Assembly: GCA_963576735.1 (NCBI GenBank)
Contig: OY755197.1
Span: 3,298,501 to 3,362,500, forward strand
From: Bedellia somnulentella
Taxonomy: Eukaryota; Arthropoda; Insecta; Lepidoptera; Bedelliidae
Length of the DNA: 64,000 nt
Direction: 5' to 3'
Shown: one piece after another, positions 1-64,000 of the stretch
Position numbering within the stretch: position 1 is the stretch's first letter
How the letters are laid out: each line of letters begins with the position of its first letter
Program-made: the position numbers and the translations under genes
Notes under the pieces: generated by a model
Database searches by the model: none
Told to the model about the DNA's origin: nothing
The model's input: the letters and a program-made list of their open reading frames with translations, nothing else

Positions 1-206
1 GGGTAGCCAGAGCTAAGGAATTAGAAATTCCTCAGCCACTTTTGGAAGTTGCATGGGCAAAAGATGGTGAAAAAAAGGTTGTTGGTGATGGGCCTCCAAC
101 CGCATCGCCCAAAAATCCCTTAAAAGCCCCAATACCGTTAGTCGCCTCTTACGTACACCCATCGGAAGAAATGGGGTAGTGCTATTCTAAGCCGACACTA
201 CACAGC
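1..206 (-). mobile_element. S1 SINE-like copy, cut by window start
   Basis: Reverse-complement S1 sequence from gggtagccagagctaagg to the family's 5' end (ctacacagc). The tail lies outside the window. Confidence 0.85.
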
Positions 207-293
207 AATGTATATATGTAATAAAAGCACTGATGTATTTCATCCTTCAGGTGTCGTAAGGAGTGTATTAAAGCTTTAAAATTAAATTTTTGG

Positions 294-547
294 TTGTTAA
301 CGGTGAGGGAAAACATCGTGAGGAAACCCACATGGCTGAGTTGTACTTAGTCATGTGACAGTGTATTCGTACAAAACGGCGATAGGCCTGTACCCTATCA
401 CGTGATTACACTGTCCATGCAAAACGTGGGTACTCTGAACACCAAGTAACAAAGTCACGTGATGTTCAGAAGTATTAGTACCTCTGCCAACCCCTTCGGG
501 GATATTCGGCATGAACGTTTATATTTATGTTATATGTTATATTATGT
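294..547 (+). mobile_element. S2 tRNA-SINE, 5'-truncated, left arm only
   Basis: Starts inside S2 at its conserved core aaaacatcgtgaggaaacc and runs to the degenerate tail ttatattatg. The right arm has the empty site near 53,506, where the flanks join directly at ttttggaccg. Confidence 0.85.
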
Positions 548-1164
548 TGGACCGGAGATCCGTCATTAACTACCTTTACTTCACCATTTTTTCCCATCGA
601 GCTTACTAAAATGGCTAAGTTATTTCTATATATTAATAATATATAAATATAAGTTTTGTTCTAAAAATCATACAATGTTAATTTTAATTCTAAGCTATGG
701 ATTCTAATGTAAATAAATGGACAATTTCCCCAATATTTCGCCTCATAATTTACCAGGCACCATACAACCAAATGCAAAGGTCTCTGTTTGATTGAAAACA
801 TAAGCGCGTTGACAGCTCAATTTATTTGGTCGCAGGTTGGAACCACTAATGCCGTCATTTAGAGTCCATTTTTATGATTAGGTAATGTTACTTTTATTTT
901 GTTTTTGTCTCTAATACTTCAAGAGAGCTGTTTGCTACCGGAAAACAAAACCTTTATAATGCTGTAAAACTCTGATAGTCAAAATTTTATGTGTTTTTAT
1001 ACATATAATAGTTGTCTTTACGATAAGTAAGTTTTAATTATTTAACGAAAAAAACTTCTTTCTTCTTTTGGATTAAATATTTTTTGTATCACGAAGAACA
1101 TGCAAATTTCTGCTTAAAACACAATCATAACTTTTTAAAATTAAATTATTAAGCTTTGTGGGAT

Positions 1165-1250
1165 TCAGGAAAGTATGCTTCAGTTTCAGCTGTTTACAAC
1201 CCCAGATCTTGAGTTCGATTCCTGGGAGATTTTATCACAAATAAAATTTG
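1165..1250 (+). repeat. tRNA-like SINE fragment
   Basis: Contains a B-box-like gagttcgattcctggg. The same sequence lies inverted at 52,155-52,230 in the right arm. No complete tRNA cloverleaf is evident. Confidence 0.4.
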
Positions 1251-1270
1251 TGATATACATCATACAAACC

Positions 1271-1532
1271 GTGTAATGCCGTGTAGTGCCGGCTTAGAAT
1301 GTTGCTACCCCTTTCTACCCACGGGTGTCGTAAGAGGCGACTAAGGGTATTGGGGCTTTTTATTGGATTTTTGGGCGATGCGGTTGGAGACCCATCACCA
1401 AAAACCTTTATTTTTACCATCTTTTCCCCACTCAGTTTCCAAAAGTGGCTGAGGAATTTATAATTCCTTAGCTCTGGCTACCCCTTCTAGGGAAATATAG
1501 CCGTGAGTATATGTATGTATGTATGTAATGTA
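1271..1532 (+). mobile_element. S1 SINE-like copy, left arm only
   Basis: Full-length S1 from gccgtgtagtgccggc to gtatatgtatgtatg. Flanked by a duplicated atcatacaaac before the element and after the tail, indicating target-primed insertion. Confidence 0.88.
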
Positions 1533-1559
1533 TCATACAAACATATATACATATACTTA

Positions 1560-1745
1560 CTGCCTCAGTGGCAGTCGTTAGAAGCGACTTAAGGTATTTA
1601 GGCTTTTTAATTGATTGTTAGGCATTGCCGTTGAAGACCCATTACCTATATTTTTCAGTTCTTTTCCATCTCAACTTTAAAAAGAGACACGAAAAATTCT
1701 TGTTCTGGAACTCCGGTAATCCATTTTTGAGTTTATAGCCCTGAT
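1560..1745 (+). mobile_element. Old, diverged S1 copy
   Basis: Recognisable by agaagcgacttaagg and the gagtttatagcc end. Its counterpart is 50,320-50,455, so it predates the duplication. Confidence 0.65.
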
Positions 1746-1790
1746 TGAATGAAATAATGAAAGGGTTCACATTGCCAGCAATATTATGTG

Positions 1791-1969
1791 TTATTTGTAC
1801 AACAATACGAAGCAAGCATCTTTCCTAATGAAGCTGATCCTCGTATATATTATTTCACCGTTCTTAGTGATTAGTCTTAGCCGTATGATGCCCGTATTCT
1901 ACTAAGTCTTATTGTTTGATTACAGCGTCTTATTTCACGTTAATGAAACACAAAGCTTGTGCTGAACTT
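1791..1969 (+). repeat. Local direct repeat, copy 1
   Basis: About 170 bp repeated at 2,333-2,503 (shared landmarks: ctttcctaatgaag, gtatgatgcccgtatt and ttaatgaaacaca). Both copies are also in the right arm (49,480-49,650 and 50,085-50,265), so this local duplication predates the inverted duplication. Confidence 0.8.
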
Positions 1970-1974
1970 TTTTT

Positions 1975-2180
1975 GCCACGATTACGCCGTATATCACCGA
2001 AGGGGTTGGCAGAGGTACTAATACTTCTGAACATCACCTGACATTGTCACCTGGTCTGCTGGCTGCTGGCCAGCCCCTTATCACGTGAGTACACTGTCCA
2101 AGCAAAACGTGGCTAAACTGAACACCAGGTGACAATTTCAGGTGGTGTTCAGAAGTATTAGTACCTCTGCCAACCCAAAT
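1975..2180. repeat. Fold-back of two S2 3' ends
   Basis: The S2 terminal segment occurs first as reverse complement (about 1,996-2,050) and again in forward orientation (about 2,128-2,178). This gives two nearly perfect arms of about 52 bp around an insert of about 80 bp. The right arm (49,940-50,075) carries only one S2 3' end here. Confidence 0.82.
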
Positions 2181-2182
2181 AT

Positions 2183-2327
2183 ATTTTTGGGCGATGCTGG
2201 TTGCATACCTATCATGAACAACACTATCTGTAAGATTTTGCCCTATATCACTTCAAAATGTGGCTGAAAAGTTTCTAGCTCTGAAGCTCTGGCTACCCCT
2301 TTTAGGGATTTATAGCCGTGAGTATAT
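2183..2327 (+). mobile_element. S1 SINE-like fragment
   Basis: S1 3' half from tttttgggcgatg to gccgtgagtat. Counterpart on the other arm is 49,670-49,903. Confidence 0.75.
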
Positions 2328-2332
2328 TATCG

Positions 2333-2503
2333 TCTGTACAAAACAAACGTCTTTCCTAATGAAGTTGATCCTTGTATATATTATTTCACGGCTGACAGTG
2401 ATTAGTCTTCGCCGTATGATGCCCGTATTTAACTTAATCTTATTGTTTGATTATAGCGTTTTATTTCATGTTAATGAAACACACAGCTTGTTCTGAACTT
2501 TCT
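2333..2503 (+). repeat. Local direct repeat, copy 2
   Basis: Second copy of the unit at 1,791-1,969, differing by scattered substitutions. Confidence 0.8.
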
Positions 2504-2546
2504 TTGGCATACTCAATGTATTATTTTAGTTGAATTTTACATACTC

Positions 2547-2625
2547 ACGGCTATAAAGCCCTAAAAGAGGTAGCCAGAGCTACGGAATAAAAAATGTTTC
2601 AGCCACTTTTGAAAATTGTGTGGGA
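2547..2625 (-). mobile_element. S1 3' fragment
   Basis: Reverse-complement S1 end (actcacggctataaagccc). The right-arm partner at 49,318-49,457 has an internal tandem duplication. Confidence 0.7.
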
Positions 2626-2846
2626 GTGGATAATTTAATAACATAATCAATGTTTTGTTATAAGTATTTAAATTTTAGTTTTTTTATATAAAAAGAGTAG
2701 TGAGTGATATATTTAAATAGAAACAATTGGGAAATATTTTCAAACAATTAAAATATTACACATTTCTAAATTTATAGTGGTAAACACAGATATGGCCTGT
2801 AGATAAAAAAAAACCCTGCCACATACTACACCATACTTAGTACATA

Positions 2847-4258
2847 CTATCTATTCTAATATTATAAAGCTGAAAAGTTTGTTTGTTTGTTTGAACAGTA
2901 TAATTGAAAAAATATGTTCGTGTTGGATAGTCCATTTATTGAGGAAGGCTTTATTACGACTAATAGGAGCAAAAAATCAGCGAAAGATGTTGCAAAAACA
3001 AGGAAAATTATTCATATTTGCAAGTTTCCGTTGTGTGCGCTGCGTAAACGGTTGAAGTTACCCAAAGAAAATGTATTAAAGAATTATTCCTCTTTAAACG
3101 ATCTAAAAAAATGTCCATGACAGTATTTGTCTAGCTTTTAAGATTGACTCACTATAACCATTTTTATGGTAATCAAATTTGGTCGAAATTAATGCATTAT
3201 TGTCAATTATTTACATATATTTTTTATCAACCTAATATTGATCCTTATCAAAATAAATGTGTTGTTGATTAAGAGTATTTAATTGTGAACAAAACTGTCC
3301 TTCACATCACTACATTTAAATTAACATCTTAGAAGATAATACAATTTTAAAATTACTTTGCAACAAAATTGACACGCGTGCATGAAGCGCAATACAAGAC
3401 GCTGCGCTGGCCGGCGAGCGAGGTGACCCGCGCGAGCTGTTTATGTTTAAGCCTTATAAGGAATAGTTGTAAGTAATATAATATTGATTAACAAATCATC
3501 ATTCAAATTCGTGCACTATCTAAGTTTGGAGGTATAGTCGTTGAAACAAATATATTTCTTTTTGTGGTCATGAATTTACACTAGATGGCGCTGACTGTAT
3601 ATATTCTACATGGCGGTATCATTTATTTTTTGTTTTTGTATAAATACTTAAACTTGGCTTTCACGGTTTTATTGGTATCTCTTCTCTTTACGGAACTGTA
3701 GAATTCAGAATTCAGTGTATTTTTGGTTTTTGCGAAGTATGATTTGACTTGACACACTCGGACCAAATTGAGAGTGTGCTCAAAAAGGCAGGCGTCCGAA
3801 GTACGAAGAATAAAAGAGCATGTAAGATTGATGGATGTGGACGAAGCTAGAGAGGTTTGCCAGGATCGTACGAGCTGGCGAGGCGATCAATAGTCTCTGC
3901 CTACCCCAATGGGAATTAACGGCGTTAGTATATGTATGTACGTATGTATGATACATCAAAGTGTAATAATAATAAAACATCCGAAACATACTTTCAATAA
4001 CTCATCGTGTTATACCTAAAACTTACTCAATACACTTTCATTCTGTAGTAGTTTTTTTAAATATTTACGGCTAACATTGTTTTTCACACGGCCAACTTTA
4101 TGTCGCCGTTGTCAAGATCGGGTTGCGGGGAAAATCAGTATGTTTTTCATCCACAGGAAAACAGAAAAATATATCATTTACGCAGATGTACTTTAAGATA
4201 TATTATTTCTTATTTAAAAACACAAATTAATGCGGGCGAAGTCGCGGGGAACAGCTAG
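2847..4258 (+). mobile_element. Helitron-like non-autonomous element
   Basis: Begins ctattctaatattataaag with a (TTTG)n run and ends gcggggaacagctagt, a pair of ends I associate with abundant lepidopteran Helitron-like repeats (from memory, not searched). Unmatched internal sequence and an RTE tail (3,748-3,950) interrupt it. Only the 3' portion survives in the right arm (48,833-49,160). The internal 68-aa reading frame at 2,914 has no recognisable domain. Confidence 0.5.
3748..3950 (+). mobile_element. RTE LINE 3' end
   Basis: Encodes the degraded RTE C-terminus (LDQIESVLKKAG-type) followed by cctaccccaatgggaatt and a (TATG)n tail. Confidence 0.8.
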
Positions 4259-4439
4259 TAGATAATATAATTAAGTTATCATCCCAAAACACACTTAAAA
4301 CCTATCGCTTTGGCATCGTAATTACAAACCATTATATATTATAAAACTAAAAAATCTTGTTCTTGTTTCGAAAATAATTAATCTTTCATACTTCCCTATT
4401 AAACACAAAAAAATGTTGTCGCTGATCCAAGTATTAGGG

Positions 4440-4806
4440 CACCGAGTGATAAATTTTCGAAGTAATTTCCGGTAAGGATTGCGCGTCCGGGCTCCGAACC
4501 CAGGACCTTCGTTTAAAATTCACGCACTTGTACTTGTTCATAATTCAAACGGACAGGCTTTACAATGTTATGTCTAGGAACTTCCGCCCCTTTCAGATGA
4601 CAAGTCCATTTTATTTGTCCAAATTGAGAATCGGGAATTTGGTGCTGTTTTGTTTTGACTTTCTCGGTCAGTGGTTGACAAATAGCTGGGGTTGAAAATT
4701 TGGGTAGCTTTTGATTAAAATCAGATTTTTTATGTTTTACTTGTTGTAAATAGATTTTTGGGGGAGGCCTATGGCCAGCAGTGGACATCTATAGACTGAT
4801 GATGGA
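4440..4806 (-). repeat. Lepidopteran repeat end plus tRNA-like B box
   Basis: At 4,747-4,806 (plus strand) lies ggcctatggccagcagtgg followed by actgatgatg, a common lepidopteran retroposon end. At 4,462-4,505 is a B-box-like stretch, gggttcggagccc on the minus strand. Between them is a 91-codon reading frame (4,513-4,788 minus) whose arm-to-arm differences are mostly amino-acid changing, so I do not call it a gene. Partner: 48,293-48,617. Confidence 0.5.
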
Positions 4807-4932
4807 ACTACCTAATCTAGAATAAAAAAATGCTTTCGAAATCGCTGCTGCCATGTTTGGCCACAATCCACAACAAATTAGACCACAGAATTTGTCAAAA
4901 AAAAGTTTTAACAGTAAGAGTGCGAAATTTAG

Positions 4933-5201
4933 AACCATGATAGTTCATTGGGCAGAACACAGCCTATCATGCAGACAGACGTGGGTTTAAATCCTGGATC
5001 GGGCCTACACCGACTTGTGTTTTCTTAAGTCACAATGTGTGGTTAATTATTTATCATGGTCGTTAGTCATGTGACAGTGTATTCGTATAAAACTTCAATA
5101 GGTCTGCCCTTATTTGCCGCAGAAGGTCACGTGATGTTTAAAAGTATTAGTACCTCTGCCAACTCCTAGGGAAAACACGGCGTGAACGTTTAAGTTTGTG
5201 G
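4933..5201 (+). mobile_element. S2 tRNA-derived SINE, near full length
   Basis: A-box-like tagttcattggg and B-box-like gggtttaaatcctgg in a tRNA-like head, then the S2 body and gcgtgaacgttta end. Partner is 47,900-48,168, so it is shared by both arms. Confidence 0.85.
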
Positions 5202-5429
5202 AAATTAAGTTTGAGTTTTGTGCCAATTGTTAATAAAATCTTAATAGAGTAAAATCAAATTTTTACTTTTTCTAATAATATCATTGATTTAGACCATTAA
5301 CAGGAAAACACACACACACAAAAAAAGATTCCAACTTCACCAACTAACAATAATACACACAACTAGAAATATCTGTGTAAAGTGGATTTTTGACTAGAGG
5401 TTATTCGTGATATTTGAATAAAAAATTTT

Positions 5430-5683
5430 GCTGTGTAGTGTCGGCTTAGAATAGCACTACCCCATTTCTTCCGGTGGGTGTACGTAAGAGGCGACTAACG
5501 GTATCGGGGCTTTTAAGGGATTTTTGGGCGATGCGGTTGGAGACCCATCACCAACAACCTTTATTTTACCATTTTTTCCCCACTCAACTTTCCAAACGTG
5601 GCTGAGGAATTTCGAATTCCTTAGCTCTGGGTACCCCTTCTAGGTATTTATAGCCGTGAGTATATGTATGTATGTATGTTTGT
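5430..5683 (+). mobile_element. S1 SINE-like copy, left arm only
   Basis: Full-length. Flanked by approximate duplicate ttgaataaaa. The right arm near 47,650 has the site without the element. Confidence 0.88.
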
Positions 5684-5794
5684 TGAATAAAATTGTACAT
5701 TTATTGGAAGCATTTTTTCAAAACTTTTAAAGTGTTAAAATAATAATACTGTTTTGCATCGGAACAAGCATTCTATATTATATTTTTTATGGTA

Positions 5795-6000
5795 GTGTAG
5801 TGCCGGCTTAGAATGTCACTACCCCTTTTTACCTACCTACGGGGCTATGGGCTAAGGGTATGGAGCTTGCTGTTGGAAACCCATCACCAACGATACTTTA
5901 TTTCTAACATCTTGTCCCCTATCAACTTCCTAATGTAGCTGAGGAGTTTCCAGGTCTGAAGTTCCGGCTACTCCTTGTTGACATTTATGGCCACGAGATG
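5795..6000 (+). mobile_element. Old S1 copy
   Basis: Starts gtagtgccggcttagaatg and lacks the tail. Its truncated partner is 47,465-47,545. Confidence 0.75.
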
Positions 6001-6166
6001 TATTCTTAAACTTATGTTCTAGGTCAAACCTGCTTTATAATGATATTATAGCAATTAATACTTTCTTACATGTACAAGTAAACTTCTATATGTGATAAAA
6101 ATTGAATTTATTTTCAATAACTTTAATTCTTCTTATAACATCTATAAGAGAATATTTTTTATTTAA

Positions 6167-6335
6167 GGCAGGCATCCAGAGTATAAAGAATAAAAGAGTA
6201 TGTATGAAGTATTGATAGATTTGAACGAAGCTAGAGAGGTTTGCCAGGATCATATAAAGTGACGATCGATAGTCTCTGCCCATCCCAATGGGCAATATTG
6301 AAATGAGTAAATAAATGTATGTATTATAATATATT
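6167..6335 (+). mobile_element. RTE LINE 3' end
   Basis: Diverged copy with gctagagaggtttgccagg and a short (TATG) tail. Partner is 47,147-47,305. Confidence 0.75.
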
Positions 6336-6590
6336 ATCTTTAAATTCACTAATTTATTTAATGGTTAGATAAAAGTTATTAAAGTAATATAATCTTAATT
6401 TGAAATGAAGTATTTGTTTCTTGATTAGTTGTAATTTGGTTCGATTAACCGTTTTAACCATATATATTTTTGTTTTGTATGTGGCTAACTTAGAACCATT
6501 GTTTGTTATTATTTTATAATCGAATATTGTATGATATAGGTCTTCAGTGCAAACTAGTGTTTTGCTTCTTGGCAATAAAAAACGGCAGAA

Positions 6591-6745
6591 CAAGGGGTAG
6601 AAATGGCTCCAAAACTAACGATCTCTGTACCACTTTTGGAAGTGAATGAAGTATGATGCATGTAAATGATTTTTAAAAATCGTTAATTTGTTACGCATAA
6701 CAACGTCACTTAACTATCACTTGAAAAGCCCCAAAACTTTAAGAC
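6591..6745 (-). mobile_element. Very old S1-like remnant
   Basis: Weak S1 resemblance (aaggggtag, ccacttttggaagt, aaaagcccc). Partner 46,460-46,615. Confidence 0.35.
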
Positions 6746-6799
6746 ATAAACGGGAAGAATTAAAATAGGCTGTAATTTTTCAAGGAAATATCTACGCGC

Positions 6800-6930
6800 C
6801 TTGGCGAAACTAGCGGGGTTCCTATAGCGGGCTGGCACATAGTTTGCTCAAAGAATAAGCATTGCCACACAAAAGGGGCAATGCAGCCAGCCTCTTGGGA
6901 ACCCATTCAGTAGCGGCACTGATTTAGTTA
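6800..6930. repeat. Unclassified repeat with stem-loop
   Basis: A GC-richer block in both arms (partner 46,292-46,420), with inverted gcattgcc and ggcaatgc around a short loop. I do not recognise the family. Confidence 0.4.
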
Positions 6931-7828
6931 TATTTAAAAAAAAATCTATCTTTTGTATATATTTAAAAAACAAATTGTAAATATTAGGAATATTGTAAAA
7001 GTAAGCAGTTTTAAGCAAAATCTTTTAAGCAAGAAACAGTTTCAACATGTTTATAATGGAAAAAGTACTATGCAATGTTTTTGACTCTGAATGTCGGATG
7101 ACGCCATTGCACATGCAATTCATATTGTGGTAGGTACTGATTAATTTATTTTAAATTTAAACTTTAAATTTAAAATATTTTCTATATTAATTATATATTT
7201 GCTATTTATAAAACCTTGCTCTGTTCTTCTGTTTTGGCAAAACAACGATGATAAGTTAACTATTTTTCTTTATGGAATAATGGCGTTCTTATGATTATAA
7301 ATGAAAACTAATTAATCAACTATATTTTTAGTCGACATTGACACACTTTTTTACTTAAGTAAACTATCGCTCTACGGCACATTTTTTGTGTTAATAATTA
7401 TGTTTTAGTAATTCATATGTTTTTTTAAACACCATGTATTTTAATTTATTCTATGAGCCAAAATACTTATCTGTAATTAGTATGTTGATTGGGTAATTTA
7501 AAATTCACGTAATCCAAAATATGGATTATTATTTGTACGCGTTTTACTTTAACTTAAAATAATTTAAATCATTTAGTATTTATTAGTTATATTTATGTAT
7601 GAATTATATCATGCGTAATATTTTACTGTATGAAATAAATGTAAACGATTTCTTAAAACAATCTTCTAGTAAAACGACAAAATTTTATACGTTTCGGAAA
7701 CAAAACCTGTGTTCTGAGTATACATATTTTTACAAACTTTGTGAATATATTAATAATTATACGTCGTTCTCGTAGTTCATGGATTTCAAACAAAAGCTCC
7801 ATCAAATATTGACATAAAGTAAACTTAC

Positions 7829-7886
7829 CATCAAGCAAAAACAGCAACTTAAAGATGAATCCGCAAATCCACTTCATTTCAAACAT
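7829..7886 (-). CDS. Candidate host-gene first exon, left copy
   Basis: Minus-strand ATG opens 19 codons plus one base, encoding MFEMKWICGFIFKLLFLLD. It has a short charged start and a hydrophobic run (residues 7-18) like a secretory signal peptide, but no clear cleavage site is visible. The frame meets a consensus donor GATG/GTAAGT, giving a phase-1 intron, which is common just after signal peptides of secreted and Ig-type proteins. The right arm has an identical copy (45,050-45,107). Exon, donor and roughly the next 40 intronic bases are identical between arms, while the deeper intron has many changes. No later exon is recognised, so the protein's function is unknown. If the copy is truncated or silenced, this sequence cannot show it. 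Confidence 0.5.
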
Positions 7887-7985
7887 TGTACATTACACCA
7901 TTTACAGTAACACAATTGTTTACTAAACTGTAACCCACAAATCTTAATTAAATCACAAACATATGTTAACACACATTAAACGTTA

Positions 7986-8210
7986 GTTAAATTTTAATGC
8001 GTTAATTCCGTTATGAATGTTCGTTAGAAAGCGCGACGGCTTTATCTCGCTAAGCGTTGCGCATTGTAGCAGTGCGGGTGCTACGAGCGCGTAGATGATA
8101 CTGGCTGCTACGGGGCTTATAACGACAACGGCGTAGACATTCCGTTCGCTAGTACGAGCGTAGAGTGAAGACGGAAAGTCTGGAGTAATTTAAGAAAATT
8201 AATGACGTGA
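7986..8210 (-). promoter_or_regulatory. CpG-rich presumptive promoter / 5' UTR, left copy
   Basis: 225 bp with no difference from 44,733-44,957 in the other arm. It is rich in CpG (for example gcgcgacggc, gctacgagcgcg and gtacgagcg) inside AT-rich surroundings, and lies 100-324 bp upstream of the signal-peptide-like exon. Promoter function is inferred from position, base composition and conservation. No TATA box is assigned. Confidence 0.45.
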
Positions 8211-8435
8211 GGAGGATTTGGCGACTTTAATTAATACTTTCGAAATGTTAATAAATTAAACAACAATAGCCTCAGTTTGTATTTATGCTTTACGTTTGGG
8301 AATAAATTTGGTTAAACAATGCGATTTAGTGACTTGGTAATTGTGAAAAAAAATATGTTTATTATAAGAAAAAAAGTATGAAGTTTTCAAAAAAACAACT
8401 TAAACAAACGGTCTCAAAGTCGCGAGAGAAGCGAG

Positions 8436-8512
8436 ACGACAAACATGGCTGAGTGGATAGGTGCCTAGCTTCTCAGTTCGGAGGTAGCGGATTCGATCCG
8501 CGCTCAGAGCAA
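8436..8512 (+). repeat. tRNA-like SINE head
   Basis: A-box tggctgagtgg and B-box ggattcgatcc with a 4-bp T stem. The flanking acceptor bases do not pair, so it is a tRNA-derived repeat rather than a functional tRNA. Partner 44,213-44,287. Confidence 0.55.
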
Positions 8513-9102
8513 TATTTATGTTATGAGCATAAATGATTGCAAGTCTTGAGTGTTATTTATGAGGTTTTTATGTTATTTAAAATAATTAAGATTTTCTTGA
8601 TGTTTTTTTTTTAATTTTTGTGTTGATTTTTGTTAAATTTTAAAGTGAGATGTAATCATATTTGGTGTTTCATCTGTCAAGATTATATTTCGAGTGGCTA
8701 AATAAATAAATAAATTACATGGTTTTTAAATAACTAATTATTAAATAATATTTAATATAGCGTTAAGTTAGTGTCCCATAATTTCAGCCTTACTTAACTT
8801 GTGGCGTACTTGATCTGTATACAATATGTCCGTCCGTTTATATAATAATTCGCATTTTAACTCATATCATCTGTCCCCAAATAAATGGCAGAGGTACAAA
8901 TACTTTTGGACGTTACGATTCATTTTTGTCATCTGGGGTTTAGAATACCCAGGATTTGTTGGACGGAGCATTAAGCATTGTATGGGAAGAAGCAGGCCTT
9001 TCGCTACTTTGTACTGCTATACTGTTATGCAATGGCTTAGCACAAACAAGCCATGTTGATTTCCTCGCAAATTTTTCCCTTACCATTAATTGCTTCGATA
9101 AA

Positions 9103-9231
9103 TTAACATACATACATACATATACTCACGACCGTAAATCCCAAACGGGTTGGCCAGAGTATCAGAGCTAGAAATTCCTTAGCCACATTTGGAAGTTGAT
9201 AGAGGACAATATGTTAAAAATTAAGTATTTA
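9103..9231 (-). mobile_element. Old S1 fragment
   Basis: Tail and 3' half (tatactcacgaccgtaaat). Partner 43,505-43,622. Confidence 0.75.
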
Positions 9232-9383
9232 TCGTATGGCAGGATACCTTCGAAATCGTGTAACATTTCACGAACTCATTAAAGAGTTACTTAATTTATA
9301 ATTCCTTCGAACATGGACTTAAAACTCATTATTCGTGTTACAAGTGTGGCTTTCGCTATTAAAATGAACATATAACGGATATA

Positions 9384-9636
9384 CACACATACATATATTC
9401 ACGGCCAAAAATCCCTAAAAAGGGTAGCTAAAACTTAAGAGTTAGAAACTCCTCAGTCAAATTTGGAAGTTCATAAGGGGCAAGATGGTAGAAACATAGT
9501 ATCTCTAGTGAAGGGTCTCAAACCACATCGTTCAAAAACCACTTAAAAAAAGCTCCATACCATTAGTCACCTCGCACAACACCAGTGGATAAAAAAGGTT
9601 TGTGACATTTTAAGCCGGCACTATACGGCATTTTAT
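9384..9636 (-). mobile_element. Old S1 copy
   Basis: Diverged full-length S1 ending ccggcactatacggc. Partner 43,108-43,355. Confidence 0.8.
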
Positions 9637-9640
9637 TACA

Positions 9641-9895
9641 TACATACATACATACATACATATACTCACGGCTATAAATCCCTAAAAGGGGTAGCCAGAG
9701 CTAAGGAATTAGAAATTCTTCAGCCACTTTTGGAAAGTTTAGTGGGGAAAAGATGGTAAACTAAAGGTTGTTGGTGATGGGTCTCTAACCGCATCGCCCA
9801 AAAATCCCTTTAAAGCCCCAAAACCGTTAGTCGCCTCTTACGTACACCCACCAGAAGAAATGGGGTAGTGCTACTCTAAGCCGACAATAAACAGC
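9641..9895 (-). mobile_element. S1 copy shared by both arms
   Basis: Full-length with (TACA)n tail and flanking ttttatta duplication. Partner 42,845-43,100, so it inserted before the arms separated. Confidence 0.87.
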
Positions 9896-10487
9896 TATTT
9901 TATTATTAGTGTATATTCAATTTTATAAAATCATGTTGTAACCAAAATGTCCGTTACATTTTATATTGAGTTACCATCTATAGCAAAACAATGTTCAAGT
10001 CTTTGCAGTTTTACATTTTTCTATATACCGTTACAATATGTTAAAATAAACATTCCTTTATCATGAGCTATTTTTCATAGCTGAGGAATTTTTGAAAAAA
10101 AAAACACTCTTTGTATAGAGATTCCTATAAATCTTGCTTGGAAATACCCTCTTAATAATAACTCCAGTTATTTTACTAAGCTACAACAACCACTCAACGT
10201 TATTAAATTAAGTACTGAGTTTATTGAAATTTAACAAATTCAACACAAAAGTTTCGCAAAGGAAATTCTAGCTTTTTAACATTCAAAGCTTTGTGAATGC
10301 ATGTGTAAATAACTTGAATAGAGCTTGACAAGTAGGTTCTACAGTGTCACTAACTTTGCTAATTAGTCGGTATGTTTAAATGTATGAGTATTTTGAAGTT
10401 ACTTTTGAATGTGAATGTTATTTATTTTTGGGTTATTACAAATTAAATTTAGTTTGTTATGTCCTCTTTTTCATGCTTAGATGAATT

Positions 10488-10848
10488 CGAACTCAAACGT
10501 TCATACCGTATATCCCCAAAATTGTTGGCAGAGGTACTAAAATTTTGCATATCACGTGACATTGTCTCCTGGTGTTCAGAGTACCCATGTTTTGCTTAGA
10601 CAGTGTACTCCCGTGACAGCGGGCAAACCTATCACCGTTTTGTGCGAAAACACTGTCATATGACAAAGTACAACTGAGCCATATGCGATTTCTTACGATG
10701 TTTTTCCTCACTGCTAACAACCATGATAAATTAACCACACATATGTCTTGAGAAAAGACAAATTCGTGGAAGCCCGACCAAGGATTTGAACACTCATCGT
10801 CTGCACGATAAGCGGTGTTCTGCCCACTGAGCTATCACGGCTGTCATA
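10488..10848 (-). mobile_element. S2 tRNA-derived SINE, full length
   Basis: Minus-strand head ccgtgatagctcagtgggc (A box) and gtgttcaaatccttgg (B box), core and gaacgtttgag end. Partner 41,643-41,998. Confidence 0.88.
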
Positions 10849-10872
10849 AAATACACATAACACTTTATAGTT

Positions 10873-11030
10873 ACATACATACATACATATACATACATAT
10901 TCTCACGCCGTTAGTTCCCATTGGGGTAGGCAGAGACTATCGATCGCCACTTCGTACGATCCTGACAAACCTCTCTAGCTTTGTCTACATACATCAATCT
11001 TTTCATACATGCTCTTTTATTCTTCATACT
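10873..11030 (-). mobile_element. RTE LINE 3' end
   Basis: (TACA)n tail followed by reverse-complement RTE C-terminal coding sequence. Confidence 0.8.
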
Positions 11031-11055
11031 CGATATTTATACCCACTTATTATAC

Positions 11056-11283
11056 CGTACATACATACATATACTCACGGCTATAATTCCCTAAAAAGGG
11101 TAGCTAGAGCCAAATAATTATAAATTCATCAGATACTTTTGGGAGTTGAGTGGGGAAAAGGTGGTAAAATAAAGGTTTTTGGTGATGGGTCTCCAACCGC
11201 ATCGCCCAAATTTCCAATAAAAAGCCCCAATACCAATATAATAGAAAGGAGTAGCGACATTCTAAGCCAGCACTACACGGCAA
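11056..11283 (-). mobile_element. S1 copy shared by both arms
   Basis: Lacks about 25 bp around the central agaggcgac region. Partner 40,692-40,918. Confidence 0.82.
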
Positions 11284-11616
11284 ATAATATATACCGCTTA
11301 AAATATAAATTGCCAATGAAACAATTTAAATAGCGCAACGATCAAAATCTGAATACAACCTTTATTTTCGCAACATCAAACCGCGCAATCAACTACGTCA
11401 ATACCCGGGCTAGTGTTAATGACTGTACACAGCCTGCTAAACAAATGCTGTTTGCCGACGTGATAGAGTATTGCTTATTAATGCATTTTTATTTATTTTT
11501 CGGTTTTGGAAGACTTACTGATATTTACACAAACATATTTGTTTTTGGCCGGTTAAAAGTTTACAAATATATAAAATCAAAAACTATTTTTTTTTTTGAC
11601 AATAAAATGAACAATA

Positions 11617-11728
11617 AACTCAAACGTTCACGCCGTAAATCCCTGAAGGGGTTGGCAGAGGTACCTTCTTATACTTCGGCTGTTCAGAGTACCTACGTGT
11701 TGCTTGGGCAGTGTACCCACGTAGCCTG
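11617..11728 (-). mobile_element. S2 3' fragment
   Basis: S2 terminal region (aaacgttcacgccgtaaatc). It runs directly into an RTE fragment, and the composite is shared with 40,056-40,360. Confidence 0.75.
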
Positions 11729-11920
11729 GACCAAATAGCGAGTGCGCTCAAAAAAGTAGGCGTCTTAAGTATGATGTACAATATACATATATAAAAAGAT
11801 TGATGAATGTAAACGAAGCTAGAGAAGTTTGCCAGGAACTTACAAAATGGCGATGATTAGTCTCTGCCTACTCCATGAGAAATAATAACGTGAGTATATT
11901 TATGTATGTATTTCGTTATT
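11728..11920 (+). mobile_element. RTE LINE 3' end
   Basis: Starts ggaccaaatagcgagtgcg and ends with a tatgtatg tail. Confidence 0.78.
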
Positions 11921-12131
11921 TAGTTTTTGTGTAAACGTTTAAATAAATCAAAGCTAGAGAGGTTTCCTAGAATAATTATATATAGTATATATTATAATTC
12001 TTTATTCAGATAACTAGGATCCATTGTGTTAGTAGACATATTAAAATACAGTAAGTTAGTAAGTACTTACAAATAATTTTAACTTAACACTAATATTTAA
12101 AATAAACCTATTTATTTATTTAGGCTGACAT

Positions 12132-12169
12132 GTTTGACTACCCAATGTTTATACATTGGGCAGTCAAAC
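12132..12169. repeat. 17-bp stem-loop
   Basis: gtttgactacccaatgt pairs with acattgggcagtcaaac around a 4-base loop with one wobble mismatch. The right arm keeps it at 39,570-39,607. It may be the terminal hairpin of an unrecognised element. Confidence 0.75.
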
Positions 12170-12907
12170 CGGTCAACTATTGTACTAAGGATGGTGTTGG
12201 CGCTCTCGCGTGTCCTGCGGTAAATTGAGGCGATTCTTTTACGCAAAGAAGCGTTGATTATGATTTGTCCCCTTCCCCCAGCGGAACCTTATATGTTGTT
12301 TACACACGGACCACTCAGGCTGTATATACTGATAATATAGCTTCTCAGTTCGTCCAAGAATCCGTTTTAATATTTTTATAACCACGCAACTTCATGAAAT
12401 TTAAATGGAACCACACTTACAGTATATTTAAGCAAAAAGAATAACAAGTTTAGGATTCTAATAATTATTGACGGAGTAATCATATAAAATACATAAAAAA
12501 GAGACATAATCGAACTTAGATCCTTCGTTTTTAAAATCATTTGAAAATATAAAGAATTCTCACATTTTTATTTGCAAGCTGATCAAACTATTTTTGCCAG
12601 AAAATTACAACACATTTATTCAAGCACATTGCCAGTCTTAAAAAAAAGTAACATGGTTGGTCCATTCGCTGATGCGGTCAATATTATTATATTTTCTAAC
12701 CATTTAATTTGTGTTCTACGGCCGCAAAATATAAAAATATATATACATAAAATAAAGTTATTCCTTAGCTACTTAAGACCACACAAAACTAATCAAGCAT
12801 AACACAGTAAAAGTAAACCAGTGATATAGTAAAACATAGGCAATTACAAACAGAAATAGTTAGAAAGAAAGAAAGAAGTTAATACTCACCAAATCAAAAC
12901 TTGGCTT

Positions 12908-13049
12908 CTGAAGCGCAAGCACGAGCCGTGTTTAAACTAGTTATCGCGTGGGATAAAGCAGCCATCTCTTACGCACTTAATTAGTATCGTATACTGCCAT
13001 CTCATTCTAACCGTTATCGTGTCGATAAAATAGCGCTCGTGCTTGCTAT
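12908..13049. mobile_element. MITE-like insertion, left arm only
   Basis: About 140 bp absent from the right arm near 38,752. Its ends carry inverted gcaagcacgagc and gctcgtgcttgc. No reading frame is present, and target duplication is unclear. Confidence 0.6.
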
Positions 13050-13127
13050 ACTGGATGGGAATAATAGGCTCGATAAAAATATTATAAATTTTGTTTTGTA
13101 TGACATTTCACGGATTCTATCGAAGTA

Positions 13128-14353
13128 GTATTCTATTGGATGTAGTTGACAATATTTTAAATGACCGAAATGAAGGTAAAAGCACCTTACTAACATTACT
13201 AGATTTCTCCAGAGCTTTCGAATGTTTGTGCAGGCCCCTTCTATTGTCCAAGATGGCATATTACGGATTTGATGCAGCGACTATTCGTTGGTTTGATAGT
13301 TACTTATCTGAAAGGTTCCAATTTGTAGAGCTCCGTGGGAGAAATGGCAGTATTCAAACATCATCAGCCAATAAATTACACAGAGGAGTACCACAGGGAT
13401 CTATATTGGGTCCGATGTTGTTTATTTTATACACAGCTGATATAATTAACAGTATACATAAATGGCAGTACCATTTATACGCTGATGACCTTCAATTATA
13501 CATTAGTGGGCTACCCGGTGAGGTGGTGGATGCTGTCAAAATTCTTAATGCGGAGCTTGAGAGAATTGTGGCCTGGTCGGAGAGGAACTGTCTAGTCCTG
13601 AATCCTAGCCATTCCAAGTACCTAGTACTTGGAACTATGCATCAAATTCATAATACTTTAAAGGTTCTTCCGGCCAATGCTGTAGCTATCAGGGGTCACC
13701 CCATAGAAAGGGTTGTAGAAGCAAAGAACCTTGGTTTACTGATGGACGGGGAGCTTCGGTTCGAAAACCATGTTTTATCAGTGGTTAGTAATTGTTTCTA
13801 CCGCCTTAAAGTCCTGTATAATATTCGCGATTACCTTAGTGTGGATTTGCGTGTTCACCTTTGTGAATCGTTGGTATTATCTAGGTTAAATTACTGTGAT
13901 GTGGTCTATGGTAGTTGCATAATTGGCCGTTCTCAGAAATTGATAAAGCGTGTGCAAAACGCATGTGCACGTTTTTGTTTTCGCATCCCGCCTCGTTCCC
14001 GTGTCACTCCGTATTTGAACGACGCTAAATTATTGAAAATGCAGGCACGTAGGCAACTACATCTCGCAACTCTGCTTTTCGGTGTTATTCGACACGAATC
14101 TCCTAACTATTTGTATAAAAAATTGCAATGGTCTAAAAGTGGCTATCAATTTAAAGTCAGGGCGATTGTGCCAATGCATCGTTTGGTGGCTTTTCGAGGC
14201 AGTTTCAGATTCGCGGCGTCCAAATGCTGGAATGACCTCCCTCCACCAATTCGTAGTCTAACCAGTAAATTCACCTTCAAGCGAAAGCTTAAAAACCTTT
14301 TGCTACTTCAACAAAATCCTTTGGCTAATCCCCCACCCATTCCACCTTATTAA
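13128..14353 (+). CDS. LINE reverse transcriptase, 5'-truncated
   Basis: Uninterrupted frame for about 408 residues once the first dozen codons (flanking target DNA) are discounted. Motifs in order: LLDFSRAFE (motif A, with the first Asp kept and Glu in the second acidic position), HRGVPQGSILGP, and YADDLQLYI (catalytic YADD). The thumb follows, then a C-terminus with W-NDLPPPIRS and a basic end. The endonuclease and RT fingers are missing, as expected of an aborted target-primed copy. It has no promoter of its own. The open frame suggests a young insertion, in line with its absence from the other arm. Confidence 0.85.
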
Positions 14354-15036
14354 ATAGAAGTAGACAATCAATGGATCAAACAATTATATTAGTTTCCCTT
14401 TGAAAATAAAGTATACGTATATATATGACTATTTGAAATGTCTTTGCTAGTATCGTTTATTAATTTTTAGTTATGTGTCGTATGAAATTATCATTTCATT
14501 GTATTTTATTTATTTCATTTTTTCTATTTAATTTTTTGTCAATTTGTTTAAATACATCAATTTTGTATATTCATGTTTATGGTTCTGTTGATTTGTTTGA
14601 TATTTTTATATATTTAAAATAAATGCATGCATTATGTTTATATATATTAATAGTTCGTGCATCACCTCTACTTGGCGGTGACTGAAAATCAGTGTTGTGA
14701 GGTATTAACTCACAACGAAAATGCTGAGTCATCTGCCAATTCATTGCTACGCAGGTAATGGCTATTCTTGTGACAGGTTCTTAATAATTTTATTAAGTCA
14801 TCATATATTTTGGTTCGTTTTTATTTATGTTTGCTTTTTTCTTATTTTATAACTCATGTTTTATTTTGAGTTTTTTTTTATTATTTATTTTTGTTAACTT
14901 ATATATTATTATTATTATTTTTTTCTTTTGTTGTAAAACCAACCTTAATATTATTTTGTTGTTATGTTTCATGTATTGTTTACTCAAGCTTAGCAATGAA
15001 TAAATGTTTTTCTTTCTTTCTTTTCTTTCTTTCTTC
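13128..15036 (+). mobile_element. 5'-truncated jockey/CR1-like LINE, left arm only
   Basis: Inserted between flanks that are joined in the right arm near 38,030. Holds the RT C-terminal two thirds, a 3' UTR of about 0.68 kb and a (TTTC)n tail at about 15,009-15,036. The same tail type appears on the minus strand at 63,846. Confidence 0.87.
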
Positions 15037-15260
15037 TATTCGTCAACAGTCGTTACCTTAATAGAAACCATGCTTATCAGTTTAAGCCTCAAAGTATCTG
15101 CTAAGTAATGCTTCTTAGAAATTTGCTTTGTCGCTCGTTGTCGTGATTTTTTATGCATTACCAGAGCATGTTTTGGTATTCGTACATTATTTTATGAGTA
15201 TGAGAGAGCAAAATAAGGTATTACTGCTAAAGTACAGTTTTAAATAGAAGTGTTATTATG

Positions 15261-15425
15261 TCTTAAGGCAGAAGTCCGGAGTATGAAGAATAAAAGAGCA
15301 TGCATGAAAAGATTCATGGATGTCGACGAAGCAAGAGAGGTTTGCCGAGATCGTACGAAGTGGCGATCGATAGTGTCTGCCTACCCCAATGGGAATCAAC
15401 GGCGTGAGTATATGTATGTATGTAT
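15261..15425 (+). mobile_element. RTE LINE 3' end, left arm only
   Basis: Flanked by a perfect 9-bp duplication, gttattatg (15,252-15,260 and 15,426-15,434). The right arm retains a single gttattatg. Confidence 0.9.
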
Positions 15426-15485
15426 GTTATTATGCCTGATTTCACTCGTATATAAAACGATTTATTTTCAACACAACTACGAATT

Positions 15486-15800
15486 TTTTGAAAGAGATGA
15501 ACAGGGTGAATTGGCCACGGATGAAAGTAGCATGGAACGGGTATGGAATTATTTTTAGCAACTGTTCGAAAAAGAGGATGCATCAATTTCTTTTCCAAGC
15601 GACAGTAATTTTGGTTGGAACGAGGAGATGGGTGACTTTAGTGCAGTGAGATTAGTATTGATGAAATAATGAAAGCAATGGAAAGTATGAAAGTAGGGAA
15701 GTCGGCAGGGTATGATAGGATTACTATCGAAATGCTGAGGGCTGGTCAAGCGTTGGTGGCTTCTTGGTTGTACTTCCTTTTACGTGAATTTTTCATGTGA
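15486..15800 (+). pseudogene. RTE-type reverse transcriptase fragment, left copy
   Basis: Translates, with breaks, to the stretch before RT motif 1: a Glu-rich DEQGELATDESSM segment, then a MKVGKSAGYDRIT-type motif and a conserved E-MLRAG. In the left arm it is broken by a stop at about 15,556-15,558 and a frameshift near 15,645. The right-arm copy (35,720-36,040) reads through. It is an internal piece of an RTE LINE without endonuclease or YADD core, shared by both arms. Confidence 0.75.
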
Positions 15801-15945
15801 CAATGTATTGGTACAAAACGGCGATAGGTCTACCCCTATCACGTAAGTACACTATCTAAGCAAAACATGGGTACTCTGAACACCAGGTGACAATGTCACG
15901 TGATATTCAGAAGTATTAGTAGTAGTATACGTTTGAGTTTGAGGA
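15792..15945 (+). mobile_element. S2 3' fragment
   Basis: Abuts the RTE fragment. Ends acgtttgagtttgagg. Partner 35,590-35,730. Confidence 0.75.
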
Positions 15946-16036
15946 AAAAAAATAAGCAAACTGTGGCCTCAAACACAGCTGTTTTTTATGTATGCCGAGC
16001 ATGTCCATGTGGCTGGAAAAGTTATACTCAAATATA

Positions 16037-16252
16037 CCACACTATAGTGCCGGCTTTGAATACTTCTACCCCTTTCTACCTAATGATAACGTATGAGACA
16101 CCGAATGATATGGGATTTAAAGTTGTTTTAGGTCGATGCAGTTAAAAAGCCATCGCCAATAATACTTTATTTTTATTATCTTGTCCCTTATCAACGTTTC
16201 TTGCTCTGGCTACCCCGTTTTGAGTTTATGGCCGTGAGTATATGTATGTAAC
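16037..16252 (+). mobile_element. Old S1 copy
   Basis: Diverged, ends gccgtgagtatatgtatg. Partner 35,275-35,487. Confidence 0.75.
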
Positions 16253-16689
16253 TAAGCTAATCTCTAGTAAATACCTAATATTATTTTACAGTCTAATCTA
16301 CACTACAATAGTTTCTAAACTGGTTTTTAAATATCTTTAACTCTGCGATACCCACATTATGATATAACGGCCGACAAAGGAAAGGGGAGTGGCAGAATTA
16401 ATATTTATTTTGTGTCGACGCCTACAGCGCGACATTTGGCACGCGGCAACCGAATCTGTTTTTATTTCCACAAATAAAAGCTTGTATACAACCTACTATG
16501 AACTTTTCGGAATATTTTTATCAAGTGTTTTATGGAAATATAAAAGTTTTATTAAAATTTTGTACAATTTATTTTGCCGAACGGCTACAATACCTAAAAA
16601 GTGAAAGACAAAGAGAAGTTTTTTTAATGTTTCAATATACCGCTTGATATTTTTATGAACATATCATATTCATTAAATTTAAATATCCT

Positions 16690-16920
16690 ACATACATACA
16701 AAAACATTCACGGTTATAAATTCCTAGAAGGGATAGGTAGAGATTAAGTGTAAGACATTCCTAAGCCACTTTTGGAACTTGAGTGAGGAAAAGTTTATAA
16801 AATACGAAAGATATCTCATGACAGACATAACATGATAGAAGACGAAACATGTCAATATGGGTCTCTAACTGCATCGCCCAAAAACCACTCAAAAAAGCCC
16901 CGATACCCCTTAGAACCCTA
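16690..16920 (-). mobile_element. Old S1 copy
   Basis: Diverged S1. In the right arm the same copy is split by an RTE insertion (33,598-33,771 and 34,752-34,840). Confidence 0.78.
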
Positions 16921-16964
16921 CAAAAGTTTACCATACAATATTAACATTATCCAGATCTTTAAAA

Positions 16965-17325
16965 AATATTGTCCCTTTTAATCCCATTTCAAGCCATCCA
17001 CAAACCAACTTTCGCAATATTTCTGTGCGAAATAAAATGAAAAATTCACATGTAACAATAGTAGTACGGGAGCCAAAAGAAACTTTTCTTTATTTCGCGT
17101 CGACTGCATCGCCGTATGCAAGAATCTCGGGAAATATGATTTATCGTCTGTTGCGCTGTTTTCTTCGGCCCGCTTTGTGTTGGAATTTCTTGATTGCGTT
17201 CTTGGCGACGGAGACTTTTATTTGGATATCAGCGAACTACTGCAATTATTTTTCTTGATATTTTATTGTTGCAACATTACTTTGACGTCAAAAATTTAAG
17301 AAGAATCTGCGTTATTTGTTTATTG
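16965..17325. other. Nearly identical inner-arm block, left
   Basis: About 360 bp with only two differences I can find from 33,210-33,570. It has a 78-codon frame (17,025-17,258 plus) of unknown meaning, with no domain recognised. Function is unassigned. Confidence 0.5.
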
Positions 17326-17358
17326 CCTCCCCTCCGGACCTCGATAGCGAACAGTCGT
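17326..17358 (+). promoter_or_regulatory. Putative internal LINE promoter (DPE-like)
   Basis: Taking 17,326 as +1, agtcgt at 17,353-17,358 falls at +28 to +33 and fits the downstream promoter element pattern used by TATA-less insect LINEs. The start site is inferred from the TSD edge. Confidence 0.4.
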
Positions 17359-17825
17359 GCCCTAAGTTATTACAATTTTATTTTAAATCAAAGTTAATAT
17401 AAATAACCACAAAAATCAATACCGAAAAATAGGATCGCAGAAGTGTGTAGGAGTTCGATTTAAAATTTCAACGGGTGCCATTGTTGGCTGACTTCCACCA
17501 CCACTACCGCCGCGTCAAGCCGCTACATCGGTGAGTCATCCCACTGCGCGTGCGCACTACAATACTCGGACTCGTGCCCCACCAACTACACTTTAGCGCG
17601 CCAATCATAAATAGACCGCTTCCTATTGGACGAAGCAGCGAGCGTTGACCTCCAATCAATAACTTATTCAAGAGGCCATCTTCAAATTAATTTGTATTTG
17701 TACCAGGCGCACATAATTTTGAAGCGGTGACTCATTGTTTCCTACATCTGTCTCACTCAACTGGTGTTTTACTTTGATATTTTGAAGCGAAGGTATTTTG
17801 ATAATAAATTTCAAAACTACCCGCA

Positions 17826-18746
17826 ATGCCACTTAAGCGAACACCACCAAAAACTCAGACAATGTTGGAGATAAAAGATAGCCGCCCTCACTCAAGCTCA
17901 GCACCCTCTCTTTCCGACCTAGCTGACATGGAGTCCTCTCCTTCTCTAGCCACCGCATCTCGTCTCATAAGTAAACGGAAACGACAAGATAGTGAAGAAC
18001 AGATAATATCTTTTATGACTGATATGAAAGCTCTTTTTACTGAGTTTACAACACAACAAAATTCAAAATTTGAAAAAATTTACAGTTCTTTAGATGAGGT
18101 AAAAACCCAAATTGACGATTTTCGATGCTCAATAGAATTTATCTCTAATCAGTATGAAGATTTAAAACTACAATTTACCAAAATTGAATCGGAACGCCAA
18201 CAATATTCCGAGCAAATAAAATTATTAGAAAACAAAATAGAAACTTATGAGCGTAATCAACGATCTACTTGTATTGAAAAACGAAACATATATTTGGAAA
18301 AACCAGAATCTAAAGAGTCATTAATTAACACATTTCAAAAAATATCGAATGTTTTGAACACTACCGTTGAAACCCACTTTATAAAAGACATTTTCCGAAC
18401 CAAATCTGCTACGCCCGAAAAATCCACTATTATTGTTGACTTTACCTCAGTTCTAATGAAAGAAAAATATTTAAGAATATATAAACAACACACTAAAGAA
18501 AAAGGAAAAATTACGACTGAACATTTGAAAATAAAAGGGTTGTCAAAGCCTATATACATTTCAGAAAATTTAACTGCAAAAATGAAACGACTTTACTTTT
18601 TAGCCAGAGACTTTGGGAAAACTAACTCTTATAAATACTGCTGGACGTCTAAAGGAAAAATATACATACGTAAATCGGAAGGATATCCACCTATACCCAT
18701 TAACCCTGAAGAGGACTTACGCCGTGTGATGGACAAAAACATGTGA
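17826..18746 (+). CDS. LINE ORF1 nucleic-acid chaperone-like protein
   Basis: Intact 306 residues with an ATG in a purine context (caatgcc). The N-terminal 50 residues are Pro/Ser-rich. A probable coiled coil follows at about 50-145, rich in Glu, Lys, Gln and Leu with regular hydrophobic spacing. The C-terminal half (about 150-300, with RNIYLEK, STIIVDF, KIYISENLT-like and YCWTSKGKIYIRK segments) resembles the basic Baculo_FP-type domain of many insect LINE ORF1 proteins. By analogy it binds element RNA in the ribonucleoprotein. It has no CCHC knuckles. ORF2 starts 587 bp downstream. The resemblance is from memory of the family and was not searched. Confidence 0.78.
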   Translation: MPLKRTPPKTQTMLEIKDSRPHSSSAPSLSDLADMESSPSLATASRLISKRKRQDSEEQIISFMTDMKALFTEFTTQQNSKFEKIYSSLDEVKTQIDDFRCSIEFISNQYEDLKLQFTKIESERQQYSEQIKLLENKIETYERNQRSTCIEKRNIYLEKPESKESLINTFQKISNVLNTTVETHFIKDIFRTKSATPEKSTIIVDFTSVLMKEKYLRIYKQHTKEKGKITTEHLKIKGLSKPIYISENLTAKMKRLYFLARDFGKTNSYKYCWTSKGKIYIRKSEGYPPIPINPEEDLRRVMDKNM

Positions 18747-18884
18747 CTATTTTCCCACAATGTATTCCCTACTACTACATACTTATTTAATCTTGCATGC
18801 TCTATTCAAATTACCATTTTTCTAGTTATAACTTATACTAAGTTCATATACTTTTGCATTAATTTTATTTCTAAATCTTTTATT

Positions 18885-19343
18885 TTGTATAACTCTAAGC
18901 AGATTATATTATTAATCATTAACGAGCCATACACACAAAACCTCAAATTACTTACTACACACGCATACGCCATATTTACACTCTTATCATATTTAGTGAT
19001 CAGTAATATATACATCTCCTTTTCACTATTACACTTACCAGATAAAAATAATCACATACTCCTATATACATTTAATTTTAAGCATCCCATACCCACCCGT
19101 CAAATGTACATGTTATTTATTAATATTATATTCATACTTTCACACATATTTACGATATTGCCCTATTTTTTACATAGGAATAAGCATTTTTCTATGTCAT
19201 GGTTTTCCTGTCTCCTTCCAGTACTATTAATTAGGACAAAATTAATTAACATTTCTGCACCAATGTATCCGTGTAACAATCTAAACAACTCAATCATTAA
19301 TGTCCCTTCGTTACCTATAATTAAATTAAATTATGGACCGTAA
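18885..19343 (+). CDS. Possible small hydrophobic ORF between ORF1 and ORF2
   Basis: 152 codons with three hydrophobic stretches (about residues 28-50, 74-98 and 105-120). Its stop overlaps the ORF2 start: atggaccgtaa holds both the ORF2 ATG and this frame's TAA. Overlap suggests termination-reinitiation, but AT-rich sequence gives hydrophobic frames by chance, and I know of no such protein in this LINE class. It could equally be an untranslated spacer. Confidence 0.25.
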   Translation: MYNSKQIILLIINEPYTQNLKLLTTHAYAIFTLLSYLVISNIYISFSLLHLPDKNNHILLYTFNFKHPIPTRQMYMLFINIIFILSHIFTILPYFLHRNKHFSMSWFSCLLPVLLIRTKLINISAPMYPCNNLNNSIINVPSLPIIKLNYGP

Positions 19344-20954
19344 TATACAAGATGATATTGAAAATTGTTTAGCTCCTCATTCACTCTCATGTTCCCCCGA
19401 ACAAATCCATTTATTCGCAGATTCATTAAATAACTCACTAAAAGTCTTTCACGTGAATATACGAAGTTTGCAACACAATTTTGATGCACTTATTACCCTA
19501 CTTAGTCGAATACCTACTGAGCTTGATATAATTGTACTCACTGAGTGTTGGCTCAGCAAATGTCCCCTTTTACCTGCTTTACCCAACTACTCATCCACTC
19601 AATCACGACACTGCAATCAAAATGACGGTGTAGTTATTTATGTTAAAAATACTCTGATCTGCTCCTTTGAAGAACCGCCACTAATGGATGCGAACTGCCT
19701 ACTACTAAAATTCTCCAACTCGTTGGCAATTTTAGCTATTTATCGATCTCCTAGTTTTAAAAATCTCTCTAACTTCTTAACTAGTCTTAATGATAACTTA
19801 ACACAACTTCAAAAATTCAAAAATCGCGTCATTATCGGAGACTTAAACATAGATATACGTAAAAACAACACTGACTCCAACTCCGAAGACTACCTCAATC
19901 TGCTTGCATTTCATGGTCTATTACCTACTCACCTCAATCCGACCAGAAAAACATCGTGTCTAGACCATGTTATCTCCACCGATCCCAACCACTCTATGAC
20001 TTTAACCCTTGATACTCTAATTACAGACCACTCCCCTGTTATTCTATTCATTGATAATCGTATGTGTTGTAAAAACTACCATACACCTCATAATTCCAAA
20101 TTCAAACGCGTAAACGAAACTGGGGTGTCATCGGATATAGAGCAGTGTGATTTCTCTGAGATTTTTACATATAATGACCCAGAAATTGCGGCGAATGCCC
20201 TAGTGAGTAAATTATCATCCATAATTGAGTCAAACACCAAGTTCTGCACTATACCTTCCAAACGAAGAATCCTTAAGCCCTGGTTAACACCCGGTCTCTT
20301 GCGTTGTATGCGTAATAGAGACAAAATGTACAAAAAAACAACAAAAAATCCTTTTGATGAGATCTTAAAAACAACATATTCACGATACAAAACCTATTGT
20401 AATAATTTACTAAAAAAAGTAAAAAGACTTTATGAAAAAGATCAATTAAAGAAATGTACAAACAATCCTAAGTCCCTTTGGCAAACTATCAAAAATATTA
20501 TTAATTTAAAGCCCAATCGTAATTCTTCCCTTAAGCTCTTAAAAAGACAGACTGACCCACAATTTACGATAAACAATATTAACAAATATTTTGCGACTGT
20601 AGGCGAAACTCTTGCATTGAAAATAAAAAGTAATAATAATCCTACACGGCTTACACGACCTATACACAAACTTAACACCAATTTAAAATCTATGGTGTTG
20701 TTGGATACAGATACGGCCGAAGTTAACACAGCGATCTTAACTTTAAAAAACACAAGCGCCACCGGGTGGGATAATATTACTTCCTCTGTTCTGAAATCTA
20801 ACATGCATATATTGAGCCCAATAATTAGTTATATAATTAATCTCTGCTTTGCGAAAGGTTGCTTTCCGAGGGTTTTCAAAAGATCCTTGGTACACCCTAT
20901 CTACAAAAGTGGAGATAGAGACAGTGTCTGTAATTACCGCCCTATATCTGTCCT
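19333..20954 (+). pseudogene. LINE ORF2, endonuclease and RT start (5' half)
   Basis: 540 codons. An APE-type endonuclease occupies about residues 35-240: FHVNIRSL (Asn), VLTECWL (Glu), AIYRSPS, IIGDLNIDI (Asp/Asn), a CLDHVIS segment and ITDHSPV (Asp/His). A connector follows, then RT fingers ending at NYRPISVL (about residue 541). The frame is cut there by the inner LINE; the two codons and stop after it (to 20,964) belong to the insert. Reading resumes at 25,683. All catalytic residues of the nuclease that I can place are present. The insertion disables the element, although the half itself is open. Confidence 0.88.
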
Positions 20955-21098
20955 TAATAATTAATTAAATAATTTAGTGATACCACTTATAAAGCAGTGT
21001 TGCCACTCTAAATATTAAAAGTGTAGTAAGAAAAATACAAGAAAATATACTAACTATAATTATATTTTATTAAAAATTGAATTTAATAACCAATAAAC

Positions 21099-22406
21099 AT
21101 GAAATGTATAAAATGCAATAAAGTCGTACCAAAAAGAAATCTTAAATGTTCAATCTGTGGAAACGTGTATGACGAAGCTTGCGCTAATGTTAGTGAAAAA
21201 AGGTACCAATTAATGACTAGTGTACAGAAAAAGGAATGGAAATGTGATACATGTATAACAAAACATAGAAAAGACAAAACATCAAATAAAACCAATATGA
21301 CTCTTCGAAAAAGGCAGGATCAAAATAATGTACAACGGATTCCCACACAACTAGAAAAAAGCGTTTCCGACGAAAGTTTATTAAATTCTACGGCACTAGA
21401 TAATAGTATATCAGCGAGCTTACCAAATTTTTCTTTATCCCAAAGCGCAGATATTACTGAATTAAAATATGAAAACGACTATTTAAAGAGTGAACTGTTA
21501 ACGGCACACGAAGAAATCGAAAAGCTTAAAATAGAAAACGATGAATTGAAGCAATCATTTGAAAAATTTTGCAATAAAAACGCAATAAATAATAAAGCCA
21601 ATTTAATAAAATCCCCATCGACATCCACACTTAAACATTGCAGTGAAAATTCTTTTGTGTCGAAAAAAACAAAAGTTGGGAAAACTATTACACTAACGCC
21701 TAAAATCCCTCCAACAACTTCAGATATCGAAATATTTGAGGTCAATAACGACCAAAATAATTCAGGAAAGCAACCAAACCCAGGCCAAAAAGAATGTATT
21801 AAAAAGCAAAAACAACAAGTCATAATATTGGCTGACGAGCAAGGCCGAGGATCAGCAGGTACTTTATAAAATCTATTGGGAGATTCATTCAAAGTATTTT
21901 GTATGTATAAACCTGGAGCACCAATTCATGAAATATTAAAACCGATGAGATTGTATAAAGAGCCATTAACCAAAAATGATTACATCATAATTATTGGTGG
22001 CATGCATGATTGTGATCCCTATAGACTCTTGTCTCACCTTAATTTCAATTTGCACAATACATCGGAGCCTCATATTATAATATGCCAAAATAGAAACAAT
22101 TATTATATAAATGAAAATAAATTAAATAATGAATTAAAATTTTTATGCAGCCATTTTGAAAATGCAGAATACCTGGAGCTTAATCACCAGTGCGAATATT
22201 ATGGGCAAAGAAAATATTCCTCATATTTGGGCCAAAATATACTTAGGAGCATATTGCGCAATCAATATAAAATGAATTATTATCAATTTTGTAAATGTAA
22301 AGAGCCAATTAAAAATACAAGAGATCAAGCAGTCCAAACGGAAAGTCATGAAATGAATAGCGGTGTTGAAATGAGCGGAACTGATATTCCTTTTTTAGAG
22401 AACTAG
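21099..22406 (+). pseudogene. Inner LINE ORF1: PHD-like finger, coiled coil, esterase-like domain; one stop
   Basis: Single frame of 435 codons with one internal TAA at 21,867-21,869. Residues 1-60 form a Cys-rich PHD-like finger (CIKC, CSIC, then CDTC). A coiled-coil stretch lies near residues 110-160. The C-terminal part resembles the SGNH-esterase-like domain of CR1/L2-type ORF1 proteins: VIILADEQGRG, then after the stop GDSFKVF and YIIIIGGMHD. The stop falls between the first esterase block and the rest, so the copy is probably inactive. Termination at 22,404-22,406 overlaps the open frame of ORF2. Confidence 0.75.
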
Positions 22407-25264
22407 TTTCAAAAAAAATTACAGTTTTACATCAGAATATTGAAGGATTACTTAATAAACAAGAAAATATAGAAATCGTTTTGAGTGAATTCTCAAATAA
22501 AGGGATTATTTTTGATGCAATTTGTTTTACTGAACATTTTATTCGAGCGGGACATGACAGTTTGCTACAAATAAATGGGTATAACTTAGCAGCTGCTTTT
22601 CATCGTATTGATAAAAATAGAGGTGGTTCCTGTATTTTACTACGCGATGGACTGGAATATGAAATGATTGACGAAATATCAGCCATAGCATCACCAATGG
22701 ATTTTGAATGTTGTGGTATATTCATTTTAAATTTAAATATTTTCATGCTGTGTGTTTATAGAATTCCATGTAGTAATATAAGTGTATTTTTGGATAAACT
22801 TAATGTTGTTCTAAATAAGATAGGCAAAGGTAATCACAGGATTATTATATGCGGAGATTTCAATATAGATTTCAAAAAACCAAGTGATGCTAAAACAAAG
22901 CAAGTCTTAAATTTATTGCATAATCATAACTTAAGACCACAAATTAATGAGTACACACATGTGACTTACAATTCAAGAACTTGTATCGATAATATTTTGA
23001 CAAACTTTAAAGGGCTAGGAAAAGTACAAAAATTAGGTCTCTCTAGACATTATGCTCAATGTTTTCAGTTTTCGTCTGTTAATATAGATAAATACACAAA
23101 GTTTTGGTATGAGTATAAACCAGATTTATCAAAGGATAACGTTAGGAAATTTCTCAGTTGTATAAATAATATAAATTTTGAGTATGTTCTTAGTGAAACT
23201 GATTTCTCACTAGCATTTGATATATTTTATAATGATCTTAAATTATTTTATGATTTACATTTCCCTATTATAAAATTAAAGAGAAGTACCAAAAATAATG
23301 TAACTTGGATAACGAAAGGATTAAGAAAATCGAGTGACATGAAAAGAAAACTGTATTACAGGGCAAGGTCTAATCGATCAGAACATGATATCAAAAATTA
23401 CTCTAAATATTCAAAAATTCTACAAAAATGCGTGGCTAAATCAAATAAAATTTGTAATGAGCGATACATAAAAACATCCAAAAATACTTGTAAAGCATCT
23501 TGGAATGTAATAAAAAACAGTAAATTTTTAAGAATGCCTCAATTTATTCGTGCAATTGAATTTAAAGAGGGAATTGAACGAAATCCGAAGCAACTTTGTA
23601 AAATATTTAATGATTTTTTTGTAAAAGAAGTTTCCAGCAATTGCACTGGCGGTAGAACAAAGTTTAAGGACCACAAACTTAAATCTTTCTTTATAGTGCC
23701 TACTTCTGAAAATGAGGTCAAAACTATTATAAAAAATCTTAAAAATACTAATTCTGTCGGGATTGATAAGATTACCACAAAAATTCTAAAATTATGTGCA
23801 AATGCAATATGTGTCCCTTTGTCTTACCTAATTAACCTTTCATTTCAACAAGGAGTATTCCCAAGCCAGTTGAAGATTTCCATTGTAAAACCTCTTCATA
23901 AAAAAGGATCGAAAACTAAGATAGATAATTATAGACCAATAACCCTTATTCCGATACTATCTAAAATATTTGAAAAAGCTATGTTAGTCCGATTGTCCGA
24001 ATTTGTAGAAAAAGAACATATACTCAAACCGGAACAGTATGGGTTTCGAAAAAATAAATCGACAGTTTTAGCTATATTTAATTTGATCAAAAGTGTTATT
24101 GAGTCAATGGAAAAAAAAGTCCCAATCTGTGCAATAGCTATGGACTTAACTAAAGCATTTAATTATATGTGTCGACCTACTTTACTTTATAAACTAGAGA
24201 GGTACGGAATCAGAGGCAATGCTTTGAAATGGATAGAATCATATATCAATAACAGATATGTATGTACCTCTCTCTTAGGGTTATCAAATAAAACAAAAAT
24301 TTTACAGGAATATCGGTCTAACTTTCTCATGGATGAATATGGAGTCCCCCAGGGAAGTATCTTGGGCCCATTTTTATTTCTCCTCTATATTAATGACTTC
24401 CCTGACGCGGTCAATTGTATAATGATTTTGTACGCCGACGATAGTGTTGCTCTAATTTCAGATTCAAATGAATGTCCTTACGAAGATAAAATTAATAACG
24501 AATTTAAAAAAATTGTACAATGGACGGCCGAAAATAATTTGAAATTAAATTTTGGAAAAACCAAACTCATACAGTTTTATCATCCACAATCATCAGCTCA
24601 GGATATAACACTCAAATATAATGATACAATGATAGAACAAGTAAATAGCATTTCATTGTTAGGTATAACCATTGACAAAAATATTAATTGGAAATATCAT
24701 TGTAGTAATGTGTGTACTAAACTTAATAAATATTTATATGTTTTGAAACGTGTTGTAAAATTCTCGTCACTTAATGCTGGCAAAATGGCGTATCATGGTT
24801 ATGTTTCCTCCATTCTTCGATATGGAATTATAATGTGGGGAAATTCTACGGATATCCAGTCTGTATTTATTGCGCAAAAAAAATGTGCAAGAGCCTTATG
24901 CAAAATAAATGACCAAACTGAGTCTTGCAGGCCACTTTTCAAATTATTAAAAATTCTGCCACTAGCTTGCATTTACATATATGAAGTGTGTGTTTTTGTA
25001 AAGAGTAATAAATCACTTTTTAAGAATATGCCACTAACAAGGAGTGATAGACTTAATATAAAATTTAAAGACAAATTAGCAATGCCAGATCTAAGACAGG
25101 CTTTAAATAGGAAAAGTATTCTATATATGTCGTGCAAAATTTATAATAAAATACCTGATTACTTTAAGAATTTTCCTATAATATTATTTAAGAGAAAAAT
25201 ATTTGAATGGCTAATGGAAAAATGTTTCTATAGTGTTAAGGACTTATTAAAGGACGAAGAATAA
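22385..25264 (+). CDS. Inner LINE ORF2: endonuclease plus reverse transcriptase, intact
   Basis: Open frame from 22,385 (just after TGA) to TAA at 25,262-25,264, about 959 codons. The conserved N-terminal strand ITVLHQNIEG begins at 22,418, ahead of any ATG, so a start at the later TTG (22,481) would lose part of the nuclease. The frame is -1 relative to ORF1 and overlaps its last 22 bases. Nuclease motifs: HQNIEG, CFTEHF, CVYRIP, IICGDFNIDF and TCIDNIL; the final SDH-type motif reads SRHYAQC. RT motifs: NYRPITLI, QYGFRKNKST, AMDLTKAFN, GVPQGSILGP, YADDSVALI and a QKKCARALC thumb segment. It ends KDLLKDEE. The polymerase looks intact. Confidence 0.85.
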   Translation, partial: YSFFRELVSKKITVLHQNIEGLLNKQENIEIVLSEFSNKGIIFDAICFTEHFIRAGHDSLLQINGYNLAAAFHRIDKNRGGSCILLRDGLEYEMIDEISAIASPMDFECCGIFILNLNIFMLCVYRIPCSNISVFLDKLNVVLNKIGKGNHRIIICGDFNIDFKKPSDAKTKQVLNLLHNHNLRPQINEYTHVTYNSRTCIDNILTNFKGLGKVQKLGLSRHYAQCFQFSSVNIDKYTKFWYEYKPDLSKDNVRKFLSCINNINFEYVLSETDFSLAFDIFYNDLKLFYDLHFPIIKLKRSTKNNVTWITKGLRKSSDMKRKLYYRARSNRSEHDIKNYSKYSKILQKCVAKSNKICNERYIKTSKNTCKASWNVIKNSKFLRMPQFIRAIEFKEGIERNPKQLCKIFNDFFVKEVSSNCTGGRTKFKDHKLKSFFIVPTSENEVKTIIKNLKNTNSVGIDKITTKILKLCANAICVPLSYLINLSFQQGVFPSQLKISIVKPLHKKGSKTKIDNYRPITLIPILSKIFEKAMLVRLSEFVEKEHILKPEQYGFRKNKSTVLAIFNLIKSVIESMEKKVPICAIAMDLTKAFNYMCRPTLLYKLERYGIRGNALKWIESYINNRYVCTSLLGLSNKTKILQEYRSNFLMDEYGVPQGSILGPFLFLLYINDFPDAVNCIMILYADDSVALISDSNECPYEDKINNEFKKIVQWTAENNLKLNFGKTKLIQFYHPQSSAQDITLKYNDTMIEQVNSISLLGITIDKNINWKYHCSNVCTKLNKYLYVLKRVVKFSSLNAGKMAYHGYVSSILRYGIIMWGNSTDIQSVFIAQKKCARALCKINDQTESCRPLFKLLKILPLACIYIYEVCVFVKSNKSLFKNMPLTRSDRLNIKFKDKLAMPDLRQALNRKSILYMSCKIYNKIPDYFKNFPIILFKRKIFEWLMEKCFYSVKDLLKDEE

Positions 25265-25682
25265 TATTTAATTTTAATGTTAACATGTTTTTATGTTTTA
25301 TTATAATTCAGTTTTCGTTTTGATATGTTTTAATTGATTGAAAGGTATTATATTTTTTATTTTTTTATGTAGTTAACTTAAACTGATGATGATATCTCTG
25401 TGGCATAGGGTTATATTTTATTTTATTTGTATATTTTACACTGACTTCAATTTATGAATAGTACACTTAGAGTTATATTTAAGAACATTAATTTTATTAA
25501 TTAATTAGCAATACTGCATGATGACATTTCTATGAATTTCAATAAAATGACGTAGTTAAACTATGTACTAATGTCGTACACTCGAAAGAGTAGATTGTGA
25601 CAGTCACTACTATAAATTTATGTAACATCTTTTGTTGTATCCGCAATCATGACAATAAAATGGTTTCAATGGTTTCAATGGT

Positions 25683-27003
25683 TACCTCTATATCTAAAAT
25701 AATAGAAAAAATACTAAATAACAGACTGACTGACTACCTCAACGAAAATAATATTATATCACATAATCAGTACGGCTTCCGTCGGGGAAAGTCCACTGAA
25801 GATGCAGTAACCAACTTGGTCAACTCAATATTTCTTAACCTCAATAAAAACCTGAAGTCCTTAGCTATATTTCTTGACTTGTCGAAAGCTTTTGACACTG
25901 TCTCTACATCCATCTTGCTCATGAAAATGGAAAAGTATGGTATAAGGGGACCTGTACTTGAAATTTTTACTGACTACCTAGCTAATCGCTCCCAACGCGT
26001 GATTATAGATCAGCACCTAAGTGATGAGGAAATAATTACTTACGGAGTCCCACAGGGAAGTGTCCTCGGCCCAACCCTATTTCTGCTTTATATAAATGAC
26101 CTATGCAACATTCAATTACCCAATTGCGAAGTAATGACATATGCTGATGACACCGTGCTGCTTGTTCATGGTTGTTCCTGGTCAGACACACAAACAAATG
26201 CTGAAGCTGTCCTTGCCTCAGTGAGAAATTGGTTAGACGACAACCTACTTACACTTAATGCTAACAAATCTCAATTCGTAACTTTTTCTCTGACCAAAGT
26301 CACTCAGCCTAGCGATACATTTAAGTTAAAGGTCCACAAAACTAACAATTGCTCTCAATCATGTAATTGTGACCAAATAATTAGATCAGACAATGTAAAA
26401 TACCTTGGCGTAATACTAGACAGCACGCTATCGTGGAAACCACATCTTGAGCTCTTGGCAACAAAAACTCGTAAACTCTTGTTTGTATTTAAAAATTAAA
26501 GAAATAGTGCCGATGCAGAAACACTGAAAATGGTGTACCTTTCATTAGCCCAATCAATATTAACATACTGTATCAGTGCATGGGGTGGCGCGGGAAAAAC
26601 AGCAATGTTAAAAATTGAGAGAGCACAACGTTGCATTTTAAAGGTTATGGCTTATAAACCAATCAGAACCCCCACCCCCGAAGTTTATGCTTATTGGAAT
26701 GTACTTAGTGTTCGAAACCTATATATTCTTCACATAATCACCAAAACACATAAGTCATTAACGTATGACGATAACTTTTGTAAAACTGTAAGAAGATCTG
26801 ACATAGTTTGTCCGTCTGTCAGACTCAAAGCAGCATTGACAAAATATCAATTTATCTTTCTAAGTCCTTTTATTTATAATAAAGTTAATAAGGTATTAAA
26901 ACTTTATCCCGAAACGATAAGCAAAGTAAAAACATTGTTATTGGAATGGCTAATGCAGAAGACATACGATGACATAGAAAGTTTACTCAATATAGTACAC
27001 TGA
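25683..27003 (+). pseudogene. Outer LINE ORF2, RT core and C-terminus (3' half)
   Basis: Resumes the 19,333 frame. Motifs: QYGFRRGKST, FLDLSKAFDTV (motif A), YGVPQGSVLGP, YADDTVLLV (catalytic) and the thumb. An in-frame TAA at 26,497-26,499 interrupts just after FVFKN, and the frame continues to 27,003, ending in a conserved basic tail. The element is therefore disabled twice: by the inner LINE and by this nonsense codon. An upstream ATG at 25,636 is in the inner LINE's 3' UTR and is not a real start. Confidence 0.87.
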
Positions 27004-27034
27004 TAATTCAACAATTCCACATACAACCACATTC

Positions 27035-27036
<2 letters not shown>

Positions 27037-27067
<31 letters not shown>

Positions 27068-27090
27068 AACATAGCACACATACTCACACA
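27037..27090. repeat. (AT)n(AC)n microsatellite
   Basis: Simple repeat in the outer LINE's 3' UTR. Confidence 0.85.
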
Positions 27091-27388
27091 TAATTAACAT
27101 TTTTACACAAATCCATACACTATCACATACACTAGTATAGTAGTATTCACATATATTTAATGGCTCTAGGTTAGGTCTAGAATAAGTAATAAATATAAAA
27201 CAAATAATTTAAGGCAACCACTGTAATTCTTAACTGGAATTAATAGTACCAATATGGTACTAACCCGTGAAATGGAGGACGGCGTTTACAGCTGCGACAC
27301 AGTTTTATAACTAATGCAGCTGTATTCGTTCCATATGTTCTAATGTACAATTGTAAAAATTCCAATAAATATGTTTTTTTTTTTTTTT

Positions 27389-27479
27389 ATTGCATTTAAA
27401 TAGGGAGGTTATGGAATTTAAATTATTATTCTACAGAGTTTTCTTTGTCTCAATTGTTATTAATTTACTTACATTTTAT
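27389..27479. repeat. Left arm, innermost remainder
   Basis: Continues the left arm after the LINE block. Inverted match to about 33,116-33,200, ending at acttacatttta. Confidence 0.85.
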
Positions 27480-27574
27480 TGCTACTTAAAAGACAATTTA
27501 GCGATTGGGGTTTTAAAATATACTTTTTGACGATTAGGCTGAAACGAACAAACTGCTTTTATACTCGCTGCTCT

Positions 27575-27665
27575 TTTCTCTATTCAAGTTTCAAAAATGG
27601 CTCAAAAAATTCTGATTCTGAAGCTCTGGCTACAATGTTTTGAAACCAATAGCTGTGAGAACATT
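27575..27665 (+). mobile_element. Old S1 3' fragment
   Basis: caagtttcaaaaatggct to tagctgtgag, no tail. Confidence 0.5.
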
Positions 27666-27852
27666 ATGTCACTTAAATTTACCATTATTCAGTTGCATTC
27701 TAACCTCCAATATGAATACAACCTGTATTATTTACTACGGAAATAAATGTAAATGTAAACATACTTTAAATTAAGAAGCGAAGTTTAAATATAATGTAGT
27801 ATTTTCTAAGATTTTCACGATTGCACATTATAATTGAAACAACTATTGATTT

Positions 27853-28345
27853 TCGGATATTTTATTCGCGTGTTATTACATTGTTTTTAAAGCCCGACGT
27901 TTCGAAAACTTTTCAGTTATCATGGTTACGGCAAGACTGAGGTGTTATTTGTCATTATACAGTACTATAAAATTATTAATACTAACTACCTTCACAAAAT
28001 TTTAAGTTACATTTGCGTTTAATATTTGCTATGTACAAAAAGAGCTAATGTTATTTGGAGTCTTCCTAGTGTTCTTCCCTTGCTAAGTTGTGCTAATGAT
28101 CGGGTTCCAAGCACGTGGTGATTGCCAACTATCATCTCTATTGAAGTTTGGATGTTTCTTTATTTCAATAGATTCGCGTATCATTCTAGGTATCAATCGA
28201 TTCTCTTTTGCTAGAATTGTAGGTTTGTGAAAACGCATGTGGTGGTTTGGCTTATCGAAGGTGTGTTCACACAAAGCAGATCTTCCAGGACGCCTATTCT
28301 TCATATCAGCAATATGTTCTCTTACGCGCGATTAAAATATCCGAA
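27853..28345 (-). mobile_element. Penelope-like element fragment
   Basis: Carries the 3' coding end of a Penelope-like element plus terminal sequence with gcccgacgtttcg. The fragment is bounded by an inverted cggatattttattcgcg (27,856-27,872) and cgcgattaaaatatccg (about 28,328-28,344), a terminal inverted duplication. 27,666-27,852 holds nothing I recognise. Confidence 0.75.
28083..28335 (-). pseudogene. Penelope-like GIY-YIG endonuclease C-terminus
   Basis: About 80 residues: EHIADMKNRRPGR-like start, ALCEHTFDKPNHH, a helix with KENRLIPRMIRESIEI and a closing WNPII. These match the C-terminal part of the Uri-type GIY-YIG nuclease of Penelope-like retroelements. The GIY-YIG motif itself and the reverse transcriptase are absent, so this is a dead fragment. 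Confidence 0.72.
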
Positions 28346-28349
28346 AGTC

Positions 28350-28596
28350 GTGTAGCGCCGGCTTAGAATAGCGCTACCCCATTTCTACCGGCGGGTGTAC
28401 GTAATAGTCGACTAACGGTATTGGGGCTTTTAAGGAAACATTGGGCGATGCGGTTGGAGACCCGTCACCAACAACCTTATTATACCATCTTTTCCCCACT
28501 CAACTTTCCAAAAGTGGCTGAGAAATTTATAATTCCTTAGCTCTGGCTACCCCTTCCAGGGAATTATAGCCGTTAGTATATGTATGTATGTATGTG
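28350..28596 (+). mobile_element. S1 SINE-like copy
   Basis: Full-length, starting gtgtagcgccggc, with (TATG)n tail. No right-arm partner is visible; it would fall inside the gap. Confidence 0.87.
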
Positions 28597-28684
28597 TATT
28601 TTACTTATTCCCTAAATGTTAAATTTCATTCAGTGTGCCATTAGGCTTTGAATAGTTTCTGTATGTATCTTCGTGGTTTTTGCT

Positions 28685-28790
28685 AAGCACACTCAATCCT
28701 TTTTTTTAACGGATTTTTTAAGACGTGACTAAAGGTTTTGGGGCATATAAATATTTGTGGTGTGGTGGGTGAGAGCCGTTACCGTAAAAA
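28685..28790 (+). mobile_element. S1-like remnant
   Basis: gacgtgactaaaggttttgg and agagccgttaccg only. Weak. Confidence 0.35.
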
Positions 28791-28800
28791 CATACAAAAA

Positions 28801-28918
28801 TACACACATACATATACTCACGAACATAAATCCCAAAAAGTGGTTACCAGATCTTCAGAACCAGAAACTCCTCAGCCCCATTTAAAAGTTGATTGGAGAC
28901 GAGATGGTAGAAATATGC
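28801..28918 (-). mobile_element. S1 3' half
   Basis: Ends abruptly where a plus-strand S1 begins, making an inverted S1 pair. Confidence 0.7.
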
Positions 28919-29118
28919 CGTGTTGTTCCGGCTTAGAATGTCGCTACTCCTTTCTACCCACGGGTGTCGTAAGAGGCGACTAAGGGTATTGGGGCTTTTT
29001 ATTTGATTTTTGGGCGATGCGGTTGGCTTTATTCTACGATCTTTTCCCCACTCAACTTCCAAAAGTGGCTGCGGAATTTATAATTCCTTAGCTCCGGCTA
29101 CCACTTTTAGGGAATTTT
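28918..29118 (+). mobile_element. S1 copy at satellite edge
   Basis: gccgtgttgttccggc start, with an internal deletion after gatgcggttgg. Stops at ggaattttgg, where satellite-like sequence starts. Confidence 0.75.
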
Positions 29119-29135
29119 GGCACCGGTGTGAAGTT

Positions 29136-32100
29136 AGCGGCCGATTCCAGCGGCCGATTATAAACCGACCAAATTGAAAAGTCTTCAATTCAAACACATA
29201 AAACCATTCAAATACTGCATAAAACATGCTAAATAAACAAGTTATTCATCGATTTATGCTCAGACTCCTACTGAAGGTAAGACAGATAAACCTAGACTCC
29301 CTTAAACCTAATGTAGAGTAAGTGGTCAAAAGAAAAATCCAAAAAGAAGTATTTGACATCAACCCAAAGCTTCTAGCCACCCTGAAAGTGGTGTCAATAG
29401 AAGCGTGTGAATATGTCCTTTAAAACCACGACCCAAACATACCATTATGAAGAGCTTTTAACCCTCCTTGGATATGTAGAGTATAAAGTCGAAACGAAAA
29501 ATATTAAAAAAACCGATTAGATATAGACCCAAAGCTTCTAGCCACTCTGTAAGAGGTGACGATAGAAGCGCCTTGGTTAGTTCTATGCAACACATCTCAA
29601 GTCATAATGTTATGAAGAGCTTTTAACCCTACATTCGTAAGGTACAATCCAGCGGCCGATTGCGCTCATTCAATTAGCTAGGATAAATTCGACCAAAAGC
29701 TTCTAGCCACACTGTAAGTGATGTCAATAGAAGCGCCTTGGTTAGTTCTATGCAAAACATATCAAGTCATAATATTATGAAGAGCTTTTAACCCTTCATT
29801 CGTATGGTATAATCCAGCGGCCGATTGCGCTCATACAAATTGCTATGATAAAGTCGACCAAAAGCTTCTAGCCACACTGTAAGTGGTATCAATAGAAGCG
29901 CCTTGGTTAGTTCTATGCAAAACATATCAAGTCATATTATTATGAAGAGCTTTTAACCCTTCATTCGTAAGGTACAATCCAGCGGCCGATTGTGCTCATA
30001 CAAATAGCTAAGATAACGTCGTCCAAAAGCTTCTAGCCACCCTGATAGTGGTGTCAATAGAAGCGTGTGAATATGTCCTTTAATACCATGATCCATACAA
30101 TCCATTATGAAGAGCTTTTAACCCTCCTTTAATATGTAGAGTTTACGGTCGAAATGACAAAATTGAAAGAAAGCTATTAAACCTAGACCCAAAGCTTCTA
30201 GCCACTCTGTCAATAGTGTCGATAGAAGCGCCTTAGTTAGTTCTGTGCAACACATATCAAGTTATATTATTATGAAGAGCTTTTAACCCTTCATTCGTAT
30301 GGTATAATCCAGCGGCCGATTGCGCTCATACAAATTGCTATGATAAAACCGACCAAAAGCTTCTAGCCACACTGTAAGTAGTATCAATAGAAGCGCCTTG
30401 GTTAGTTCTATGCAGAACATATCAAGTCATATTTTTATGAAGAGCTTTTAACCCTTCATTCGTATGGTACAATCCAGCGGCCGATTGCGCTCAAACAATT
30501 AGCTAAGATAAATTCGACCAAAAGCTTCTAGCCACACTGTTAGTGGTGTCAATAGAAGTGCCTTGGTTAGTTCTATGCAAAAAATATCAAGTCATATTAT
30601 TATGAAGAGCTTTTAACCCTTCATTCGTATGGTACAATCCAGCGGCCGATTGCGCTCAAACAATTAGCTAAGATAAATTCGACCAAAAGCTTCTAGCCAC
30701 ACTGTTAGTGGTGTCAATAGAAGTGCCTTGGTTAGTTCTATGCAAAAAATATCAAGTCATATTATTATGAAGAGCTTTTAACCCTTCATTCGTATGGTAC
30801 AATCCAGCGGCCGATTGCGCTCATACAAATAGCTAAGATAACGTCGACCAAAAGCTTCTAGCCACCCTGAAAGTGGTGTCAATAGAAGCGTGTGAGTATG
30901 TGCTTTAATACCACGACCCAAACATACCATTATGAAGAGCTTTTGACCCTCCTTTGATATGTAGAGTATAAAGCCGAAATGAAAAATATGAAAAAAACCG
31001 ATTAGATATAGACCCAAAGCTTCTAGCCACACTGTAAGTGATGTCAATAGAAACGCCTTGGTTAGTTCTATGCAAATCATGTCAAGTTATATTATTATGA
31101 AGAGCTTTTAACCCTTCATTCGTATGGTACAATCCAGCGGCCGATTGTGCTTATACAAATTGCTATGATAAAGTCGACCAAAAGCTTCTAGCCACACTGT
31201 CAATAGTGTCGATAGAAGCGCCTTAGTTAGTTCTATGCAACACATATCAAATCATATTATTATGAAGAGCTTTTAACCCTTAATTCGTATGGTATAATCC
31301 AGCGGCCGATTGCGCTCATACAATAAGCTAAGATAAATTCGACCAAAAGCTTCTAGCCACACTGTTAGTGGTGTCAATAGAAGCGCTTTGGTTGGTTCTA
31401 TGCAAAACATATCAAGTCATATTATTATGAAGAGCTTTTAACCCTTCATTCGTATGGTACAATCCAGCGGCCGATTGCGCTCATACAAATAGCTAAGATA
31501 ACGTCGACCAAAAGCTTCTAGCCACACTGTCAGTAGTATCAATAGAAGCGCCTTGGTTAGTTCTATGCAGAACATATCAAGTCATATTTTTATGAAGAGC
31601 TTTTAACCCTTCATTCGTATGGTACAATCCAGCGGCCGATTGCGCTCATACAAATAGCTAAGATAACGTCGACCAAAATCTTCTAGCCACCCTGTTAGTG
31701 GTGTCAATAGAAGCGCCTTGGTTAGTTCTATGCAAAACATATCAAGTCATATTATTATGAAGAGCTTTTAACCCTTCATTCGTATGGTACAATCCAGCGG
31801 CCGATTGCGCTCATACAAATAGCTAAGATAACGTCGACCAAAAGCTTCTAGCCACCCTGATAGTGGTGTCAATAGAAGCGCCTTGGTTAGTTCTATGCAA
31901 AACATATCAAGTCATATTATTATGAAGAGCTTTTAACCCTTCATTCGTATGGTACAATCCAGCGGCCGATTGCGCTCATACAAATAGCTAAGATAACGTC
32001 GACCAAAAGCTTCTAGCCACCCTGAAAGTAGTGTCAATAGAAGCGTGTGAGTATGTGCTTTAATACCACGACCCAAACATACCATTATGAAGAGCTTTTA

Positions 32101-32779
32101 ACCCTCCTTTGATATGTAGAGTATATAGTCAAAATAAAAAATTTGAAAAAAAGCTATTAGACATAGACCCTAAGCTTCTAGCCACTCTGTCAATAGTGTC
32201 GATAGAAGCGCCTTAGTTAGTTCTATGCAACACATATCAAGTCATATTATTATGAAGAGCTTTTAACCCTTCATTCGTATCGTACAATCCAGCGGCCGAT
32301 TGCGCTCATACAATTAGCTAAGATAAATTCGACCAAAAGCTTCTAGCCACACTGTAAGTGATGTCAATAGAAGCGCCTTGGTTAGTTCTATGCAAAACAT
32401 ATCAAGTCATAATATTATGAAGAGCTTTTAACCCTTCATTCGTATGGTATAATCCAGCGGCCGATTGCGCTCATACAAATTGCTATGATAAAGTCGACCA
32501 AAAGCTTCTAGCCACACTGTAAGTGGTATCAATAGAAGCGCCTTGGTTAGTTCTATGCAAAAAATATCAAGTCATATTATTATGAAGAGCTTTTAACCCT
32601 TCATTCGTATGGTACAATCCAGCGGCCGATTGCGCTCATACAAATAGCTATGATGACGTCGACCAAAAGCTTCTAGCCACCCTGATAGTGATGTCAATAA
32701 AAGCGTGTGAATATGTCCTTTAATACCATGATCCATACAATCCATTATGAAGAGCTTTTAACCCTCCTTTAATATGTAG
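29136..32779. repeat. 165-bp satellite array
   Basis: The landmark aagcttctag (one variant aatcttctag) recurs from 29,367 to 32,667 at multiples of exactly 165 bp wherever I checked (21 register positions). 29,136-29,366 is a degenerate edge. Most monomers carry gcgccttggttagttctatg and agcggccgattgcgctc. Five carry a diverged segment starting gtgtga at about 29,405, 30,065, 30,890, 32,045 and 32,705. The array is cut by the assembly gap, so its true length is unknown. Confidence 0.95.
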
Positions 32780-32979
32780 NNNNNNNNNNNNNNNNNNNNN
32801 NNNNNNNNNNNNNNNNNNNNNNNNNNNNNNNNNNNNNNNNNNNNNNNNNNNNNNNNNNNNNNNNNNNNNNNNNNNNNNNNNNNNNNNNNNNNNNNNNNNN
32901 NNNNNNNNNNNNNNNNNNNNNNNNNNNNNNNNNNNNNNNNNNNNNNNNNNNNNNNNNNNNNNNNNNNNNNNNNNNNNNN
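32780..32979. other. Assembly gap (200 N)
   Basis: Exactly 200 N, the usual placeholder for a gap of unknown size. It separates the satellite from the right arm. Confidence 0.99.
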
Positions 32980-33115
32980 GTTGGAGACCCATCACCAACA
33001 ACCTTTATTTTACCATCTTTTCCCCACGCAACTTCCAAAAGTGGCTGAGGAATTTCTAATTCGTTAGCTCTGGCTACCCCTTCTAGGGATTTATAGCCGT
33101 GAGTATATGTATGTA
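32980..33115 (+). mobile_element. S1 3' half at gap edge
   Basis: From gttggagacccatcacc to the (TATG) tail. Its 5' half lies in the gap. Confidence 0.85.
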
Positions 33116-33209
33116 AAATGTAAGTAAATTAATAACAATTGAGACAAAGAAAACTCTGTAGAATAATAATTTAAATTCCATACCCTCCATATTTTAATGC
33201 AATAAACAA

Positions 33210-33570
33210 ATAACGCAGATTCTTCTTAAATGTTTGACGTCAAAGTAATGTTGCAACAATAAAATATCAAGAAAAATAATTGCAGTAGTTCGTTGATATC
33301 CAAATAAAAGTCTCCGTCGCCAAGAACGCAATCAAGAAATTCCAACACAAAGCGGGCCGAAGAAAACAGCGCAACAGACGATAAATCATATTTCCCGAGA
33401 TTCTTGCATACGGCGATGCAGTCGACGCGAAATAAAGAAAAGTTTCTTTTGGCTCCCGTACTACTATTGTTACATGTGAATTTTTCATTTTATTTCGCAC
33501 AGAAATATTGCGAAAGTTGGTTTGTGGATGGCTTGAAATGGGATTAAAAGGGACAATATTTTTTAATGAT
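33210..33570. other. Nearly identical inner-arm block, right
   Basis: Partner of 16,965-17,325, reverse complement, with two differences by eye. Confidence 0.5.
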
Positions 33571-33597
33571 CTGCATAATGGTTATATTGTAGGTTAA

Positions 33598-33771
33598 ACG
33601 GGTGTCGTAGCCATCTCCTACTAAGGGGTATCGGGGCTTTTTTGAGTGGTTTTTGGGCGATGCAGTTAGAGACCTATATTGAAATGTTTCGTCTTCTGTC
33701 ATGTCATGTCTGTCATGAGATATTTTTTGTATATTATAAACTTTTCCTCACTCAAGTTCCAAAAGTGGCTT
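33598..33771 (+). mobile_element. Old S1 copy, first part
   Basis: S1 split by an RTE insertion. Continues at 34,752-34,840. The insertion duplicated aaaagtggctt. Confidence 0.78.
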
Positions 33772-34030
33772 ACATACATACATCCATCCTGACGTCCCTC
33801 AGCAGGGACAAAGGGCCTTGAGTAGATTTCTCCATCTGGCTCGATCTTGGGCAGCGGCTGCGAGATCCTCCCACTTCATTCCCACAACTTTTGCCTCATT
33901 CTCCACAGAACGTCGCCAGGTTGTTTTTGGGCGGCCTCGTTTACGTTTTCCGGTTGGCTGCCAGCTGAGCACTTGCTTCGACGGGAATTCTTCGTGTCTT
34001 CTGAGGGAATGACCCAGCCACCTCCATTTT

Positions 34031-34275
34031 GCTGTGTAGTGTCGGCTTAGAATAGCACTACCCCATTTCTTCCGGTGGGTGTACGTAAGAGGCGACTAAC
34101 GGTATTAGGGCTTTTAAGGAATTTTTGGGCGATGCGGTTGGAGACCCATAACCAACAACCTTTATTTCACCATCTTTTCCCCATGCAACTTCCAAAGGTG
34201 GCTGAGGAATGTCTCATTCCCTAGCTCTGGCTACCCCTTCAAGGGATTTATAGCCGTGAGTATATGTTTGTATGT
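34031..34275 (+). mobile_element. S1 copy nested in RTE
   Basis: Perfect 11-bp duplication acctccatttt (34,020-34,030 and 34,276-34,286). Confidence 0.92.
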
Positions 34276-34297
34276 ACCTCCATTTTCTTGTGAAGAT

Positions 34298-34751
34298 TTA
34301 CTTGTCGATGGGTTTCTGCTTAGTCAGCTTCCACAGTTCCGCGTTCGAAATGGTGCGTGGCCAGTAAATCCACAAAATTCGCTTTAGGCATTTGTTGATA
34401 TATACCTGTAGCTTGCTGGATAGGTCTTTCCGAACGAACCATGTTTCGCAACCATGTAGCAAGACTGACTTTACGTTAGACTCGAAAATCCTCACTTTTG
34501 TACGCCGGGTCATGAGTTTAGAGCTCCACACCGGCTTTAACTGTCCAACCATCTCTGTTCCTCCTATTGGGTTCACTACTCCCCCAAGATAGGTGAATTT
34601 CTCAACCCGTTCGACATCTTCGCCATTAATTTGGAGCGGCTGGTTATCAAGGGAGTTAAGACGCATCTCCTTGGTTTTGCCTATATTGATGCGAAGGCCT
34701 TCTTTCGCAGCTTCCGTGGCTAGGTCGTTTGTCTTGGACTGAAGGTCTTGG
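34298..34751 (-). pseudogene. RTE reverse transcriptase C-terminal fragment
   Basis: Post-RT region of an RTE-type ORF: INGEDVERVEKFTYLGGVV, then WSSKLMTRRTKVRIFESN, SVLLHGCETW and CLKRILWIYWPRTISNAELW. These match the conserved tail of RTE polyproteins downstream of the catalytic domain. The YADD core is missing through 5' truncation. Coding continues across the inserted S1 into 33,800-34,030 with frame breaks, where a GKRKRGRP-like stretch is visible. Confidence 0.82.
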
Positions 34752-34840
34752 AAAAGTGGCTTAGGAATTTCTTACGCTCAATCTCTACATATCCCTTCTA
34801 GGAACTTATAACCATGAATGTTTTTGCATGTATGTAGGAT
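34752..34840 (+). mobile_element. Old S1 copy, second part
   Basis: Continuation of 33,598-33,771. Ends accatgaatgtttttgcatg. Confidence 0.75.
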
Positions 34841-35274
34841 ATTTGAATTCAATGAATATGATATGTTCATAAAAATATCAAGCGGTATATTGAAACATTA
34901 AAAAAACTTCTCTTTGTCTTTCACTTTTTTGGTATTGCAGCCGTTTCGGCAAAATAAATTGTACAAAATTTTTAATAAAATTTTTATATTTCCATAAAAC
35001 ACTTGATAAAAATATTCCGAAAAGTTCATAGTAGGTTGTATACAAGCTTTTATTTGTGGAAATAAAAACAGATTCGGTTGCCGCGTGCCAAATGTCGCGC
35101 TGTAGGCGTCGACACAAAATAAATATTAATTCTGCCACTCCCCTTTCCTTTGTCGGCCGTTATATCATAAAATGGGTATCGCAGAGTTAAAGATATTTAA
35201 AAACCAGTTTAGAAACTATTGTAGTATAGATTTGACTGTAAAATAATATGAGGTATTTACTAGAGATTAGCTAG

Positions 35275-35487
35275 TTACATACATATACTCACGACCATAA
35301 ACTCAAAACGGGGTAGCCAGAGCAAGAAACGTTGATAAGGGACAAGATAATACAAATAAAGTATTATTGGCGATGGCTTTTTAACTGCATCGCCCAAAAA
35401 CAACTTAAAATCTCTGTGTCTCGGTGTCTCTTACGACATCATTAGGTAGAAAGGGGTAGTGGTATTCTAAGCCGGCACTATAGTGTG
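35275..35487 (-). mobile_element. Old S1 copy
   Basis: Partner of 16,037-16,252. 34,841-35,274 is unassigned arm sequence matching 16,253-16,689. Confidence 0.75.
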
Positions 35488-35589
35488 GTATATTTGAGTA
35501 TAACTTTTCCAGCCACATGTACATGCTCGGCATACATAAAAAACAACTGTGTTTGATGCCACAGTTTGCTTATTTTCTTTTTCTCAAAC

Positions 35590-35730
35590 TCAAACGTTTA
35601 CTACTACTTCTGAATATCACGTGCCATTGTCACCTGGTGTTGAGAGTACCCATGTTTTGCTTGGATAGTGTACTCACGTGATAGGGGCAGACCTATCGCT
35701 GTTTTGTACCAATACACTGTCACATGAAAA
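35590..35730 (-). mobile_element. S2 3' fragment
   Basis: Partner of 15,792-15,945. Confidence 0.75.
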
Positions 35731-36040
35731 AGTCACGTAAAAGGAAGTACAACCAAGAAGCCACCAACCCTTTACCAGCCCTTAGCATTTCGATAGTAAT
35801 CCTATCATACCCTGCCGACTTCCCTACTTTCATACGTTTCATTGCTTTCATTATTTCATCAATACTAATCTCACTGTCACTTAAGTCACCCATCTCCTCG
35901 TTCCAACCAACATTACTGTCGCTTGGGGAAGAAATAGATGCATCCTCTTTTTCAAATAGTTGCTCAAAATAATTCTTCCATACCCGTTCCATGCTGCTTT
36001 CATCCGTCGCCAATTCACCCTGTTCATCTCTTACAAACAA
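35720..36040 (-). pseudogene. RTE-type reverse transcriptase fragment, right copy
   Basis: 106 open codons with EQGELATDESSMERVW, then SEISIDEIMKAMKRMKVGKS and GYDRITIEMLRAG. This is the pre-motif region of an RTE reverse transcriptase. It is open where the left copy (15,486-15,800) is broken. It has no catalytic core and is joined to an S2 fragment at its 3' end. Confidence 0.78.
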
Positions 36041-36087
36041 TTTGTATGTGTGTTGAAATTAAATCGTTTTATATACGAGTGAACTAT

Positions 36088-36213
36088 TGTACAAAACGTG
36101 GGTACTCTGAACACCAGGTGACAAAGTCACGTGATGTTCAGAAGTATTAGTACCTCTGCCAACCCCTTCGGGGATATTCGGCGTGAACGTTTATGTTATG
36201 TTTATGTTATGAA
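36088..36213 (+). mobile_element. S2 3' end, right arm only
   Basis: 5'-truncated S2 with (TTATG) tail. The left arm has the uninterrupted site near 15,440. Confidence 0.85.
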
Positions 36214-36802
36214 ATCAGGCATAATAACACTTCTATTTTCAATCTGTACTTTAGCAGTAATACCTTAAAAAAAATGTACGGGTACCATAACATGCTCTGG
36301 TAATGCATAAAAATCACGACAACGAGCGACAAAGCAAATTTCTAAGAAGCATTACTTAGCAGATACTTTGCGGCTTAACCCACTTGTTACGGAAACAAAA
36401 AAAGTTAATTTTATAAGTTGAATTTTGGTTTGGGGGCAGTTTAATGGCCTACGATTAAGAAAAAAATACTAAAAAAATCAAAATTTTCTGGGAAAGCCGG
36501 AAAATGGTGTTGTTTTAAAACTACGGTAGTAATATGTACTACTGTTGCAAGGGTTCATGGTGAGTTGATTGAAACAAAATATATTTCAAAATAAGTACTT
36601 CTTTTATTGAATAATGCATATGTATGTAGGTACGCTTTTAACATTGCTTATGATAGGCTGCAAAACAATCTCTGGGGTGCAACGTGACGTTACATTTTAC
36701 GCAAAAAAAATGGCATGTTTGTGACAATATCCACAACGCAGTTGTTTAGGGCGATATGTTACGATATGTCCTATGTTATGATATCGTGAAGATTCATGTA
36801 AA

Positions 36803-37478
36803 CTACCGGAAGCCCGACCTGGCAGAATCTTCCCAATACATGAAGCGCCTGGGTACATGAACATAACCACTGTACAGCAAGATACCAATGAAACATCGCA
36901 TTTCATTTGATGTTATGTTACCAGGCTTATTCTTCTGAGCGGCGTACAAATTAGTAAAATCAACTAACATATCTATGATCTCACTGCTGAGAAGACATTC
37001 GAAATAATATAACGGCTTTTGACGTAACTTAGCAGTCATTTGGGGACGCCAGGAAGAAAAATCTGGCTTGATGTCTCTTGCGATCCAGGAATACGCCTTA
37101 TTTTTTTGTACTCGCATGATGCCACCACTCTTACCTTGCGTAGGTATTGGTAAGGTATCTTGAGCGTCCGTAGAAGAGGCAGTGGGCGCATGATCCACAC
37201 GCTGACGCTTTGCCAACTGCGATATCGGAATGTCGCCTTCGTCATCACTATTGGAATCATTGCCGCCGTTATCGAGTTGTATTGCACATGGTGCTCGAAG
37301 CTGGGAGCCTTGTAGATTTTGAATGTTAACATATTCTTCGTCTCCGGAATCTTCATCGGTCACATTACCGTTACAATTATCTGGAGGAAGTATTACGATG
37401 GAATCTGGCAAAGGACCGTCATCGTCCTTCTCCAATTCTTCAACGATTTCATGAAGCCTCAAAGAGTGGAAACGGGAT
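36803..37478 (-). pseudogene. piggyBac transposase, main exon (truncated)
   Basis: Exon 2 begins at 37,478 after a ttattattacag acceptor and joins in frame to a 14-nt exon 1. An acidic N-terminal region (EELEKDDDGP, DEDSGDEE) leads into the piggyBac transposase domain start: EIIDMLVDFTNLYAAQKNK, then EMRCFIGILLYSGYV and MYWEDS. The frame then leaves homology and stops. The DDD catalytic core is deleted. A fragment of the C-terminal Cys-rich domain (CGYCHK, then a frameshift, then CFAAYHKQC) survives at about 36,650-36,760. It cannot transpose by itself. Confidence 0.82.
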
Positions 37479-37782
37479 CTGTAATAATAAGAAATACCTA
37501 CTTCAAAAACACAGATAAAACAATAAAAGCGTAGGTAACACAAAAGATTTCAAGCAGGAAGAATGTATTTCTATGCACCGTCCTCATCCTCACTGCATAA
37601 GTAGGTAAGGTAGTTCATTTTACGATCGTCGTTTATAAACAACACCTACTTTTCTCGACAAAAAAGGTACCAAAATGTTAATTGTAAGGCATATTATTTT
37701 CCTGCATAGATAAAACTACGTTATAACAACAAGTTAGATGTAACTTCAAGCCAATATTATATTCAAATGATATTGTACTTAC

Positions 37783-37796
37783 CCTTGAAAAGACAT
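37783..37796 (-). CDS. piggyBac transposase, tiny first exon
   Basis: ATG plus 11 nt (MSFQ and two bases), followed by donor GTAAGT. A 304-nt intron (37,479-37,782) ends at ttacag, and splicing keeps the frame with exon 2. Inferred from splice consensus and frame only. Confidence 0.6.
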
Positions 37797-38088
37797 GATT
37801 ATTTTTCGTATTTTTTAGATATTTATACAAAAAAACACGTAATATCTTGATGTAAACTGTATTTTTCCTCGGTTAGATGCTGCACTGACGAAAGCAATCA
37901 CATTATAAAATTTCATTAAAACTACTTACATTTCAATGTAGATTTTATTATTCATGCTGTTGTTTTAAAACGACGGTAGTAACAAGTGGGTAAGCATGGT
38001 TTCTATTAAGTTAACGACTGTTGACGAATACTTCGATAGAATCCGTGAAATGTCATACAAAACAAAATTTATACTATTTTTATACATA

Positions 38089-38454
38089 CATAACATAACA
38101 TAACATAAACGTTCACGCCGAATATCCCCGAAGGGGTTGGCAGAGGTACTAATACTTCTGAACATCACGTGACTTTGTCACCTGGTGTTCAGAGTACCCA
38201 CGTTTTGCATGGACAGTGTACTCACGTGATAGGGGGCAGGCCTATCGCCGTTTTGTACGAATACACTGTCACATGACTAAGTACAACTCAGCGATGTGGG
38301 TTTCCTCACGATGTTTTCCTTCGCCGTTAACAACCATGATAAATTTACCACACATATGTCTTTAGAAAAGACAAATTGGTGTAGGCCCGACCCAGGATTC
38401 GAACACTAGTCGCTTGCATGATAACCAAGTGTTCTACCCACTGGGCTATCACGG
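38089..38454 (-). mobile_element. S2 tRNA-derived SINE, full length, right arm only
   Basis: The best S2 copy: minus-strand A box tagcccagtgg, B box gttcgaatcctgg, core, and (TTATG)n tail at 38,091-38,107. Absent from the left arm near 13,080. Confidence 0.92.
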
Positions 38455-38462
38455 TATGTATG

Positions 38463-38714
38463 TATACATACATACATACATATACTCACGGCTATAAATA
38501 CCTAGGAGGGGTAGCCAGAGCTAAGGAACTAGAAATTCCTCAGCCACTTTTGGAAAGTTGAGTGGGTAAAAGATGGCAAAATACAGGTTGTTGGTGATGG
38601 GTCTCTAACCGCATCGCCCAAAAATCCCTTAAAAAGCCCCAATGCCGTTAGTCGCCTCTTACGTACATCCACCGGAAGAAAAGTGGTAGTGCTATTCTAA
38701 GCCGACACTACACA
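38463..38714 (-). mobile_element. S1 copy, right arm only
   Basis: Full-length with (TACA)n tail, directly beside the S2 copy. Confidence 0.9.
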
Positions 38715-38780
38715 GAAATATTTTTATCGAGCCTAATATTCCCATCCTGAAGCCAAGTTTTGATTTGGTGAGTATTAACT

Positions 38781-38811
<31 letters not shown>

Positions 38812-38948
38812 AACTATTTCTGTTTGTAATTGCCTATGTTTTACTATATCACTGGTTTACTTTTACTGAATTATGCTTGATTAGTTTTGTGTGGTCTTAA
38901 GTAGCTTAGGAATAACTTTATTTTATATATATTTTTATATTTATATAC

Positions 38949-39105
38949 ACGGCGATAGGCCTGCCCCCTATCACGTGAGTACACTGTCCATGCAAAACGT
39001 GGGTACTCTGAACATCAGGTGACAAAGTCACGTGATGTTCAGAAGTATAAGTACCTCTGCCAACCCCTTTGGGGATATTAGGCGTGAACGTTTATGTTAT
39101 GTTAT
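38949..39105 (+). mobile_element. S2 3' end, right arm only
   Basis: 5'-truncated with (TTATG)n tail and atttttatat duplicated at both flanks. The empty site is in the left arm near 12,740. Confidence 0.88.
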
Positions 39106-39569
39106 GTTATGTTATTTTTATATTTTGCGGCTGTAGAACACAAATTAAATGGTTAGAAAAGATGACAGAAGCGCATTTTTCAACTTGAAATCGGTAATGA
39201 TATTGACCGCATCAGTGATATGACCAACCATGTTACTTTCTTTTTAAGACTGGCAATGTACTTGAATAAATGTAATATTTTGTAATTTTCTGAGCAAAAA
39301 TATTTTGATCGGCTTGCAAATAAAAATGTGAGAATTCTTTATATTTTCAACTGATATTTTTTTTTTATAAAAACGGATTCGTGGACGAACTGAGAAACTA
39401 TATTATCAGTATATACAGACTGAGTGGTCCGTGTGTGAACATCATATAAGGTTCCGCCGGGGGAAGGGGGACTAATCATAATCAACGCTTCTTTGCGTAA
39501 AAGAATCGCCTCAATTTACCGCAGGACACGCGAGAGCGCCAACACCATCCTTGGTACAATAGTTGACCG

Positions 39570-39607
39570 GTTTGACTGCCCAATGTATAAACATTGGGTA
39601 GTCAAAC
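39570..39607. repeat. 17-bp stem-loop, right copy
   Basis: Partner of 12,132-12,169, loop ataa. Confidence 0.75.
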
Positions 39608-39711
39608 ATGTCAGCCTAAATAAATAAATATGTGTATACTGTATACACTATATTTTAATATGTCTACTAACAAAATGGATCCAAGTTATCTGAATAAAGA
39701 ATTATAATATA

Positions 39712-39955
39712 ATGCCGTGTAGTGCCGGCTTAGAATGTCGCTACCCCTTCCTACCCACGGGTGTCGTAAGAGGCGACTAAGGGTATTGGGGCTTTTTATT
39801 GGATTTTTGGGCGATGCGGTTGGAGACCCATCACCAAAAACCTTTATTTTTACCATCTTTTCCCCACTCAACTTCCAAAAGTGGCTGAGGAATTTATAAT
39901 TCCTTAGCTCTGGTTACCCCTTCTAGGGAAATATAGCCGTGAGTATATGTATGTA
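39712..39955 (+). mobile_element. S1 copy, right arm only
   Basis: Full-length. Flanks share an ataattatata-type duplication. Empty site near 11,985 in the left arm. Confidence 0.88.
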
Positions 39956-40055
39956 TGTATGTATATATATATATATAATTATCCTAGGAAACCTCTCTAG
40001 CTTTGATTTATTTAAACGTTTACACAAAAACTAAATAACGAAATACATACATACA

Positions 40056-40235
40056 TATACTCACGCTATTATTTCTCATGGAGTAGGCAGAGACTAATCA
40101 TCGCCATTTTGTAAGTTCCTGGCAAACTTCTCTAGCTTCGTTTACATTCATCAATCTTTTTATATATGTATATTGTACATCATACTTTAGACGCCTAATT
40201 TTTTGAGCGCACTCGCTATTTGGTCCAGGTTTGTC
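40056..40235 (-). mobile_element. RTE LINE 3' end
   Basis: Partner of 11,728-11,920. Confidence 0.78.
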
Positions 40236-40360
40236 CTCAGAGGTCGTCCTCTATCACGTGGGTACACTGTCCAAGCAACACGTAAGTACTCTGAACAGCA
40301 GAAGTATAAGAAGGTACCTCTGCCAACCCCTTCAGGGATTTACGGCGTGAACGTTTGAGT
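40236..40360 (+). mobile_element. S2 3' fragment
   Basis: Partner of 11,617-11,728. Joined to the RTE fragment. Confidence 0.75.
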
Positions 40361-40691
40361 TTATTGTTTATTGTATTTAAAAATAAATAGTTTTTGATTT
40401 TACATATTTGTAAACTTTTAACCGGCCCAACACAAATATGTTTGTGTAAATATCAGTAAGTCTTCAAAAACCGAAAAATAAATAAAAATGCATTAATAAG
40501 CAATACTCTATCACGTTGGCAAACAGCATTTGTTTAGCAGGCTGTGTACAGTCATTAACACTAGCACGAGTATTGACGTAGTTGATTGCGCGGTTTGATG
40601 TTGCGAAAATAAAGGTTGTATTCAGATTTTGTTCGTTGTGCTATTTAAATTGTTTCATTGGCAATTTCTATTTTAAGCGGTATATGCTATT

Positions 40692-40918
40692 TGCCGTGTA
40701 GTGCCGGCTTAGAATATCGCTACTCTTTTCTACCCACGGGTGTCGTAAGAGGCGACTAAGGGTATTGGGGCTTTTTATTGGATTTTTGGGCGATGCGGTT
40801 GGAGACCCACCACCAAAAACCTTTATTTTACCGCCTTTTCCCCACTCAACTTCCAAAAGTGGCTGAGGAATTTACAATTCCTTGGCTCTGGCTACCCTTT
40901 CTAGGGAATTATGTATGT
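40692..40918 (+). mobile_element. S1 copy shared by both arms
   Basis: Partner of 11,056-11,283. Keeps the gtcgtaagaggcgactaagg segment the left copy lost. Confidence 0.85.
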
Positions 40919-40937
40919 ACGGTATAATAAGTGGGTC

Positions 40938-41090
40938 TAAATATCAAGTATGAAGAATAAAAGAGCATGTATGAAAAGGTTGTTGTATGTAGACGAAACT
41001 AGAGATGTCTGCCAGGATCGTACGAAGTGGCGATCGATAGTCTCTGCCTATGAAAATTAACGGCGTGAGTAAATGTATGTATGTATGTGG
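40938..41090 (+). mobile_element. RTE LINE 3' end
   Basis: gaataaaagagcatgtatg to (TATG)n. The left arm has one RTE copy here; the right has two. Confidence 0.82.
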
Positions 41091-41130
41091 ATTAAATATG
41101 CCACATTTGGATCAATTATAAAATGTTCTC

Positions 41131-41309
41131 AAAAAGGCAGGTGTCCGCAGTATGAAGAATAAAAGAGCATGTATGAAAAGATTGATGGACGTAAACGAAG
41201 CCAGAGAGGTTTGCCAGGATCGTACAAAGTGGCGATCGATAGTCTCTGCCTACCCCAATGGGAACTAACGGCGTGAGAATATGTATGTATATGTATGTAT
41301 GTACGTTCT
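41131..41309 (+). mobile_element. RTE LINE 3' end
   Basis: Second tandem RTE tail, best preserved around caatgggaactaacggcg. Confidence 0.83.
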
Positions 41310-41612
41310 ATTACGTGCATGTATTAAATTTAATGAATCAATAGTAGATTTAGATATTTTCGATACAAGCACTACAAGAGTAAGAAAATTATTAACTAAT
41401 TTACATTTCGGCCAATAATTTCTACACTAACCTCAACATTATAATTATTTAATTGTTACCTAAATCTTTTTAGTTTTTAGTTCTGTAAGTATTATGTTAT
41501 TTTGCTATAGGTGAAGATTTGTAAATGGCATTGTGTATTCATAATTAGTATTTTATTGTTTGTATTGGTCTGTTAATCTTCCAAAGAAAATAAAATAAAA
41601 TAAAATAAAGTA
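41310..41612 (+). mobile_element. Retroposon 3' end with (AAATA)n tail, right arm only
   Basis: About 300 bp ending in aaaataaaataaaataaag. Its start can be read as a short C-terminal peptide (VDLDIFDTSTTRVRKLL) before a stop, suggesting a LINE 3' end of a family I cannot name. Confidence 0.55.
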
Positions 41613-41642
41613 TGTAACTATAAAGTGTTATGTGTATTTTAT

Positions 41643-41998
41643 GACAGCCGTGATAGCTCAGTGGGCAGAACACCGCTTATCGTGCAGACGATGAGTGTTC
41701 AAATCCTTGGTCGGGCTTCCACGAATTTGTCTTTTCTCAAGACATATGTGTGGTTAATTTATCATGGTTGTTAGCAGTGAGGAAAAACATCGTAAGAAAA
41801 CGCATATGACTCAGTTGTACTTTGTCATATGACAGTGTTTTCGCGATGATCGGTGATAGGTTTGCCCACTGTCACGGGAGTACACTGTCTAAGCAAAACA
41901 TGGGTACTCTGAACACCAGGAGACAATGTCATGTGATATTCAGAAGTTTTAGTACCTCTGCCTACAATTTCGGGGATATACGGCGTGAACGTTTGAGT
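41643..41998 (+). mobile_element. S2 tRNA-derived SINE, full length
   Basis: Partner of 10,488-10,848. A box tagctcagtggg, B box gtgttcaaatccttgg. Confidence 0.88.
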
Positions 41999-42028
41999 TC
42001 TAATTCATCTAAGCATGAAAAAACAAGT

Positions 42029-42268
42029 TTGCCGGCTTAGAATATCGCTACCCCTTTCTACCCACGGGTGTCGTAAGAGGCGACTAAGGGTATTGGGGCT
42101 TTTTATTGGATTTTTGGGCGATGCGGTTGGAGACCCATCACTAAAAACCTTTATTCTTACCATCTTTTCCCCACTCAACTTCCAAAAGTGGCTGAGGATT
42201 TTATTATTCCTTAGCTCTGGTTACCCCTTCTAGGGAAATATAGCCGTGAGTATATGTATGTATGTATG
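42029..42268 (+). mobile_element. S1 copy, right arm only
   Basis: Lacks the first about 15 bp. Flanks share atgaaaaa. Confidence 0.87.
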
Positions 42269-42844
42269 AAAAAGAGGACACAACAAACTAAATTTAATTT
42301 GTAATTACCCAAAAATAAATAACATTCATATTCAAAAGTAACTTCAAAATACTCATACATTTAAACATACCGACTAATTAGCAAAGTTAGTGACACTGTA
42401 GAACCTACTTGTCAAGCTCTATTCAAGTTATTTACACATGCATTCACAGAGCTTTGAATGTTAAAAAGCTAGAATTTCCTTTGCGAAACTTTTGTGTTGA
42501 ATTTGTTAAATTTCAATAAACTCAGTACTTAATTTAATAACGTTGAGTGGTTGTTGTAGCTTAGTAAAATAACTGGAGTTATTATTAAGAGAGTATTTCC
42601 AAGCTAGAATTATAGGAATCTCTATACAAAGAGTGTTTTTTTTTTCAAAAATTCCTCTGCTATGAAAAATAGCTCATGATTAAGGACTGTTTATCTTAAT
42701 ATATTGTATCGGTATATAGAAAAATGTAAAACTGCAAAGACTTGAACATTGTTTTGCTATAGATGGTAACTGAATATAAAATGTAACGGACATTTTGGTT
42801 ACGTCATGATTTTATAAAATTGAATATACACTAAAAATAAAATA

Positions 42845-43100
42845 GCTGTGTAGTGTCAGCTTAGAATAGCACTACCCCATTTCTTCCAGTGGGTGTACGT
42901 AAGAGACGACTAATGGTTTTGGGGCTTTAAAGGGATTTTTGGGCGATGCGGTTGGAGACCCATCACCAACAACCTTTAGTTTACCATCTTTTCCCCACTC
43001 GACTTTCCAAAAGTGGCTAAAGAATTTCTAATTCCTTTGCTCTGGCTACCCCTTTTAGGGATTTATAGCCGTGAGTATATGTATGTATGTATGTATGTAA
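42845..43100 (+). mobile_element. S1 copy shared by both arms
   Basis: Partner of 9,641-9,895. Confidence 0.87.
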
Positions 43101-43107
43101 TAAAATG

Positions 43108-43355
43108 CCGTATAGTGCCGGCTTAAAATGTCACAAACTTTTTTTATCCACTGGTGTGCGAGGCGACTAATAGTACGGGGCTTTTTTTAAGTGGTTTTTG
43201 AATGATGCGGTTGGAGACCCTTCACTAGAGATACTATATTTCTACCATCTTGCCCCTTATAAACTTCCAAATTTGACTGAGGAGTTTCTAACTCTTAAGT
43301 TCTAGCTACCCTTTTTCGGGATTTTTGGCCGTGAATATATGTATGTGTGTATATA
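43108..43355 (+). mobile_element. Old S1 copy
   Basis: Partner of 9,384-9,636. Confidence 0.8.
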
Positions 43356-43504
43356 CGTAATATGTTAATTTAACTAGCGAAAGCCACACTTGTAACATGA
43401 ATAATGAGTTTAATGTCCATGTTCGAAGGAATTATAAAATAAGTAACTCTTTAATGAGTACCTGAAATGTTAGACGATTTTGAAGGTAACCTGCCATACG
43501 ATAA

Positions 43505-43622
43505 ATACTTAATTTTTAACATCTTGTCCTCTATCAACTTCCAAATATGGCTGAGGAGTTTCTAGCTCTGATACTCTGGCCAACCCGTTTGGGATTTACG
43601 GCCATGAGTGTATGTATGTATG
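43505..43622 (+). mobile_element. Old S1 fragment
   Basis: Partner of 9,103-9,231. Confidence 0.75.
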
Positions 43623-44212
43623 TTAATTTATCGAAGCAATTAATAGTAAGGGAAAAAATTGCGAGGAAATCAACATGGCTTGTTTGTGCTAAGCCATTGC
43701 ATAACAATATAGCAGTGCAAAGTAGCGAAATGCCTGCTTATTGGAATATAATGTTTAATGCTCCGTCCAAACAAATCCTGGGCACTCTAAACCCCGGATG
43801 ACAAAAATGACTTAAACGTCCAAAAGTATTTGTACCTCTACCATTTGTTTGGGGACAGATGATATGAGTTAAAAAGCGAATTAATATATAAACGGACGGA
43901 CATATTGTAAACAGATCAAGTAAGCCACAAATTAATTAAGGCTGGAATTAAAGGACACTAACTTAACGCTATATTTAATATTATTTAATAATTAGTTATT
44001 TAAAAAACATGTTATTTATTTAGCCACGCAAAATATAATCTTGACATATGAAACACCAAATATGATTACATCTCAATTTAAAATTTAACAAAAATCAACA
44101 CAAAAATAAAAAAAAAACATCAAGAAAATCTTAATTATATTGAATAACATAGAAAATCTCATAAATAACACTCAAGACTAAGCAATCATTTATGCTCATA
44201 ACATAAATATTG

Positions 44213-44287
44213 CTTTGAGCGCGGATCGAACCCGCAACCTCCGAACTGAGAAGCTAGGCACCTATCCAGTCAGCCATGTTTGTCGTC
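44213..44287 (-). repeat. tRNA-like SINE head, right copy
   Basis: Partner of 8,436-8,512. Its B box (gggttcgatcc) is closer to consensus than the left copy. Confidence 0.55.
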
Positions 44288-44476
44288 TATAAAGTGAGAG
44301 ACAAATATAATTTCATGTTCGAAACTATCAGGGATGAAGAAGCAAAATTTTAAGCTTCAAGGCTTCCTGGCTTCTCTCGCGACTTTGAGACCGTTTGTTT
44401 AAGGTGTTTTTCGAAAACTTCATATTTTTTTAAATCTTTTTGTTCATGAAATCCTCATGTCGGGATTATTACTAAA

Positions 44477-44554
44477 AATAAAGAATAAATAAAGGACAGA
44501 ATTTTTTTTTCCCGCCTGTGTCGAAATTTTTCTTTCCTTTATTTATTCTTTATT
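44477..44554. repeat. Perfect 20-bp hairpin, right arm only
   Basis: aataaagaataaataaagga (44,477-44,496) and its exact reverse complement (44,535-44,554) around a 38-bp loop. It lies in a roughly 150-bp stretch missing from the left arm near 8,378. Confidence 0.8.
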
Positions 44555-44732
44555 TATTACTTCATACTTTTTTTCTGATAATAAACATAATTTTTTTTCA
44601 AAATTACCAAGTAACTAAATCGCATTGTTAAACCAAATTTATTCCCAAACGTAATGCATAAATCAAACTGAGGCTATTGTTGTTTAATTTATAAACATTT
44701 CTAAAATATTAATTAAAGTCGCCAAATCCTCT

Positions 44733-44957
44733 TCACGTCATTAATTTTCTTAAATTACTCCAGACTTTCCGTCTTCACTCTACGCTCGTACTAGCGAACG
44801 GAATGTCTACGCCGTTGTCGTTATAAGCCCCGTAGCAGCCAGTATCATCTACGCGCTCGTAGCACCCGCACTGCTACAATGCGCAACGCTTAGCGAGATA
44901 AAGCCGTCGCGCTTTCTAACGAACATTCATAACGGAATTAACGCATTAAAATTTAAC
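44733..44957 (+). promoter_or_regulatory. CpG-rich presumptive promoter / 5' UTR, right copy
   Basis: Identical over 225 bp to 7,986-8,210, in the orientation that drives the exon at 45,050. Function inferred. Confidence 0.45.
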
Positions 44958-45049
44958 GAACGTTTAATGTGTGTTAACATATGTTTGTGATTTAATTAAG
45001 ATTTGTGGGTTACAGTTTAGTAAACAATTGTGTTAGTGTGTAATGTACA

Positions 45050-45107
45050 ATGTTTGAAATGAAGTGGATTTGCGGATTCATCTTTAAGTTGCTGTTTTTG
45101 CTTGATG
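45050..45107 (+). CDS. Candidate host-gene first exon, right copy
   Basis: Same 58 nt as the left copy (MFEMKWICGFIFKLLFLLD plus one base), then donor GTAAGT at 45,108. The 5' leader just upstream differs from the left copy by a 9-bp indel near 45,040. Downstream, the intron diverges after about 40 bp while exon and donor do not. The two copies are transcribed away from the array, in opposite directions. No downstream exon is recognised before the window end, so the gene may be long, or only its 5' end may have been duplicated. Confidence 0.5.
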
Positions 45108-45970
45108 GTAAGTTTACTTTATGTCAATATTTGATGGAGCTTTTGTTTGATATCCAAGAACTAGGAGAAGGATGTATAATTATTAATATATTCACAAAGT
45201 TTGTAGAAAATATGTATAATTAGAACACAGGTTTTGTTTCTGAAACGTATATAATTTTAGACGCGTTACTAGAAGTTTTATTTAAGAATTCGTTAACATT
45301 TATTTCAATACAGTAAAATATTATGCATAATATAATTCATACATAATATAATAAAAACTAAATGATTTAAATTATTTTAAGTTATAGTAAAACGCGTACA
45401 AATAATAATCTATATTTTGAATTACGTGAATTTTAAATTACCCAATCAACATTTTAATTACAGATAAGTATTTTGGCTCATAGAATAAATTAAAATACAT
45501 GGTGTTTAAAAAAACATATGAATTACTAATACATAATTATTAACACAAAAAATGTGCCGTAGAGCGATAGTTTACTTAATTTAAAAAAATGTGTCAATGT
45601 CGACTAAAAACATAGTTGATTAATTAATTTTCATTTATAATCATAAGAACGCCATCAATCCATAAAGAAAAATAGTTAACTTATCATCGTTACTTTGCCA
45701 AAACAGAAGAACAGAGCAAGGCTTTATAAATACCAAATATATAAATAATATAGAAAATATTTTAAATTTAAACTTTAATTTAAAATAAATTAATCAGTAC
45801 CTACCACAATATGAATGGCATGTGCAATGGCGTCATCCGACATTCCGTGTCAAAAACATTGCATAGTACTTTTTCTACTATAAACATGTTGAAACTGTTT
45901 CTTGCTTGAAAGATTTTGCTTAAAACTGCTTACTTTTATATTATTCCTAATACATACAATTTTTTTTTAA

Positions 45971-46223
45971 CATACATATACATACATACATATACTCACG
46001 GCTATAAATCCCTAGATGGGGTAGCCAGAGCTAAGGAATTAGAAATTCCTCAGCCTATTTGGAAAGTTGATTGGGGAAAAGATGGTGAGATTAAGGTCGT
46101 TGGTGATGGGTCTCCAACCGCATCGCCCAAAAATCCCCCAAAAGCCCCAATACAGTTAGTCGCCTCTTACTTACACCCACCAGAAGAAATGGGGTAGTGC
46201 TATTCTAAGCTGACACTACACAG
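45971..46223 (-). mobile_element. S1 copy, right arm only
   Basis: Full-length. ttttttaa at both flanks. Empty site near 6,965 in the left arm. Confidence 0.9.
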
Positions 46224-46291
46224 TTGTTTTTTAAATAAATAAAAAATATGGAAATAAATAATAATTTCAAAAAATAACAAAATCAGTGCCG

Positions 46292-46420
46292 CTACGGAAT
46301 GGGTTCCCAAGAGGCTGGCTGCATTGCCCCTTTTGTGCGGCAATGCTTATTCTTTGAGCAAACTATGTGCCAGCCCGCTATAGGAACCCCGCTAGTTTCG
46401 CCAAGGCGCGTAGATATTTC
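46292..46420. repeat. Unclassified repeat with stem-loop, right copy
   Basis: Partner of 6,800-6,930; gcattgcc and ggcaatgc pair. An S1-like remnant follows at 46,460-46,615. Confidence 0.4.
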
Positions 46421-46873
46421 CTTGAAATATTACAGCCTATTTTAATTCTTCCCGTTTGTGTCTTAAAGTTTTGGGGCTTTTCAAGTGATAGTTAAGTGAC
46501 GTTGTTATGCGTAACAAATTAACGATTTTTAAAAATCATTTACATGCATCATACTTCATTCACTTCCAAAAGTGGTACAGAGATCGTTAGTTTTGGAGCC
46601 ATTTCTACCCCTTGTTATGCCGTTTTTTATTGCCAAGAGGCAAAACACTAGTTTTCAGTGAAGACCTATATCATACAATATTCGATTATAACATAATAAC
46701 AAACAATGATTCTAAGTTTGCCACATACAAAACAAAAATATAAATGGATAAAACGGTTAATAGAACCAAATAACAACTAACCAAGAAACAAATACTTAGT
46801 ATTTCAAACTAAGATTATATTACTTTTATAACTTTTATCTAAGCATTAAATAAATTAGTGAATTTATTTTTAT

Positions 46874-47120
46874 GCTGTGTAGTGTCAGCATAGAATAGCA
46901 CTACCCCATTTCTTCCGGTGGGTGTACGTAAGAGGCGACTAACGGTATTGGGGCTTTTAAGGGATTTTTGGGTGATGCGGTTGGAGACTCATCACCAACA
47001 ACCTTTATTCTACCATCTTTTCCCCACTCAATTTCCAAAAGTGGCTGAGGAATTTGTAATTCCTTAGCTCTGGCTACCCCTTCTAGAGATTTATAGCCGT
47101 GAGTCTGTATGTATGTATGT
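46874..47120 (+). mobile_element. S1 copy, right arm only
   Basis: Flanked by gtgaattta on both sides. The left arm has a single copy near 6,350. Confidence 0.92.
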
Positions 47121-47146
47121 GAATTTAAAGATAATATATTATAATA

Positions 47147-47305
47147 CATACATTTATATACTCATTTCAATATTGCTCATTGGGATAGGCAGAGACTATC
47201 AATCGCCACTTTGTACTATCCTGGCAAACCTCTCTAGCTTCGTTCAAATCTATCAATACTTCATACATACTCTTTTATTCTTTATACTCTGGATGCCTGT
47301 CTTAA
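47147..47305 (-). mobile_element. RTE LINE 3' end
   Basis: Partner of 6,167-6,335. Confidence 0.75.
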
Positions 47306-47464
47306 ATAAAAAATATTCTCTTATAGATGTTATAAGAAGAATTAAAGTTATTGAAAATAAATTCAATTTTAATCACATATGGAAGTTTACTTGTACATGT
47401 AAGAAAGTATTAATTTCTATAATATCAATATAAAGCAGGTTTGACCTAGCACATAAGTTTAAAA

Positions 47465-47545
47465 ATACATCTCCATACCCTTAGCCCATAGCCCCGCAGG
47501 TAGGTAGAAAGGGGTAGTGACATTCTAAGCCGGCACTACACTACC
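47465..47545 (-). mobile_element. S1 5' fragment
   Basis: Partner of 5,795-6,000, mostly deleted. Confidence 0.7.
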
Positions 47546-47899
47546 ATAAAAAATATAATATAGAATGTTTGTTCCGATTCAAAACAGTATTATTATTTTA
47601 ACACTTTAAAAGTTTTTAAAAAATGCACCCGATAAATGTAGAATTTAATTCAAATATCACAAATAACCTGAACACGTACAAATCCACTTTACACAGATAT
47701 TCCTAGTTGAGTGTGTTATTGTTAGTTGGTGAAGTTGGAGTAGTGGTACAAGTATAATAATTTTTGTGTGTGTGTGTGTTTTCCTGTTAATGGTCTAAAT
47801 AATTGATATTATTACAAGAAGTAAAAATTTTATTATACTTCATTAAGACTTTATTAACATTTAACACAAAACTCAAACTTAATTTCCACAAACTTAAAC

Positions 47900-48168
47900 G
47901 TTCACGCCGTGTTTTCCCGGGGGTTGGGAGAGGTACTACTCTTCTGAACATCACGTGACCTTCTGCGGCAAATAAGGGCAGACCTATTGAAGTTTTATAC
48001 GAATACACTGTCACATGACTAACGACCATGATAAATAATTAACCACACATTGTGACTTAAGAAAACACAAGTCGGTGTAGGCCCGATCCAGGATTTAAAC
48101 CCACGTCTGTCTGCATGATAGGCTGTGTTCTGCCCAATGAACTATCATGGTTCTAAATTTCGCACTCT
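47900..48168 (-). mobile_element. S2 tRNA-derived SINE
   Basis: Partner of 4,933-5,201. Confidence 0.85.
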
Positions 48169-48292
48169 AACTGTTAAAACTTTTTTTTGACAAATTCTGT
48201 GGTCTAATTTGATGTGGATTGTGGCCAAACATGGCGGCAGCGATTTCGAAAGCATTTTTTTATTCTAGATTAGGTAGTTCCATCATCAGTCT

Positions 48293-48617
48293 ATAGATGT
48301 CCACTGCTGGCCATAGGCCTCCCCCAAAGATCTATTTACAACAAGTAAAACATCAAAAAACAGATTTTAATCAAAAGCTACCCAAATTCTCAACCCCAGT
48401 TATTTGTCAACCACTGACCGAGAAAGTCAAAACAAAACAGCACCAAATTCCCGATTCTCAATTTGGACAAATAAAATGGACTTGTCATCTGAAAGGGGCG
48501 GAAGTTCCTACACATAACATTGTAAAGCCTGTCCGTTTGAATTATGAACAAGTACAAGTGCGTGAATTTTAAACGAAGGTCCTGGGTTCGGAGCCCGGAC
48601 GCGCAATCCTTACCGGA
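48293..48617 (+). repeat. Lepidopteran repeat end plus tRNA-like B box, right copy
   Basis: Partner of 4,440-4,806. Holds the matching 91-codon frame at 48,297-48,572, not called as a gene. Confidence 0.5.
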
Positions 48618-48832
48618 AATTACTTCGAAAATTTATCTCTCGGTGCCCTAATACTTGGATCAGCGACAACACTTTTTTGTGTTTAATAGGGAAGTATGAA
48701 AGATTAATTATTTTCGAAACAAGAACAAGATTTTTTAGTTTTATAATATATAATGGTTTGTAAATACGATAACAAAGCGATAGGTTTTAAGTGTGTTTTG
48801 GGTTGATTACTTATTATTATAATTATTATCTA

Positions 48833-49160
48833 CTAGCTGTTCCCCGCGACTTCATCCGCATCAATTTGTGTTTTTAAATAAGAAATAATATATCTTAAAG
48901 TTCTTCTGCGTAAATGATATATTTTTCTGTTTTCCTGTGGATGAAGAACATACCGATTTTCCCAGCAACCCGATCTTGACAATGGCGTCATATAGTTGGC
49001 CGTGTGAAAAACAATGTTAGCCGTAAATATTTAAAAAAACTACACACACACGATGAGATATTGAAAGTATTTTTCGGATGTTTTATCATTATTACACTTT
49101 GATGTATCATATATACGTACATACAATTACTCACGCCGTTAATTCCCATTGGGGTAAAAA
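48833..49160 (-). mobile_element. Helitron-like 3' part plus RTE tail
   Basis: Minus-strand end actagctgttccccgcgac at 48,834. An RTE tail fragment at 49,106-49,159 joins abruptly to sequence equivalent to left 2,695, marking a deletion of about 1.2 kb in this arm. Confidence 0.6.
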
Positions 49161-49317
49161 AGTATGTAGTAAGTAAGAAATGTGTAATATTTTAATTGTT
49201 TGTAAATATTTTCTAAATGTTTCTATTTATATATCCCACTCACTACCCTTTTTATAAAAAAATAAAATAAAATTTAAAAACTTATAACAAAACATTGATT
49301 ATCTTATAAAATTATCC

Positions 49318-49457
49318 ACTCCCACTCAATTTCCAAAAGTGGCTGAAACATTTCTTATTCTATAGCTCTGCTGGCTACCTCTTTTAAAAAGCGGCTGAAA
49401 CATTTCTTATTCTATAGCTCTGGCTACCTCTTTTAGGGCTTTATAGCCGTGAGTATG
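49318..49457 (+). mobile_element. S1 3' fragment with internal tandem duplication
   Basis: gcggctgaaacatttctta occurs twice, about 60 bp apart. The left partner (2,547-2,625) has one. Confidence 0.75.
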
Positions 49458-49479
49458 TAAAATTCAACTAAAATAATAC

Positions 49480-49650
49480 ATTGCGTATGCCAAAGAAAGT
49501 TCAGAACAAGCTGTGTGTTTCATTAACAGGAAACAAAACGCTATAACCAAACAATAAGATTTAGTTAAATACGGGCATCATACGGCTAAGACTAATCACT
49601 GTCAGCGGTGAAATAATATATACGAGGATCAACTTCATTAGGAAAGACGT
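49480..49650 (-). repeat. Local direct repeat, right-arm copy
   Basis: Partner of 2,333-2,503. Confidence 0.75.
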
Positions 49651-49669
49651 TTGTTTTGTACAGACGATA

Positions 49670-49900
49670 ATATACTCACGACTATAAATTCCTAAAAGGG
49701 GTAGCCAGAGCTTCAGAGCTAGAAACTTTTCAGCCACAATTTAAAGTAATATGAGACAAAATCTTACAGTTAGTGTTGTTAATGATGGGTATGCAACCAG
49801 CATCGCCCAAAAATCACTTAAAAAGCCTCATACCGTTAGTCACCTCTTACAACACCCATAGAGGAGAAAGGGGTAGTGCTATTCTAAGCCATCATTACAC

Positions 49901-49903
<3 letters not shown>
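49670..49903 (-). mobile_element. Old S1 copy
   Basis: More complete version of the left fragment at 2,183-2,327. Confidence 0.78.

Positions 49904-49938
<35 letters not shown>
49904..49938. repeat. (AT)n microsatellite
   Basis: Dinucleotide run between S1 and S2 fragments. Confidence 0.9.
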
Positions 49939-49939
<1 letters not shown>

Positions 49940-49942
<3 letters not shown>

Positions 49943-50075
49943 GCCTGCCCCTTATCACGTGAGTACACTGTCCAAGCAAAACGTGGCTAAACTGAAGACT
50001 AGGTGACAATGTCAGGTGATGTTCTGAAGTCTTAATATCTCTGCCAAGCCCTTCGAAGATATACGGCGTAATCGT
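49940..50075 (+). mobile_element. S2 3' fragment
   Basis: aggcctgccccttatcacg to gcgtaatcgttg. The left arm has this as a fold-back (1,975-2,180). Confidence 0.75.
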
Positions 50076-50084
50076 TGCAAAAAA

Positions 50085-50265
50085 GTTCAGCACAAGCTTT
50101 GTGTTTCATTAACATGAAATAAGACGCTTTAATCAAACAATAAGACTAAGTAGAATCCGGGCATCTTACGGCTAAGACTAATCACTGAGAGCGGTGAAAT
50201 AATATGTACGAGGATCAACTTCATTAGGAAAGATGTTTGTATTGTTGTACAAATAACACATAATA
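50085..50265 (-). repeat. Local direct repeat, right-arm copy 2
   Basis: Partner of 1,791-1,969. Confidence 0.75.
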
Positions 50266-50319
50266 TTGTTGGCAATGTTCCCTTCATTATTTTATAAGGC
50301 TGTAAGAATTTTTCGAGTC

Positions 50320-50455
50320 TCTTTGCAAGGTTAAAGGTCTTCAACCGCTTTGCCTAACAATCAATTAAAAAGCCTTTATACCTTAAATTGCCTCTTACAA
50401 CTGCGACCGTGGGAAAACCTGGATTAGTGCTATTTCAAGCCGACACTACGTAGCA
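50320..50455 (-). mobile_element. Old S1 copy
   Basis: Partner of 1,560-1,745. Confidence 0.6.
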
Positions 50456-50658
50456 CTTCTAAAGCCATGTAGTATATAAAGATCTATCACAGTTCAGATA
50501 CTGTTCCTACTGAGGATCTCAAACCTACCCTCAATAGACTAAACCGTATTTCATCATAATTTCTTCAAATTTGCAGCTTTTAATAACTACTACTATGATA
50601 GTAGCTGGAACCACCTTGGTTTCCTTGGCTCATCTTACTTTCCGAAGTATAGAATCAT

Positions 50659-51022
50659 CTATAACATAACATAATATAAACATTCACGCCGTTTATCCCC
50701 GAAGGGGTTGGCAGAGGTACCAATACTTCTGAACTCACATGGCAGCGCCATCTAGTGCCCAGAGAAGGTACCCACGTTTTGCTTAGTCAGTGTGATCACG
50801 TGATAGGGGGCAGGCCTATCGCCGTTTTGTACGAATACACTGTCACATGACTAAGTACAACTCAGCCATGTGGGTTCCTTCACCGTTAACAACCATGATA
50901 AATTAACCACACATATGACTTTAGAAAAGACAAATTGGTGTAGGCCCGAAACAGGATTGGAACTCACGCCCTTCTGTTTTCGGGCGGGTGTTCTACCCAC
51001 TGGACTATCTATGTCGCTTGTC
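50659..51022 (-). mobile_element. S2 SINE nested in RTE
   Basis: Full-length, flanked by tcatctataa on both sides. Head carries cacgcccttctgttttcgggcg, a subtype also seen at 59,083. Confidence 0.9.
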
Positions 51023-51232
51023 ATCTATAATAAAGCCAAATTTAAAGTAATGGGGCAGTAAATACGCGGGTAACTAATCAGTTGGTGTCCGAAAAGGTCC
51101 GAATAGCAGTGCATGATGCATGTTCCCTCGATTATATTGGCAGTGAATGTTGGGTTTGGCAGAAGTACTATGAGAGCAGAGTGAATGCAATAGAAATAAA
51201 GTCTCTCAGAAAAATGCCGTGTAGTGCCAGCT

Positions 51233-51476
51233 ATGCCGTGTAGTGCCGGCTTAGAATGTCGCTACCCCTTTCTACCCACGGGTGTCGTAAGAGGCGACTA
51301 AGGGTATTGGGGCTTTTTATTGGGTTTTTGGGCGATTCGGTTGGAGACCCATCACCAAAAACCTTTATTTTTACCATCTTTTCCCCACTTGACTTCCAAA
51401 AGTGGCTGAGGAATTTATAATTCCGCAGCTCTGGTTACCCCTTCTAGGGAAATATAGCCGTGAGTATATGTATGTC
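51233..51476 (+). mobile_element. S1 copy nested in RTE
   Basis: Flanked by gtctctcagaaaaa before and after. The first bases (gccgtgtagtgcc) are present twice, at about 51,216 and 51,235. Confidence 0.92.
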
Positions 51477-51730
51477 TCTCAGAAAAAAATTACATCGTAA
51501 AAGGTGCGGTGTGAAGATGATATTGTATAAAAGATAGAATAACAAGTGCTTACAGGTTTTGGGCAAGTCCTCTATGGTTTGGGCACATGGAGAAGTTGGA
51601 TGACAGTAAATTGGTAAAATGAAATAAAATTACAGCTTCAGGATGGTAGAAATTGGCGATTGAAAATATTTGCTTACCGCATTGGATACTAATGGCTTAA
51701 GTGTGTATGTGTATGTATGTTTGTATGATC

Positions 51731-52138
51731 ATAAATGTAATGTTAGATTGTGTGACCGAGTGAGAAATAGTGTTATTCGTGAAAAGTGTGGTGTGCAGGA
51801 TGATATTGTAAGAAAAATAGAAAAAGGAATGTTGAGATGGTTTGGGCACATAGAGAGGATGGATGATAGAAAATTGGTTAAAAGGATCTATAGAGCTAGT
51901 GTGGATGGTACTGTTAGTAGAGGACGACCACGGAGAACACACTTGGACCAAATTGAGAGTGTGCTCAAAAAGGCTGGCGTCCGAAGTTTGAAGAACAAAA
52001 GAGCATGTATGAAAAGATTGATGGATGTAAACGAAGCTAGAGAGGTTTGTCAGGATCGTACGAAGTGGCGATCGATAGTCTCTGCCTACCCCAATGGGAA
52101 TCAATGGCGTGAATATATGTATGTATGTATGTATGTTT
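51731..52138 (+). mobile_element. RTE LINE 3' fragment, longest copy, right arm only
   Basis: Inserted in the tail of the preceding RTE with tttgtatgatca on both sides. Confidence 0.88.
51733..52137 (+). pseudogene. RTE polyprotein C-terminus
   Basis: Open frame with CDRVRNSVIREKCGVQDDIV, then GMLRWFGHIERMDDRKLVKR, a basic SRGRPRRTHLDQIES stretch, then REVCQDRTKWRSIVSAYPNG. This is the conserved tail of RTE-clade proteins (W-GH-RM, GRPR, DR-WR motifs), with no catalytic residues. In sister copies the stop follows NG-N immediately (gggaattaa). Here it is caa, so the frame runs through the (TATG)n tail into flanking DNA. 5'-truncated, without a promoter. Confidence 0.85.
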
Positions 52139-52154
52139 GTATGATCAATATGAC

Positions 52155-52230
52155 TAATTTAATTTGTGAATTTATCTTCCGGGCATTGAACCCGAGATCT
52201 AGGGTTGTGAACAGCTGAAGATAAAAGTGA
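52155..52230 (-). repeat. tRNA-like SINE fragment, right copy
   Basis: Partner of 1,165-1,250. Confidence 0.4.
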
Positions 52231-52258
52231 AGCCCGCTTTCCTGGATCCTATAAAGCT

Positions 52259-52456
52259 ACATACATACATACATATACTCACAGCTATAAATCTCTAGAA
52301 GGGGTAGCCAGAGCAAAGGAATTAGGAATTCCTCAGCCACTTTTGGAAGTTTCGTGGGGAAAAGATGGTAAAATAAAATTTGTTGGTGATGGGTACCAAC
52401 CGCATCGCCGAAAAAACCCTTAAAAAACCCAATACCGTTAGTAGCCTCTTACGTAC
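52259..52456 (-). mobile_element. S1 copy, part 1, right arm only
   Basis: Interrupted by S2 and continues at 52,823-52,887. The S1 as a whole is flanked by aaagct. Confidence 0.88.
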
Positions 52457-52822
52457 ACATAACATAACATAAACGTTCACGCCGAATATCCCCGAAGGGG
52501 TTGGCAGAGGTACTAATACTTCTGAACATCACGTGACTTTGTCACCTCGTGTTCAGAGTACCCACGTTTTGCATGGACAGTGTACTCACGTGATAGGGGG
52601 CAGGCCTATCGCCGTTTTGTACGAATACACTGTCACATGACTAAGTACAACTCAGACACGTGGGTTTCCTCACGATGTTTTCCCTCACCGTTAACAACCA
52701 TGATAAATTAACCACACATATATGTCTTTAGAAAAGACAAATTGGTGTAGGCCCGATCCAGGATTTGAACTCTAGTCGTTTGCACGATAACCGAATGTTC
52801 TACCCACTGGGCTATCACGGTT
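52457..52822 (-). mobile_element. S2 SINE nested in S1
   Basis: Full-length with tailing taacataacataa. The split S1 carries acgtacac on both sides. Confidence 0.92.
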
Positions 52823-52887
52823 GCTCACGTACGTACACCTACCGGAAGAAATGGGCTAGGCTTTTCTAAGCCGACTCTACACAGCAA
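52823..52887 (-). mobile_element. S1 copy, part 2
   Basis: 5' end of the split S1, ending gactctacacagc. Confidence 0.88.
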
Positions 52888-53619
52888 AGCTAATTTATTT
52901 AATTTTATAAAATCATGATTTGACTTTTTGTATATATTGGCATATTCCTGATGATACAACAATTATTTAATCCCAAAGAAATTTTCCTCTGCAAGCAATT
53001 AAAACTTACTTATCGTAAAGACCACCATTATATGTAAAAAAACACATAAAATTTTGTCTTTCACAGTTTTACAGCATTATAAAGGTTTTGTTTTCCGGTA
53101 GCAAACAGCTCTCTAGAAGTATTAGAGACAAAAACAAAATAAAAGTAACATTACCTAATCATAAAAATGGACTCCAAATGACGGCATTAGTGGTTCCAAC
53201 CTGCGACCAAATAAATTGAGCTGTCAACGCGCTTATGTTTTCAATCAAACAGAGACCTTTGCATTTGGTTGGATGGTGCCTGGTAAATTATGAGGCGGAA
53301 TATTGGGGAAATTGTCCATTTATTTACATTAGAATCCATAGCTTAGAATTAAAATTAAAATTGTATGATTTTTATGTTCTAAAAATCATATTATATTTCA
53401 AGTTTCAATCAACTTATATTTATATATAGAAATAACTTCGCCATTTTAGTAAGGTCGATGGGAAAAAATGGTGAAGTAAAGGTAGTTAATGACGGATCTT
53501 CGGTCCAAAAATTACCTTTAAAAGCTTCCAAAACACTCCTTACGACACCTGAAGGATGAAATACATCGGTGCTTTTATTACATCTTTACATATAATAAGC
53601 CTTATTTTATTTTATTTGC

Positions 53620-53868
53620 TGTGTAGTGTCGGCTTAGAATAGCACTACCCCTTTTCTTCCGGTGGGTGTACGTAAGAGGTGACTAGCGGTATTGGGGCTT
53701 TTTAAGGGATTTTTGGGCGATGCGGTTGGAGACCCATCACCAACAACCTTCATTTTACCATCTTTTCCCCACGCAACTTCCAAAAGTGGCTGAGGAATTT
53801 CTAATTCGTTAGCTCTGGCTACCCCTTCTAGGGATTTATAGCCGTGAGTATATGTATGTATGTATGTA
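53620..53868 (+). mobile_element. S1 copy at outer end of right arm
   Basis: Full-length, flanked by aagccttattt on both sides. Confidence 0.92.
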
Positions 53869-53921
53869 AGCCTTATTTGCCAATACATTTGCTTAGAGTG
53901 TCGATATCCTAAACCATATTT

Positions 53922-54163
53922 AGGTGCCGTGTTGTGCCAGCTTAGAATGTTTCACCCCTTTCTATCCACGGGAGTTGCAAGAGGCGACTAATGAGGCTTT
54001 TAGAGGTGGTTTTTGGTTGATGCGGTTGAAGATCCGTCACCAATGATCCTTTTTTATCATCATCTCCCCTATTGATTTCCAAATTTGGCTAAAGAGTTTC
54101 TAGCTCCGGCCCTTTGGCTACCCCCTTAGTGATTAATGGCCGTGAGTATAATATGTATGTATT
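53922..54163 (+). mobile_element. Old S1 copy
   Basis: Diverged, with ccgtgttgtgccagc start. Beyond the visible palindrome. Confidence 0.78.
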
Positions 54164-54170
54164 TCCAAAT

Positions 54171-54418
54171 TTGCCATGTAGTGTCGGCTTAGAATAACAC
54201 TACCCCATTTCTACCCGTGGGTGATCGTAAGAGGCGACTAAGGTTATAGGGGCTAATTAAGTGATTTTTGGGCGATGTGGTTTCAGACCCGTCACCAAAA
54301 ACATTTATTATTACCATCTTTTCCCCAATCAACTTCCAAAAGTGGCTGAGGAATTTTTATTCCAAAGCTCTGGCTACCCCGTTAAGGGATTTATAGCCGT
54401 GAGTATATGTATGTATGT
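54171..54418 (+). mobile_element. S1 copy
   Basis: Full-length, flanked by tatttccaaa. Confidence 0.88.
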
Positions 54419-54436
54419 ATGTATTTCCAAACTTTC

Positions 54437-54681
54437 ATACATACATATACCCACGGCTATAAATCCCTAGAAGGGGTAGCCAGAGCTAAGGAATTACAAA
54501 TTCCTCAGCCACTTTTGGAAGTTGAGTGGGGAAAAGATGGTAGAATAAAGGTTGTTGGTGTGATGAGTCTCCAACCGCATCGCCCAAAAATCCCTTAAAA
54601 GCCCCAATACCGTTAGTCGCCTCTTACGTACACCCACCGGAAGAAATGGGGTAGTGCTATTCTATGCCGACACTACACAGC
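54437..54681 (-). mobile_element. S1 copy
   Basis: Full-length, flanked by aaactttca. Forms an inverted pair with the preceding copy. Confidence 0.9.
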
Positions 54682-54689
54682 AAACTTTC

Positions 54690-55118
54690 ACCCCGTTTTA
54701 AATTTGAAACAGGCTAAGGTATTTCAATACTAAGCCGAGCATGTTTAGATTATAAGTGAGTTTAGTTCATAAATTAACTTTTACCATCCCTAAACGTATT
54801 GTATCCGAGAAGTATTACGCTCACAAAGCGACGACTCAATCTCAGATTTCATATAACCCGAGTAATATAGTGAATTCACGCATGACGTCACAACGGTTGT
54901 CGGGGAACTTCGGTCAAGTTAGAAATTTGTTTCAGAGTTGGGTTCCGTCGGTTATTTCGTGAGCTTTGTCATATTGTTATAGTTCTTGTGCTATGGTATT
55001 AGTTTTGGGTAGGGCTGATTGTTGCCGGTGTTGTATTTTGTCTCGCAATTTTTTTGTTATTAATTGTAATGTTTTGACGTAGTACTCAAATGATGCAAAA
55101 CCACAGCTTAGTTATTTC
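54690..55118. other. Non-repeat interval with CRE-like site
   Basis: No family recognised. Contains palindromic tgacgtca at about 54,883 and a 68-codon frame (54,756-54,962) without a recognised domain. Confidence 0.3.
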
Positions 55119-55119
55119 T

Positions 55120-55222
55120 TAAATGTCCACGCCGTATATCCCCGAAGGTGTTAGCAGAGATCCTCATACTTCTGACCATCGTGACCTTGTTACCTGGTGT
55201 TCAGAGTACCACGTTTTGCTCA
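55120..55222 (-). mobile_element. S2 3' fragment
   Basis: tccacgccgtatatccccg to cacgttttgc, no tail. Confidence 0.75.
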
Positions 55223-55242
55223 ATCTATACTAGTATACATAG

Positions 55243-55502
55243 TACATACATACATACATACATACATATACTCACGGCTATAAATCCCAAGAAGGGGTAG
55301 CCAGAGCTAAGGAACTAGAAGTTCCTCAGCCTCTTTTGGAAGTTGATTGGGAAAAGATGGTTTTAATAAATGTTTTTGGTGACGGGTCTCCAACCACATC
55401 GCCCAAAAATCACTTAAAAAGCCCCCTATACCCTTAGTCGCCTCTTATGATCACCCACGGGTAGAAATGGGGTAGTGTTATTTTAAGCCGACCCTACACC
55501 AC
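55243..55502 (-). mobile_element. S1 copy
   Basis: Full-length with a long (TACA)n tail. Confidence 0.87.
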
Positions 55503-55559
55503 AGATTACTGAATACTTAAAATTTCCAATACCTACTGCTATAATAGCCTACTCCGTCG

Positions 55560-56060
55560 CGTCAGCAACCACTGCAATCTAAAATGTGCCTTAATGCTCA
55601 AGCGTATAGTTGTGGTTGCTTCGCACCGCGCGATCCGGTACCAATCGCAGGGCTGCCACTTCGATAAAATTAAAATAACATAACTTTTTGTGTTGATGTT
55701 ATTGAGAACTGTGAATATTTATTTTAGTATATGTTCTGACTAGTATGTGGCAGTACATTTTTTTTTAATACTTTAGAGCTCAGCTGTACTATGCAATCTA
55801 TCTATCTAAGAACATAATTAATTATAGACGTCAGGGTGTAGGTAAAATAAAATTGATTTGCACCCATCTACAGCACATAATGTACCAGACGGCATCGTAG
55901 GTACGCGTACGAACAAATTAAATAATTAGAAACTTATTAAAATATAACAACGTTCAAGCGCTCCGCTCGCTAGCGACAACCGCACTGAACTAAGGCCTCC
56001 GGTGGCCCGAGATCGTTCGGCCGGGCGGTAGGTAATTATAGCGCGCAAGTACATGGAGTG
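55560..56060. other. CpG-rich patches, function unknown
   Basis: Two patches (about 55,555-55,660 and 55,955-56,045, for example accgcgcgatccgg and gcgctccgctcgctagcgac) stand out in AT-rich DNA. They resemble the promoter-like block at 7,986 in composition only. No reading frame or splice signal could be tied to them. Confidence 0.3.
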
Positions 56061-56079
56061 ACGGATGCCTGACTACACG

Positions 56080-56215
56080 GCAAATTATACACTATACACA
56101 CAACTATACACTAAATACTACTATACACTATACACACAATTATATACTACTACTATACACACAATTCTATACTAGACACTATTATACTTTAAAATATTAC
56201 ACACATGTTCGCCAT
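56080..56215. repeat. Imperfect minisatellite
   Basis: Repeated ctatacacacaa- and tatactac-like units. Confidence 0.75.
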
Positions 56216-56282
56216 AGTATAAAAATCACTATAAAAAACACACACAAAACACTGCAAACATACATACTTATAAGTACTCTAG

Positions 56283-56455
56283 GTACTCACGCCATTTGTT
56301 CCCATTGGGTTAGTCAGAGTCTATGGATCGCCACTTTGTACGATCCTGGTAAACCTCTCTAGCTTCTTACATCCATCACTTTTCACACATGCTCTTTTAT
56401 TCTTCATATTACGGACGCCTGCTTTTTGGAACACACTCTCAATTTAAACACCACA
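56283..56455 (-). mobile_element. RTE LINE 3' end
   Basis: Reverse-complement RTE tail starting tactcacgccatttg. Confidence 0.8.
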
Positions 56456-56699
56456 CCATAAATAATTAATATAATAATTTACCAAGGACCCCTGAATACA
56501 TATAAAAACAATGTGCGTTACTCAAAATAGCAATAGTTGCGTAGTTACTGAAGCAGAAACAACGCTCAGTGAACGAAGCCTGTTTCACGTATCGAGCCTT
56601 CTGCCATTGTACTTATTGTGCTAAGAAATATGACATTTACTAACTTCAGATATGTTACACGATTTCAATAAGGAAGATAAGACGGCGTATCATATTTAC

Positions 56700-56805
56700 T
56701 TATACTATTTCTTTAGTTATTATTTTATTGATTTTTATTTAGTTATTATTTTATTGATTTTTTATTGAGTTATTATTTTAGTTATTATTTTATTAATTTT
56801 CTACG
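56700..56805. repeat. Short A/T tandem repeat
   Basis: Units of about 32-34 bp around agttattattttattgattt. 56,456-56,699 shows nothing recognisable. Confidence 0.7.
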
Positions 56806-56902
56806 TACTAATGTGATTTATACTGTGATGCACGTAAAGTAGTGTTTTTATAAAATTTTAAAGTAGTAATTTTCAGTATATTAGGTGGTGTAGTACTTAC
56901 TT

Positions 56903-57046
56903 ATAGTACTCACACCTGTTCTTCCCATTGGGGTAGGCAGAGACTATCGATTGATACTTTGTACGATCCTGACAAATCTTTCTTGCTTTGGTCACTTTCT
57001 TCATTCTTCTCATACATGCCCTTTTAATCTTTTCACTACGGACTTT
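56903..57046 (-). mobile_element. RTE LINE 3' end
   Basis: Diverged tail copy directly followed by an S1. Confidence 0.75.
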
Positions 57047-57108
57047 CGCTGTGTAGTGTCCGCTAATGATAGCACTAACATATTTCTTCTTATGTGTGTT
57101 ATAAGAAG
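57047..57108 (+). mobile_element. S1 copy, part 1 (split)
   Basis: Interrupted by a minus-strand S1 and continues at 57,349-57,530. Confidence 0.75.
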
Positions 57109-57348
57109 TACATACATACATACATATATCCCATGAAGGGGTAGCCAGAGCTAGGGAATAAGAAATTCCTCAGCTACTTTTGGAAGTTGCGTGGCGAAAA
57201 GATGGTGAAATAAAGGTTGTTGGTGATGGGTCTCCAACCGCATCGCCCAAAAATCCCTTTAAAGCCCCAATACCGTTAGTCGCCTCTTACGTACACCCAC
57301 CGGAAGAAATGGGGTAGTGCTATTCTAAGCTGGCACTACACAGCTATA
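57109..57348 (-). mobile_element. S1 copy nested in S1
   Basis: Nearly full-length. ttataaga-type sequence occurs on both sides. Confidence 0.88.
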
Positions 57349-57530
57349 AATTTTATAAGAGGTGGCTAAGGATATTGAAGATCTTAAGATATTATTATGT
57401 GATGTGTGATATATCACTAGCCATACTCCATTTTACGATATTTTCCTCACTTAACTTCCTAATGCAGCGGAAAATCGTTTCGATTGTGGAGTTCTGACTA
57501 CCCCTTTTTTAGGTTCATAGCCGTTAATAG
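57349..57530 (+). mobile_element. S1 copy, part 2 (split)
   Basis: Diverged remainder ending gttcatagccgtt. 57,531-58,047 holds nothing I can identify. Confidence 0.65.
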
Positions 57531-58047
57531 ATAAATAGAATTATGAAAGTATTTTACACATTTACCGAGAGTTTAGTTAAGTTTTTTTACCAGAGAGTTA
57601 TTCGATTTAAAGACCGTATAATTTATTTGTAGTTACGCAATGAAAGTCCTTAAATTTTTATTGTTCTTTCGTCAAACTAAATTTCTAAGCTAAATTTCAA
57701 ATAATTGCCGTTGTTTGTAGGAAAAAAAAACAACCAGCAAATAATAGGAATTATTGTTATGACTTTTAAATTTAAATACGGGTACTTTATTACAAAGTAT
57801 CAACGGTATGACTATGGGTAAAATATTTAGTAGTACAATATTGTTTATGCAATTTAAAAATTTACCACTGTTTTTTCTCTTTAAGTTGTTTTACGAATCC
57901 TTTCAAAGTATTAATCCTATGTCTTAAGGTAGGCCGTTGTAACGCAGGCCAAAATAAAATTTGAAATCAATAACAAATCCCTGGGTTATTGAAATTGGAA
58001 CTAACTTTATCCTTCGTGGTCGTCCTTTACTGATATTGCAATTTATA

Positions 58048-58275
58048 ATATAACATATACTTACGCCATTAGTTTCCGTTGGGGTAGGCAGAGACTATCG
58101 ATCGACACTTCTTTCGATCCTTGCAAACTTTTCTAGCTTCGTTTTCACCCATCAATATTTTCATACAAGCTCTCCACATTGGCTCTGCATATCTATTCCA
58201 CCAGTTTACTGTCATCTATTTTCTCTATATGCTCAAACCATTTTAACATGCCTTTTTCCATCTTTTCACAATATA
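58048..58275 (-). mobile_element. RTE LINE 3' end
   Basis: Diverged, extends into the W-GH-RM coding region. Confidence 0.75.
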
Positions 58276-58317
58276 CGCAAAATTATCCATTCGTTTTTTT
58301 ATAAGACATTCGTTATA

Positions 58318-58540
58318 TTACATACATACATACATAAACTCACGGCTATAATTCTCTCGAAGGGGTAGCCAGAGCTTCGAAAGAAGAAATTCCTCATCCA
58401 CTCTTGATTTTTTTTTATATATTAAGGTTGTTGGTTATGGGTCTCCAACCGCATCCAAAGGGGGTATTTCCTTTGTCGCCTCTTACGAACGCCCACGGGT
58501 ATAAATAAGGTAGTGCTATTCTAAGCCAACACTACACAAC
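58318..58540 (-). mobile_element. S1 copy
   Basis: Internal deletion of the aaaatcc/gcccc part. Confidence 0.8.
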
Positions 58541-58542
58541 TA

Positions 58543-58783
58543 CATTCATACATACATATACACACGGCTATAAATCCTTTGAAGCCAGAGCTAGGGAATT
58601 AGAAATTCCTCAGCCAGTTTTCGAAATTGCGTGGGGAAAAGATAGTGAAATAAAGGATGTTGGTGAAGGGTCTCCAACCGCATCGCAAATCAATCACTTA
58701 AAATCCCCAAATAACCTACGTCTCTTCTTACAAACTGCCACGGCTAGAAATGAGTTAGTGCTATTCTAAGCCGACACTACACA
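58543..58783 (-). mobile_element. S1 copy
   Basis: Head-to-tail with the preceding copy. 58,784-59,082 shows no feature. Confidence 0.83.
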
Positions 58784-59082
58784 GCTAGTAAAATAAATAG
58801 TAGTGTTCATTAATATAGTAGTTAGTACTTCGAGGCAATTAGTATTACTAGTAACAATCAGGATTCTAATAATATTGTTATAGTGGAATGCTGTCTGTAA
58901 CGTTATTATGGAAATTCCTGAATATGGTTCCATCTAGTTCACTGCACATTATTCAGTCATTGTTTGGAATTCATGTTTAATATTATTCATGTTTTATCAT
59001 GCAAAGGATAATAGATTGAAACGCTTGCCAATAGAGTTGCAATAATAGTTAGATCGGTTTGAAGAACAATGTATAGTGCGAC

Positions 59083-59436
59083 ATGATAGTCCAGTGGGTA
59101 GAACACCCGCCCCAAAAACAGAAGGGCGTGAGTTCCAATCCTGGGACGGGCCTACACCAATTTGTCTTCTAAAGTCATATGTGTGGTTAATTTATCATGG
59201 TTGCTAACGGTGAGGGAAAACATCGTGAGGAAACCCACATGGCTGAGTTGTACTTAGTCATGTGACAGTGTATTCGTACAAAACGGCGATAGGCCTGCCC
59301 CCTATTACGTGAGTACACTGTCTAAGCAAAACGTGGGTACCTTCTCTAGTAACTAGATGGCGCTTGCCATGTGAGTTCAGGAGTATTGGTACCTTCGCCA
59401 ACCCCTTCGGGGATAAACGGCGTGAACGTTTATGTA
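59083..59436 (+). mobile_element. S2 tRNA-derived SINE, full length
   Basis: A box tagtccagtggg, B box gagttccaatcctgg. Flanked by aacaatgtatag. 59,437-59,706 shows no feature. Confidence 0.92.
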
Positions 59437-59706
59437 ACAATGTATAGTTGATATATACTCAATAATGTGACAATGAGTTTCTAGTGAGTATGCAACTGTG
59501 ATAGCTCTTAGCTTTATTTAAATTAACCATCATTTTCATACTTATTATTTTATTTTTACAATCCGAAAATTAAGTTGACATCTCTAAGTATATTCAAAAA
59601 TGTGTTACGCGTAATAAGAGTGCACTATCCAATAAAAAAATGAGTTCTCTAAATATCAGGTGGCAAAATGTCTCGTAATTTTTAAAAAAAGATATATCTT
59701 TTGCAG

Positions 59707-59953
59707 TGAGTAGTGACGGCTTAGAATAGCACTCCCCATTTCTTTCCGCGTTAATTCGTAAGCGACGAATAAGGACGTTATGGCTTTTTAAGTGATTTTA
59801 GAGCGATGCGATTGGGTACCTATCACCAAAATCCTTTGTTTCACTATCTTTTCCCCATTCAACTCCCAAAAGTGGCTGAGGAATTTCGTATTCCGAAGCT
59901 CTGGCTACTTATTCTATGGATTTATAGTGAGTATATTTATGTATGTATGTATT
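59707..59953 (+). mobile_element. S1 copy
   Basis: Full-length, moderately diverged. Confidence 0.85.
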
Positions 59954-59975
59954 TTTACAATGTTCTGTTTTATAC

Positions 59976-60085
59976 GTGGGTACTCTGAACACCAGGTGAC
60001 AAAGTCACGTGACGTTCAGAAGTATTAGTACCTCTGCCAACCCCTTCGGGGATATTCGGCGTGAACGTTTATGTTATGTTATGTT
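59976..60085 (+). mobile_element. S2 3' end
   Basis: 5'-truncated with (TTATG)n. atgttctgtnttatacgt on both sides. Confidence 0.88.
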
Positions 60086-60129
60086 ATGTTCTGTGTTATA
60101 CGTCATAAGCGGCATGTCTTTATTCTGTA

Positions 60130-61953
60130 AAACTTAAAATTAATAAGCACTAAAAGCCCCACAAAAGCTTTTAAACTAGTGTATTAAACGCTTATTTTGT
60201 CCAAGCTTCACAGAACGCCGGGAATTTTACAGGACACAGGATTAATACATTAAATAAAAATGATTGTTCCGTCATACAACCCATTGAAAATAGTATGTAT
60301 TTAAACCCTATAAGTTTAAACGAGGTTATTAGAATTTTAAAATGTTTGAAAAGTAAAAAAAGTTCCGGTTTAGACGATTTACCACCTCATTTATTTAAAC
60401 GATGTGCGGTGGAACTGACGGAACCATTTTACTTACTAATAAATCAATCGTTTGTAGAAGGTGTGTTTCCCGGCCATTTGAAAAAGTCCATCGTAAAACC
60501 TATTCATAAGAAAAGCTCTAAACTCAATCCTAACAACTATAGACCCATTGCCTTACTACCTACCTCATCTAAGATATTCGAAAAAGCATTGTGTAATCGA
60601 ATTAACTCTTTTTGTAGTAAATATAAAATATTAGACGATGCACAATACGGATTTAGGAAAAACCGGTCCACAACTTTAGCTGTGTATAATTATATCCAGG
60701 AAGCTATAAAAATTATATCAAATAAGGAATACGCAATTGGTATTCTAATAGACCTAAAAAAAGCTTACGACAAAGCTCAATATGATATATTAGAAACCAA
60801 ATTTCATGGTGTAGGAATCCGCGGAAATACTCTCAAATTAATTAAATCATACTTGCAGAACCGAGTACAATGTGTCGAAATTGAATATTACAACTACGAA
60901 ACCAAAGAAATAGAATTTATTCAATCAGATTTCAAAACAATGAGAGCATCAATACCCCAGGGGTGTGTAATCGGGTGTTTGATGTTTTTAATTTACATAA
61001 ACGACCTTCCCAAAATAATAAAAGACGTTCACTGCACACTCTTTGCTGATGACTTATCTATAATGCTTCCTTGCCAAAATAATGTAGACTTAAATAATAA
61101 ACTGACCTCACTATTTGAAACCCTAACGAATTGGCTACACAAACATAATTTGGAAATAAATGCGCAAAAAACAAAATTAATAGCCTTTCATACATCTCAG
61201 AAGAAGAAAATTGACATAGATTTTACTTATGATGGGGAAAAAATTAACGTAGTAAATGAAGCAACATTATTGGGAATTAACATTGACTCCCATGTTGATT
61301 GGAAATCTCATGTTAGTAGAATTAAATCCAAATTAAGTAGCTTTGCGTACGCTTTGCTAGAAATAAAGAAAACAACGAGTACAGAAACCGCGCGTATCAC
61401 TTATTTCGCATATGCGAACTCCTGGCTGAGCTAATACTACTACTAATATATGGGGAAATAGCACCCACTCGTCTCAGGTATTTATTATGCAAAAAAAACT
61501 AATAAGAATTATTGCAAATATCACAGAATCGGATTCTTGTAGGCCTTATTTTATTAAATATAACATACTTACATTGACAGGTATATATATCCTAGAAATT
61601 TGTAAATTCGTTCGTGAAAATCAACATTTATTCACTAAAAGAAAAGATATAGACACACCATACATACTGAGACACCCAAACAAATTGCAGATGCCGGTTA
61701 CACGCCTACACATGCAGTCGTGTAACGCACACATAATGTCAATAAATGTTTACAACAAGTTGCCCAACAAACTCAAAAGAACTGAAAATGATAAATTCCC
61801 CAACAGTTGAAAAAACTACTTATAAAAAAATGCTATTACTCGGTAAAAGAATTCTTAAACGACGAAACATTGAAATAAATTATATTTTATTAGACTTATT
61901 CGAATAGCCATTGACCAAATAAAAATGACATTATTAATATTTACTCAAAAAAT

Positions 61954-61999
<46 letters not shown>

Positions 62000-62266
62000 A
62001 ATAAAATATTTAGATTTGACATTTATAAAATTATTACTATGACATAAGTGGAATAAATCGTATTATTACTATGACTTGACATTTCTAATACTTACTATGA
62101 TGGATTTAATAAATAATTATTAATGACAGATTGATAAGATAATTGTTTAATCCTCTCTTCCATTTTGCTATACCCGACAGGGTCCATAAATACTAATGTA
62201 AATGATATAACAGCTGTATACAACTTTATGGATTGCAAAAATAAATGAAATGAAATGAAATGAAAT
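60130..62266 (+). mobile_element. 5'-truncated LINE with (GAAAT)n tail
   Basis: RT and C-terminus only, with a 3' UTR holding an (AT)n run (about 61,957-61,996) and a (GAAAT)n tail (62,243-62,266). The C-terminus resembles the inner LINE at 20,955. The exact 5' edge is uncertain. Confidence 0.85.
60178..61880 (+). pseudogene. LINE reverse transcriptase, two frameshifts
   Basis: Coding is visible from 60,178, upstream of the first ATG (60,295). Motifs: VIRILKCLKSKKSSGLD, NNYRPIALLP, QYGFRKNRST, LIDLKKAYD (motif A), IPQGCVIGCL (motif B, altered from VPQGSxLGP), FADDLSIML (FADD catalytic) and a thumb. The frame shifts at about 61,434 (stop TAA), continues at about 61,440-61,803 with the QKKLIRIIANI segment, then shifts again before a C-terminus like that of the inner LINE. 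The nuclease is missing. It is inactive, although the catalytic Asp pair remains. Confidence 0.85.
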
Positions 62267-62298
62267 TTTTAGCCCGACTCTGTTTCATGTATATTACA

Positions 62299-62445
62299 GG
62301 ATTAGGACTGTCTTATCCTCTTTACTTCACATCATTAGATAAATATGTTAATCTTGCGTGCACTGTTGTGATACAAGCTGTCGTTTTAAGTAAATTTGCC
62401 GTTGGTTTTACATGGGTTTTATGGGTCAAATATTTGGTATTATGT
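62299..62445 (+). other. Doubtful orphan exon of a membrane protein
   Basis: After an acceptor-like catgtatattacag comes a 49-codon open stretch rich in hydrophobic residues (GLGLSYPLYFTSLDKYVNL, then VVIQAVVLSKFAVGFTWVL), resembling two membrane spans. An RTE insertion cuts it at 62,446 and no donor is seen. It may be chance. Confidence 0.18.
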
Positions 62446-62700
62446 TTGGTAAAAGGGATCTATAGAGCTAGTGGGGATGGTAATGTTAGTAGAGGACGAC
62501 CACGGAGAACACACTTGGACCAAATTGAGAGTGTGCTCAAAAAGGCTGGCGTCCGAAGTATGAAGAATAAAAGAGCATGTGTGAAAAGATTGATGGATGT
62601 AAACGAAGCTAGAGAGGTTTGTCAGGATCGTACGAAGTGGCGATCGATAGTCTCTGCCTACCCCAATGGGAATTAATAGCGTGAGTATATGTGTGTATGT
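62446..62700 (+). mobile_element. RTE LINE 3' end
   Basis: Keeps coding from RIYRASGDGN-like sequence to AYPNGN and the stop, then (TATG)n. Flanked by atatttggtatt. 62,701-63,157 shows no feature. Confidence 0.88.
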
Positions 62701-63157
62701 ATGTATATTTGGTATTTAGAGATGTTTTCATTTATACATACATATGTCATATAATAAGCTATACATTATGCTATAAACTGACATAATTTTGCCATAACAG
62801 ACGGAAACATCAAAAGATAAAAAATATTAAGTGATATAAAGACGCGGCAATATTTGTATTCAAAATGTGTTACTGAAAATGATAACCAAACAACAAAATT
62901 ATCAATAAAAAGTGAGATAGATGATACAAAAGGACTATGAGAGACAGAGACGCGTAGAGGCAATATCGAAAAATTCAATTGAATCGTTTATGATACGGTA
63001 AGCACTTTACGTACATCTTTAATATTTTTCCCTTTTTGCAAGAGTATCATATTGAAGACAACTTTCATGAAGGATTTATAAAACTACCCAGCGATTCAGC
63101 GAAGGCAAATAAAAATTAAATTCATTTCGAAATTGTAACTGATGAAGGAAAAAATAC

Positions 63158-63205
63158 ATATGTTCATGCCATTATTACCCGTTGGGGTAAGCAAATACTA
63201 TCATA
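63158..63205 (-). mobile_element. RTE tail remnant
   Basis: catgccattattacccgttg only. Confidence 0.5.
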
Positions 63206-63279
63206 TAAATGGCAGCTAAATTTAACCTGATGTTCAAAAAACCCTGCGATTCTTGAATGACATACAAGAAAGATGAATT

Positions 63280-63405
63280 GGTGAAAGTTGTGGAAAGCCG
63301 ATGGATAAGGGGAGCAAAGGGCTGTTCCATGGGGGAGAAGAGAAAATTTGAGGAATACCTATGTTCAGCTGTGGACGTCTTTTGGCTGATGATTATGATA
63401 TATAT
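63280..63405 (+). repeat. Lepidopteran retroposon 3' end
   Basis: Ends tgttcagctgtggacgtc and ggctgatgattatgat, the same end type as 4,747-4,806. Confidence 0.6.
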
Positions 63406-63512
63406 ATTTTTTTACAAGACATACTGTGGCGTTAAAAAACGGAAATTATATAAACTGACACTTTATTTATAATCTTTTGTTTTGTTAATGCTGAAACTTA
63501 GGGCTTAGACTG

Positions 63513-63757
63513 CTGTGTAGTTTCGGCTTAGAATAGCGCTTCCCCATTTCTTCCGGTCGGTGTACGTAAAAGGCGACTAACGGTATGAGGGCTTTTAAGG
63601 GATTTTTGGGCGATGCGGTTGGAGACCCATCACCAAAAAACTTTATTTCACCATCTTTTCCCCACACAACTTCCAAAAGTGGATGAGGAATTTCTAACTT
63701 CTTAGCTCTGGCTACCCCTTATAGGTATTTATAGCCGTGAGTATATGTATGTATGTA
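63513..63757 (+). mobile_element. S1 copy
   Basis: Full-length with (TATG)n tail. Confidence 0.88.
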
Positions 63758-63845
63758 GTATTTATATATATACAGCAGGAATAAATGGGTAAGTGCTGTT
63801 TTAAGGTAACACTGCTATTCTAATAACAATATATTACTGAAAAAT

Positions 63846-64000
63846 AAAGAAAGAAAGAAAGAAAGAAAGAAAAACGTTTATTCGCCACAAGAAGAACAAG
63901 TAACATAATACAAAAAATAATTTACAACTTAATCTTAACAACATTTAAAATAAATTAGTTATAAAATAAAAAATAATAAAAAACAAAAAAGAGAATCAAT
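63846..64000 (-). mobile_element. LINE 3' end, cut by window end
   Basis: (GAAA)n at 63,847-63,872 followed by aaacgtttattcgccacaag. This is the reverse complement of the (TTTC)n-tailed LINE 3' end also seen at 15,000. Confidence 0.7.

Follow-up and report, generated by a model that had tools for sequence, protein, structure and literature searches.

Organization of the locus

The sequence analysed, hereafter the window, comprises 64,000 nucleotides of OY755197.1 from the lepidopteran Bedellia somnulentella. It contains two long stretches that match each other in inverted orientation, a satellite array and a single run of N. The principal features are listed below.

1-293, plus strand: outermost match, paired in inverted orientation with 53824-53505; mostly a SINE-like copy plus flank
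547-27478, plus strand: left arm (contig A); chain of inverted homology to the right arm, one-sided stretches included
29526-32779, plus strand: array of a 165-bp satellite that reaches the gap, contig A only; 19.3 copies at 29526-32705, followed by eye on to 32779
32780-32979, no strand: run of 200 N, the gap between contigs A and B; sole N of the window
32980-33115, plus strand: truncated SINE-like copy (full repeat about 250 bp), opening contig B; 92% to the copy at 28346-28603, from position 108 of that copy on
33114-53508, minus strand: right arm (contig B); chain, inverted partner of the left arm, one-sided stretches included

Inverted match between the arms

Comparison of the window with itself yielded a best collinear inverted chain of 26 blocks, with 12,866 aligned bp and 699 substitutions. 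Two blocks were dropped: the first consists mainly of a repeat copy, and the last, at 77% identity, represents a repeat family only. In the core chain of the remaining 24 blocks, left positions 547-27478 are paired with right positions 53508-33114 over 12,464 pairs with 655 substitutions, a divergence of 5.3%. The inverted chain scored 10,249, about sixfold the best of three controls: the same two sides in direct orientation reached 1,675, and comparison of each contig's own halves gave 1,317 for the right contig and 286 for the left. As a property of the letters the inverted match is real, and chance or background repeats are excluded as its source.

A block-by-block inverted match had been claimed in the original prediction, and a collinear chain far above its controls bears this out. 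The arms had been put at about 17 and 20 kb. The left arm in fact spans 26.9 kb, and agrees with the former figure only without a private stretch of 10,067 bp, when 16.9 kb remain. Furthermore, the block at 1-293 matches 53824-53505; therefore, the repeat may extend outwards past the left edge of the window. The locus has the two inverted arms of a genomic palindrome and, by the same chain, two divergent copies of one sequence within one assembly.

Junction between the arms

Each arm lies on its own contig, and the 200 N, exactly that number and the only such run in the window, are the only junction between them. A gap of 200 N is probably a scaffolder's default size; the phrase 'gap of 200' was absent from the matches listed in a search of the scaffold-gap literature. 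The left contig ends mid-unit inside the satellite. The right contig opens within the SINE-like repeat and passes straight into the right arm from 33114; no satellite is present at its start, and the satellite is known on the left contig only. Homology of the right contig to the left arm comes within 134 bp of the gap, the remaining bases being the repeat that opens this contig. Continuous sequence between the arms, as a palindrome would have, is absent from the assembly, and the two copies stand on one scaffold with a gap between them, as in a false duplication. The arms had been described as flanking a satellite, but they are interrupted by the 200 N and the satellite is on the left contig alone; this arrangement is a product of scaffolding and not continuous sequence.

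These ends bear on the proposal of a real inverted segmental duplication. In this view the arms would form an imperfect palindrome whose spacer, 5.3 kb or longer, carries the satellite; the assembly would have broken in the satellite and been joined correctly. Such a structure would account for more than 12 kb of collinear inverted homology, and satellites are natural breakpoints of assembly. However, the arms are linked by 200 N alone and by no sequence, the right contig starts without satellite, and the extension of its homology nearly to the gap would have to be a coincidence.

One-sided stretches in the arms

Junctions between blocks of the chain were called one-sided when they left no base unaligned in one arm but more than 50 in the other. 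Fifteen of the 25 junctions were of this kind (6 left, 9 right). One left junction, located before the weak last block, was set aside as doubtful, which left 14 one-sided stretches (5 left, 9 right); one of these (290-546) neighbours the first, repeat-bearing block. The other 10 junctions had unaligned or barely differing sequence in both arms. Five of the 14 stretches, one in the left arm and four in the right, are SINE-like copies 251-269 bp in length; they are listed together with three larger stretches.

5414-5682, plus strand: SINE-like copy, left arm only; edges bear a perfect direct repeat of 10 bp; right counterpart site 47653
46867-47127, plus strand: SINE-like copy, right arm only; 9-bp perfect direct repeat; left counterpart site 6349
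45979-46241, minus strand: SINE-like copy, right arm only; left counterpart site near 6973
42023-42273, plus strand: SINE-like copy, right arm only; left counterpart site near 10482
39712-39967, plus strand: SINE-like copy, right arm only; left counterpart site near 11992
13126-15036, plus strand: 1.9-kb stretch, left arm only; covers most of a reverse-transcriptase fragment (ORF 13088-14353)
17312-27378, plus strand: 10,067-bp stretch with LINE reading frames, left arm only; right counterpart site near 33213
33773-34763: 991-bp stretch, right arm only; 12-bp perfect direct repeat

The 12-bp repeat at 33773-34763 lies at a piece of SINE-like repeat and was for that reason not taken as a sure target-site duplication, which it doubtfully represents. 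Edge direct repeats of two further one-sided stretches measured 5 bp and 4 bp, and those of the rest were at most 3 bp long or imperfect. As the comparison had no outgroup, a gain of sequence on one side looks the same as a loss on the other, save where direct repeats favour insertion. The 14 stretches, with their SINE-like copies and in some cases short direct repeats, would fit an allele-like pattern of presence and absence.

Alternatively, a large dispersed repeat or repeat cluster might happen to be present here twice, the arms being chance neighbours with no special relation. The region is rich in repeats, with 51 SINE-like matches covering 8,585 bp as well as LINE and transposase frames, and 4,507 of the 13,065 left-arm bases within the 26 blocks occur more than twice in the window. 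However, the other 8,558 bases occur exactly twice in the window, and the order of the chain is kept through 14 one-sided stretches. We regard this explanation as very improbable.

Divergence between the arms

Divergence was determined in 52 segments of 100-250 aligned bases. It ranged from 0 to 10% in 48 of them; two segments reached 10.5% and 11.0%, and another two 22.0% and 24.8%, the 22.0% segment being the weak last block. Dispersion was analysed without the first, third, fourth and last blocks, without blocks of 200 or fewer aligned columns, and without 20 columns at each block end; this kept 10,819 columns in 38 segments of 250 bp. Substitutions per 250 bp were over-dispersed with an index (variance/mean) of 2.52, a value not attained in any of 2,000 permutations, the highest of which gave 1.84. 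Aligned stretches free of substitutions were up to 273 columns long.

Patchy divergence would fit recombining haplotypes with differing coalescence times and, equally, gene conversion from arm to arm in a palindrome. It argues against a single-age duplication subject to drift alone, provided that constraint is uniform. The same patchiness, and a tendency to break at a satellite, would be seen in a genuine palindrome undergoing gene conversion, which counts against a reading as haplotypes.

Diversity at fourfold sites in 38 butterfly species is given as 0.0044 to 0.0428, with a mean of 0.0175, in the relevant passage of a survey (PMC6672018), and a heterozygosity of 0.86% is stated for one moth in a passage of its genome report (PMC12859424). 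The divergence of 5.3% between the arms, calculated over partly repeat-derived sequence, stands against at most 4.28% at fourfold sites in the butterflies of that passage (PMC6672018), and it far exceeds the heterozygosity of the one moth. Both this excess over the usual allelic range and the substitution-free stretches, which could be traces of gene conversion between the arms, add to the case for a real inverted duplication. Weighed against the evidence from the contig ends, that explanation still appears unlikely to us. Its fuller version is more doubtful again: arms of some 20 kb or longer, duplicated in inverted order next to the 165-bp satellite, would be old (about 5%) and would carry many one-sided transposon insertions and gene-converted identical patches, possibly on the W chromosome.

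A divergence above that of ordinary alleles would also be accounted for if the two contigs were the Z and the W gametolog of a single locus, mistakenly joined. A possible W or Z location had been raised in the original prediction. However, no sex-chromosome marker was found among the window features examined, and of the explanations considered this one seems to us the least credible. A divergence of 5.3% may still be compatible with alleles, since false duplications favour divergent stretches and the sequence is partly derived from repeats.

Two haplotypes as the probable origin of the arms

The copies lie on separate contigs joined by N; therefore, they are most likely wrongly joined parental versions and not a giant palindrome. 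We consider it probable, at about 0.75, that the arms are the two parental haplotypes of one locus, the alternative haplotype having been retained and placed head-to-head at a scaffold gap. This reading is based on the gap, on homology that extends almost to the start of the right contig, on allele-like one-sided stretches in both arms, and on the lack of satellite at the opening of the right contig. Our confidence was not set higher because 5.3% is high for alleles. The original prediction had offered an old palindrome or two divergent haplotypes. The haplotypes are now favoured; a palindrome requires a single molecule that carries the satellite and both arms, and here the arms are joined by 200 N only.

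The proposed course of events is that of a retained haplotig, or 'heterotype false duplication', in which both haplotypes would be kept in the primary assembly. The left contig would have run through the locus into the 165-bp satellite, where assembly halted. The right contig would be the other allele, ending within the SINE-like repeat about 5 kb short of the end of the left contig. Its homology up to 134 bp from the gap fits what may be expected of an allele whose assembly ended at a repeat. Head-to-head order is what a scaffolder using contact data would favour: it would have linked the ends that were nearest in those data and thereby placed the right contig in reverse after the left across 200 N, creating a false palindrome. 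The inverted homology, the gap and contig ends, the one-sided stretches and the uneven divergence are observed, whereas we infer both the allelism of the contigs and this manner of joining.

Published accounts of assembly errors describe related cases. In the passages on false duplications by Ko et al. (2022, PMC9516828), the marks of such errors include gaps between duplicated pairs on one scaffold, and haplotype duplications are named as the main source of false duplications and as more heterozygous than other regions. The passage describing YaHS (PMC9848053) states that one haplotype is assumed and that haplotypic duplications are to be purged ahead of scaffolding. For one moth assembly, a passage reports that 24 haplotypic duplications were taken out by hand besides the use of purge_dups (PMC12859424). 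The locus resembles heterotype false duplication, as the passages of Ko et al. and of the VGP paper (2021, PMC8081667) present it, in that a gap separates the duplicated pair within a single scaffold and in that the copies are divergent and differ in structure. It differs in its high divergence of 5.3% and in its head-to-head (inverted) order, which those passages of the two papers (PMC9516828, PMC8081667) do not describe. Tandem order with a gap between the copies is given for homotype false duplication in one passage from the false-duplication literature.

In palindromes of the mammalian Y chromosome, gene conversion keeps the arms almost identical, and the arms often contain genes. The locus shares with them long inverted arms plus a spacer. 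It differs from them in its 5.3% divergence, in the lack of a continuous spacer and in that the 10 ORFs submitted to Pfam, out of 20, yielded no recognisable host gene. A literature search returned no title on palindromes of lepidopteran W chromosomes, which is a statement about that search and not about absence from print. If the palindrome were real, one could ask whether gene conversion between arms operates in non-recombining regions such as the lepidopteran W. Where an inverted duplication has N at its centre, the prudent assumption is that two haplotypes were left unmerged, unless read depth shows otherwise.

Satellite, repeats and reading frames

Twenty-one anchors of the satellite recur at an invariant spacing of 165 bp from 29370 to 32670. 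The units between 29370 and 32779 fall into two types, arranged as B A A A B A A A A B A A A A A A B A A A. Self-identity of the array peaks at a distance of 12 units (1,980 bp) with 0.904, as compared to 0.809 between neighbours, a hint in the letters of possible higher-order structure. A 22-base piece of the satellite had no exact match in viral contigs. Rfam, at gathering thresholds, returned no match, and ARAGORN returned no tRNA.

The SINE-like family is about 250 bp long with a TATG-type tail, and its 51 matches to one copy occupy 8,585 of the 64,000 bp of the window. Of the 10 ORFs submitted to Pfam, out of 20, seven matched a family, and none of these was recognisable as a host gene. 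Within the private 10,067-bp stretch of the left arm, Pfam assigned Baculo_FP_2nd to the frame 17808-18746 and RVT_1 to the frame 25594-26499; between them, the frame 22385-25264 carries RVT_1 with endonuclease domains. Because of this order of frames, 17312-27378 apparently consists of one LINE nested in another, the inner one with a long open frame (959 aa). The 959-aa frame has 177 relatives; among the best 120 listed, two carry organism names, Chilo suppressalis and Homalodisca vitripennis, which we take to be a moth and a leafhopper, respectively.

For the frame 51664-52215, 12 of 50 relatives carry organism names. All 12 presumably belong to the Lepidoptera, and the first two, with 67-68% identity, presumably to the gelechiid moths. 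These 12 named relatives support a probable lepidopteran origin of the DNA in the window. A part of the right arm without a left partner contains a transposase fragment (36803-37549; Pfam DDE_Tnp_1_7, E 1e-16), which we assume to be of piggyBac type. To the right of the inverted repeat, at 60175-61810, a reverse-transcriptase frame (RVT_1, E 3.3e-32) is followed by a second frame, which may be its continuation.
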